Assembly: GCA_001817505.1 (NCBI GenBank) | Contig: MHIM01000038.1 | Coordinates: 1 to 47,734, forward strand | From: Candidatus Buchananbacteria bacterium RIFCSPLOWO2_01_FULL_39_33 | Lineage (GTDB): Bacteria > Patescibacteriota > Patescibacteriia > 2-01-FULL-39-33 | Direction of reading: 5' to 3' | DNA: 47,734 bases | Part shown: in pieces, positions 1 to 47,734 of the stretch | Layout of the letters: each line of letters starts with the position of its first letter | Numbering within the stretch: position 1 is the first letter of the stretch | The notes under the pieces: generated by a model | What the model was told of the DNA's origin: nothing | The model's database searches: none | Seen by the model: the letters and a program-made list of their open reading frames with translations, nothing else | Program-made: the position numbers and the translations under genes

Positions 1-1341
1 TAGGTAAAATTTAAGTGTCAAAAAATAATAACTGCCCATCAAATACCTATACTTGTAATGAAAACGGTATAATTTGGCCAGCCAAGGCGCTTGCGCTACA
101 CCAACTCGACCGGCATATTTTTCTAAATTATCCCAACTAAAATCTCGGCCAGCTTGATTTTTGAGCATTTCATATAAGTCGGTTTTAAAATAAGGAATAG
201 GCAAGCTGGCAGCGCACATGACTTTTAGATCATTATCAACTAAAAACTTTTCGGTTTCTTTTATTGTCTTTCTCGTTTCTCCCGGTAAATTTAAAATTGA
301 ATAGACGCCGATATTCAGCCCATATTTTTTGCAGATATCAATGGCATTTTTTACTTCTTCTATCTTTAATTGTTTTTTAGCCAGATCTAATATCTTCTGC
401 GAGGCTGTTTCAAAGCCGATATTGACCCTAACACAACCGGCGCTTTTCATTTTAACCACTATTTCTTCACCAATATCAGAGCCCCTAGCATTACAGCCCC
501 ATTTGATTGATAAATTATTCTCCTTAATTAAATCGCAAATTTCGGCCACTCTTTTCTTGTCTATTAAAAATTCCCAGTCCTGGAAATAAATGCCTTTAAT
601 CTTGAAATTGTCAGCTAAATATTTCATTTCTGCCACGACATTTTGAGGGCTACGAGTCACATAAATATCCGGCATCATAGCTTTCAGGCAATAAATGCAA
701 TTAAAGGGACAGCCGCGGGATGACATCATCAGAGCAAAGGGCGTGGGAATATCAGAAAAGGTATAACGATATTTAGCCATAGGTAATAAATCGTAAGCTG
801 GAAACGGCAAGTCATCCAATTTTAAATTGCGCGAAGCATTGGGATTATTTATTACCTCGCCGTCTTTTAGATAGGAAATTCCCTTCACCTCTGAAATATC
901 GCTGTTATTGACCAGAGTGTCAACTAATTTCATAGTGGTAATTTCCGGTTCGCTTCTGACCACAAAATCAATTTGGCTATTTTTTAAAATCCAGTCCGGC
1001 ATAACCGTTCCATGCGAACCGGTTATGATAGTATGATTAATATCAACGCTATTGATTATTTCCACTAAATTACTGATCAAAAGTTTAATATGGGCATGAG
1101 ACGGAACTTCCCAGCGATCAATCGGCGTAGAAGTCAGAATAAGAATACCGGGATTAAAATCCTTTATTTCTTTAATTGTCTCTTGGAGCGACAAATTAAG
1201 CGCATTAGCATCAATTAATTTTATCTGGTGTTGATCTCTTAATAAGCTGGCAATGTAAGCTAAATCAAGCGGCTGACGTTTGCGAGACAGACGATTTAAT
1301 TTGCCAGTAAATAAACAAGGATTAAGAATAAATATCTTCAT
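1..1341 (-). CDS. B12-binding domain radical SAM protein, C-terminally truncated by window edge
   Basis: Not in ORF track because it runs off the left edge. Manual translation from CAT at 1339-1341: MKIFILNPCLFTGKLNRLSRKRQPLDLAYIASLL..., with SSRGCPFNCIYC (CxxxCxxC cluster motif). Frame open to base 1. Overlaps next gene by ATGA. Confidence 0.9.
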   Translation of the reverse strand, partial: MKIFILNPCLFTGKLNRLSRKRQPLDLAYIASLLRDQHQIKLIDANALNLSLQETIKEIKDFNPGILILTSTPIDRWEVPSHAHIKLLISNLVEIINSVDINHTIITGSHGTVMPDWILKNSQIDFVVRSEPEITTMKLVDTLVNNSDISEVKGISYLKDGEVINNPNASRNLKLDDLPFPAYDLLPMAKYRYTFSDIPTPFALMMSSRGCPFNCIYCLKAMMPDIYVTRSPQNVVAEMKYLADNFKIKGIYFQDWEFLIDKKRVAEICDLIKENNLSIKWGCNARGSDIGEEIVVKMKSAGCVRVNIGFETASQKILDLAKKQLKIEEVKNAIDICKKYGLNIGVYSILNLPGETRKTIKETEKFLVDNDLKVMCAASLPIPYFKTDLYEMLKNQAGRDFSWDNLEKYAGRVGVAQAPWLAKLYRFHYKYRYLMGSYYFLTLKFYL

Positions 1342-1937
1342 ACTTTTTTTCCATAAAAATAAATGCCACTGGCCGCATTCAAACTTTTGTGAATTATAAA
1401 CTTATCAATATATTTCAATGGACTGACAATTATTTTAGTTAAATTTTTTATAACTTTATTTTTGGTAAATATCTGGACATAGGCAACAATTAACCAAGCC
1501 AAGGCCGATCCGGCTCCGACCGAAACGCCGACTTTAACTTCACTAAAATCCTGGCATAAAATTCTTAAGCCGCTTACTGTCCATCTCTGATAATCTTCTG
1601 GGGCGGCATGATAGGGCTGTAAAAATGGCACGCCGATATAGACCAGGCCACCTATTTTTAGAACACGATGAATCTCAGCCATTATTTCCTGGGGATTGGC
1701 CACATGTTCTAAAACAGCATCACAAATGACCATATCAAGGCTGGTATTTTCAAACGGCAAGTTATTGCCAAAGGCCTTGATATCAGCTGGAGCATAGGGA
1801 TCAATATTTATCACTCCTTTAATAGGATGACTGCCAGAACCGATATTTATTACTTTGGCTCCGCTAATTTCTATTTTATTATAATTTTTAGTTGGATGAA
1901 ATAAACCATCCCGTCTAAATTGTCTTTTAAGCCACAT
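1338..1937 (-). CDS. Class I SAM-dependent methyltransferase (type 11)
   Basis: VINIGSGSHPIKGVINIDPY, DMVICDAVLEHVANPQEIMAEIHRVLKIGGLVYIGVPF motifs. Confidence 0.85.
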   Translation of the reverse strand: MWLKRQFRRDGLFHPTKNYNKIEISGAKVINIGSGSHPIKGVINIDPYAPADIKAFGNNLPFENTSLDMVICDAVLEHVANPQEIMAEIHRVLKIGGLVYIGVPFLQPYHAAPEDYQRWTVSGLRILCQDFSEVKVGVSVGAGSALAWLIVAYVQIFTKNKVIKNLTKIIVSPLKYIDKFIIHKSLNAASGIYFYGKKV

Positions 1938-1949
1938 AATTATAAATCA

Positions 1950-3113
1950 TCATGCCATTTCAAGATTAAATTTAACAAAATTAATTATTGATTCAGCTCT
2001 TTTTTCCCAAGTGTAACGCTGGACATCAGTGTAAGATTGTCTGGCTATTTTATCAGCCAACTCCTTATTTGACAATAATCTCTTTATATTTTCTGCTAAT
2101 TTTTCTGGGTTATCCGGCTCCGTTAAAACAGAATTGCTACCATTTAAAATCTCTCTAAGGCTTGGCAAATCAGAAGCAATTATCGGCTTTTGGGCTGCCA
2201 TATATTCAAAAAGCTTCAAGGGCGAAGTATAAACCTTAGAAATGGTATCTTGGGCAGAATTGGGTAAAATCAAAATATCAGCGGCCTTTAAATAAGCGGG
2301 TATCTCGTGCTGTAATAGATGTCCGACAACTAAAATATTTTTTAAAGCCTGATTTTTATTTTTAAATTTTAAAATATCGTCCTTGGTTCCGCCGATAATA
2401 ACAATTAATTCTTGGTCGCTTAAATATTTTGAACTATCTGCCAAGGTCTGAACTCCTTTCCATTTATAAAGATGGCCGGTATAAATAATCAGATTCTTGT
2501 CAGCTGGCAAATTTAATTTTGCCCTTAATTCTTCTTTTGATTCCTTAACTTTAGAGAATTGCTCCAAATCAACTGCATCGGGCGCCACTAATATCTGATC
2601 GGCCAATAGGCCACCCCCCACTAACTCATTCTTTAAGCCCTGGGTAATAGCAATTATTTTGTGGCAATTTTTCCAATATTTCAGATAATATTTTTTATTT
2701 TTCGGTAAATTATGCGCTTCCCAGATAATTTTTTTAGAAAAAAATTGCAACAGAGGTAATAATTGCTCATCCCTGATATAAAAGAAATAATCAGCTTTAT
2801 TTTTTTTAAAAAATAAATAAGACAGGAGACCGATAATAAAAAATAGTAATTGCAATTTAATATATATGCCGCTGGGCCTGTCAATCAAAAAAATAGGATC
2901 TATGGTCTTAATAGTTTTAACTTTAAAATTTTCTTTTACTTGATAATGCCTAAAAGGATCGGCCTTCTTAAATTCTTCAGTATTAAGTCGGGTCGGCAAA
3001 ACCAGTTCTAAATCAACTCCAGCCAAACCCAAGGACTCGCACATTTTCATAATCTGCCAGCCATGAGCTTTTTCAGTTGGAATTCGCGCATTGGCGATAT
3101 AAATTATTTTCAT
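1950..3113 (-). CDS. Glycosyltransferase family 4 (GT-B)
   Basis: ORF 1950..3137; likely true start at the second Met (MKIIYIANARIPTEKAHG). LIIYTGHLYKWKGVQTL and SPLKLFEYMAAQKPIIASDLPSLREI are GT4 signatures. Confidence 0.85.
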   Translation of the reverse strand: MKIIYIANARIPTEKAHGWQIMKMCESLGLAGVDLELVLPTRLNTEEFKKADPFRHYQVKENFKVKTIKTIDPIFLIDRPSGIYIKLQLLFFIIGLLSYLFFKKNKADYFFYIRDEQLLPLLQFFSKKIIWEAHNLPKNKKYYLKYWKNCHKIIAITQGLKNELVGGGLLADQILVAPDAVDLEQFSKVKESKEELRAKLNLPADKNLIIYTGHLYKWKGVQTLADSSKYLSDQELIVIIGGTKDDILKFKNKNQALKNILVVGHLLQHEIPAYLKAADILILPNSAQDTISKVYTSPLKLFEYMAAQKPIIASDLPSLREILNGSNSVLTEPDNPEKLAENIKRLLSNKELADKIARQSYTDVQRYTWEKRAESIINFVKFNLEMA

Positions 3114-3124
3114 AAACTTATTAT

Positions 3125-3193
3125 TGTCATCCCGCACTTGATGCGGGATCCATTTTTATTTATCTGAATTCTGGCTCGAAGGCCGGAATGACA
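3125..3193. repeat. Palindromic repeat element spanning asnB 3' end and GT4 5' end
   Basis: TGTCAT-CCCGCActtgaTGCGGG ... TTCTGGCtcgaaGGCCGGAA-TGACA. Confidence 0.8.
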
Positions 3194-5067
3194 GAATGGA
3201 ACCATGTATCATGCCAGATTTGGAACATTAAAAGCGTCCAGATTTTTTTCCGATGATCAGCTTTTTTATGACGATGCTCGACTAATATTTTATTAACATA
3301 ATCCGGATTAAAAATACCTTGGTTTTTCAAGCGGCTGCCGGCTAATAAATCATTGGTGAAATCTTTCAATTCATCATTCAGCCATTTGGCTACGGGTACG
3401 CCAAAGCCTTTTTTAGGTCTATTGATGATATTATCAGGCAATTTTCCTTTCATTAATTCCTTTAGAATATATTTAGTGGTAAAACCTTTAAGTTTTAAAT
3501 CAAAAGGCAGGGAGTTGATAAAGTCCACCAGCCGATAATCCAAAAATGGCGCCCGAACCTCCAGTGAATTATACATAGAAGCTCGATCAGCTTTGACTAG
3601 GATATCATCAAGCAAATATTGTTTTAGATAAAGATAGGTCAGGCGATTTTCCAACTGCTCACTTTTAACTTTAGACAATAATGATTCCAATTCAATGAAG
3701 CTTTCCTCTAAATTAACCTGCAAGCTGATCGCTGGTGATAATAAACTCTGATTCTCTTCTTTTTTAAAAGATCCCAACCAAATTTGGTTTTGAATCTCTG
3801 GCCAATATTCATAACCAGATAATAATCTTTTTAATTTAAAATCCCAACTGAAATTATTATAAGAAACCGGCAACTGATTGGTTATAACTTGCAAAATTTT
3901 AATGACGCTTAAGGGCAGAAGACGGATTAACTTTGACAATTTTAACGCCTGAAAAGTCGGATAACCGGCCAAAAGTTCATCACCGCCATCGCCGCCCAAG
4001 GCCACGGTCACACTGGTTCTGGTAAATTGCGACAAGAGATGGGTAGGAAAAATAGAAGCGTCGGCCAAGGGCTCATCATTGATTTTAGCCACCTCTGACA
4101 TGGCCTTGAGTAAATCGCTGGGTGAGCAATTCAAGTGATAGTGATCAGTTCCAAGAAATTTGGCCACCTGATCAGCATAAGCTGTCTCATCAAATGATTT
4201 ATCACTAAAGCCAATGGAAAAGGTTTTAACTTGCTGGGAGAGATTCTTGGCAGCATAATAAGTGATCGTCGAAGAATCAAGGCCGCCGGAAAGAAAAACG
4301 CCTAAAGGCACATCAGCCACCAATCTCCTTTTAATTGAATCATTGAGCAGATTGTCAAATTCTTTTAAAACTAAAGCTTGATTATTAACATCGATATTGA
4401 CTCGCTGAAAAGCGATGTCCCAATATTCTTTATTAGTCAGTTGGTTATTCTGCCAGATTAGAAAATGTCCGGGCTCCAATTTACTGACATTTTTGATGAT
4501 AGTTTTGGGTGTCGGTACGTATTCATAAATCAAATATTTGTTCAAACTATCATAATCGATTTCTTTTTTAATCAGCGGATGCTCCAAAATAGCTTTTAAC
4601 TCAGAAGCAAAAATAAAAGTGTTATTAATAACGCTATAATAAAGCGGTTTTTTGCCCAAGCGGTCTTTGGCCACTATTAATTTTTTAGCTTTCTGGTCCC
4701 AGATCGCCAAAGCAAACATGCCATTTAATTCATCAAAACAAGCTTCACCTTTTTCTTCGTAAAGATGAATAATGACTTCAGTGTCGGTTTTTGATTTAAA
4801 TTTATGCCCTTTCTTTTCTAAACCAGTCCTTAATTCTAAAAAATTATAAATTTCGCCGTTGAAAATCAGCCAGACAGTATCGTCTTCATTGGACATCGGT
4901 TGACGGCCGGTAGTTAAATCAATAATGCTTAAACGCCTGAAGCCAAAATATAAATTGGCAAAATTATAAAAACTCTCGTCGTTGGGGCCGCGACGAGCTA
5001 AACTGTTAGTCATATTTTTTATAATTTCATGATTGCCAGAACCATGAAAGCCAGCAATACCGCACAT
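3160..5067 (-). CDS. asnB: Asparagine synthase (glutamine-hydrolyzing)
   Basis: MCGIAGFHGSG N-terminal nucleophile Cys2, LARRGPNDE, SGGLDSSTI PP-loop. ORF-track start (5133) is upstream of the obligatory MCGI start; CAT at 5065-5067. Confidence 0.93.
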   Translation of the reverse strand: MCGIAGFHGSGNHEIIKNMTNSLARRGPNDESFYNFANLYFGFRRLSIIDLTTGRQPMSNEDDTVWLIFNGEIYNFLELRTGLEKKGHKFKSKTDTEVIIHLYEEKGEACFDELNGMFALAIWDQKAKKLIVAKDRLGKKPLYYSVINNTFIFASELKAILEHPLIKKEIDYDSLNKYLIYEYVPTPKTIIKNVSKLEPGHFLIWQNNQLTNKEYWDIAFQRVNIDVNNQALVLKEFDNLLNDSIKRRLVADVPLGVFLSGGLDSSTITYYAAKNLSQQVKTFSIGFSDKSFDETAYADQVAKFLGTDHYHLNCSPSDLLKAMSEVAKINDEPLADASIFPTHLLSQFTRTSVTVALGGDGGDELLAGYPTFQALKLSKLIRLLPLSVIKILQVITNQLPVSYNNFSWDFKLKRLLSGYEYWPEIQNQIWLGSFKKEENQSLLSPAISLQVNLEESFIELESLLSKVKSEQLENRLTYLYLKQYLLDDILVKADRASMYNSLEVRAPFLDYRLVDFINSLPFDLKLKGFTTKYILKELMKGKLPDNIINRPKKGFGVPVAKWLNDELKDFTNDLLAGSRLKNQGIFNPDYVNKILVEHRHKKADHRKKIWTLLMFQIWHDTWFHSVIPAFEPEFR

Positions 5068-5083
5068 TGATTTGGAATTTAAA

Positions 5084-5677
5084 TTATTCTTGTTCAGTTG
5101 AAATTGATGAGCTTTTGAGACAAATAAAATCAAATTTTATTTCCTCAAAACCGCCGACCCAGTAACACCAAATCCGACTGCAAAAATTGGGATTTAAATT
5201 AGCTAATTTGGAAATAATCCTATTGATCAGCTTTAAAAAAGAAATTAAATTTTGGCTATAGCCCAGACCGGGTAATAAATGAAAAAAAGCTAACCAGCTT
5301 AATTCCATTTTTTTTATCTCAAAATCCACACCAAAATAGCCATGCTTGATAAAATTTTTATTGAAATAAAGCGGAAAAGTCACGTCAAAACCGTGGCTAT
5401 GTTCAGCGTGAGTAAAACCACGGCTAAAATGAGGGACCTTGATTATCAACTCTCCGCCGGGTTTAAGGATCCGATGAATTTCTGTCATTACTAAAAAAGG
5501 TTTATCCAAATGCTCTAAAACATGATCGGCCTCAACCAAATCAAAATAATTATCACTAAAGGGATAAGGCAAGACATTTAAATCATGCTGAACATCCGGC
5601 TTAGTTAAAACATTCCAGTCAATATTGAGATAACCGGGTTTGATCAGTCCGCCGGCGCCAAGATTTAGTTTATTCAT
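5084..5677 (-). CDS. SAM-dependent methyltransferase (type 11)
   Basis: MNKLNLGAGGLIKPGYLNIDW..., VEADHVLEHLDKPFLVMTEIHRILKPGGELIIKVPHF. Internal ATG (CAT 5675-5677) preferred over ORF-track start. Confidence 0.82.
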   Translation of the reverse strand: MNKLNLGAGGLIKPGYLNIDWNVLTKPDVQHDLNVLPYPFSDNYFDLVEADHVLEHLDKPFLVMTEIHRILKPGGELIIKVPHFSRGFTHAEHSHGFDVTFPLYFNKNFIKHGYFGVDFEIKKMELSWLAFFHLLPGLGYSQNLISFLKLINRIISKLANLNPNFCSRIWCYWVGGFEEIKFDFICLKSSSISTEQE

Positions 5678-6620
5678 AAAAATTAACTTTTTCTTTAATA
5701 ATATAAATTTTTTGTTCTCGCGATTCATGATAAATGCGCATAATCATCTCCGCTAAGAGCCCGATTAAAATCAGTAAAACGCCGACGATGAGAAACAAGG
5801 CGGTTAAAATCGGCAAGGGGGTTTCAATGAAACTTTTTCCGCCCCAGAATTTATAATAAATAGCCAGAGCCAAGGCCAAGAAACTAACAATTAAAGAATA
5901 AAAGCCGGCTTGGCCGAAGAAATAAATCGGTTTAGTTGAGTAGCCGCTTAAAAATTTAATCACTACCAAATCCAAAAAAACTTTTAAAATTCTTTCCAGG
6001 CCATATTTAGAGGTGCCAAATTGACGCGGAGTGAATTTGACAGCCACTTCCGCAATCTTGGCTCCCTGCCAGGAAGCTAAAACGGCAATAAAGCGATGCA
6101 TCTCACCATAAAGTTTGACGTTTTTTATCACTTCTTGGCGATAGGCCTTCAAACTACAACCAAAATCATGGATTTTAACGCCGCTAATTTTAGCAATCAG
6201 CCAGTTGGCCAGCTGCGAAGTTAAACGCCGGCTAAAAAACTGCTCTGGCCAGCGATTTTGGCGCCAACCCGAGACCAAATCATAACCTTCGTCAATTTTA
6301 GCCAGGAGTAAGGGAATATCGGCTGGATCATTTTCCAAGTCGGAATCTAGGAAAATAATTACTTCACCTTGGGCCGCTTCAAGGCCGGCTGCCCAGCCAG
6401 CGGTTTGGCCGAAATTTTTCCTGAATCTGATAATCCGCCAATCATTTTTATCTTTAACTAAATTTTTTAAAACTTCAAAACTATTGTCAGCGGAACCATC
6501 ATCAATAAAAATAATTTCCGTGGACTTGCCAATTGAAGGTAAAAGCTGGTTTAACCTGTCAATTAAAAGAGGCAAATTTTCCTCTTCATTATAAAAAGGA
6601 ATAATTAATGATAGATACAT
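5670..6620 (-). CDS. Glycosyltransferase family 2 with C-terminal TM segments (polyprenyl-phosphate glycosyltransferase type)
   Basis: MYLSLIIPFYNEEENLPLLIDRL, FIDDGSADNSFEVL, FLDSDLENDPADIPLLL, two C-terminal hydrophobic helices. Confidence 0.88.
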   Translation of the reverse strand: MYLSLIIPFYNEEENLPLLIDRLNQLLPSIGKSTEIIFIDDGSADNSFEVLKNLVKDKNDWRIIRFRKNFGQTAGWAAGLEAAQGEVIIFLDSDLENDPADIPLLLAKIDEGYDLVSGWRQNRWPEQFFSRRLTSQLANWLIAKISGVKIHDFGCSLKAYRQEVIKNVKLYGEMHRFIAVLASWQGAKIAEVAVKFTPRQFGTSKYGLERILKVFLDLVVIKFLSGYSTKPIYFFGQAGFYSLIVSFLALALAIYYKFWGGKSFIETPLPILTALFLIVGVLLILIGLLAEMIMRIYHESREQKIYIIKEKVNFYE

Positions 6621-6624
6621 ATTA

Positions 6625-8268
6625 TTATTTTAATCTGTAAATTTTAACATCCGGTCCAGTTCGGCGATTAGCTAAGATCTCGTGGACAAAATTATCCGGC
6701 CAAGTTTCCACTATAGCATAAGGCGAGCCCTTGAATTCTTGAATTAATTGCGCCTCTTTTAATAAGCCCTCACCCAAATAAGCAAAACGCCTAGCCGTAT
6801 AAGAATCGACGAGGTAATATTCATAATCAGCCATGTTGGGTGGCAAGGCCAAGATCAAATCAAGCGGCCAAACGCAATAACTTTCTTTTAGATCCCTTTG
6901 CCACATCACGTAGTCCTGGCTTCTTAAACTCAAATTCCTAAATTGCTGCTGATCATAAATACACTTAGCATTTCGCATTAAATCAAACTCCCAGGAATTA
7001 GTAATAATCTTTGAGCCATAAGGCAGGTTGCTGGCGACCCAATTTTTGGCTAAAATTCGCGTATCAGTTTGAGTTAACATAGTACCAAAAATAACAGCAT
7101 TTTTCAAGGGTAGAAAAATAATTATTAAACAGAAAACCAGCAATAAAATTCGTGATTTAATTTTTAATTGATCAATTATTCGGAACCAGCCATAACCAGC
7201 TAAAATCGTTAAAAAGGGCAAGAATAATAAAATATAACGAGTCTCAAAATGAAGCAAAAAATAATATAAAAAAGGAGAAATAAGTGGGATTATAATCAAA
7301 AGATATAATAATTTCTTATTTTTGAAAAATAAGATCAAAGCGCCAATTAGTGATAAAATTAAAATGACAGTTTCTAAGTGATAGAGAGTGAAAAATATTT
7401 CGCTAATTACCTGCCAAAATCCAACTAAACTTTTAACAGCGGTAGCAGTTGAATCTTCGCCGAAAGCCAGGCGGTAAAATTCCTGGGGATAAGATAAAAT
7501 TGATAAACTAAAAATCACAACGGATAATAAAACAAAAATCCAAAAACTTTTACTAAAAAATTTATCAGGCCATGATTGCTTCAAAAATAAAAAATGAATA
7601 ATAGCAAAGATTAGTCCATAAATAGCAAAAATATAATCAGTTAGACCAGCCAAGCCGACCATCAGGCCGGCTAAAATATAATTTCGGCGACTGGGATTAT
7701 TTAAAATAGACCAAGCCAGATATAAAATCAATAAGCCGAAGAAAGCGCCGATGTTCCAATGTTTGACAAAATGCCCTTGATGAATCGGCAGCCAGCTGAC
7801 TGCATAAAGCAGGGCTGAAAACAAGCCGACTGGTTTAGAAAATATTTTCGTCCCAACTTTATAAATTAGAAAAACTAAGATAGTCGCAAAAACTACATTC
7901 ACTATTCGGCCAATTAAAAAGAAAACTTCAGGATTAAGAATAAAATTATCACGCAAGACCGATAAAGAAGAAAAATCGCCTGTTAAATAAACAAAAATTG
8001 TCCAAGGCACAAAAAAAATAAGTAATATCCAAGGAATTAAAACTGGGTAATACAGAAGCCGAAAAGCATCGGGCTCTAAAACCGGGAAAATATTCCTTTC
8101 ATAAATCATCTTCAGAGCGCCGCCGACCAGTGATTTTTCATCACCGACAAATAATCCTGGCCAGCCATAAGCCACGCCCCAAATTCTTAAAATAAAAGCT
8201 AAAATCAAAATTAAGATAATTAGATAATTAGCTCTGATAAATATTTTTAGTTTATCAATTAATAGCAT
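6625..8268 (-). CDS. Multi-pass membrane glycosyltransferase, GT39/PMT-like
   Basis: Many TM helices, early acidic loop (WPGLFVGDEKSLVGG), C-terminal soluble region. Confidence 0.7.
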   Translation of the reverse strand: MLLIDKLKIFIRANYLIILILILAFILRIWGVAYGWPGLFVGDEKSLVGGALKMIYERNIFPVLEPDAFRLLYYPVLIPWILLIFFVPWTIFVYLTGDFSSLSVLRDNFILNPEVFFLIGRIVNVVFATILVFLIYKVGTKIFSKPVGLFSALLYAVSWLPIHQGHFVKHWNIGAFFGLLILYLAWSILNNPSRRNYILAGLMVGLAGLTDYIFAIYGLIFAIIHFLFLKQSWPDKFFSKSFWIFVLLSVVIFSLSILSYPQEFYRLAFGEDSTATAVKSLVGFWQVISEIFFTLYHLETVILILSLIGALILFFKNKKLLYLLIIIPLISPFLYYFLLHFETRYILLFLPFLTILAGYGWFRIIDQLKIKSRILLLVFCLIIIFLPLKNAVIFGTMLTQTDTRILAKNWVASNLPYGSKIITNSWEFDLMRNAKCIYDQQQFRNLSLRSQDYVMWQRDLKESYCVWPLDLILALPPNMADYEYYLVDSYTARRFAYLGEGLLKEAQLIQEFKGSPYAIVETWPDNFVHEILANRRTGPDVKIYRLK

Positions 8269-9781
8269 GATTAGGCCTATTAATTTTTTGTTTTAGATAA
8301 ATAATCAGTAAAATGGGATCTTTTAAAACTCTAATTATCTTATCATATAATTTCATCATTTTCATCTTTCTTCGGCCGGCTGAAGAGAATTCTGTGCAAG
8401 ACAAGTCGCCAGCTAGAACCTTAGTTAATTCTTTTTGATGATTTAGTTTTTTAAGGGGAATCTTGTGGTTTAAGGGATAAACCACATTAAGATTAATATA
8501 GGACTTGATATGTTCAATCTGCTCAAAATTAAAATTATAACTTCTCAATATAGGCTGGCAATTTTTGCCCTCAATCTGGAAATCGTTCCAAGTAACGCCC
8601 GGCTTGATTAAATTATTGGCCCTGGCCAAATTATAAATATCCGTGCCGGGATAAGGCACCATATTAAAAACATCAGCGTAAGCCAGGCCTGATTTTTCAA
8701 TGAAATCGAGGGTCTGTACCAGGTCATTTACAGTTTCTTCGGGTGAACCGATAATAAACGAGCCAAATGATGGCAAGCCGACTTTCTGACATAAAGCAAT
8801 CGCCTGATAAGCTTGCGAAGTTTTAACCGAATTATTCTTTAAATAAGACAGCATGTTCTGCGAACCGGATTCAATGCCAAACCTGACTAAAACACAACCA
8901 GCTGCTTTCATTTTTTTTAAGATCTCCTCATCAACCGAAGAAACCCGAGCATGGCAAGACCATTTTATTTTCTGATTGATCCCTTCGCTAATTAATCTTT
9001 CACAAAGTCCAGAAATATATTTTTTATTGGTTACTAATTCATCATCTAAAAAGGAAATCCCTTCAATATCATACTTGTCAATCAGCCACTTAATTAAACC
9101 AATGACATAATCAACACTGTGCATTCTAAACCGACGCTGCCACATATTTTTTGAGCCGCAAAAAACGCAATCAAACGGGCAGCCGCGAGAAATTAAAAGC
9201 ACCACTACCCGCTTTAAATCGCGCTTAAGCCGAATGCCATGAAAGTATTTTTCCATCTTCACTAAATCATAGGCGGGATAAGGCAAGACATCCAGATCAG
9301 CAATCAAAGGCCGATAATTATTAAAAATTATCTGCTGACCAACTTTTTCATAACAACCCGCTTCTTGAGTGGGGAAAATTCCTTGTTTTAATTTCTTCAG
9401 CACTTCTGATAGTGTTATTTCCCCTTCTCTAACCACCACAATATCGAAATCACTCTGGGCTAAAATTTCTGCCGGTAAAATTGTGCCATGATAACCGCCT
9501 AAAATTAAGAATATTTCCGGCTGTTCTTTTTTAATAAGACCAGCTAACTTAGCCACTTGGTCAATAATATCGGTAGTGGCAGTGAAACCGACTGCTAAAA
9601 TTTTAAATTGCTGATTTAACTCTCTGAATCTGGCAAGAATTTCCTCGTAACCGCCATCAATGATTCTTACTTGTAAATTTTGGGCGCGACAATAACCAGC
9701 CAAAGTAAAAATTCCGACTTTATTTATTCGGCCGAAATTTACCAGTAAAATATCAATTGTTGGCTTATTGCTTAAATCCAC
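8255..9781 (-). CDS. B12-binding domain radical SAM protein
   Basis: N-terminal B12-binding-like Rossmann domain, LLISRGCPFDCVFCGSKNMW, GISFLDDELVTNKKYI, GSFIIGSPEETVNDL. Confidence 0.9.
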   Translation of the reverse strand: MDLSNKPTIDILLVNFGRINKVGIFTLAGYCRAQNLQVRIIDGGYEEILARFRELNQQFKILAVGFTATTDIIDQVAKLAGLIKKEQPEIFLILGGYHGTILPAEILAQSDFDIVVVREGEITLSEVLKKLKQGIFPTQEAGCYEKVGQQIIFNNYRPLIADLDVLPYPAYDLVKMEKYFHGIRLKRDLKRVVVLLISRGCPFDCVFCGSKNMWQRRFRMHSVDYVIGLIKWLIDKYDIEGISFLDDELVTNKKYISGLCERLISEGINQKIKWSCHARVSSVDEEILKKMKAAGCVLVRFGIESGSQNMLSYLKNNSVKTSQAYQAIALCQKVGLPSFGSFIIGSPEETVNDLVQTLDFIEKSGLAYADVFNMVPYPGTDIYNLARANNLIKPGVTWNDFQIEGKNCQPILRSYNFNFEQIEHIKSYINLNVVYPLNHKIPLKKLNHQKELTKVLAGDLSCTEFSSAGRRKMKMMKLYDKIIRVLKDPILLIIYLKQKINRPNHAIN

Positions 9782-9785
9782 TGAT

Positions 9786-10904
9786 TTATTTCTTTTTATA
9801 AATAACTAAATGCTGATCAATATTTTTTTGCCAATTGAATTCTCTTTTAACAAAATCAACGGCTTGCTGGCTCATTTTCTGATACAACTCTTGATCATTT
9901 TTTAATAATTTAATTTTATCAGCTAAAGCGTTAATATCCCGAGCCGGCACGACAAAGCCGGAAACCTTATCAGCTATCGCTTCCGGAATGCCGCCGCTAT
10001 CAGTGCCAATAACCGGCAAACCGTTAATTTGGGCTTCCAAATAGACAATGCCCAAACCCTCAATATCGCCTTTATTTTTATCAAAAAAAGAAGGCATAGA
10101 AAAAACTTGGGCGGCTTGATAATAATTTAAAATTCCCTCATGGGGTATATTACCGGCAAAAAAAATCTGTTTAGCTAAATTATTGTCTTTAACATATTGC
10201 TCTAACTGGTCTTGTTCGCCGCCGCCAGCCAAAATCAACTTGATTTTTTCATCGCCAGTTAAGGCCACGGCTTTAATTAAATCCAAAGCCCCCTTCCTGG
10301 CCACTAAACGGCCGACAAATAAAACCACAAAATCATCAGCTGCTAATTCAAACTTATCCCTGACATCATAAATTCTTTCACTGTCTAACTCGGAGATGGC
10401 CGGATAAATAACACTAATCTTTCTCTTATTGAGTTGTTGCCTGTCTAACATTAGTTTCTTAGTCGATTGGCTAAAGGCCGCAATTTCATCAAACATTAAA
10501 AGAGTCAGATATTTAACCGCTTTGGTTAGAAAACTGCCATAATGAGTAACTGCTTCAGTGCCATAAATCGTTAGACATGATTTAACTTTAAAAATTTTAG
10601 CCAAGAGAGCCACCCAAAAGCCAACCGGGAAAAAGGTGGTGGCCTGAACCACATCAAAATGGCTATTTTTGATAATCTTAAAAATTATTTTCCCAGTTTG
10701 CCAAACTGAATTTTTTGGGAAACGAGAAATTTTTACACCAGATATACTAATTGGCTGGTCTGGGTTTAACTGTCGGTCAAAAACAATGACTTCAATCTCA
10801 CTTTCTGGCCTTAACTTCTTGAAATAATAAGGCAACTCAAAGCTGTAGGTGGCCACGCCGCCAATTCTGGGAGGAAAATTATCAGTAAAATATCCTATTT
10901 TCAT
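9786..10904 (-). CDS. Glycosyltransferase family 4
   Basis: MKIGYFTDNFPPRIGGVATYSFEL, VVLFVGRLVARKGALDLIKA, EGLGIVYLEAQINGLPVIGTDSGGIPEAI. Confidence 0.92.
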   Translation of the reverse strand: MKIGYFTDNFPPRIGGVATYSFELPYYFKKLRPESEIEVIVFDRQLNPDQPISISGVKISRFPKNSVWQTGKIIFKIIKNSHFDVVQATTFFPVGFWVALLAKIFKVKSCLTIYGTEAVTHYGSFLTKAVKYLTLLMFDEIAAFSQSTKKLMLDRQQLNKRKISVIYPAISELDSERIYDVRDKFELAADDFVVLFVGRLVARKGALDLIKAVALTGDEKIKLILAGGGEQDQLEQYVKDNNLAKQIFFAGNIPHEGILNYYQAAQVFSMPSFFDKNKGDIEGLGIVYLEAQINGLPVIGTDSGGIPEAIADKVSGFVVPARDINALADKIKLLKNDQELYQKMSQQAVDFVKREFNWQKNIDQHLVIYKKK

Positions 10905-12022
10905 TATTTAAACTGATTGATTATCTTTAAAACTAATTTATCCAAGTTGTGATCATTAACCACGATTTTCCTTAAGCTCTTTATAATTGCCTCTTTTTCT
11001 TCAGCCGGCAAATCCATCAGCCATTTTATTTTTTCTGCCAGTTTTTGAGGATTGTTTTTTTCGACCATCAATTCTTTGGGCAAAATTTCTCTAAAAGCCT
11101 CATTGGAAGTTAAAACCAGGCACTGGCAAGCCATGGCCTCTAAAACTACCTTGTCCACGCTACCAGTACCACTCATATTAATAAATAAGTCCGCCTCTTG
11201 ATAATAAGGCGGCATTTGTTGATTGGCTACCCAACCAACAAATTCCACCTGCTGGCCTAAATCCATGGCCACCACCATTTGTTTTAGACTATCCAAATAC
11301 TGGCGCTGAACCTCTAAAATAACATCGCCGATAATTTTCAATTTTACCCTATTAAATTTCACCTCTGGTAAACCGGCTTCGCCGGATTTAACAAGGTGAA
11401 TCTGCTTATTACCTAAAATATCCAAGGCCTTAATAATTGACTCATAATCTTTAGTCGGCGAAATACGGCCGACAGAAATAATATTAAAATCTTCATTAAT
11501 TTTGAGTTTTTGCGCCAAAGGCGCATCCGCCTCTGGCGGAGAATTTTGAGTTTTGAATTGTTCTATATCAATGCCATGGCCAGTCACTTCAACTTTATTT
11601 TTAAACCAGGGCTGACGAAAACTGTCTTTTGAGGCAGTTAAAATTTTATCGGTCAACAATTCTAATAATCGACGTTTCCAATTAATCTGCTTATGGGTAT
11701 ACCAACTAACTATTCTTTTACCAAAAATTTTGGCTGGTAACCAAGATAAAATCGTGTATTCGGGATTCATGTGACAAAAAACACCATCAACTTTTAAGGC
11801 TAACTTAAAAACTTCCCACGGCAAAATAAAAATTTTAGCAAATTTATTTTTTGGCAAAAAAACCACTTCAATATTTTCCGGCAGATCACGACTATCCCCG
11901 GCTTGCCAAGAAATAACATATAATTTATTTAAATTGGCACCAAGTTTTTTCACCCAATTATAAGCAAAACCGGCTAAAGCGTCATGGTTATCAACTTTTC
12001 TGGTGATCATTAATAGTTTCAT
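10904..12022 (-). CDS. Glycosyltransferase family 4 with two repeat-derived insertions
   Basis: IISVGRISPTKDYESIIKAL, VVLEAMACQCLVLTSNEAF; insert peptides SPPEADAPLAQ and VKSGEAGLPEVKFNRVK map to palindromic DNA at 11498-11554 and 11343-11402. Confidence 0.88.
   Translation of the reverse strand: MKLLMITRKVDNHDALAGFAYNWVKKLGANLNKLYVISWQAGDSRDLPENIEVVFLPKNKFAKIFILPWEVFKLALKVDGVFCHMNPEYTILSWLPAKIFGKRIVSWYTHKQINWKRRLLELLTDKILTASKDSFRQPWFKNKVEVTGHGIDIEQFKTQNSPPEADAPLAQKLKINEDFNIISVGRISPTKDYESIIKALDILGNKQIHLVKSGEAGLPEVKFNRVKLKIIGDVILEVQRQYLDSLKQMVVAMDLGQQVEFVGWVANQQMPPYYQEADLFINMSGTGSVDKVVLEAMACQCLVLTSNEAFREILPKELMVEKNNPQKLAEKIKWLMDLPAEEKEAIIKSLRKIVVNDHNLDKLVLKIINQFK
11343..11402 (-). repeat. Three-way-junction palindromic element, copy A (within GT4 ORF)
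   Basis: Minus strand GATTCACCTTGTTAAAT-CCGGCgaaGCCGG-TTTACCagaGGTGAAA-TTTAATAGGGTAAA. Confidence 0.85.
11498..11554. repeat. Double triloop hairpin flanked by 13-bp direct repeats
   Basis: AATTTTGAGTTTT - TGCGCCaaaGGCGCA - TCCGCCtctGGCGGA - g - AATTTTGAGTTTT. Confidence 0.9.
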
Positions 12023-12025
12023 AAA

Positions 12026-13429
12026 TTAATTCTTTAAAAAAGAAAATAGGGCGCTTAAAGAACTAAAGGCCTCTTTGATTTCTTGGGGATGAGTTAATAA
12101 TCTTTTTAAGCGCATTAAAATATACCTGAAACGAAAATAATATTTCTTATAGCAATAATGGTAAAGATCGGAAATTTCTTTTTGGCTGATATTTTTTAAC
12201 TGCATTATCGGCTTAGATAAATCATAATCGTCCCAATTATAAGTCATGATTAAATTCTGATTTTTGGCCTCGGCAAACATTGGCGTGCCTGGATAAGGCG
12301 TCGTGATATTAAAAATAGCGATTTCCGGATTAAGTTCAATGGCAAACTTCAAAGTTTCTAAAATCGTCTCTTTGGTTTCTATCGGGTTGCCGATCATAAA
12401 AGCCCCGCGAACATCAATTTTAGCTTGTTTAGTCAATTTAACCACTTTTCTTACCAAATCCAGATTTATTTTCTTGTCAATTGAGTTCAAAACTTCTTGA
12501 TTGCCGCTTTCAATGCCATACATAATCTGGTGGCAGCCAGCTTGTTTCATTAATTTCAATAAATCCAAATCAATAAAATCCACCCGCGAGAAACAGCACC
12601 AGGCAATATCCATTCTACTCTCCAATAATAACTGGCAAAATTTTTTAACGTTGGCCTTATAGGTAGTAAAGGTATCGTCATAAAACATAATTTGCTTGAT
12701 GCCAAAATCTTTCATCAACATTTTAATTTCTTCGATGAGCGATTCAGCTGAGCGAAACACCATCTGGGTACCTAAGGTTTTGTTGCAAAAAGTGCAGCGT
12801 CCCGGGCAACCGCGGCTGGTCAGCAAACTAATGGCTGGTAAACGCTGATAAGAGCCCTTAGCCGGATAATATTTAGCCATCGGCAATAAATCATAGGCCG
12901 GGAAAGGCAAAGCGTCTAAATCAGTTATCCGAGCTCGCGGCGGATTAAAAATAACCTGGCTATTATTCTTATAAATCAAACCGTTGATTGTTGATAGTTC
13001 GCGGCCAGCTAAAATTTCCGACATAGTTATTTCACCCTCGCCCTTAACCACTAAATCTACGGTTTCTTGATTAATAACTTCTTGAGGCAAGGCAGCGCAG
13101 TGCGCTCCGCCAAAGACAATTTTGGCTGCCGGATAAATTTGCCTGATAATTTTAGCCATCTCATAAGCATTGTTAATGGCGGCGGTAGTGGCTGTAAAAC
13201 CGACATAGCGAGCCCGGTAATTCTCTAAATCACTTTTTAAATAATCGGCGAAGCTCTCTACAGAAATTTTTTCCGCCGGTGCGTCAATTATTTTAACCCT
13301 AAAACCCTTAGACCTAACGTAGGCGGCAATGGAAGCTAAACCAAGAGAAGGAAAAGATGAATCAATTTTCTGCCAGATATTAGCCTCTCTTTTAAATAAA
13401 GTGGGGTTGATTAATAGAACATCTAACAT
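12026..13429 (-). CDS. B12-binding domain radical SAM protein
   Basis: LLTSRGCPGRCTFCNKTLGTQMVFRSAESLIEEI, IMFYDDTFTTYK, RGAFMIGNPIETKETI. Confidence 0.9.
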   Translation of the reverse strand: MLDVLLINPTLFKREANIWQKIDSSFPSLGLASIAAYVRSKGFRVKIIDAPAEKISVESFADYLKSDLENYRARYVGFTATTAAINNAYEMAKIIRQIYPAAKIVFGGAHCAALPQEVINQETVDLVVKGEGEITMSEILAGRELSTINGLIYKNNSQVIFNPPRARITDLDALPFPAYDLLPMAKYYPAKGSYQRLPAISLLTSRGCPGRCTFCNKTLGTQMVFRSAESLIEEIKMLMKDFGIKQIMFYDDTFTTYKANVKKFCQLLLESRMDIAWCCFSRVDFIDLDLLKLMKQAGCHQIMYGIESGNQEVLNSIDKKINLDLVRKVVKLTKQAKIDVRGAFMIGNPIETKETILETLKFAIELNPEIAIFNITTPYPGTPMFAEAKNQNLIMTYNWDDYDLSKPIMQLKNISQKEISDLYHYCYKKYYFRFRYILMRLKRLLTHPQEIKEAFSSLSALFSFLKN

Positions 13430-13433
13430 TATT

Positions 13434-14573
13434 TTAAAAATTAACTATTTTTAATAAATCCCAAGATAAAGAAGCGTTCCTAATCAGATAATTAATGGCG
13501 GCATAAATCAATAAAAGCAGAATTATCACATATTTATCTTTTAATTTGGACAAACCGAAAGCACTGACCATTGATAGTAAGGGGACAAAAATAAAAGCAA
13601 TTCTTTGAGTCAGGCCCGGCCAAATCAAAAAAGCCAAAGAAGCTGGCAATAGCGCCAATAAAATCTTAAATCTTTGGGAATTGAAATTTTTGTACTCTTG
13701 ATACAAACCATAGAAAAAAATCGGCCAGCCGATTAAAAACAGCCAGCCCAAAACTTTTATCAATAAAATAATGCTCCAATTAATGTCTGGCTGCTGGGTA
13801 TTATAAATAGTGGCCTCAACGGCATATAAATACCGGTCAAGATAGGAAAAGCCGAATTTTAAATAAACAAAAATATAATACCAGGCCGGTAAAATTGAAA
13901 ATAAAATGACAGTGATAATCAATTTCTTTACTTTTTGCCACCAAGACCAAGGTAAAAATAAAATTAATAGACCCAAGGGCGCCATGCCTAATGCCCCGTA
14001 CTCTTTGAATAAAACTCCTACTGAAGAAGCGAGAATTGAAAGATAGAAAAATTTTTTATTTTTAGGATTATTAAAATACTTAATGGCTAAGAACATTGCC
14101 AGTATAAAGAAAAACCAGCCACCCAAATCAGTCCGATAGGTAATACCATAATTAATCAGGCAATAGTTGGTAAAAAATAAAACGCTAGCTATGAGGGCAA
14201 CTCGTTGATCGCCATAGACGGTTTTGACCAATTCATAAAAAACCCAGATGATTAAGAAATAAAAAATAAGATTAATAAAAAACAGGCCTTGGTATTCGCC
14301 ACCAAAAAACCAACCAGCCAAGATAGATGAATAGAGCATTAAAGGAGTAGTCAAAATTCTGGTTTTAAGCATCAGCTCGGTTTGCTCACCTAAAAAATTG
14401 CGGTCGTAATCTTGGCCTTGAATTAATTGCATGGCCGCTAAGTAAGAGGGGGCATCGCCATTTAACATCAAGGGGTAGCGCACAAAAAACAGGGCAATCA
14501 ATAAGTTAATGGTGGCCAAGAAAAAAAGCCAAAAATATGGTGATTTAACAGTTAATTTTAAGTTTAGTGTCAT
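13434..14573 (-). CDS. Multi-pass membrane glycosyltransferase-like protein (GT39/ArnT-like)
   Basis: About 10 TM helices, early acidic motif YPLMLNGDAPSYLAAMQLIQG. Confidence 0.6.
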   Translation of the reverse strand: MTLNLKLTVKSPYFWLFFLATINLLIALFFVRYPLMLNGDAPSYLAAMQLIQGQDYDRNFLGEQTELMLKTRILTTPLMLYSSILAGWFFGGEYQGLFFINLIFYFLIIWVFYELVKTVYGDQRVALIASVLFFTNYCLINYGITYRTDLGGWFFFILAMFLAIKYFNNPKNKKFFYLSILASSVGVLFKEYGALGMAPLGLLILFLPWSWWQKVKKLIITVILFSILPAWYYIFVYLKFGFSYLDRYLYAVEATIYNTQQPDINWSIILLIKVLGWLFLIGWPIFFYGLYQEYKNFNSQRFKILLALLPASLAFLIWPGLTQRIAFIFVPLLSMVSAFGLSKLKDKYVIILLLLIYAAINYLIRNASLSWDLLKIVNF

Positions 14574-14587
14574 TGTTTTGGGGACTC

Positions 14588-14616
14588 TTGATTTAAAATG
14601 CCATTTTTGCTAAAAT
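14588..14616 (+). promoter_or_regulatory. Putative sigma70-type promoter for the diacetamido-sugar module
   Basis: TTGATT (14588-14593) - 17 bp - TAAAAT (14611-14616). Confidence 0.5.
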
Positions 14617-14767
14617 ACACGAGACAAAAAATACTGGCTATTTTACTTATTTTACCTCTTCCTAATCACCCAGAAACTGCTACTGACTTAATTGATTTGA
14701 GAATAAAATTGGCTGACCTTAATTCACTCATATTAGCAGTAAATTAAGATAAATTCAACTCTTAAAA

Positions 14768-16942
14768 ATGGTCCCTTTCGTTGACTTAAAAACCCAATAT
14801 CAAACCCTTAAAACCGAGATCGACTTAGCGATCACTGGTGTTTTAGAAAAAACTAATTTTATTTTGGGCGAACCGGTGGCTAAATTTGAAGAAAATTTTG
14901 CTGCCTTTAGTGATTCTAAATATTGCGTCGGCGTTTCTTCCGGCACTGATGCCCTTTATCTGGCTTTAAAAGCTTTAAATATCGGTCCGGGCGATGAGGT
15001 GATTATTCCAGCCAATACTTTTGTAGCCACCGCTATTGCCGTTTCCCAAACCGGCGCTACGCCGATTTTAGCCGATGTTGATCCTCAAACTTTTAATCTT
15101 GATTTAGACAAATTAGAAGCCAAGATAACTCCTAAAGCTAAAGTTATTATTCCCGTCCACTTATACGGCCGAGCCGTTGAGATGGACCGATTAATGGCTT
15201 TAGCCAATCGCTATAATTTGCCAGTGGTGGAAGACGCCTGCCAAGCCCATGGCGCGACTTATCAAAACAAAAGGGTCGGCTCTTGGGGAATAATCGGCTG
15301 TTTCTCCTTTTACCCGGGAAAAAATTTAGGCGCTTACGGTGATGGTGGAGCGATTGTCACCTCCAATCAGGAACTTTATGAAAAAATAAAGATGTTAAGA
15401 AATTATGGTTCAGTTAAAAAATACTACCACGAGATCATCGGCTATAATAATCGCTTAGACACCATCCAAGCCGCTGTTTTGGATGTTAAGTTAAAATGTC
15501 TAAATGAATGGAATCAAAAGCGTTTTAACAACGCCAAACTTTACAATCAAAAATTATCGGGAATTTCCGATATTATCCTACCAGAAATACCTGAAAGCTT
15601 TGGCTTACAGCAACATGTTTTTCACTTATACGTCATCCGGGCCAGAAAAAGAGATGAACTCTTAAAATACTTAAATGACAACGGCGTCCAGGCCGGCATT
15701 CATTATCCGATTCCTATTTACTCCTTAGGAGCTTATGCTGACCTTAATTTAAACAAGGATGATTACCCGGTAACTGAACAATTGGCCAAAGAAATTATTT
15801 CTCTGCCGATGTTTGCTGAATTAACCGAAGAACAAATTGACACCGTCGCCAATTTGATTAAAAAATTCTATCAAGCAGAACCAATAAATTATAACTTTAA
15901 TCCAACTGATAAAAAAGAAATAATTAATTTCGGCTTAATCGGTTATGGCTACTGGGGGCCGAATTTTGCCCGCGATCTTAATGAAGCCCAAAACGCTAAT
16001 TTGAAATATTGCGCTGATTTAAGCGATAATAATTTAAACAAAATCAAACAAAAATATCCTCAAGTTATTACCACTAATAATTATCAGGCTATTTTAAATG
16101 ACCCGACTATTGACGCCATAGTCGTGGCCACACCCACTAAAACCCATTACCAGATCGTTAAGGACGCGCTTTTAGCTAAAAAGCATGTCTTTGTAGAAAA
16201 GCCGATGTGTTATAAAATAGAAGAAGCCGAAGAACTGGTGACCTTAGCCCAAACCAATAGAGTTAAATTAATGGTCGGTCATATCTTCCTTTTTAATCCA
16301 GCCGTTAATTATATAAAAAAAATCATTGATGATGGTGAGATTGGCAAATTAAGGCATTTGCATTTTCAACGAAGGAATTTAGGGCCGATTCGCCAAGATA
16401 TTAATGTAATGTGGGACCTGGCGCCCCATGATATTTCTATGGCTTTGCATTTTATTGGTAAAATGCCGATATCGGTGGTAGCCATTGGAGAAACTTTTTT
16501 GCAAAATGGCCAACGCAGCATGCATGATGTGGTTTCCGTCAGTTTGAAATTTCCCGACAATATTATGGCTAATATGATTTTTAGCTGGATTGATCCAATT
16601 AAAATCAGGGATCTGACGATAGTCGGCGATCAAAAAATGATTTTATTTGATGATGTCCATCAATCGGAAAAAGTTAAAATTTTTAACAAAAATGTTAATG
16701 TTTTGGAAAATACTCGAGATGTTACTTTCGGCGAATACCAAATTAACATTAATACCGGCGGTATTACCATTCCTTCAATCAGCCCTAAAGAGCCGCTCAA
16801 AGAAGAAATAAGTCATTTTATTGATTGTATTATAAATAATAAGACGCCTATAACTGATGGAGAAAACGGTTTAGCGGTAGTTAAGGTACTGGCTCTAATC
16901 CAAAAATCCTTGGATAATAATTCAGTTAACATACCTATTTGA
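14768..16942 (+). CDS. Fused DegT/DnrJ/EryC1/StrS aminotransferase - Gfo/Idh/MocA oxidoreductase (WbpE/WlbC-like + WbpB/WlbA-like)
   Basis: N-half: SSGTDALYLALKAL, VEDACQAHGA, CFSFYPGKNLGAYGDGGA (PLP Lys). C-half from about aa 385: FGLIGYGYWGPNFARDL, VVATPTKTHYQIV, KHVFVEKPMCY. Confidence 0.93.
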   Translation: MVPFVDLKTQYQTLKTEIDLAITGVLEKTNFILGEPVAKFEENFAAFSDSKYCVGVSSGTDALYLALKALNIGPGDEVIIPANTFVATAIAVSQTGATPILADVDPQTFNLDLDKLEAKITPKAKVIIPVHLYGRAVEMDRLMALANRYNLPVVEDACQAHGATYQNKRVGSWGIIGCFSFYPGKNLGAYGDGGAIVTSNQELYEKIKMLRNYGSVKKYYHEIIGYNNRLDTIQAAVLDVKLKCLNEWNQKRFNNAKLYNQKLSGISDIILPEIPESFGLQQHVFHLYVIRARKRDELLKYLNDNGVQAGIHYPIPIYSLGAYADLNLNKDDYPVTEQLAKEIISLPMFAELTEEQIDTVANLIKKFYQAEPINYNFNPTDKKEIINFGLIGYGYWGPNFARDLNEAQNANLKYCADLSDNNLNKIKQKYPQVITTNNYQAILNDPTIDAIVVATPTKTHYQIVKDALLAKKHVFVEKPMCYKIEEAEELVTLAQTNRVKLMVGHIFLFNPAVNYIKKIIDDGEIGKLRHLHFQRRNLGPIRQDINVMWDLAPHDISMALHFIGKMPISVVAIGETFLQNGQRSMHDVVSVSLKFPDNIMANMIFSWIDPIKIRDLTIVGDQKMILFDDVHQSEKVKIFNKNVNVLENTRDVTFGEYQININTGGITIPSISPKEPLKEEISHFIDCIINNKTPITDGENGLAVVKVLALIQKSLDNNSVNIPI

Positions 16943-17415
16943 AAATGGAAAAATTAAACATTACTGAACCTAAAAAAAACATCAATGACGTTTTGGTCGG
17001 CCAGAATGTTAAAATTTACGATTTTGTCAATCTTTATGGCTGTGAAATTGGCGACGGTAGCCAGATCGGCACTTTTGTGGAAATCCAGCGTGGCGCTAAA
17101 ATTGGCCAGAGATGCCGAGTTCAATCCCACACTTTCATTTGCGAAGGTGTAACGATTGAAGACGAAGTTTTCATTGGCCACGGCGTGATGTTTATCAATG
17201 ATAATCACCCCAATATGGAAAAAACTTTAAATAAAACCTGGGAATTAAAACCAGTTTTAATTAAAGCGGGCGCTGCCATTGGCAGTGGCGCCATTATTAT
17301 GGGCGGAATTACTATCGGCGAAAAAGCTGTAATTGGCGCCGGAGCGGTAGTTACCAAAAATGTGCCAGCGGGCGCGATTGTTGTCGGTGTGCCAGCTAAA
17401 GCATTATTAAAGTAA
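16939..17415 (+). CDS. Left-handed beta-helix hexapeptide N-acyltransferase (WbpD/WlbB-like)
   Basis: Hexapeptide repeats (IGDGSQIGTFVEIQRGAKIGQRCRVQSHTFICEGVTIEDEVFIGHGVMFIND). TTG start overlaps previous stop; ATG at 16945 is an alternative. Confidence 0.9.
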   Translation: MKMEKLNITEPKKNINDVLVGQNVKIYDFVNLYGCEIGDGSQIGTFVEIQRGAKIGQRCRVQSHTFICEGVTIEDEVFIGHGVMFINDNHPNMEKTLNKTWELKPVLIKAGAAIGSGAIIMGGITIGEKAVIGAGAVVTKNVPAGAIVVGVPAKALLK

Positions 17416-17424
17416 TTTAATAAT

Positions 17425-17458
17425 AAAAATTGTCCAACACGAAATTATGACAATTTTT
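17425..17458 (+). terminator. Intrinsic terminator after acyltransferase
   Basis: AAAAATTGTC...GACAATTTTT. Confidence 0.6.
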
Positions 17459-17479
17459 AGCTAAATTTACCAGAAGATC

Positions 17480-17508
17480 TTGACAAAGTATGTTACGTAT
17501 GATAGTGT
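17480..17508 (+). promoter_or_regulatory. Putative promoter of 17584 CDS
   Basis: TTGACA - 17 bp - TAGTGT; downstream leader hairpin CCACGA-gagta-TCGTGG and RBS AAAGGA. Confidence 0.55.
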
Positions 17509-17583
17509 TGTTTCATAGGCCTATTGCCTAACTCTGCCACGAGAGTATCGTGGATAGCTCCTTAAAAAGAAAGGACATCGACC

Positions 17584-18273
17584 ATGGGTACTATGCTCGG
17601 TGAAGCGCTCCGTTCTGCCTACGGACCGTTCGAAGATCTCGCAAGAAAACTTGCTGGACGAAATGGAGAAGTTTGGTACGAAGCCCTTAAACATTTTCTG
17701 CGTAAAGAAGAGGTCTGGGTTAAACCTCCTAAAAAACAACATCTGGAATATCGAGATAGTATTTCTATTACTGGTCAAAACCCGTTTGTGGCCAAAGACC
17801 ACTTTAAAGAAGATATGTCATCCACAGCTCCAGTGAGAATCCGTAAAATCGGAACAAATTTCCAAGAGCATTTTCTTGACAAGGTGGAAGAAGGTAGTGA
17901 TACTGCTGATCTGAAAATTCAGGAGTATCAGTTTTATCGTTCTGATTGGTCATATTTTTCTGATATTCTGACGGAGTTGGGTAAAAATTGCGAGATAAAA
18001 CTCTCTCATCTCTGGGAAATGCTTTGTCTGCAACGCAATGGAGAAGAAGGTAAACTTAGTCATAGTAATTGGAACATCGCTTTTATTAAAGACAAATCTG
18101 ATATCCTTTGGGTGGTGGGTGCTCGCTGGTGTGAGTATCAGAGATGTCAAAGTCAATTAGCCACCTCTTACTCTGAATCACTTCCAACAAATACAATTTG
18201 GGAGATAGAAGCATTTCATATCGGCCAAGAAATTCCCGGGTCTTATCTTCGTTGTGTGGTTTCTCGCATCTAA
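17584..18273 (+). CDS. Conserved hypothetical protein, possibly a CPR-restricted family
   Basis: Own promoter, RBS and terminator; DLARKLAGRNGEVWYEALKHFLRKEEVW N-terminus and ISLSHLWEML..LWVVGARW-type C-terminal half, which I recall from CPR hypothetical proteins. Confidence 0.8.
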   Translation: MGTMLGEALRSAYGPFEDLARKLAGRNGEVWYEALKHFLRKEEVWVKPPKKQHLEYRDSISITGQNPFVAKDHFKEDMSSTAPVRIRKIGTNFQEHFLDKVEEGSDTADLKIQEYQFYRSDWSYFSDILTELGKNCEIKLSHLWEMLCLQRNGEEGKLSHSNWNIAFIKDKSDILWVVGARWCEYQRCQSQLATSYSESLPTNTIWEIEAFHIGQEIPGSYLRCVVSRI

Positions 18274-18280
18274 TAATAAA

Positions 18281-18316
18281 GGGCAGTTTCCTTCGGGGAG
18301 CTGCCCTAATTTTTTC
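18281..18316 (+). terminator. Intrinsic terminator
   Basis: GGGCAGTTTCCttcgGGGAGCTGCCC followed by AATTTTTT. Confidence 0.8.
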
Positions 18317-18330
18317 TATTACAAAAAAAT

Positions 18331-18359
18331 TTGACAAAAATATAAAAATATGATAAATA
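18331..18359 (+). promoter_or_regulatory. Putative promoter of 18439 CDS
   Basis: TTGACA - 17 bp - TAAATA; leader carries TCTCTATAGAGA and GTTAAGGGTCT...AGACCTAAC stem. Confidence 0.55.
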
Positions 18360-18438
18360 TATTTTGATCTCTCTATAGAGATAGGGTTAAGGGTCTGCCG
18401 TCAAAAGACCTAACGTTCTTTGGAAAAGGAGATCAATC

Positions 18439-19305
18439 GTGGCAATCTACCTGTCTTTTGGTTTTGATGATGAAAGGCCATTCGGCCAATTAGCCAAAAC
18501 TGATAAAGGCGCAGAATTTCGTAAGAAAAAAATGGCTTTTCTGAAACGATTTATGGATACTTTTGACACAGAAGAAATTCCCAGAACTCTTTTCATTTTA
18601 GGCGATTATCTTAATAATTGCCAATTAGATGTTGCTCCGGGAGAGTTAGAAGACATCTACTTGAGACCGCTTAATGACATTGCTCAACATTCCTATTCTC
18701 ATGGTATGATCAAGCGTATAGAGGGCTATGCCACCGACCGGCCGATTATGACGCCGGCAGATTTTTTGGCTGATGTTAAAAAAGCTAATGATGTCTTGCA
18801 AGCAATATTGGATGTGAAGCCATCGGGTTTGAGAATCCCCCTGGGTTATGACAATGATCTTTCAGACATTCCCGAAATTGTCCAAGAATTAAAAGAACTA
18901 GGTTTCTCCTATGTTTCCTCTGATTTAAGAGCCAGCGATTCCTTTAATGCGCCATTAACTGCTAGTCGCCAACCTCATTGTTACACTAATATTGGTTGTC
19001 CAGGAGTAGCGGAACTACCATCTCATGGTTGGCAAGATGTGGTATTTACGCAAGAAAAGTCCCAGGCGCTCTTGGGACGCACCCCGCCTGCTCCTAAAGA
19101 AATAATTGAGCATTTTGTTGGGCTCTTTGACAGAGCCAGACAATTGGAATTGCCCGATGTTTATATTTCCTTATGCCTGCATCCCTGGGCAGTGATGGAT
19201 TATGATCCCAATCTGGAAATCCTTTTAACCGTCGCTCGAACAGCCAGAGAGCAACAGATTGAAATTATCACCTATAGTGACGTGGCTAAGAAAATTATTA
19301 GCTAA
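18439..19305 (+). CDS. Polysaccharide deacetylase (NodB-like)
   Basis: YLSFGFDDERP, DIAQHSYSHGMI, LRIPLGYD, SLCLHPWAVMD. GTG start with AAAAGGAG RBS. Confidence 0.8.
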   Translation: MAIYLSFGFDDERPFGQLAKTDKGAEFRKKKMAFLKRFMDTFDTEEIPRTLFILGDYLNNCQLDVAPGELEDIYLRPLNDIAQHSYSHGMIKRIEGYATDRPIMTPADFLADVKKANDVLQAILDVKPSGLRIPLGYDNDLSDIPEIVQELKELGFSYVSSDLRASDSFNAPLTASRQPHCYTNIGCPGVAELPSHGWQDVVFTQEKSQALLGRTPPAPKEIIEHFVGLFDRARQLELPDVYISLCLHPWAVMDYDPNLEILLTVARTAREQQIEIITYSDVAKKIIS

Positions 19306-19321
19306 TCATCTAGACAAATTT

Positions 19322-19355
19322 AAACGGTGTAATCCTGCAGGATTACACCGTTTTT
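19322..19355. terminator. Bidirectional intrinsic terminator between convergent genes
   Basis: Perfect palindrome AAACGGTGTAATCCTGCAGGATTACACCGTTT with flanking T tract. Confidence 0.88.
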
Positions 19356-19364
19356 CTAACAAAA

Positions 19365-20069
19365 TTATTTCTTAATACCGAACCTTAAATAAATAACCGG
19401 TTTGGAAATCCGCCACCAGTCGCGCAACGGCACCATTTTAGTATAGCCCTTTTCTTTGAAATAACGCTTAGTCACCGGCACTTCCTTAACTCTGGATTTA
19501 TCAATTTTAACGGCCCAGCAAAGCAAGTATGGCTCAAGCTCATAGTGATTTAACCATTCCTGGTTAAGATTTATTTTGTCTAAAAGTGAAACTCTAACAG
19601 CCCGAAAACCATTAGTGCCGTCAGTGAAGGGAAAACCGGTAAATAATCGAATAAAAATGCCATAGGCCTTAGTAGTAATCCGCCTAAAGAGAGGGATATT
19701 CTCCACCCCCCCGCCTTTTAGCCAGCGTGAACCCTGAATTAAATCATAGCCACCACTGATAATCGGCTCGACCACCCGAGGTATCTGCTCGGGCGGATCT
19801 TGGTCATCACCGCCCATCACCGCAATAACTTCCATACCATCGGCTTTGGCTTTAATAAAGCCATCTCTGATACCAGCACCCACACCCAGATTTTTTTCGT
19901 GTTTAATCACTACTGCGCCGGCTTTTTCAGCCAGTTCCACTGTTTTATCAGTAGAACCGTCATCAACCACATAAACCGTATCAATTAAAGACACGTTTTT
20001 AACCCCCTTAACTACATTCTCAATATGTTGTTCTTCATTGTAAGCCGGTATCACCATGCCAATTTTCAT
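19365..20069 (-). CDS. Glycosyltransferase family 2 (dolichol-phosphate mannosyltransferase-like)
   Basis: MKIGMVIPAYNEEQHIENVV, VVDDGSTDKTVELAEKAGAVVIKHEKNLGVGAGIRDG, GGDDQDPPEQI. Confidence 0.9.
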   Translation of the reverse strand: MKIGMVIPAYNEEQHIENVVKGVKNVSLIDTVYVVDDGSTDKTVELAEKAGAVVIKHEKNLGVGAGIRDGFIKAKADGMEVIAVMGGDDQDPPEQIPRVVEPIISGGYDLIQGSRWLKGGGVENIPLFRRITTKAYGIFIRLFTGFPFTDGTNGFRAVRVSLLDKINLNQEWLNHYELEPYLLCWAVKIDKSRVKEVPVTKRYFKEKGYTKMVPLRDWWRISKPVIYLRFGIKK

Positions 20070-20074
20070 AAAAA

Positions 20075-21205
20075 TTAAAGATTATTATTTATAATGTCAT
20101 TCCAAAATTTTACTATTTTTTCAGTATTGTTGTCAAATTTTTCTTTAACTAACTCTCGACCATATTCTCCCATTTTTCTCGCCTCATCTGGATTTTCTAA
20201 TAACCAGATAATTTTTTCAGCCAATTTTTGAGCATCGCCAATCGGCACTAAAAAGCCGTTTTTACCATCTTCAATAATTTCTTTGGCGCCAGTCGTGGCT
20301 GTAGAAACCACTGGCTTACCAGCAGCATTGGCCTCAACCAAAACTTTGCCAAAACTCTCCGAAGCGGAAGAGAGGACAAAAACATCGCTTTGAGCATAAA
20401 GATTTATTAATTCACTATAACTTAATTGGCCTTTATTTTCAATATCATAAAAATCATTGTCGGCCATGGCTTTTTTAATTGTCCGATCGGCTCCGGCCTG
20501 GACAAATTTGGTATCATTAAATTTATTTTTAACAATTTTAAAGGCCTTAACCAACGTATTATAATCTTTAACTTCATCATCCCGGCCAATGTGTAATACA
20601 TTTTTTTGTTCCATGTTCCATGTTCCATGTTCCATGAATTTGCTTAAATCAATCGGCGTAGAAATAACTCTGATCATCGGCAAACCACCCCCGACCCCTC
20701 CTTGGAAAGGAGGGGAGAAAAAATCCTTGATTTTTTGATATTGCCCTTCACTCATTACTCTGATAGCATCGGCTCTTTTGGCTACAAATTTAGATAATGG
20801 CAAAAGCAGATAATTAATTTTATTTTCTTTGAGCCAATTTTTATTGGCCCAGAAATCACCATGGAAGTGAATTAATAATTTTGTCTTGAATTTTTTCTTT
20901 AACTTTAAGCCGACTAAGCCGTCAATAAACGGCGTTTGAGTGATAATTAAATCATAGTTGTTCTCCTTGAATAATTTTTTTCCAATTTTATAGGCATCAC
21001 AACCATATTTCAGCTTAGAGTAAGAATTAGTCGGATAAGCAATTACTTTATCCGATATTTTATATTCAGCAAAACCCTTTTTAGCCAAAACAATAATATC
21101 CAAGCGATCGCAAAACTCGCCATATTTTTTGTGGCGTTCTACCACATCACCCAGCTGACCTTGACCCAATAAACCTTTATCAATTGAAATTATTAAAACT
21201 TTCAT
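20075..21205 (-). CDS. Glycosyltransferase family 4 with repeat-derived insertions
   Basis: VLHIGRDDEVKDYNTLVKA, VFVLSSASESFGKVLVEANAAGKPVVST; inserts SPPFQGGVGGGLPM and MEHGTWNMEQ. Confidence 0.88.
   Translation of the reverse strand: MKVLIISIDKGLLGQGQLGDVVERHKKYGEFCDRLDIIVLAKKGFAEYKISDKVIAYPTNSYSKLKYGCDAYKIGKKLFKENNYDLIITQTPFIDGLVGLKLKKKFKTKLLIHFHGDFWANKNWLKENKINYLLLPLSKFVAKRADAIRVMSEGQYQKIKDFFSPPFQGGVGGGLPMIRVISTPIDLSKFMEHGTWNMEQKNVLHIGRDDEVKDYNTLVKAFKIVKNKFNDTKFVQAGADRTIKKAMADNDFYDIENKGQLSYSELINLYAQSDVFVLSSASESFGKVLVEANAAGKPVVSTATTGAKEIIEDGKNGFLVPIGDAQKLAEKIIWLLENPDEARKMGEYGRELVKEKFDNNTEKIVKFWNDIINNNL
20608..20635. repeat. Heptanucleotide tandem repeat GTTCCAT x4 (perfect)
   Basis: GTTCCAT at 20608, 20615, 20622, 20629, inside GT4 coding sequence. 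Confidence 0.95.
20695..20715. repeat. GC-rich palindrome in GT4 coding sequence
   Basis: CCCCTCCTTGGAAAGGAGGGG. Confidence 0.85.
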
Positions 21206-21216
21206 TGTTATTTTAA

Positions 21217-21912
21217 TTAAGCCCTAAACCATTTTGGCAAATAAACTTTACTGAAGTTAATTGGTATTTGGTCTTCTTTTTCAAGTAATAACCAAATATT
21301 AGTCCCCCCTAATTGGAAAATTGGCTCTAAAAGATAATTAAACCATTTGGGCAACCTTCTTATCAGGCCGGAACTTTTAACTATCCGATAACCAGACATT
21401 TCCAATAAATAAATAAGCGATTTCTTATTGAAAGCATAGAAATGGCAATGCGCTCGATGCTTATTTAACAGAGACATTAGTGGTATTTGAATCACTAAGC
21501 AGCCATTAGATTTAAGTAATTTTCTACAATCGTATAAAAATTTATAAGGACTTATCAGATGAACCAAAAAATCAGTGCACCAAATCAAATCAAATTGTTC
21601 GCTGATTGATTCCAAATCATCTTCCACATTTATATCTATCACCTTCAAGCCCAGCGCTCTGGCATAGGTCGCGGCCTTGGTATTTTTCTCTAAGCCGACT
21701 GAATCTTGGGCAAAATGGATAAGATTATGGCCATAAGTGCAGCCGATATCCAAAATTTTAGCGTTAAAATCTAAATTGAACCTCTTATAAATATAGGAAT
21801 TTTTAGCTGGCCAATCTTTAAAAAATTTTTTATATATCCTTTCATTTTCGGAGGCGTCAGCTGGACCTTTTTCTAAAATAATCTTTTTTAATTCTTCGTT
21901 ATTTTTTTTCAT
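21217..21912 (-). CDS. SAM-dependent methyltransferase
   Basis: AKILDIGCTYGHNLIHFAQ, FDLIWCTDFLVHLISPYKFLYDCRKLLKSNGCLVIQIPL. Confidence 0.8.
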   Translation of the reverse strand: MKKNNEELKKIILEKGPADASENERIYKKFFKDWPAKNSYIYKRFNLDFNAKILDIGCTYGHNLIHFAQDSVGLEKNTKAATYARALGLKVIDINVEDDLESISEQFDLIWCTDFLVHLISPYKFLYDCRKLLKSNGCLVIQIPLMSLLNKHRAHCHFYAFNKKSLIYLLEMSGYRIVKSSGLIRRLPKWFNYLLEPIFQLGGTNIWLLLEKEDQIPINFSKVYLPKWFRA

Positions 21913-21913
21913 A

Positions 21914-23359
21914 TTATTTGACCACGAATTTTTTAGCTAATTTATATTCAAAAGGAAAATAAAAAAACTTTAGTTTCCAGCGCAGTTCGCAGACCAGAAC
22001 AAAAATCAGTTTCAATAACTTTTGCGCCTTAACACTGGAGCCCATGGCGCTTTTTAAGTTCATGGCGCCGAACCTAACATAGGCCTCCATTGATTCCACC
22101 AAATCCTTGTGCTTGACCCAAGGAAAATTCTGGACAGTCAAATAACTCAATTCGTTTTGCACCAAATGCGCCCACTCATCAAGAGATTGAGGCGCTTGCC
22201 AGCCGCTGGCTAAGCACTCCTGGTATAATTCCGAGCCCGGATAGGGCCGAAAGGCCTGGGGGCCTAAAATTTGGACCTGGGGGCTTAATTTAACCAACCG
22301 ATCTATAACCTCCAAAGTCAGCATCATATCGGCCTTAGTTTCGCCAGGCAAGCCAATCATAAAGGAATACTGGGGTATAATGTCATACTTCAAGCACATT
22401 TTAGCTGAATTAACAATCTGGTCAGGCGCAATATCTTTTTTGATTTTTTTAAGTATTATCGGACTGCCGGATTCGGCGCCAAAAGATAAAAGATAGCAGC
22501 CGGATTTTTTTAACTTGGCCATAAACTCTTCATCAATCATCCCCTCTTTAATATAATCGGCCCGGACAGTGGTTTCCCAGGGCAGAATTAAATTTCTTTC
22601 AATCAGGCTAGAGACAATATTTTTAGCCCTATTAATATCGACAAAAAAATTCTCATCCCAAAACCTTAATGATTTGCCAGAAAAATAATCTTTGCTTTTA
22701 ATAACCTTCAGATCTTCTAAAACTTGTTCAACCGTTCTGGCTCGCCACCTATTTTTGACAATAGCATTAATACAAAAAGTGCAGCGATGAGGGCAGCCCC
22801 GGCTGGTCAGTGAAGGGATTAATTCCAATTTCCTTAAAATTTCCGGAGCTACTAGATCCCAATTGAATAACTTGGTTTGGGCCGGATCGTGCAATTCGCG
22901 CATCGGATTCTTAATAATCTGCCCGTCTTTTTTATAAATAATGCCTTTGATTTGGGACAACTCTTGGCCGGAAGCCAATTCAAAAAAGGTAATCTCGCCC
23001 TCACCAAAACAGACAATATCAACTAAAGGATGGGCTATGGTCTGATCAATAAAAAAAGTCGGATGCGAACCGCCCCAAATCACCTGACAGTTAGGATTGA
23101 TTTCTTTGATTAATCTGCTGATAGCCAGAGCATTGGCAATTTGAGTGGTCATGACCGATAAGCCGACATACTGGCAATCAGGCACTTGGCTTTTTATTTT
23201 CTGAAGATAATCCCTTTCCCTGGCGCCATCAATTATATTTACTACCAATCCCTGGCTGTCTAAATAAGTGGCAATGCTTAATAAGCCCACAGAAATTGAG
23301 CTGTCATAATTTTCCTTGGCGATATTAAATGGCGGATTGATAAGCAGGGTTTTAATCAT
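21914..23359 (-). CDS. B12-binding domain radical SAM protein
   Basis: LTSRGCPHRCTFCINAIVKNRWRARTVEQVLEDL, FWDENFFVD, FMIGLPGETKADM. Confidence 0.9.
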   Translation of the reverse strand: MIKTLLINPPFNIAKENYDSSISVGLLSIATYLDSQGLVVNIIDGARERDYLQKIKSQVPDCQYVGLSVMTTQIANALAISRLIKEINPNCQVIWGGSHPTFFIDQTIAHPLVDIVCFGEGEITFFELASGQELSQIKGIIYKKDGQIIKNPMRELHDPAQTKLFNWDLVAPEILRKLELIPSLTSRGCPHRCTFCINAIVKNRWRARTVEQVLEDLKVIKSKDYFSGKSLRFWDENFFVDINRAKNIVSSLIERNLILPWETTVRADYIKEGMIDEEFMAKLKKSGCYLLSFGAESGSPIILKKIKKDIAPDQIVNSAKMCLKYDIIPQYSFMIGLPGETKADMMLTLEVIDRLVKLSPQVQILGPQAFRPYPGSELYQECLASGWQAPQSLDEWAHLVQNELSYLTVQNFPWVKHKDLVESMEAYVRFGAMNLKSAMGSSVKAQKLLKLIFVLVCELRWKLKFFYFPFEYKLAKKFVVK

Positions 23360-25298
23360 TGATTATTTCGTTTAAAATCTTAACTGTTTCAGAAATGGTT
23401 TTATCCCAATTGAAAATCTTTAATTTATCAGCAGCTTTTTGAGTAAAATCATCAGCTAAATTACTATCGCTTAAAATTCTAATTGCCGCCTCCGTTAATT
23501 GGTCTAAATTATTATATTCAACCAATAGGCCATTTTCATTATTATCAATCACTTCCGGATTGCCACCAGAAAAAGTGGCGATAATGGGAGTTTTAACTCG
23601 CATAACTTCCAAAAGAGTATGAGACATCGCTTCATAGTTGGTGTTTAAAATAAACAGGTCAGCGGCTTTAAAATAATTAGCGACCTTTTCATGGCTGATC
23701 CGCCCCAAAAATTTAACTTCATTTTCCACTTTTAATTCCCTGGCTAATTGCTGTAAATCGTCCAGTGCCGGACCATCGCCTAAAATAAGTAAAACTACCT
23801 GACCGAATTTTTCTTTCAACTTCGGCATAATTTTTATCAGGCCATCTACGCCTTTCCAGGGAGTCAAGCGGCAAGCAGTGGCAATAATTTTGGTGCCGGC
23901 CCCAAAACGGTTTTTGATTTTTTCGGCTTCGTTATCATTTATCTCACTGGCGATAAAATCAACAGAATTATAGATAATCCTTATTTTATTTTTTGACACG
24001 CCTATTTGCTTGGCTATTAAAGCGATAAAATTGCTGACGGCAATAATTAAATCGGCTTCAAGTAATATTTTCTGCCGGCGTTTTTTTAATTTCTCAATCT
24101 TAGCGTCATATTCTTTAACTTGAAAATCAGCGATATAATCAGTCGTCCAGCCCGAAGCCACCGCCGTCTCCCAGGCACTATCGCCGACAAAGCGCAGTAC
24201 ATATTTCTTACCCAATAATTTTTTAATTAAGTAAGCAAAATAACCGACACTGTAAGTATCAGTGACATAAATCAGATCGGCCCACTTGGCCAATTGAAAC
24301 ATCTTCAAAAAATAACGGCTTTGATTTAAAAATTTCTGCCGATTTATCCTGAATAGCTTATCGCCATCATTAGCTGATTTATCAATATCAGAATAAGTGA
24401 TTAATTTAACGGCAAAATTATTTTTTTCCAAAGAATTAATCAATGCTTTTAAAATAGTAGCCGGACCGCCGATATCGGGCGGATAAATGCCAGTGGCAAT
24501 TAAAATTTTTCCTGGCTTCGCCGTAGCTGAAAGCGAAGATGGGCTTTGTTCCTCTAAAGTTTCAATAGCGGTTTCTTCTACTTTAATATTTTTTTTTAAA
24601 ACGCCGACCAGCGCCTGACCGTAGTTTTTGAAAACCGGTAACTCACAAAAAAACTTATCAATCAAATGGATGAACTTGTTAGAAAACCAAAATCTGGGCA
24701 GACCCAAATAATGCAAAGGTGGAAAAAGAGTGCTGGCGCGCGATTTAACTAAAATAAAGCCATTAGCTTCTAAAATTGAGAACCATTTTTTCAACGGATA
24801 ATCATATTGGTGTTGCCTGGGATCCCAACCCTCCTGATAAACTGTCTTTGACTGACGACGCAATATCTGACGGCCGACGAATTGGAAAAAATGTTCCCAT
24901 TTGTCATGCATAGCCGGAAAAGTTATCAATAGTTGCCCGTCATCTTTAAGTAATCTTTTAATTTCTTTAACCAGCAAATCAGGCTGGATGACATGCTCGA
25001 TAATATCAATGGCCATAACCTTGTCAAATTGTTCGGTTAAAGGAATATTTTCCACATTGGCCTCAACTAATTCTAAATTATTAATCTGGTAATAATCAGC
25101 TACTTGCCAGGCAGTTATTAAGCTATTTTTATCAATATCCACACCGACCATTTTTTTAAAATGTCCCTTATAAGTGATGGCTTGAACACCATCGCCGCAG
25201 CCGACATTTAAAACTGTTTCGTTTGAGCTGATGGGAAATATTTCCGGATAAACAATACCGGATATTAATTTGCCTGATTTGAATTTTGGCTTTAACAT
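23352..25298 (-). CDS. Fusion: SAM methyltransferase (N) - GT4 glycosyltransferase (C)
   Basis: N: VLNVGCGDGVQAITYKGHFKKMVGVDID, MAIDIIEHVIQPDLLVKEIKRLLKDDGQLLITFP; C: ILIATGIYPPDIGGPATILKAL, ATACRLTPWKGVDGLI, MSHTLLEVMRVKTPIIAT. Linker EEQSPSSLSATAKPG. Confidence 0.9.
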   Translation of the reverse strand: MLKPKFKSGKLISGIVYPEIFPISSNETVLNVGCGDGVQAITYKGHFKKMVGVDIDKNSLITAWQVADYYQINNLELVEANVENIPLTEQFDKVMAIDIIEHVIQPDLLVKEIKRLLKDDGQLLITFPAMHDKWEHFFQFVGRQILRRQSKTVYQEGWDPRQHQYDYPLKKWFSILEANGFILVKSRASTLFPPLHYLGLPRFWFSNKFIHLIDKFFCELPVFKNYGQALVGVLKKNIKVEETAIETLEEQSPSSLSATAKPGKILIATGIYPPDIGGPATILKALINSLEKNNFAVKLITYSDIDKSANDGDKLFRINRQKFLNQSRYFLKMFQLAKWADLIYVTDTYSVGYFAYLIKKLLGKKYVLRFVGDSAWETAVASGWTTDYIADFQVKEYDAKIEKLKKRRQKILLEADLIIAVSNFIALIAKQIGVSKNKIRIIYNSVDFIASEINDNEAEKIKNRFGAGTKIIATACRLTPWKGVDGLIKIMPKLKEKFGQVVLLILGDGPALDDLQQLARELKVENEVKFLGRISHEKVANYFKAADLFILNTNYEAMSHTLLEVMRVKTPIIATFSGGNPEVIDNNENGLLVEYNNLDQLTEAAIRILSDSNLADDFTQKAADKLKIFNWDKTISETVKILNEIIND

Positions 25299-25381
25299 AA
25301 GTTTTATTATTCTTGCCAGGCTGTTATGGCGAATAGGTTCATCGCTTTGCTCGGGATAAACTCCGCAATCTCATCTGATAT

Positions 25382-25434
25382 AGGATTGCTTCCCCGCCTT
25401 CGCGGGGACTCACTTACGCTCCCTCGCAATGACA
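25382..25434. repeat. Palindromic repeat element (AGGATTGCTTC...GCAATGACATC) overlapping GT4 stop
   Basis: CCCCGCcttcGCGGGG core; related shorter copy at 37801-37828 (AGGATTGCTTCGCAAACTCGCAATAAC). Confidence 0.75.
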
Positions 25435-26642
25435 TCTATAAAAATATTCCTCATACTAACAGCAATACTGTCCCAATTATATTTTTCTTGAACCATTTTT
25501 CTGGCATTTTCTACGACCCCAGCTACTATATCTTTATTGGCTGGATTTAAAATATAGTTAATTTTTTCGGCAATGCTTTTTGGATCTTTGACTTTACAAA
25601 ACCAGCCTGTCTCTCTATCGCGCAAAAAATCAGGGATGCCGCCAACCGGAGTAGCAATTACCGGTACACCAACTGACATCGCTTCCAAGAAAGCATTGCC
25701 CAAACCTTCTGATAATGAAGGACGGATAAAAATATCGGCTTGACTTAAATACTCATAAACTTGTTTATTGGAAACCTGGCCCTCTAATACTTTTTCCTCC
25801 TTATTATATTTTTTTATTATCGCTCGATCATTGATATTATTTTTTTTAATCAAACCGTCTAATTTACGTCTCAAATTACCTTCACCAATTATCTTTAAAA
25901 CAACGGGTTTATCCTGATTTTTATTAACAATGGCCATTGCTTTAATCAAATCCTCCAAACCGTTCTTTTTAACCAAACGAGAAACAGAAATAACTCTCTT
26001 TAAATCATTATTCTTAATTCTTAATTCATAATTCTTAATTGATACCCCATTCGGCACAACCCCAATCGGACATTGAGCTCCTAAATTTTCCGCTCTCTTC
26101 TTTAAAAAATTACTTATGGCCTGGATATAATCAGCTCGGCGATAAATCGCTTTATAAATCAGCCTGATTAAGAAAGTGCGCCAAAAAATATCCCACTCAC
26201 TGTCCCCTTCCTGTAAAGTTAACAGATATTTAACTGGCGGAAATTTCTTCTTAAATTTCAGGGCGGCCCAGCCGGCTTGATTGGCCATCATCGCCCAAAT
26301 CATCTGATAATTATTCTGCTGGTGAAGTTCAACCGCTTTTTTATAAGCCAGCCAAGGAAATAAATATTTATTGATTAATTTCTTCACCTCCCCCCACCCC
26401 CCCTCCCTGCCTACCGGCAGGCAGGCTTCGTAAGGAGGGGGAAATAATGAAATCCGGTAAACATTGATATTGCCAAGATGTTCAAATTCTTTTTGTCGGC
26501 CATCTAAATTAGCGGTAATCATATCAAAATCAAACTCCCCGCCCAGACGATCGGTGATTTCTTTAATCGCCACTTCAGCGCCGCCAACAAAGGGCTGATA
26601 AGCTAAAGAAAAAATTAAAATTTTTGGTAGATTGCTTTCCAT
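25410..26642 (-). CDS. Glycosyltransferase family 4 with repeat-derived insertions
   Basis: LIFSLAYQPFVGGAEVAIKEI, VISVSRLVKKNGLEDLIKAM, PSLSEGLGNAFLEAMSVGVPVIATPVGGIPDFL. Confidence 0.9.
   Translation of the reverse strand: MESNLPKILIFSLAYQPFVGGAEVAIKEITDRLGGEFDFDMITANLDGRQKEFEHLGNINVYRISLFPPPYEACLPVGREGGWGEVKKLINKYLFPWLAYKKAVELHQQNNYQMIWAMMANQAGWAALKFKKKFPPVKYLLTLQEGDSEWDIFWRTFLIRLIYKAIYRRADYIQAISNFLKKRAENLGAQCPIGVVPNGVSIKNYELRIKNNDLKRVISVSRLVKKNGLEDLIKAMAIVNKNQDKPVVLKIIGEGNLRRKLDGLIKKNNINDRAIIKKYNKEEKVLEGQVSNKQVYEYLSQADIFIRPSLSEGLGNAFLEAMSVGVPVIATPVGGIPDFLRDRETGWFCKVKDPKSIAEKINYILNPANKDIVAGVVENARKMVQEKYNWDSIAVSMRNIFIDVIARERK
26011..26038. repeat. Heptanucleotide tandem repeat TTCTTAA x4 (third unit TTCATAA)
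   Basis: Units at 26011, 26018, 26025, 26032, in GT4 inter-domain linker (IKNYELRIKNNDLKR). Confidence 0.93.
26398..26441. repeat. Nested palindromic insertion in GT4
   Basis: CCCCCTCC...CCTGCCTACCGGCAGG...GGAGGGGG; encodes PPPYEACLPVGREGGWG. Confidence 0.8.
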
Positions 26643-26676
26643 TATTATTTTTGCTACATAACATGTTACGTAACAA

Positions 26677-27621
26677 TTATTTTTTAATTATATCTTCACC
26701 ATAAACACTAATTAAAAGATCTAAATCCTTATTACTTTTAACCAGTAAATCAATATTCTTATTTTCCATGGCCTTAAAAACCTGCCGACTAAATTCATCA
26801 TCAAGCAATTGATTATAAAGTTTGGAAAAAGCGGCAAAATCTTTAATAAAGCAATGGCCACCGGCGCCACGGCCTGATTTATGAACCGGTTCCAGATGTA
26901 ATTCATTGAATTTTAATTTTGGCCGGCTAGCATAGTCAAATCCGGCTTCGCCGCCACTAGTGCCCGATTGATGGACCGGATTCAAATGCGTAGAGCCGAT
27001 GCGCGGATCAGCGGCCAGTGAATTGCGTATTATTGTCCAATCACAATCCAGCTTAGCCGCTAAATCGTAAAGCATATTGACGAAAATAACTTTAAAATAA
27101 AACCAATTGTTGCCGCCATATTTTATCAGTTCAGCTTCCTTAGCTGAACAAATTATTTCATAAGGCGCTCGCGGCAAAACCGCCATCACTTCAGCAGCTT
27201 TGACTCTTAAATATTCATCGTCTTTAACTATACCGATAATATTCCTGATTGGATTGGCGGCATCATAGGCGGCTGTCGCCTCGGTTAAAAATTCAGGGGA
27301 ATGAAAAACGACTATATCGGGATTTTCAATTTGGATTGACTCGGTCGTGCCTGGCAAAATAGTGGACTTAATAACCGCCACTTTTCCCGGACCGACTTTT
27401 TTAATGGCTAAGCGCAAAATAGAATCATCAAAGCCGTTTTTAGTGGTAGGAGTGGGCACGGCGATAAAAACAATATCACATTCGGCAATTTTGTCGCCAT
27501 TATGAATATGGGGCTCTTCCAACCCATAACGCACGACCTCGAAGCCGCGCCTCTCAAAATCATCAGCATAATTCTGGCCGATCCAACCTTGTCCAATAAA
27601 GCCAATTTTTTTATTTTCCAT
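26677..27621 (-). CDS. Short nucleotide-sugar (UDP-glucose/GDP-mannose type) dehydrogenase lacking the usual C-terminal UDP-binding domain
   Basis: KIGFIGQGWIGQNYADDF, VFIAVPTPT, STILPGTTESI, GRGAGGHCFIKDFAAF catalytic Cys; only 314 aa. Confidence 0.82.
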   Translation of the reverse strand: MENKKIGFIGQGWIGQNYADDFERRGFEVVRYGLEEPHIHNGDKIAECDIVFIAVPTPTTKNGFDDSILRLAIKKVGPGKVAVIKSTILPGTTESIQIENPDIVVFHSPEFLTEATAAYDAANPIRNIIGIVKDDEYLRVKAAEVMAVLPRAPYEIICSAKEAELIKYGGNNWFYFKVIFVNMLYDLAAKLDCDWTIIRNSLAADPRIGSTHLNPVHQSGTSGGEAGFDYASRPKLKFNELHLEPVHKSGRGAGGHCFIKDFAAFSKLYNQLLDDEFSRQVFKAMENKNIDLLVKSNKDLDLLISVYGEDIIKK

Positions 27622-28564
27622 AATATTGTTGATACCAAGTTAAAAATTTATCCAACCCCTCTTCTAGGCCAACTTGCGGTTCATAGCCCAGAACCTTTTT
27701 AGCTTTATCAATATTAGCATAAGTTTCTATCACCTCACCACTTTGCAACGGCAAATAATTTTTAATAGCTTTTTTATTTAACTTATTTTCTATGATAGAA
27801 ATAAAATATTCCAATTCCACCGGCTGGTTGTTCCCCAAGTTAAAAATTTCATAGCCGGAACAATTAGCCAGAGCCGAAACAATACCCGAGACAATATCAT
27901 CAATATAAGTGAAGTCCCTTTGGTGATGGCCGCCGTTGTAAACATCTATGGGCTGGCTATTTAAAATATTGCCGGTGAATTTATAATAAGCCATATCGGG
28001 ACGGCCCCAGGGACCATAAACCGTAAAAAACCTGAGCCCGAAGCAATTCAAGCCGTAAAGATGATGGTAGACATGGGCTTGGAGCTCATTGGCTTTTTTA
28101 GTGGCTGCATACAAAGAAATTGGATAATCAACCTTATCGGCTTCAGAAAACGGGATTTTAGTGTTGCCGCCATAAACCGAGGATGAAGAGGCAAAGACAA
28201 AATCCTTGATGTTATGTTGGCGAGCCAGTTCCAATAAATTATTGGTGCCGATTATGTTTGATTCTAAATAAACATCGGGATTAGTCAGCGAATACCTCAC
28301 TCCGGCTTGCGCCGCCAAATGGCAAATTTTATCAATTTTATTTTCCTCAAAAACTTTTAAAAGTCCTGCTTTATCAGCTAGGTCTAACCTGTAAACTTTA
28401 AAGTCATGTCCAGCCAAAAAATCACTAATCCTTTTTTCTTTCAACGCCGGCTCATAATAATCATTGAAATTATCCAAACCAATAATCTGATCGCCCCTTT
28501 CAAATAATTTTTTAGCAGTATTAGAACCAATAAAACCGGCGATACCGGTTATTAAGATAGTCAT
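27611..28564 (-). CDS. NAD-dependent epimerase/dehydratase (UDP-glucuronate 4-epimerase-like SDR)
   Basis: TILITGIAGFIGSNTAKKLFERGDQIIGLDNFNDYYEPALKEKRI, SSSVYGGNTKIPFSE, YAATKKANE, GLRFFTVYGPWGRPDMA. Confidence 0.93.
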   Translation of the reverse strand: MTILITGIAGFIGSNTAKKLFERGDQIIGLDNFNDYYEPALKEKRISDFLAGHDFKVYRLDLADKAGLLKVFEENKIDKICHLAAQAGVRYSLTNPDVYLESNIIGTNNLLELARQHNIKDFVFASSSSVYGGNTKIPFSEADKVDYPISLYAATKKANELQAHVYHHLYGLNCFGLRFFTVYGPWGRPDMAYYKFTGNILNSQPIDVYNGGHHQRDFTYIDDIVSGIVSALANCSGYEIFNLGNNQPVELEYFISIIENKLNKKAIKNYLPLQSGEVIETYANIDKAKKVLGYEPQVGLEEGLDKFLTWYQQYYGK

Positions 28565-28572
28565 CTTAAAAC

Positions 28573-28601
28573 TTGATAAATAATCAAATATACCTTAATA
28601 T
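28573..28601 (+). promoter_or_regulatory. Putative promoter of 28634 CDS
   Basis: TTGATA - 17 bp - TAATAT. Confidence 0.45.
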
Positions 28602-28633
28602 TATTATACATTTTAGAGAAAAAATCAAGACCT

Positions 28634-29863
28634 ATGGACAATAAGCAAGAACCCGCTTTCGCTAAAGCCATAGCAAGGCGCAGTAAAATTTTATATGTCA
28701 TAACCCAAGCCGAAATGGGCGGCGCCCAGCGCTACTTATACGATTTAGCCACTAGTTTTGAGGCCCAAAATTACGATATCAGCGTGGCTATCGGCCAAAG
28801 TCAAGATAAGTCGTTAATCTATCTTTTGCGCTCAAAAAACCTGCCTGTTTATGAATTAAAGCGCCTGGTTAGAGCAATCTCGCCAATTAATGACTTTTGG
28901 GCAATTTTTGAATTAAGAAAATTATACCAAAAAATCAAGCCGGATATTATTCATCTAAATAGCACCAAAGCCGGCATCATTGGCTCTTTGGCTAACCATA
29001 CTATAACTAAAATTTCTTATAAGGTGATTTATACCGCGCACGGTTGGGTCTTTAATGAACCGATGAGTAAAATTAAGAAATGGCTGTATTGGGGACTGGA
29101 AAAAATAACTTCTCGGCCCAAAGATAAAATAATTTGCGTTTCGGCTTTTGATTATCAAACAGCCATTAAATATAAAATAGCCGGCACCAAAAAATTAATA
29201 ACTATTCATAATGGCATTGATATTTCTAATATGAATTTTTTATCTAAAGAAAAGGCTTTAGATAAACTAATTAAAAACTATGAATTAACTGATTACTCTC
29301 CCACCCCCACTCATCCCCCCTCAGGCAGTGGGAGAAAAATAATCATCGGCACTATTGCTAATTTTTACAAAACTAAGGGTTTAGAATATTTAATTGGGGC
29401 TACAAAAATCTTAATATCCAATAGCCAATATCCAATATTTTTAATTATTATCGGCGATGGTGAACTTAGACCGCAATTAGAGGAGTTAATTAAAAAATAT
29501 GATTTAGAAAACAATATTATTTTAGCCGGCCGACAAGAAAACGCCTCACAATATTTAAAGGCCTTTGACATTTATGTCTCATCTTCAGTCAAAGAAGGCC
29601 TGCCTTATTCCATTTTAGAGGCCATGGCGGCCGAGTTGCCTATCATTACCACTGCGGTTGGCGGAGTACCGGAAATGATAAAAGACAATGACAACGGTTT
29701 GCTGATAGAACCGAAAAACTATAAAATTTTGGCGGAAAAAATAAAATATCTTATTGAAAACAAACCCTTAGCCCAAAGATTGGGCCAACAGGCGAGGCAG
29801 GACGTTAAAGAAAATTTTTCCAAAGAAAAAATGATCAGAGAAACTTTTAAGCAATACCAATAA
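28634..29863 (+). CDS. Glycosyltransferase family 4 with repeat-derived insertions
   Basis: ILYVITQAEMGGAQRYLYDLA, IIGTIANFYKTKGLEYLI, SSSVKEGLPYSILEAMAAELPIITTAVGGVPEMI. Confidence 0.92.
   Translation: MDNKQEPAFAKAIARRSKILYVITQAEMGGAQRYLYDLATSFEAQNYDISVAIGQSQDKSLIYLLRSKNLPVYELKRLVRAISPINDFWAIFELRKLYQKIKPDIIHLNSTKAGIIGSLANHTITKISYKVIYTAHGWVFNEPMSKIKKWLYWGLEKITSRPKDKIICVSAFDYQTAIKYKIAGTKKLITIHNGIDISNMNFLSKEKALDKLIKNYELTDYSPTPTHPPSGSGRKIIIGTIANFYKTKGLEYLIGATKILISNSQYPIFLIIIGDGELRPQLEELIKKYDLENNIILAGRQENASQYLKAFDIYVSSSVKEGLPYSILEAMAAELPIITTAVGGVPEMIKDNDNGLLIEPKNYKILAEKIKYLIENKPLAQRLGQQARQDVKENFSKEKMIRETFKQYQ
29298..29334. repeat. Palindromic insertion in GT4 inter-domain linker
   Basis: CTCCCAC...GTGGGAG; encodes SPTPTHPPSGSGR. 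Confidence 0.7.
29415..29435. repeat. Heptanucleotide tandem repeat TATCCAA x3 (middle unit TAGCCAA)
   Basis: TATCCAA TAGCCAA TATCCAA at 29415, 29422, 29429. Confidence 0.85.
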
Positions 29864-29875
29864 TTCAAGGCCATA

Positions 29876-29904
29876 AAAACTCCGAGACCAATCTCGGGGT
29901 TTTT
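29876..29904 (+). terminator. Intrinsic terminator
   Basis: AAAACTCCGAGAccaaTCTCGGGGTTTTT. Confidence 0.8.
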
Positions 29905-29922
29905 ATTAAAAACCAACGATAC

Positions 29923-30282
29923 TTATTTCCTGATTCGTTGGTAGGCCAAAAGAATTATTTGCGCCAATAGCCAGGCAATGATGATTAATAAAGTTCCTAA
30001 AATTAAAAATCCAAATGGTGGATTAATTAATAAAATAATTGGTAATAAAAATAATAACCAATATATTTTAGTTTTTATTAAATTTAATAATAATGTAATG
30101 AAAAATAAATAACTTAATATAAATCCATCGATACATTCTGGACAAGTTGGTATTGGACCCAATCCAATAATTGGATTAAATATACTATAACTAAATTTAC
30201 CTACTATTTTACTAAAAATCAGTGATAATACTATAGCTAATATGAATAATATTATTTGCCACCACTTTTTTTGTATTAACAT
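29923..30282 (-). CDS. Small multi-pass membrane protein
   Basis: 119 aa, 3-4 hydrophobic helices; CPEC motif in an extramembrane loop. Confidence 0.65.
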   Translation of the reverse strand: MLIQKKWWQIILFILAIVLSLIFSKIVGKFSYSIFNPIIGLGPIPTCPECIDGFILSYLFFITLLLNLIKTKIYWLLFLLPIILLINPPFGFLILGTLLIIIAWLLAQIILLAYQRIRK

Positions 30283-30287
30283 AAAAT

Positions 30288-32477
30288 TTATAAATTATTC
30301 TTAATGTTTGTCAAAGCCAGTTTAATTATATCATAAGCGCGCTGGTTCATTCTATTTTTCTCAAGCATATTGTCAATAAATTCATTTATTTGTTCAAACC
30401 GCTGGTCATTTTGAAAGCCGTTTTTTAATTGCGCCAACAAGGCGTTTTTACTGCCAAAGTGGCTAAGCCAATTTTTTCGGTACATATTTTCAATTTCTTC
30501 GGTTAATTCAACCAGATTCTGAATGCTGGGATTAAGGTCGGATAAGCCCTCATTACTCACCCCAATTAGATAATTTTCAGTTTCTCCTAAAAGTATCTGG
30601 CCGTTGTACTCGCTATCAACCGCCGAGTCCTCGCCGATTAAACTGGCGCTTAATTGGTAATCGCCGTCAGCCGTGCCCTTTAAATCTATTTTATACTCCC
30701 CCTCTAAAGGGTCGGGAATAACAGCAAATTCCGGGCCATCTAAAAAACCGGTGTAAAAAGCATTGTCAATTTCATTGATGACATTACCACTGCTAAAATC
30801 CCGGCCTAATTTCTGGCCGTTGGGCGCGGTTATCAGAAAATCAGCCGGCGAAAATAGCCTGATCAGCAGGTATTTGGCAAAGCTGTTTTCTCTGAACTCT
30901 TCTGCCGGTTCCCGGCCGGTTAATTTTTGGATAATAATTTTTTGGGCGTCAGTGGCTAAGGTGTTATGGGAGCTTAAAATTGTCAGATCATTAAAATTGT
31001 CAAAGCCGGCACTGCTAAATTGCGGCGTCGTGCCGTCGCCCGGGCCGTATTCCAAGCCATGGTCGCCAAAAATGGCATCATAACCCTCTGGATAGCCATC
31101 GGCCCACTGGCCGTCAACAAAATCTTTTAAGATCACTCTTAAATAATTCAGGGTGCTGGTAGAATTATTATCGGCGATGATATTGATAAGATCAATGTCA
31201 TTTAACTTGGCTAACTGGCTGGGCTCGTTTAACAACTCCAGAAACAGATTACCGGGATAATTATCGGGGTAATTTCTTAGTTCCAAGGTTTCTTGATCGC
31301 GCAGATAACTGTAAACCGGCAAAAGTTCTTCTATTGATTTCATCGGCAATTGGCGGACATAATCAAACACGCTGCCATAACCGTTAAATTCCGCCTCTAT
31401 TTTAAATATCCTTTCATAAATAAAATCTCTTGTTGTTTGACCAATGTCTCCACTTTCCCATGTCAAATACGCTTTCGGCGCTCCCCGATGCGGCGCTCCC
31501 AAAAAAATCAATTGGTCAATATCATTTTCATAATTGCCCATTTCCACGTAAGCTCGAGCCACTAAGCCGCCCATAGAATGGCCAATAACATCCACTTTAT
31601 CGCATTGGCAGATCTCTTTTACCTCGTTGATTTTGGCTTTAAGCAGCTCGGCGCTATAGATATTGGGCAAGCGCCAGTTATAAGGAAAAGCAAACAGGGT
31701 CTCGCCTTCTTGGTAGCCGGCTGATTTAAAAGCCAGCCAGAGATTATCGTAAGTATTTAAAATCGGATCAAGTTCCCAGCCGAAACCGAAATTCCAACTC
31801 CCTAAAATTCCCGGAATGATAATCACCGGCTCGGGTTTGGCTGGCTCCGGAAAATAATCAAAATCAATTTTAAATGTTTTTAAATTTCGCTTAACATACC
31901 AGCTACTATCATAATTATACGTAAATAATCTCACTTCATCAGTAAATCTTTCTTTAGTCCAGCCACTGCTCATATAATACTCAAATAAATTGTGATTATA
32001 TAAATAACCTCCAATGGAAAGATAATTACTTGATAAATATGCATCATATCTCTTGTCTGCTTCCCAAATAAAAAATCGGTTTTCTCCCACCAGAAAGCCA
32101 GTCAGATCATTAACATTGTTGATAAATTTAAAAGATGGATCATCAATTCTACTTTCTCCATCCACTGAAAGGGGACTTAAAATTGAACTGACATTAAACG
32201 GAGAATAATATTTTCTGCTCCAGCCGGTACAAAATATCTTATCCACAGTAAAAGAAAATCTAAAATGTTCTCCATCATACCAAAATTTTTCGTCTCGGAC
32301 TAGATTTTCCAGCGGATTATACACCGCTGGACATTCTACCGGCCAAGAGTTCAGATAATCGGCGGCCTGTACCATAACTACTACCCCATTTCTATCGGCT
32401 GGTATAACAGCTAACATAAAAAATCCCGATAATACAAAAATTATCAGGATTAAAAGTTTAAAAAAATTATTTCTCAT
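30288..32477 (-). CDS. Secreted lecithin:cholesterol acyltransferase (LCAT)-like alpha/beta hydrolase
   Basis: N-terminal signal peptide; PVIIIPGILGSW, DVIGHSMGGLVARAYVE nucleophile elbow, LIFLGAPHRGAPKAY. Confidence 0.85.
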   Translation of the reverse strand: MRNNFFKLLILIIFVLSGFFMLAVIPADRNGVVVMVQAADYLNSWPVECPAVYNPLENLVRDEKFWYDGEHFRFSFTVDKIFCTGWSRKYYSPFNVSSILSPLSVDGESRIDDPSFKFINNVNDLTGFLVGENRFFIWEADKRYDAYLSSNYLSIGGYLYNHNLFEYYMSSGWTKERFTDEVRLFTYNYDSSWYVKRNLKTFKIDFDYFPEPAKPEPVIIIPGILGSWNFGFGWELDPILNTYDNLWLAFKSAGYQEGETLFAFPYNWRLPNIYSAELLKAKINEVKEICQCDKVDVIGHSMGGLVARAYVEMGNYENDIDQLIFLGAPHRGAPKAYLTWESGDIGQTTRDFIYERIFKIEAEFNGYGSVFDYVRQLPMKSIEELLPVYSYLRDQETLELRNYPDNYPGNLFLELLNEPSQLAKLNDIDLINIIADNNSTSTLNYLRVILKDFVDGQWADGYPEGYDAIFGDHGLEYGPGDGTTPQFSSAGFDNFNDLTILSSHNTLATDAQKIIIQKLTGREPAEEFRENSFAKYLLIRLFSPADFLITAPNGQKLGRDFSSGNVINEIDNAFYTGFLDGPEFAVIPDPLEGEYKIDLKGTADGDYQLSASLIGEDSAVDSEYNGQILLGETENYLIGVSNEGLSDLNPSIQNLVELTEEIENMYRKNWLSHFGSKNALLAQLKNGFQNDQRFEQINEFIDNMLEKNRMNQRAYDIIKLALTNIKNNL

Positions 32478-32508
32478 AAAATCTCTGAGATATTTCTTGA
32501 CATGTTCT

Positions 32509-32540
32509 AAAAGTGCTCCGATTCACATCGGAGCACTTTT
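32509..32540 (-). terminator. Intrinsic terminator of 32560 CDS
   Basis: AAAAGTGCTCCG...CGGAGCACTTTT. Confidence 0.82.
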
Positions 32541-32559
32541 TATAATTCATAGATAAACT

Positions 32560-33828
32560 TTAATCAACTACTTCTTCCAACTCTTCAGTGCCGGTAGGCA
32601 CAGCCGAAGTGGTAGTTAGGGCCTCGCCTTTGGTGTAATCGCTTTCAAAACCATTTTGGATGGTAATCAGCTTATCTTTGTATTTGGCGCTATAAAGGGC
32701 TTTAGCCACCGCATCATCGCCGCTGCTTTTGACTACTTCTTGCAAAATCTTGCCAAGAGACACCGTATAAACCCGCGGGCTATTCTGGAATTTTATCAGT
32801 TTCACTCCCGGATTAACAGTTACGTGTACACCCAAGGTTAAACCGTCAAAATCAGCTTGAGAGATAACCTTGAGGGTCTTTTTAGCTCCTTTATAGGTAA
32901 GATCGGACCAACTGCCGCTATACCAAGTCCAGAAAGTAACCGAGTTAACAAATAAATTCCTCCGGCCATTGGCATCAATATAATAAACAGCGCTGTCTTT
33001 GGCAGTTTTTATCAAATCACCCACCGCTAATCCGGCTTTCTCTAAACTGACAATATTAGTGATAATCAAATCAACCGTCTCCCCAACTAAATTATTGAAC
33101 TTAACGCTCAAGTCATTGACGCCATCACCATCCAAATCAACTTTTTTAATCTCACCTAACACCAAGTCAATTGTCACCGGAGTTGATTCCAAAATAATCT
33201 GGATTTTCTTGTTGACCGTGTCCAAACTGGAAACCTTGGCGCTATGGCTGTTATCGCTATCTTGGCTTAATGAGGTAGTGAAATTAAATTGGGTGTCTAA
33301 AGAAGTTAAAACATTTTTACTGCCACTGTCTAAACTACCAATATCGGAACCAGGCGTTGCGGTTACAGTGGTTGAGGATGTAGTAGTGGTAGCTGTTGTA
33401 GGCGTAGTGACTGTAGTTGTTGTTCCACCGCCGCCGCCGCTGGCTCCACCGCCGCCGCTACACTGCCCAGCTTGGGGAACAACAGTATAAGTGTCAGGAG
33501 CAGTAGGTAAAGTTAGAGTTAAAGTACTGCAACCAGCATCAGCGCCGGCTGAAGTAGTCGCTTTAATTGAAACCGTGCCGCCACCAGCCGGTTGTAGTTT
33601 AAAAAGAGGTGTGGAAGTTGAACCGGGATTACTGACCGTTAGAACTCCATCAGTTATGACAACGCTTTCAGCGGTGGAACCGCTTAGAACAGTTACATTA
33701 CCGCCTGTCAGCTCAACAGTGACATCGCCATCGGCGGTGAAGTCATTATTGGCTGCTTGGACGATAACCAACCAACCAAAAACCAAGGCAAGCGCTGTCA
33801 GAAAAATTACTAAAGATATTTTTCTCAT
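32560..33828 (-). CDS. Secreted surface protein with Gly/Thr-rich linker and C-terminal domain shared with the S-layer-like protein
   Basis: Signal peptide; GGGGASGGGGGTTTTVTTPTTATTTTSSTT; C-terminal GDLIKTAKDSAVYYIDANGRRNLFVNSVTFWTWYSGSWS. Confidence 0.85.
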   Translation of the reverse strand: MRKISLVIFLTALALVFGWLVIVQAANNDFTADGDVTVELTGGNVTVLSGSTAESVVITDGVLTVSNPGSTSTPLFKLQPAGGGTVSIKATTSAGADAGCSTLTLTLPTAPDTYTVVPQAGQCSGGGGASGGGGGTTTTVTTPTTATTTTSSTTVTATPGSDIGSLDSGSKNVLTSLDTQFNFTTSLSQDSDNSHSAKVSSLDTVNKKIQIILESTPVTIDLVLGEIKKVDLDGDGVNDLSVKFNNLVGETVDLIITNIVSLEKAGLAVGDLIKTAKDSAVYYIDANGRRNLFVNSVTFWTWYSGSWSDLTYKGAKKTLKVISQADFDGLTLGVHVTVNPGVKLIKFQNSPRVYTVSLGKILQEVVKSSGDDAVAKALYSAKYKDKLITIQNGFESDYTKGEALTTTSAVPTGTEELEEVVD

Positions 33829-33865
33829 ACGGCTAAAATTAATTAAATAAATTCCCTTGCCTTAA

Positions 33866-34546
33866 TTATCGCGGTACACATTGGCCTCGAGCGCAAACTA
33901 AAGCGGTTGCGCCATTTGGCAAATAACAATGTCCATAACCGCCATCGGGCATGACTAATTCCAAACAACCAGCTGATACACCAGTGCCATCATCAAGATC
34001 ACCAGCACCTAAAGTGGAGGTAGCTACACCACCAGTCCTACTTCTAGCAAATATACCTACGGTAGTGGTAGCAGTAGAAGTAGTTAAATCAATAGTGCCA
34101 CCCTTAACAATTAAATCTCCTGTTGTCGAAGCATAACCTTGGACAAATAAGTTATTATCAATTTCAGCATCATTCTGAACATATAAATCACCGCCGGCCA
34201 GGTCTAATTGGCTAACTGTTCCAGCTGAACCGACCCAGAGAGCATCAGAAGTTGTGGCTACACCCCTAAAAACATGCAAGCCGCCAAAAACAGACAAACT
34301 TGAAGTTGGTGTTGCTAAAGTATCAATGCCAACCACTAAATTGCCAGTGGTAGTGGCAGCAGTAATGTGGCCATTGATGGTGACAGTGTCACCCGTGCCA
34401 TCGCCCAGAGTGGTGGTACCAGTGGTGTTAATATTGGTACCTATGGTGGTAGCGGCATAAATTATGCCAACTGACATCAGTAGAGCCCCAATAACCACTA
34501 CTAAGAATTTAACAGCGGTTAAGAAGTGTTGTCCTTGTTTGTTCAT
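33866..34546 (-). CDS. Secreted repetitive surface/adhesin-like protein
   Basis: Start at MNKQGQHFL (CAT 34544-34546), signal segment, then TTIGTNINTTGTTTLGDGTGDTVTINGHITA... beta-repeat style sequence. Confidence 0.7.
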   Translation of the reverse strand: MNKQGQHFLTAVKFLVVVIGALLMSVGIIYAATTIGTNINTTGTTTLGDGTGDTVTINGHITAATTTGNLVVGIDTLATPTSSLSVFGGLHVFRGVATTSDALWVGSAGTVSQLDLAGGDLYVQNDAEIDNNLFVQGYASTTGDLIVKGGTIDLTTSTATTTVGIFARSRTGGVATSTLGAGDLDDGTGVSAGCLELVMPDGGYGHCYLPNGATALVCARGQCVPR

Positions 34547-34851
34547 AGAGTTTTTTAAATTAACCCCAATCCCTAAACTTACTTCGGATTGAAGCATTAA
34601 TAAAGTTTATTAAATATACTGTTAATTATAACAAAATGAGGCAAAAATAAAAACAAGGATGGGCTGTGGATAAGTTAAATCAAAAAAATAATAAAACCAA
34701 AAAACAAAAAAACAAACAATAATAATAAGAATAAAATTTATAAATTAGATCTGTCTGACTCTAGATAAAAATAGGAAATGAGACCTACCAGTTGGACAGC
34801 AGAAATTAAAATTAATTGTAAACTAATAATTATTTATCTAAATTTAGCTAA

Positions 34852-36969
34852 TTATTTCTTATTTTCCAAATTATTTATAAACCCCTTAGCCCAGACGGCA
34901 TAAGTGGGGTGAAGCGATCCCGATTTTTCAGCCATTTGAATCGCCTTTTGATTATCCCCGCCTAAAGACAAGATAATAGCCAATTGCTTATAGGGCTCCG
35001 GGCTTTGATCATATAGGGCTATGGCCTTTTCAAATTGCTCAACGGCTAATTTAAAATTTTCCTGGAATTTCTCTTCTTGGCCGGTATTTTTGAAATAATT
35101 GGCCAAATTAAAGTAAGAGTAGCCCATTTCAAAATAAATATGCTGGCGATTGGACGCTAATTTTTTGACAGTTTCAAAAAAATTAAAATTCCGCTGCAAA
35201 TAATCAACTTGGCCGGTTTTAGAAAAGATGAAATCATTGAATTGCATCACTAATAAATAATTGGCAACGCTATAAGGATTTTCTTCAATTTGCTTTTTCA
35301 GTTCGCTATCAGTGAACTGCGCCAGATCAGACAGGTCTGACAGGACCTTTGGGTCAGCGGTCTTACTGCTGGCTAAATTACTGAAAAAACTAAATAATTG
35401 CCGGCGATACTCTTGATTGCCGGGCGTTTCTTTAGCTAAAAGTGATTTAAACAGCCCAATCCTCTGCTGATAATTCATTTGAGAATCACTTAAGACCTTA
35501 ACCAGATCTTTATTGACTTGAAGCGGCTTAAGATTGACTGAATATAAAATCGGAAAAAACAAAGCCAAGCCGACAATTAAAAGGCCTAATTTAAAATAGT
35601 TATTCTTAAAGATAGCCGGGGCATAATATGGACTAAACAAAGAAATAAAACTAATGGCTAAAAATAAAGGAATATAAGTAACCAGCGCTTCAAAAATAAA
35701 CAGATTTTGGATAAAATAAGCTGAAATAACTAAGGTAAAGATAAAGGGGATAAAATAATGATTGTTGTCGTCTTTTTTCTTGAGATAGTGCCGCCATAAA
35801 TAATAAAGCGGCAGGAATAACAAAGACAAATATGATAAAAGGCCCAATAAGCCGCCAGAGACCAGGCGGTCAAAAATAATGTTATGAGCCCGATCAAACC
35901 AAACAACTGAACCGACATCCTCATACATCCGAGGATTAAAATATTTGTCAAAGGGCTGATAAAAATTTTCATAGCCCCAGCCCCAAATCGGCCGTTCTTT
36001 AAAACCCTGATAAGCGCTGTTCCAAGCCATTAAACGGGTTTGGGCGGTGGTTGACCGGGTGGAGATACTGGCGATTCTTTGCAGCAACTCATGATTTTTA
36101 ACAAAGTCGGCATCTTTATTTAAAAATAACCAAGTTGAGAGAGTGATAAGCGAAGCTATAATAATTACACCGCTGATTTTTAAAATTTTTCCGTCCCAGG
36201 CGCCTAGCCGACCTCTAGCCCGAGACCCGTCTTGAACGGGAAAATAATAAAATAAAAAATATAAAATAAATACCAAACCGACAAAAACCAGGGCTAAAAT
36301 ACCGCCGCGGGTATAAGTATTGAAAATAATAAAAATTTCTAAAATGATAACTGTTAAATAATAAAATTTAAAATAGAAGTTGGGGCGGTTGAAAAATAAA
36401 ACTGAACCAAAAAATACGCCAAAGATCATATAACCAGCCATATAACCGGCGTTGCCAATGGTGCCGGCCAGCCGAAGGCCGGAGGTAGAAATCGGCAGCC
36501 AAGACAGCTGAAAGAATTGACCCAAAGCGTATAAACCAACCAATAAACTAGCCAGGAAAAACAGATCAAAAATATAAAGCCAGTCCTTAAACTTCTTAAA
36601 GAAATTAGTTAAGACCAATAAAAAGACAAATAAATGCAAAAGTAGTACGAGGCCTTCGCTCCTTTCATTATTACTCCAGAAACTCCGATAAAAATAATCG
36701 CCTAATAAAGAAGAAATCAGGGTCAAAAGCAGATAAATCGCCATTAAAATAACAGCGATATTGAATTTTAATTGATATTTATTGTCTTTGAAGCACAAAA
36801 ATAACCAAGTCAAAAACATCACTTCAACGGCAATATTGAAAGCAAAAGTTTTAGTGGTAATGAAAGGGAAAAAAAGCTGGCTGTTTAAATACAGCGGAGA
36901 AAATAAAATCACTGCCAGAGAGAGCCAGATAATAATTTTGGGCAAGTTATTTATAATTTTATTAAGCAT
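34852..36969 (-). CDS. O-antigen ligase/polymerase family membrane protein with C-terminal TPR region
   Basis: Multi-TM; TRGGILALVF, RPIWGWGYENFYQPFDKYFNPRMYEDVGSVVWFDRAHNIIFDRLVSGGLLGLLSYL. Confidence 0.88.
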   Translation of the reverse strand: MLNKIINNLPKIIIWLSLAVILFSPLYLNSQLFFPFITTKTFAFNIAVEVMFLTWLFLCFKDNKYQLKFNIAVILMAIYLLLTLISSLLGDYFYRSFWSNNERSEGLVLLLHLFVFLLVLTNFFKKFKDWLYIFDLFFLASLLVGLYALGQFFQLSWLPISTSGLRLAGTIGNAGYMAGYMIFGVFFGSVLFFNRPNFYFKFYYLTVIILEIFIIFNTYTRGGILALVFVGLVFILYFLFYYFPVQDGSRARGRLGAWDGKILKISGVIIIASLITLSTWLFLNKDADFVKNHELLQRIASISTRSTTAQTRLMAWNSAYQGFKERPIWGWGYENFYQPFDKYFNPRMYEDVGSVVWFDRAHNIIFDRLVSGGLLGLLSYLSLLFLPLYYLWRHYLKKKDDNNHYFIPFIFTLVISAYFIQNLFIFEALVTYIPLFLAISFISLFSPYYAPAIFKNNYFKLGLLIVGLALFFPILYSVNLKPLQVNKDLVKVLSDSQMNYQQRIGLFKSLLAKETPGNQEYRRQLFSFFSNLASSKTADPKVLSDLSDLAQFTDSELKKQIEENPYSVANYLLVMQFNDFIFSKTGQVDYLQRNFNFFETVKKLASNRQHIYFEMGYSYFNLANYFKNTGQEEKFQENFKLAVEQFEKAIALYDQSPEPYKQLAIILSLGGDNQKAIQMAEKSGSLHPTYAVWAKGFINNLENKK

Positions 36970-36995
36970 AAATATTTTTTAATGTCATAGTTTGG

Positions 36996-37023
36996 GTAGA
37001 GACGGGGCATGCCCCGTCTCTAC
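36996..37023. repeat. 28-bp perfect palindrome, copy 1 of 3
   Basis: GTAGAGACGGGGCATGCCCCGTCTCTAC. Confidence 0.95.
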
Positions 37024-37044
37024 CTTTATTGAAATCTTAAAAAA

Positions 37045-37767
37045 TTAATTACCGCTCTTAAACTTATTGTATTCATCTTTTAGGGCCTGGTTTTGGGGTG
37101 AGAGTTTGATGGCTTGCTCATAATATTTAATCGCCTCTTCCTTATTGCCTTGGTCGCGATAAAATTCCGCGCTTAAAACCATAAAGTCAACGCTATCAGA
37201 TTTAATAGCCAAGGCCTTTTTAAGAGCGGCCTCGGCCAACGGCTTATTGGGGCATTTAGTATTATAGAAATCAAAAATATTCCTTAAATAAGCAATTTCG
37301 TTGGGGTCATTGGTAGTGGCAATTTTGAAATATTTTTCCGCTTCGGCGCAATTCTTATAAATGTCAGCGTATAAATTGCCTAAATTATAAAATGACGGGC
37401 TGCTGCTGGGACGAATCTGGTTGACATAAAGCCAGAGATCCCGCGCGCCATCATAATCACCAACTGTATATTTGACCATAGCCGCGCCCATAAAAGCGTT
37501 GAAGTTGAATTTTTCCGGTGACTCTAAAACCGTATCTTTATAAACCGTCATTTCATTGCGATATTTTTCATTAAAGGCCGGAGTCAGATCAGTTCTAACC
37601 ATCTTAAAAGCAAAAAGCTTTTCAATTTGGCTGTCTATGTTATTATCATTATTATTCCGGTTGAATTTCAGCCAGCCGCTTTTATCAAAACCAGAAAAAT
37701 AAAGGCCCAACATTAAAACCACAAAAATAAGGCCGATGATAATTAATTTATTTCTAAAAATTTGCAT
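37045..37767 (-). CDS. Membrane-anchored TPR protein
   Basis: N-terminal TM (KLIIIGLIFVVLMLGLYF), TPR motifs including EEAIKYYEQAIKLSPQNQALKDEYNKF. Confidence 0.8.
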   Translation of the reverse strand: MQIFRNKLIIIGLIFVVLMLGLYFSGFDKSGWLKFNRNNNDNNIDSQIEKLFAFKMVRTDLTPAFNEKYRNEMTVYKDTVLESPEKFNFNAFMGAAMVKYTVGDYDGARDLWLYVNQIRPSSSPSFYNLGNLYADIYKNCAEAEKYFKIATTNDPNEIAYLRNIFDFYNTKCPNKPLAEAALKKALAIKSDSVDFMVLSAEFYRDQGNKEEAIKYYEQAIKLSPQNQALKDEYNKFKSGN

Positions 37768-37832
37768 AAAATAATTCTTATTTTAATTATTAAGTTAATA
37801 TAGGATTGCTTCGCAAACTCGCAATAACAATA

Positions 37833-40256
37833 TTATTTCAATGTTTGCAAGAAAATTTCCGCTTCAGCTTGTAAATTAGGATCAAGTTCCACCGCTTTTA
37901 AGACCGCTGTTTTAGCTTTATTATTGTCGCCAATTTGCTGATAGGCCACCGCTAATTTAGCGTATAACAAGGCCTCGGTTGGCTTATTGGTTATTTCTTC
38001 GGCTAAAAGCTCAACGACTCTTGACCAATTGCCGGTTTGCGAATAAGCATTGATTACCCGGTCAAAAATAACCGGATTGCCGGTGGCCTCGCCGACCGCT
38101 TTGGCAACTGTAAGTTCTTGGTCGGCTTCATCGTTTCGGCCAGCCAGAATATAGGCCAAAAATAAATTCCAATGGGATTCCATAACATTGGGACTTAAGT
38201 CCAATGACTTTTGGCAATCACTAATAGCTTCATCATATAAATCCTGATTCATATAGGACTGGCATCTTTCAGAATACATTTGAGGACGAGTCGGGCTTAA
38301 AGGCATAGCTTTAGTTAACAGCTTAACCGCTGCTATCGGATACTGTGAATTTATTTTATAAGCTGAATTATAAACAGTCGCCAAATACAGATGATTTCTG
38401 ACATTTTGCGGCTCTTCGGCAATACTTTTTTTAAGTTCACTAATCACTAATTCGGCCAGTGGCGCTAAAATAGCGTCATCAACTTTCTGGCCTTTAATTA
38501 AAGCCAGCAAATAATTAGCCAGCTGTTGTCTGGTTTCAAACCGGCCAATCGGGCTTAAATCAATGGACTCTTTTAAAATATCAACTACTCGCTGGTCATA
38601 TAAATCCCCTGGTTTGTTTCGTAAAGCCAACTGATAAGCTACTAAGCGGTTAGCTTGAGCGGCTTTAACATTAAACTGATAAGTAAAAATCAGAAAAATA
38701 ACAGCCAAAAATATTAAAGGAAATAAAGCATAATTTTTAGCTGGCGTTAAACGCTTATTATTGATCTGATCAGGTTGACACCAAAAAACCACCAACCCCC
38801 AGATCAAGAAAATCACTATTTCGCTATTTAAAGTATCAAAAACAAAAAGATTTTGAATGAAATAAGCGATAATGGCCGCCAAAATAATAAGATAGGAGAA
38901 ATCCTGGGTTTGACGATGGGTTTTAATAATCTGCCAAAAGGCCGCCAGATAAATCAATAAATAAACTGTCAAGCCGACAAAACCAGTGGAAACAGCCACG
39001 TCCACCACCACGTTATGCGCCCGATCAAACCATAACTGGGAACCGCGATCCCGATATATTTCGGTGGGAAAATATTTATTGAAAGCGTCTTTATAATTTT
39101 CTATGCCCCAACCTAAAATCGGGCGATCTATTAAGCCCTTGATACTGCCACGCCAAGTCGTCAAGCGCGACTGGGTGGTAATATCAGTAGCCGAGATGGT
39201 GGCCAACCGCCTTAAAGTCGGCTGATTCTGGATAAAACTGGCGTCACGATTGAAATAAACAATTAAAGGCGAAGCAATAAGCAACAATAAAACAATTAGT
39301 GATAATGACACTGATAATTTATTTTTAATTTTCTGATTATAAGACCGGTTAAAAATCAAGCTTAAAATAGCCAGTATGACCAAGCCCAGATAAAGGCCTA
39401 AAACCGCGCCGCGGGTTTGGGTAGAAAATAAAATAAAGCTTTCAAACAACAAAATAATGGTCAGTAAAAACCGGATGGCTTGATATTTATTTTTATAAAA
39501 CCAAGCCAAGCCGGCCAAGAGATGAATAAAAATGAAAGACACTAAAAAAATCTTATTGGACAAGATCGGTACTAAAAAACCGCGGTCAATTGTTAAACGA
39601 GAATAAACTTCATAAGCAATTAAAAATAAATCAAAGCCCAGCCAAGTATAAAAAAATAATTTTATTTTTAATTGTTTGTTCCAAAATAAGTAAAGACCCA
39701 GCCATAAATTGAGCAGCAAATAACTGGCGAAGAAAGCGGCATTGCCGATACTGCTGGATAACCTCTCGCCGCTGCCGACTTTAGAAATAACCCCGGTATT
39801 CAAATATTGCGCTAAAGCAATAAAACTGGCTATTAAGCTGACAAATAAAGAAATTGTTAGGGCTTTTAGCCAGTCATCTTTGGTTTTAAAAATATTAATT
39901 AAGACCAAAAAATATAAATAAAGGTGAGCTAAATGAAATAAACCGCCCATGCGCTCATAATCGCCCCATAAGCTGATGTAAAAATTAACTCCGGTCAGAG
40001 AAGCTAAAAGCAAAACCACAAAAAAAGCGGTGATGATTTTGGCTAACAGATTAAAACGCGGCCGGTAATTTTTATCAGCTAAAATTAAATAAAGATAAAG
40101 GCTAAAAATTAATTCAGTAATAATCCTAAAAGCGATATCACGCGGCACAATAAAAGGGAAATAAAATGAGCCGCTAGCCAAGAGTGGCAAAAATAAAACA
40201 GCCAATAAGCCGATTTTTATAATTGCTACTATATATTTTTCCAATTGTAATTTCAT
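37833..40256 (-). CDS. O-antigen ligase/polymerase family membrane protein with C-terminal TPR region (paralog of 34852 CDS)
   Basis: True start MKLQLEKYIVA (CAT 40254-40256); ORF-track extension is repeat-derived. TRGAVLGLYLG, RPILGWGIENYKDAFNKYFPTEIYRDRGSQLWFDRAHNVVVDVAVSTGFVGL. Confidence 0.9.
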   Translation of the reverse strand: MKLQLEKYIVAIIKIGLLAVLFLPLLASGSFYFPFIVPRDIAFRIITELIFSLYLYLILADKNYRPRFNLLAKIITAFFVVLLLASLTGVNFYISLWGDYERMGGLFHLAHLYLYFLVLINIFKTKDDWLKALTISLFVSLIASFIALAQYLNTGVISKVGSGERLSSSIGNAAFFASYLLLNLWLGLYLFWNKQLKIKLFFYTWLGFDLFLIAYEVYSRLTIDRGFLVPILSNKIFLVSFIFIHLLAGLAWFYKNKYQAIRFLLTIILLFESFILFSTQTRGAVLGLYLGLVILAILSLIFNRSYNQKIKNKLSVSLSLIVLLLLIASPLIVYFNRDASFIQNQPTLRRLATISATDITTQSRLTTWRGSIKGLIDRPILGWGIENYKDAFNKYFPTEIYRDRGSQLWFDRAHNVVVDVAVSTGFVGLTVYLLIYLAAFWQIIKTHRQTQDFSYLIILAAIIAYFIQNLFVFDTLNSEIVIFLIWGLVVFWCQPDQINNKRLTPAKNYALFPLIFLAVIFLIFTYQFNVKAAQANRLVAYQLALRNKPGDLYDQRVVDILKESIDLSPIGRFETRQQLANYLLALIKGQKVDDAILAPLAELVISELKKSIAEEPQNVRNHLYLATVYNSAYKINSQYPIAAVKLLTKAMPLSPTRPQMYSERCQSYMNQDLYDEAISDCQKSLDLSPNVMESHWNLFLAYILAGRNDEADQELTVAKAVGEATGNPVIFDRVINAYSQTGNWSRVVELLAEEITNKPTEALLYAKLAVAYQQIGDNNKAKTAVLKAVELDPNLQAEAEIFLQTLK

Positions 40257-40279
40257 AATCTTTTTAGAAATACAGGTCT

Positions 40280-40307
40280 GTAGAGACGGGGCAGGCCCCG
40301 TCTCTAC
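40280..40307. repeat. 28-bp palindrome, copy 2 of 3
   Basis: GTAGAGACGGGGCAGGCCCCGTCTCTAC (one centre mismatch). Confidence 0.95.
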
Positions 40308-40358
40308 GGTTAATTTCCGGCCAATTCCTCCATCGCTTCGCTCTGCCGTTCCTGGGTA

Positions 40359-40386
40359 GTAGAGACGGGGCATGCCCCGTCTCTAC
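40359..40386. repeat. 28-bp perfect palindrome, copy 3 of 3
   Basis: GTAGAGACGGGGCATGCCCCGTCTCTAC, identical to copy 1. Confidence 0.95.
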
Positions 40387-40430
40387 AGTCAATTATAAAA
40401 ATAAGTATACAAAAAAACACAGCTAAAATC

Positions 40431-40460
40431 AAACAGCCCCGTCAAACGACGGGGCTGTTT
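40431..40460 (-). terminator. Intrinsic terminator of S-layer-like gene
   Basis: AAACAGCCCCGTcaaacGACGGGGCTGTTT followed on the minus strand by T-rich sequence. Confidence 0.85.
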
Positions 40461-40499
40461 TTCTATTTCAACAATTTACAACTATTTTAGACAACTACA

Positions 40500-43400
40500 T
40501 TAGAAGGTAGCTGATTGAGTAGAGGTAGCAAACAAGAGGTAACCGTTAGTCCACTCATTGGTGGCGGTAGCGGTACCGGTGTTGTTACCAAAGTTCAAAT
40601 CAGACCAAATGAAGCTGTCATTAGCTAAAGCATCGGTGGTGGTAGCATCACCTATGGCAGCAGCCGCGTTATCACCAATCAAAGCGATTGAGTAACTGTA
40701 GTTGCCTGAAGTGCTCTTGCCAACATCGCCTTTCAAAGCGAAGGTCTTGCTAGCACCGGCAGGAATAATTCGATATTCCCAACTTGGACTAGCCGTGTAG
40801 GCCTGGGTATTGAAGACAATGTTGTAACGGAGAGTTCCGCCTTCACCAGCCACAATCAGCTCTGGACGACCGTCAATTTCCGGAATACTGTAATTGGTCT
40901 CCCGGTAAGTGAGGTCAACCTGGCTGCCACCCGGATTTTCAATAAACTTCAAATTAGTGGTGGTGACACCGCTGTTAGCGCCAGTGGTAATGTCAAAGGT
41001 AACCTTGTAGAAACCAACATCGCCTTTAGCGTCAGCTGTCATGGTGAATTGGAACAGAGTGCGTTCATTGCCAGTGCCCAAACTGGAAGTAAAGTTACCA
41101 ATAGTTGGCTTGGAAGCGTAGATGTAGTTGCTGTTGGTAACCGTGTCTTGACCAGTAATGGTTAGAGCAGGATTTGAAGTACCAGTATTACCAGAGGATG
41201 TACCTTTAGCCGCAATGTTGGAGAAGGTGATAGTAAAGCTATCACCGGAAGCAGCGACTTTACCCGCACCACCGCCGACAGAGTCGCTAGTATTGGCCTT
41301 GACTGTCAAGGTCTTAACCGCAGCGACTGGAATAATTAATTGTCCGGCAGCCGGAGAAATGGTGGCATTAGTGCCACTGATTGGTATGTTCCAGGTAGTA
41401 GTGCCATCAGTAATATCAACACTGGAAACATCAGTAGCGCCAGCGGCATCATTGAAGGTCATACCGATATCGGTAATTTCAATGTTTTCATACAAGGCCT
41501 CAACATTAATGACACCGACAACATTGCCCGTGGTATTACCTACCAGGATTTGGTTGCCTGGGTTAGCGCCAGCGGCGTAGTAACGAAGAGTACCACCAGC
41601 AGAAATACTTTGAGCTTGGCCTTCAGAAGCGGTAACAGTCGCCGTAACTGAAGTGCCAGTGCCAGCGCCAGTAGCTGTTATATTACCAGCTCTGACAATG
41701 CCGAACTTATGCTGGAAAGTGTTTTCTTGCGGCGTACCCACACCAGAAGTAGAAGCTGAACCGGAAATACTACCTTTCAAAGTCAGGGTCTTAACGGTGT
41801 TCTTAGGAATAGTTAAGGCCGATAAAAAAGTGATAGTGGTGGTAGCGGTTGATCCATAGGTGCTGTCAGCTGTTTCCGAACTGCCCTGAACCGGAGTATT
41901 TAAAGCGGTATCGCCATCATATAAAGTTATATTTTGGATATCGCCGAAATAGCCCGGAGCCGTGGTGGTGTGCTTAATAGTCAACTGGGTAACTTTGATA
42001 TCTTCACCCGAACCAGAGGTATCAAGAGTAAAGTTGGCAAAAGTCCAGGGAGTCGGATTTCCTCTAACCACATTTTGAACGGCTGGGGAAGCCGAGGTTT
42101 TAACCGTCAAAGCAGCCGACTTAACCGTCAGAGTGTCCAAAGTCAAGAAAGTGCTCGGTGAAGCCGTAATGCTTAAGTTGGTGGTTTCACCTTTAGCCGT
42201 GGTTTTAGCGCTATCTAATCTAATAGCTAATGAAGCATTGGTTGCCCAAACAGCTGACGAAACCAAATCACCTTTGATGGTATACTTATTGGTGCCAACC
42301 GGGAAAGTAATGGTATCAGTAGAAGTAGCAAAACCAACGGGGTTGACTCCAGCATTGCCTGGATCAGTTGGGCCAGCTATAGTCGTACCATTTTCATCAA
42401 CGATTTTTACATTGATGATTTTAGCGCTACCAGTAGCGACATCAGCCACAATGCGAGTAACTATCACCGGTTCGCCAATAACTTGAACGTAGAAAGCGCT
42501 CAATTCTTGGTTAGTTACCGAAGGAGCGACATTGGTGCTGGTAATTGTGCCCTTAGAAAAAGTGATTGAGCCCTTATCAATAGTAGCTAATGGTCCTGGA
42601 ATTAAGTATGGCTCAACACTATTATCATAAGTCGGGTTAAGGTAAGAATTATAAGTCAAACCTTTAACCTTCCAGTCAGTTATCTTGCTCGGACCAAAAG
42701 AAGCCACTCGTCCAGAACCGTTGACGATATCGCCGCGGATGCTGAATTCTTTGCTATTGCCTTTAACAATCTTAACTGGCGTAGCAAAGCTAAAAATAAC
42801 TTCCCTGTCAACTAATGAACCAGTGCCAATAACTGTTACACCGTCTTGTAATAATTCAAGACCAGTGATGTCAGAATCAGCCGTGGTTGAGGCCTGATAC
42901 CATCTGATTGATTCAATTTGAATGTCTTCAGTGGAATTAGCCGTGGCCTTCAAAGAAGCAAAGATGTAGTTCTCGGTGCCAACTTGCTTGGTAGCGGCTG
43001 TTGGATTGTAAGAAGCGCCAGTAGCAGTAACCGTAACCGTGCCAATAGTCAAAGCGCTGTTAATGGTCATAATATTGCCAACAATTGGCAAGGTGCCAGA
43101 AACAACGGTTGAACCCTTAGGCGTAACGGTAACTAATGACAAAGAAGGCACATTACCGCCGCCTAAGCCAGAGGTAGCCATATTAGCTGCCAAAGTATAG
43201 GATTTGGTGGTGCCTTTGGGAATAGTCAAGTCAGTGGAGAATGTTACCTGGTGTGAGGAATTCAAGGTCTGGGAATTGCCAATAACATTACCACTGGCAT
43301 CCATTAAAATAATGGTGCCGAAATCCGTATCAGCGCCAATGCCGGTTCGCTGAACAACCAGACTGTCAATAACAGCATCGCCGTCAGAAGAGGCGGTGAA

Positions 43401-44243
43401 ATTGACTTTAGTAAAGCCAACTCGCTGGGCGCTGGTTAAAGCCAAGCCGGCAGCTGGGGTATCGGAAGCCAAAGCAACGGCTACCGAGCCAGCTGTAGCT
43501 ACAGTAGTAGCAGCCGTGCCAGAAACAGTGGTTAGAGCGGCCTCTTCCGCAGCAATGGAAGTGCCGGCAGTATAAGTCATAGTGGTGGCCACTGTAACTA
43601 CCGAGCTAGAGGCAAAGCCATTAGCAATAAAAGCATCATCGGCAACCAGTCGTTTTTTGCCGTCTTCAATATAATAGATATCCTCACTGCCTGAATACTT
43701 GATTAAAGAACCATCGGGCAAAGACGAGCTGGAAGTTAAAGCCGTGCCCTTGGTATAATCATTTTCAAAGCCATTTTGGATAGTAATGACTTTGCTGGCG
43801 TAACCGGTGCCAAAAAGAGCTTCAGCTACTGCAGCGTCGCCGCCAGAAGTAACCACTTCTCTTAATTCGGAGCCGGTAGAGACAACGTAAACTTTCGGAC
43901 TATTTTGGAATTTAATCAGCTTGGTGCCCGGTCTGACAACCACGTGGCCGCCAACTGACAGGGAATCAAAATCTGCTTGAGAAATAACATTTAGCGCCAC
44001 CGAATCATTGCCCATTTTGAGCGCTGACCAGCTGCCGCTATACCAAGTCCAGAAAGTAACGCTGTTGACGAACAAGTTTCGCTTGCCGTCAGCATCAATG
44101 TAGTAAACAGCGGGATCGGTGGCGGTCTTAATCAGATCGCCGGCCGCTGGCGTATAAGCGGCTGAAGCTGGAACTACAGCAGCTAAGCCAAGAGACCAGA
44201 TGATAGTCGCTATCACTACGAAATAAGTTACTAACTTTCTCAT
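40500..44243 (-). CDS. S-layer-like secreted protein (1247 aa) with repeated Ig-like beta domains
   Basis: Signal peptide ending ASAA; N-terminal GDLIKTATDPAVYYIDADGKRNLFVNSVTFWTWYSGSWS domain; repeated PKGT-KSYTLAAN / PKNTVKTLTLKG type units. Confidence 0.88.
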   Translation of the reverse strand: MRKLVTYFVVIATIIWSLGLAAVVPASAAYTPAAGDLIKTATDPAVYYIDADGKRNLFVNSVTFWTWYSGSWSALKMGNDSVALNVISQADFDSLSVGGHVVVRPGTKLIKFQNSPKVYVVSTGSELREVVTSGGDAAVAEALFGTGYASKVITIQNGFENDYTKGTALTSSSSLPDGSLIKYSGSEDIYYIEDGKKRLVADDAFIANGFASSSVVTVATTMTYTAGTSIAAEEAALTTVSGTAATTVATAGSVAVALASDTPAAGLALTSAQRVGFTKVNFTASSDGDAVIDSLVVQRTGIGADTDFGTIILMDASGNVIGNSQTLNSSHQVTFSTDLTIPKGTTKSYTLAANMATSGLGGGNVPSLSLVTVTPKGSTVVSGTLPIVGNIMTINSALTIGTVTVTATGASYNPTAATKQVGTENYIFASLKATANSTEDIQIESIRWYQASTTADSDITGLELLQDGVTVIGTGSLVDREVIFSFATPVKIVKGNSKEFSIRGDIVNGSGRVASFGPSKITDWKVKGLTYNSYLNPTYDNSVEPYLIPGPLATIDKGSITFSKGTITSTNVAPSVTNQELSAFYVQVIGEPVIVTRIVADVATGSAKIINVKIVDENGTTIAGPTDPGNAGVNPVGFATSTDTITFPVGTNKYTIKGDLVSSAVWATNASLAIRLDSAKTTAKGETTNLSITASPSTFLTLDTLTVKSAALTVKTSASPAVQNVVRGNPTPWTFANFTLDTSGSGEDIKVTQLTIKHTTTAPGYFGDIQNITLYDGDTALNTPVQGSSETADSTYGSTATTTITFLSALTIPKNTVKTLTLKGSISGSASTSGVGTPQENTFQHKFGIVRAGNITATGAGTGTSVTATVTASEGQAQSISAGGTLRYYAAGANPGNQILVGNTTGNVVGVINVEALYENIEITDIGMTFNDAAGATDVSSVDITDGTTTWNIPISGTNATISPAAGQLIIPVAAVKTLTVKANTSDSVGGGAGKVAASGDSFTITFSNIAAKGTSSGNTGTSNPALTITGQDTVTNSNYIYASKPTIGNFTSSLGTGNERTLFQFTMTADAKGDVGFYKVTFDITTGANSGVTTTNLKFIENPGGSQVDLTYRETNYSIPEIDGRPELIVAGEGGTLRYNIVFNTQAYTASPSWEYRIIPAGASKTFALKGDVGKSTSGNYSYSIALIGDNAAAAIGDATTTDALANDSFIWSDLNFGNNTGTATATNEWTNGYLLFATSTQSATF

Positions 44244-44682
44244 AAATGAATTAAATATTTATTTATTAAAAGATCCGTTTAAAAATAGGCTAGAAACAAA
44301 AGTTAGAATCCCTGTCCGCCTCTGGCGGATTATCCGCCCAAAACGGAATGAACAAAAAGGTTTCCTAAACTCTACCAAACTAAGAGCATCGCTATAAAGC
44401 GATTCAACCTTTGCTAAATAGCCAGTAGAGAACTTAAGTTCTATTTACCCTGTTAAATCCCACAAAGTGGGAATTTCACCAAAGGCGAAATTATTTAACA
44501 GGGTGAATCCCAAATTTGTAACGAACCTCCCAATTGGTATGTTTGCGCATGGGATTACCGCTTAACGCTTTTTATTTAAAACTGCGCTTAGCGGTAACTC
44601 CATGGTTACCAATTATTAAGATTAAATGGCCGCGCCGGCCAGAGTAGAATTTTCTGGTTAAAAATTTGAATTATATCGGCTT
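44244..44682 (-). promoter_or_regulatory. Highly structured S-layer leader/intergenic region
   Basis: Contains TCCGCCtctGGCGGA, ATCGCTataaAGCGAT, AGAACTTAAGTTCT, three-way-junction element 44444-44509, and 83-bp imperfect palindrome 44532-44614. Confidence 0.7.
44444..44509 (-). repeat. Three-way-junction palindromic element, copy B (S-layer leader)
   Basis: Minus strand GATTCACCCTGTTAAAT-AATTTCGCCtttGGTGAAATT-CCCACtttGTGGG-ATTTAACAGGGTAAA. Confidence 0.88.
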
Positions 44683-45798
44683 TTACTGGTTATTGGAATT
44701 GGTCGTAGTGGCAGAATTGGCCTCGCTGACTATGACTCTGACATTTTCTTCCGCTGTGCTCACTATTTTATTGGTCTCGGTCACTTTTTGCAAAGCCGAA
44801 GAAAAATCTTTCTGATCCAATAAATCTTTGGCTTGCTCAATGACCGCTTGAGCCACTTTCGGTTTTTCTTGTATCGTCAATAGCGTTTCAGTGGTAGTGG
44901 TGGTGGCTGGATTAATAACTGGAGTTATAGCCGGCGTGGTAGTGGCCGCTTTGGCAATAACCTTGGTGACACCGACAATACTAACCTCGGCATCCTTGAT
45001 CCGATCAGCAACTCTTGAAGCCACATCCTGGCCATCTATCATGGTCTGGTCATTTTCATACTTTTTAATAATGACATTCAAGGCGCTGGTGCCTGTTTCT
45101 TCAGTGGTATTAATGGCTTCCTTAAACGCGCTTTCAACATCGTCTTTGACTTCTGGGGACAAATTATTATGGGTCTCCACCAAACTCTGCTTCAATTCCA
45201 AAGTTTTGGTATCAATTTCTTTGGCCACTTCTATTATTTTTTCATCATCAACGGCCACGGCGGCAATGCTTATCTTATCAAGCTTATTTTTAACATCACC
45301 CACATCTTTGGATATCCGCTTGGCTGTTTTTTTCACCGCTGCCGTTTTCTTACTTACCTCATCGTCATTTTTAACCAATTGCCCCAATTCATCGGCCCGA
45401 CGGGAAACAAAAGACATTTGCAAGCTAACCTTTTCTTCTTCGGCAAAAGTCAGAGCCAGTTGGACCTTTTCTTGAGCGGTCTTGACCGGGTAAAGTTTAT
45501 CACCGGGCAAACTAACACCGGCCATGCTCACGGTGGCTGAATAGCCAAGTAAGACAAAAACAATAACCACAGTAGCTAAAGCCGGCTTTAAAATGCTCTG
45601 CTTGAATAAATTATTGAAATATTGGAAATAATAAATTTTTTCCCCTCTTTTTTCGGCTAAAGATTCAATTTTTTGATTGGGCTGAACTTGGCTCATTAAT
45701 ATTTCTTTATTCAACAAAATCCAAGTCCGCTCGGGCTGGCCGGCGGCTTTCAAGTTTTTGACCTGATTCAATTTTTGAATTAATTCCTTGTCTAACAT
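44683..45798 (-). CDS. Single-pass membrane protein with DUF5667-like extracytoplasmic region
   Basis: N-terminal soluble region, TM (KPALATVVIVFVLLGYSATVSMAGVSLPGDKLYPVKTAQEKVQLALT), helical C-terminus; start MLDKELIQKL preferred. Confidence 0.8.
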   Translation of the reverse strand: MLDKELIQKLNQVKNLKAAGQPERTWILLNKEILMSQVQPNQKIESLAEKRGEKIYYFQYFNNLFKQSILKPALATVVIVFVLLGYSATVSMAGVSLPGDKLYPVKTAQEKVQLALTFAEEEKVSLQMSFVSRRADELGQLVKNDDEVSKKTAAVKKTAKRISKDVGDVKNKLDKISIAAVAVDDEKIIEVAKEIDTKTLELKQSLVETHNNLSPEVKDDVESAFKEAINTTEETGTSALNVIIKKYENDQTMIDGQDVASRVADRIKDAEVSIVGVTKVIAKAATTTPAITPVINPATTTTTETLLTIQEKPKVAQAVIEQAKDLLDQKDFSSALQKVTETNKIVSTAEENVRVIVSEANSATTTNSNNQ

Positions 45799-45922
45799 TT
45801 GATATTGATTTAAAATTTCATTTTTACTTCTACAAATATACAAATCTTTTACAAATTTACAAATTATTTTTTATTTCTATTAAATCTACCAATATTTTAT
45901 TGATAGATTTGCAGTAAAATTG

Positions 45923-46471
45923 TTAATTAATAGTATCTATATTTTCCTTTAAGGCCTTGATGGCCCGGTGCAAAAGCACCCGGACAGCGCCCTTGGAGCG
46001 ACCTAAGATATCGGCTATTTCAGAAATTGACAACTCATCCAGATATTTTAGAATAATCGCTTCCTTATATTCGTCCTTTAAATTTTCTAGGCCTTTTAAG
46101 ACATCGCTTAACTGCGAATCCATAATTTGTTGCCGCAGAATGTCTCTTTGCTCATCGGGTATATGAGAATGCTCATCTGCTATTTGCTCCTCCGGCTTAC
46201 GGCTTTGCCGGTAAAAATCTATAACAGAATTCCTGGCAATAGTATAAATGAAAGCATTTAAATTTCTAATTTCCCGTCCGTTCTTAACACATTGCCAGAG
46301 CTTTAAAAAAACCTCGGAAGTGATATCTTGCGCGTCAGAAATAGAATTAACCCTAAAAAAAATAAAGCGATATATGCGGGTTACGTATAAATCGTAAAAT
46401 TGGCCAAAGGCCTCTGAATCCTGATTTTTTACTTTTAAAAAAAGAATCTTTTGACTTAAGGGATTCCTCAT
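45923..46471 (-). CDS. RNA polymerase ECF sigma factor (sigma-70 family)
   Basis: AFGQFYDLYVTRIYRFIFFRVNSISDAQDITSEVFLKLW (region 2), YKEAIILKYLDELSISEIADILGRSKGAVRVLLHRAIKALKE (region 4). Confidence 0.95.
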   Translation of the reverse strand: MRNPLSQKILFLKVKNQDSEAFGQFYDLYVTRIYRFIFFRVNSISDAQDITSEVFLKLWQCVKNGREIRNLNAFIYTIARNSVIDFYRQSRKPEEQIADEHSHIPDEQRDILRQQIMDSQLSDVLKGLENLKDEYKEAIILKYLDELSISEIADILGRSKGAVRVLLHRAIKALKENIDTIN

Positions 46472-46595
46472 TTATTATGACGAGAAAGTTAGTTATCTGT
46501 TACAGTTGTTTCCAGCCAGCTGTAATAATGGCCTAAAATAGTTAGTAAACATATTTAATTATAGTAAAATGTCTAATTTATGTCAATGTTAACTG

Positions 46596-46623
46596 CTAAT
46601 CGGTAATTAGTAACCAGTAATTT
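46596..46623. repeat. Heptad-periodic degenerate array CTAATCG GTAATTA GTAACCA GTAATTT
   Basis: Four consecutive 7-mers in phase. Confidence 0.65.
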
Positions 46624-46664
46624 ATAACGATTGATTTAATAGTTGTTATTTTATAGCTGTACTA

Positions 46665-46694
46665 TTGACACTAACTTAGTCATAATGATAAGAT
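46665..46694 (+). promoter_or_regulatory. Putative promoter of HTH gene
   Basis: TTGACA (46665-46670) - 18 bp - TAAGAT (46689-46694). Confidence 0.55.
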
Positions 46695-46720
46695 TTGTCT
46701 AGACATGTCTAGACAAATCT
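46691..46720. promoter_or_regulatory. 30-bp perfect palindrome, candidate operator
   Basis: AGATTTGTCTAGACATGTCTAGACAAATCT, containing two adjacent TGTCTAGACA palindromes; overlaps the -10 box. Confidence 0.8.
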
Positions 46721-46735
46721 CGACTTATCCACAGT

Positions 46736-46770
46736 GTTAACAGTTAACAATTTACCATTAACTATTAACA
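46736..46770. repeat. Heptad array RTTAACA x5 (degenerate)
   Basis: GTTAACA GTTAACA ATTTACC ATTAACT ATTAACA in phase. Confidence 0.85.
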
Positions 46771-46804
46771 AATAATAAACACTTGATAAAAACCTAATTT
46801 TATG

Positions 46805-46832
46805 GTTAATTGTTAATTGTCAATTGTTAATA
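46805..46832. repeat. Heptad array GTTAATT x4 (degenerate)
   Basis: GTTAATT GTTAATT GTCAATT GTTAATA immediately upstream of ATG 46842. Confidence 0.9.
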
Positions 46833-46841
46833 GTCATTATT

Positions 46842-47168
46842 ATGCCTCAAAAACAGCCAATTAGGATTACTATATCACAAGCAGCTAACTTGTTTGGAGT
46901 AAGCGAAAAAACTGTCCGTCGAGCTCTTAAAAATGAGGAATTGCATTATATTGTTGTCCGCGGAGTATACAAGATCAACTTTGACAGTTTGCTTAGATGG
47001 TCACAAACCAAAGCCAAAGTTATTAACAAGTTTAATCAAGAAGGTATCGGACAATATTTAGAACCAGATCTCAAAACCAGTAAATGGAAGATTAAAAATC
47101 GTCTCTACTCCCCCAACCCTAAATTTGCTGAAAATATAGCCAAAGATGACTTATCAACAGATATCTAG
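46842..47168 (+). CDS. Small HTH (excisionase/MerR-type helix-turn-helix) DNA-binding protein
   Basis: ITISQAANLFGVSEKTVRRALKNEELHYIVVRGVYKINFDSLLRW; start at MPQKQPIRIT. Confidence 0.82.
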   Translation: MPQKQPIRITISQAANLFGVSEKTVRRALKNEELHYIVVRGVYKINFDSLLRWSQTKAKVINKFNQEGIGQYLEPDLKTSKWKIKNRLYSPNPKFAENIAKDDLSTDI

Positions 47169-47204
47169 AAATATAATTAACTTACTTATAATAATTAGTG
47201 ATCA

Positions 47205-47233
47205 TTGACAATTAAAAATTTAGGCGCTATAAT
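47205..47233 (+). promoter_or_regulatory. Perfect consensus sigma70 promoter
   Basis: TTGACA (47205-47210) - 17 bp - TATAAT (47228-47233). Confidence 0.85.
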
Positions 47234-47292
47234 ACCATATTGCTACTACAATAATACCTTGGAGGCTAACAAAACCAAAAGGAGGCCTAGTT

Positions 47293-47535
47293 GTGGCTAA
47301 TAAGAATCAAGCCAGAAAAGTGAAAAGATTTTTTTACAAACAACTTAAAAACGACCCCAATTTTGTCGGTGCAGATATTGGCGGCAATCAACAAAGTGGC
47401 TATGGAGTTAGAGTCAATTTTCGTCAAGCACCAATTAACTGGTTAATACCAGAAACTATCACTATTACGATTCCTGGAACCACCGCTAAGGTACCAGTTA
47501 TTACCGAAATTGTCGGCAAAATAACCAAGCAATAA
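47293..47535 (+). CDS. Small hypothetical protein (80 aa)
   Basis: GTG start, AAAGGAGG RBS at 47278-47285, consensus promoter upstream, terminator downstream. Confidence 0.75.
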   Translation: MANKNQARKVKRFFYKQLKNDPNFVGADIGGNQQSGYGVRVNFRQAPINWLIPETITITIPGTTAKVPVITEIVGKITKQ

Positions 47536-47548
47536 TCGGACTATTACC

Positions 47549-47588
47549 ACTCCAAATAGATAAACTATCATTCTGTTTGGAGTTTTTT
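47549..47588 (+). terminator. Intrinsic terminator
   Basis: ACTCCAAA...TTTGGAGTTTTTT. Confidence 0.65.
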
Positions 47589-47734
47589 ATTTGTATATTA
47601 CCTACTAAATAAACCAATATTTAAGAGCGTTTGACCAATACTGCATAAGTTCATATACATCTTGCACTCCATGAGGCCACAACCTGGTGGCGTATTACAA
47701 CAAAATCCATTGTAAATATACTGGCGTCAAAGGC

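Follow-up and report, generated by a model that had tools for sequence, protein, structure and literature searches.

The window analysed here is the whole 47,734-nt stretch of DNA from Candidatus Buchananbacteria bacterium RIFCSPLOWO2_01_FULL_39_33. Two copies of a short palindromic element are present at the positions where the original prediction had placed them, 11343-11402 (copy A) and 44444-44509 (copy B). A summary is given in Table 1. Copy A lies inside a glycosyltransferase gene. Copy B is intergenic, 200 nt upstream of the minus-strand ORF 40500-44243. This position had been described as an S-layer leader, a description we do not uphold since the downstream ORF lacks a Pfam match and exhibits only a signal-peptide-like start. 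The same glycosyltransferase gene holds a second insertion at 11512-11539, consisting of two adjacent triloop hairpins (GCGCCAAAGGCGC and CCGCCTCTGGCGG) with near-direct repeats (AATTTTGAGTTTTTG) on its flanks; it is in frame and missing in the three orthologues that also lack copy A. Another palindrome family, GTAGAGACGGGGCATGCCCCGTCTCTAC, has three copies in the window (36996-37023, 40280-40307 and 40359-40386).

Table 1. Coordinates of the features of copies A and B in the window.
Feature	Position	Strand	Basis
Copy A, outer arm; 3' arm on the coding strand, codons F-N-R-V	11343..11357	-	
Copy A, inner hairpin TTCACC-TCT-GGTAAA (plus-strand letters)	11358..11372	-	
Copy A, inner hairpin CCGGC-TTC-GCCGG (plus-strand letters)	11373..11385	-	
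Copy A, outer arm; 5' arm on the coding strand, codons H-L-V-K	11386..11400	-	
Exact 54-nt in-frame insertion, copy A in the glycosyltransferase gene	11345..11398	-	orthologue comparison
Host gene of copy A, family 4-type glycosyltransferase, Pfam Glycos_transf_1	10904..12022	-	
Copy B, outer arm TTTACCCTGTTAAAT	44444..44458	.	
Copy B, inner hairpin CCCAC-AAA-GTGGG (plus-strand letters)	44459..44471	.	
Copy B, inner hairpin AATTTCACC-AAA-GGCGAAATT (plus-strand letters)	44472..44492	.	
Copy B, outer arm ATTTAACAGGGTGAA	44493..44507	.	

The outer arms of A and B are near-identical (TTTACCCTGTTAAAT / ATTTAACAGGGTGAA and variants). As predicted, they surround two adjacent triloop hairpins whose sequences are unrelated between the copies, and both copies fold as a three-way junction on the minus strand. 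The further claim that every irregularity in the stems is a G-U wobble on the minus strand is wrong, as each outer stem has a minus-strand C x A mismatch, TTCACC facing GGTAAA, that reads as G-U on the plus strand. A shared orientation of the two copies holds for the TTC/GTAA asymmetry of the arms only; by hairpin order and loop type the covariance model matches opposite strands, plus for A (64 bits) and minus for B (91 bits). Scanning of the window gave no Rfam match at the gathering score, and the short elements match no Rfam family.

Copies A and B are members of a large family and not an isolated pair. About a dozen occurrences of the arm pattern with zero mismatches are found in the source genome. 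The paired-arm pattern has four exact copies there and is also found in two genomes of the same taxonomic family (G006 and G009), with 0 control matches, so that the likeness of A and B is far beyond chance. The covariance model search suggested along with the original prediction (model R1) returned 12 distinct loci in the source genome, many copies in G006 and G009, three in G001 and few or none in other genomes. Within the class, 9 of 334 genomes from 7 families carry the exact paired-arm pattern (controls zero), and in each of these copies the arms are identical and the hairpin pair is different. A scan of GTDB species raised the number to at least 113 loci. Among the matches listed, the hosts comprise many lineages of Patescibacteria, Omnitrophota, Cloacimonadota, Calditrichaceae, WOR-3, Bacteroidales and Desulfobacterota-type genomes. 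Nearly all listed loci of Patescibacteria and Omnitrophota show the two adjacent hairpins; in the listed forms from WOR-3 and Bacteroidales the arms are present and the inner hairpins absent. Viral contigs, searched for carriage by phages, yielded one match. The elements of G009 range from 60 to 145 nt and have their ends in common with different interiors. Near-identical copies in G248 and G006 are parts of larger duplications and therefore reveal no element boundaries.

Several loci show further arrangements of the arms. At L201 and L282, with flanks 96% identical, the inner hairpins stand in reversed order and one is replaced, as though, with the arms unchanged, the interior had been inverted or exchanged at the same site. 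A nesting of palindromes is seen in Nomurabacteria and others, where a further palindromic element (TAATGAGCGAAGCGAATATA ...) has the present one at its centre (L195, L197, L232, L240, L268, L270, L284). Related arm pairs enclose longer palindromes at L014 and L024 (G000:C11 and C40), one of them just upstream of a 16S rRNA gene. Moreover, the compensated arm variant GTCAAAT/ATTTGAC surrounds a complete tRNA-Ile(UAU) gene at L020:1405-1516 (G000:C33:3314-3425), whose acceptor stem runs on into the enclosing arms.

The pairing of the interior was evaluated over many copies. In 124 distinct inner sequences 89.5% of the possible hairpin pairs are formed, compared with 63.7% in shuffled interiors, and 89 of the 124 beat all 50 of their shuffles. 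An alignment of 14 short copies shows pairing in 97.8% of cells, with two-sided changes in 11 pairs and 37 cells versus 6.0 and 10.8 after shuffling (0/500). The covariation proposed as a check is thus significant across many copies, and both the conserved frame with variable inner hairpins and the mobility are borne out. A different picture emerged for the RNA form on which, or through which, selection or movement had been suggested to act. The coding strand of 22 short copies within ORFs shows 5 G-U wobbles versus 7 A-C, that of 12 nuclease-bearing elements (see below) 3 versus 5. As there is no excess of G-U on the transcribed strand, the wobble pattern of the two copies was due to chance. 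Both strands preserve the structure to the same degree, as would be expected of DNA, and it thus appears to be DNA on which selection or mechanism acts. It appears that the DNA fold, more than the sequence of the interior, is what is inherited.

The elements behave like mobile DNA. Three glycosyltransferase orthologues (71, 63 and 62% identity) have no copy A. Relative to these empty orthologues an in-frame stretch of exactly 54 nt separates ATT from AAA, and the comparison with all three revealed neither a target-site duplication nor a direct repeat. Overall, 25 of 145 distinct elements are located inside long ORFs, 24 of these 25 with a length that keeps the frame (binomial p = 6e-11), and in 22 the same frame is used, which reads HPVK...FN(R/G)V. 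Stops in the arms close one of the three frames per strand, hence the frame preference is partly mechanical. A frame-keeping length is also in excess among the elements outside ORFs (58/120, p = 7e-4).

One surface loop of TsaE carries an element in three families (G006, G251 and G309), with different hairpins in each. Relatives readable at this loop are without the element there, and the insertions fit TT|AA with no duplication. The tsaE gene of the source genome (L369) has a palindrome of the GTAGAGACGGGGCATGCCCCGTCTCTAC family in frame, in the loop that is occupied by arm-bearing elements elsewhere. Copies near the N-termini are found in serine hydroxymethyltransferase and uvrC. At the 5' end of uvrC two congeneric species have the element with different hairpins (L013, G000:C4:55875, and L056, G001:C11:44637).

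Arm pairs set further apart delimit elements of ~290 nt in G009, G000 and G001. Their sole ORF codes for an intact GIY-YIG protein of 84 aa (Pfam PF01541, E 1e-14 to 1e-16), the C-terminus of which, RLKSYLTG*, is encoded by the right arm. The catalytic domain matches the Pfam model at E 3e-16, and the expected catalytic residues Y5, Y16-x-G18, R26 and E62 are invariant in 12 proteins. Nearest solved structures are those of small GIY-YIG proteins of the UPF0213 type (PDB 1zg2, 1ywl); these are stand-alone proteins, whereas the element protein has an arm-encoded invariant tail, RLKSYxxG. Homologues at E < 1e-20 exist in 64 of 286 genomes, and the 12 closest ones, from several families, are all bounded by these arms or by compensated variants thereof (CCCCG/CGGGG, CTGAAAT/ATTTCAG, GTGAAAT/ATTTCAC). 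A DDE, Y1 or serine transposase was not found between the arms, where the only ORF found in these elements is PF01541. The one distant arm pair examined, 1.8 kb apart in G009:C20, contains ordinary genes and no transposase, and a long composite transposon was rejected on this ground.

Inside the arms of the nuclease element AATTTTAAATTT pairs with AAATTTAAAATT and AAGATTTGAGC with GCTCAAATCTT. The exact adjacency of these inner helices beats shuffles in the nuclease elements of this arm family. As the two helices meet exactly, the fold of the nuclease element is again this three-way junction, its two loops holding the halves of the ORF. In the alignment of 12 nuclease elements, 14 of 40 pairs are changed on both sides compared with 4.3 in shuffles (0/500), in all three helices; when the partners were slid by 1-3 columns as a control, only 1-3 two-sided pairs remained. 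The first hairpin of the short copies often begins AATT.../...AATT and resembles the base of the parent's first helix. An ORF-bearing element is situated upstream of pyk in G009 and G000 and is absent from G005 (the genus of G009), from G001 and G002 (the genus of G000) and from G003 and G004. AAATTA flanks are seen at one pyk insertion but are not general.

The association of nuclease and inverted arms extends beyond this arm family. Strong flanking inverted repeats were observed at 30 of 76 small GIY-YIG loci versus 7 of 378 swapped controls. Several arm families can be distinguished among these repeats; nearly all begin (A)CCC, and they usually overlap the 3' end of the ORF. From this we predicted that other arm families have short copies as well. 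A second arm family, CCCGTTAGAG...CTCTAACGGG, was derived from GIY-YIG loci in G171, G278 and further genomes, and it was indeed found as short elements of 45-69 nt in 10 of 381 genomes (controls 0). Of its 22 short elements ten form two hairpins, among them perfect two-hairpin junctions in G332 and G104; several of the rest lack this fold.

Short copies and a matching nuclease co-occur weakly, the latter being present in 3 of 9 short-copy genomes versus 12 of 286 (p = 0.004, before correcting for relatedness). A GIY-YIG ORF with the same arms often went undetected in genomes with short copies (G006, G248, G309, G332). No co-occurrence is seen for the second arm family, where the genomes with short copies differ from those with the closest matching nuclease. 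The variant arm GTGAAAT has its sole short copy in G202 and none in G257 or G272.

Other GIY-YIG ORFs were encountered in different surroundings. One has a different flanking inverted repeat of its own (ATCCCACACATAACTTACAC ... GTGTAAGTTATGTCGTGGGAT, L262:4085-4352). Distant single-domain GIY-YIG ORFs stand directly upstream of tRNA genes (L160, L161, L162, L167, L169, L172, L176), often after a GC-rich palindrome and mostly without these arms.

We consider it probable that A and B are non-autonomous, protein-coding palindromes which are mobilised as branched DNA by a structure-selective GIY-YIG nuclease. One DNA strand of the short element, composed of the inverted arms YACCCTGTTAAAT ... ATTTAACAGGGTR and two adjacent hairpins, can fold into a Y-shaped three-way junction. 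The putative autonomous relatives of ~290 nt combine the same arms and junction with a single gene for the 84-residue nuclease; its last codons form the right arm, and each of the inner hairpins has one half of the gene in its loop. In a first step the element would be extruded as a cruciform, or fold as single-stranded DNA at replication. The nuclease may then recognise arm sequence and junction and nick at the base of the junction; PMC6902002 and PMC10287932 describe cutting of branched DNA by the GIY-YIG enzymes SLX1 and ANKLE1. Finally, joining would place the folded element in a TT/AA-like site, leaving no visible duplication of the target. To our knowledge no joining activity is known for the nuclease alone. 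Genes would tolerate such insertions since the element length, increased by 2 nt, is divisible by 3 and since one frame (HPVK...FNRV) contains no stops. As pairing is all that is required of the inner hairpins, their sequences would drift and turn over, with the arms remaining constant. The whole would resemble a pair of IS and MITE, with a GIY-YIG nuclease as the enzyme, acting in trans on the short copies, and the three-way junction of the element's own DNA as the substrate.

In-frame insertions with a fixed peptide frame, variable copies in genomes without the nuclease and the published non-intron GIY-YIG insertions in CPR rRNA genes (PMC11270868) would also suit selfish palindromic elements of the kind known from Rickettsia (RPE), spread by some host or DDE-type machinery, the GIY-YIG protein being an invading homing endonuclease and cargo. 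We regard this as a serious but rather unlikely reading, given that the arms belong to the coding sequence of the nuclease, that the junction is conserved with covariation inside the ORF, and that several unrelated arm sequences each flank a GIY-YIG ORF, one of them having predicted new short elements. Ordinary MITEs of a conventional DDE transposon with terminal repeats resembling these arms are far less probable still. They would account for terminal inverted repeats in several copies per genome and for the sizes, common ends and different interiors in G009, but not for the missing target-site duplication of copy A, the GIY-YIG ORF between the arms or the distant arm pair around ordinary genes, and covariation is not expected of MITE interiors.

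Least credible to us is the reading of the original prediction, a structured RNA element (a regulatory or processing signal) selected as RNA. The strong conserved secondary structure with covariation, some copies just upstream of genes and the arm pair around the tRNA-Ile gene speak for it. Against it stand the missing G-U bias over A-C on the transcribed strand, the in-frame insertions in unrelated ORFs, the lack of Rfam matches in the window and the patchy presence between relatives, and it was rejected on the wobble strand-bias test and the Rfam search.

Mobilisation of branched DNA by the GIY-YIG nuclease, which we favour, can be compared with several known systems. Small hairpin DNA whose folded form could be a substrate is shared with REP/RAYT and IS200/IS605, whereas here no Y1 (HUH) transposase was found with the arms, the outer arms are long and perfect, and the fold is a three-way junction. 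An integron attC site was rejected, as the boxes here run opposite to the RYYYAAC ... GTTRRRY polarity, with GTTAAAT in the 5' arm and ATTTAAC in the 3' arm. As with MITEs, short non-autonomous elements share terminal inverted repeats with a longer ORF-bearing element (~290 nt here); in contrast to them, the partner ORF is an 84-aa GIY-YIG nuclease and no transposase, no target duplication was seen, and the interior is conserved by pairing only.

A group I or II intron with a homing endonuclease was dismissed because the window has no Rfam match and the 84-aa ORF fills the ~290-nt element. A 2024 survey of insertions in CPR rRNA genes described insertions with GIY-YIG ORFs that do not belong to the introns of group I or group II, as well as short ORF-less insertions (PMC11270868). 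A search of its text finds no inverted repeats, hairpins or palindromes, whereas our elements have arms, a junction, in-gene copies and non-autonomous derivatives. Both kinds of rRNA insertion, the GIY-YIG ones outside introns and the short ones lacking an ORF, may belong to the same system, which would be a possible explanation for their hitherto unexplained presence. Our literature search, which covered sources other than subscription papers and preprints, found no paper combining GIY-YIG, inverted repeats and these bacteria. More tentatively, and with slightly less than even confidence, we propose a new class of minimal transposable element of ~0.3 kb whose sole enzyme is a GIY-YIG nuclease recognising the three-way junction of its own arms and coding sequence, with many arm-specific lineages, spreading non-autonomous 60-nt hairpin copies that add in-frame protein segments across several bacterial phyla.

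The closest likeness in behaviour is to the RPE, the protein-coding palindromes whose first description, from Rickettsia, dates from 2000 (Ogata et al. 2000, 2002; reviewed in PMC10969869). Both are palindromic, multi-copy and in frame in unrelated genes, with a conserved encoded peptide and a stem-loop structure. RPE measure ~100-150 bp and form sequence-related families in Rickettsiales, whereas the short elements here have 60-66 nt (54-60 nt net), unrelated interiors and two inner hairpins in a three-way junction, occur in Patescibacteria, Omnitrophota and others, and have known relatives with a nuclease ORF. We know of no enzyme tied to protein-coding palindromes so far. The elements described here extend the behaviour of protein-coding palindromes to other phyla and come with a candidate enzyme associated with these very arms, and the movement of such elements thereby becomes directly testable.
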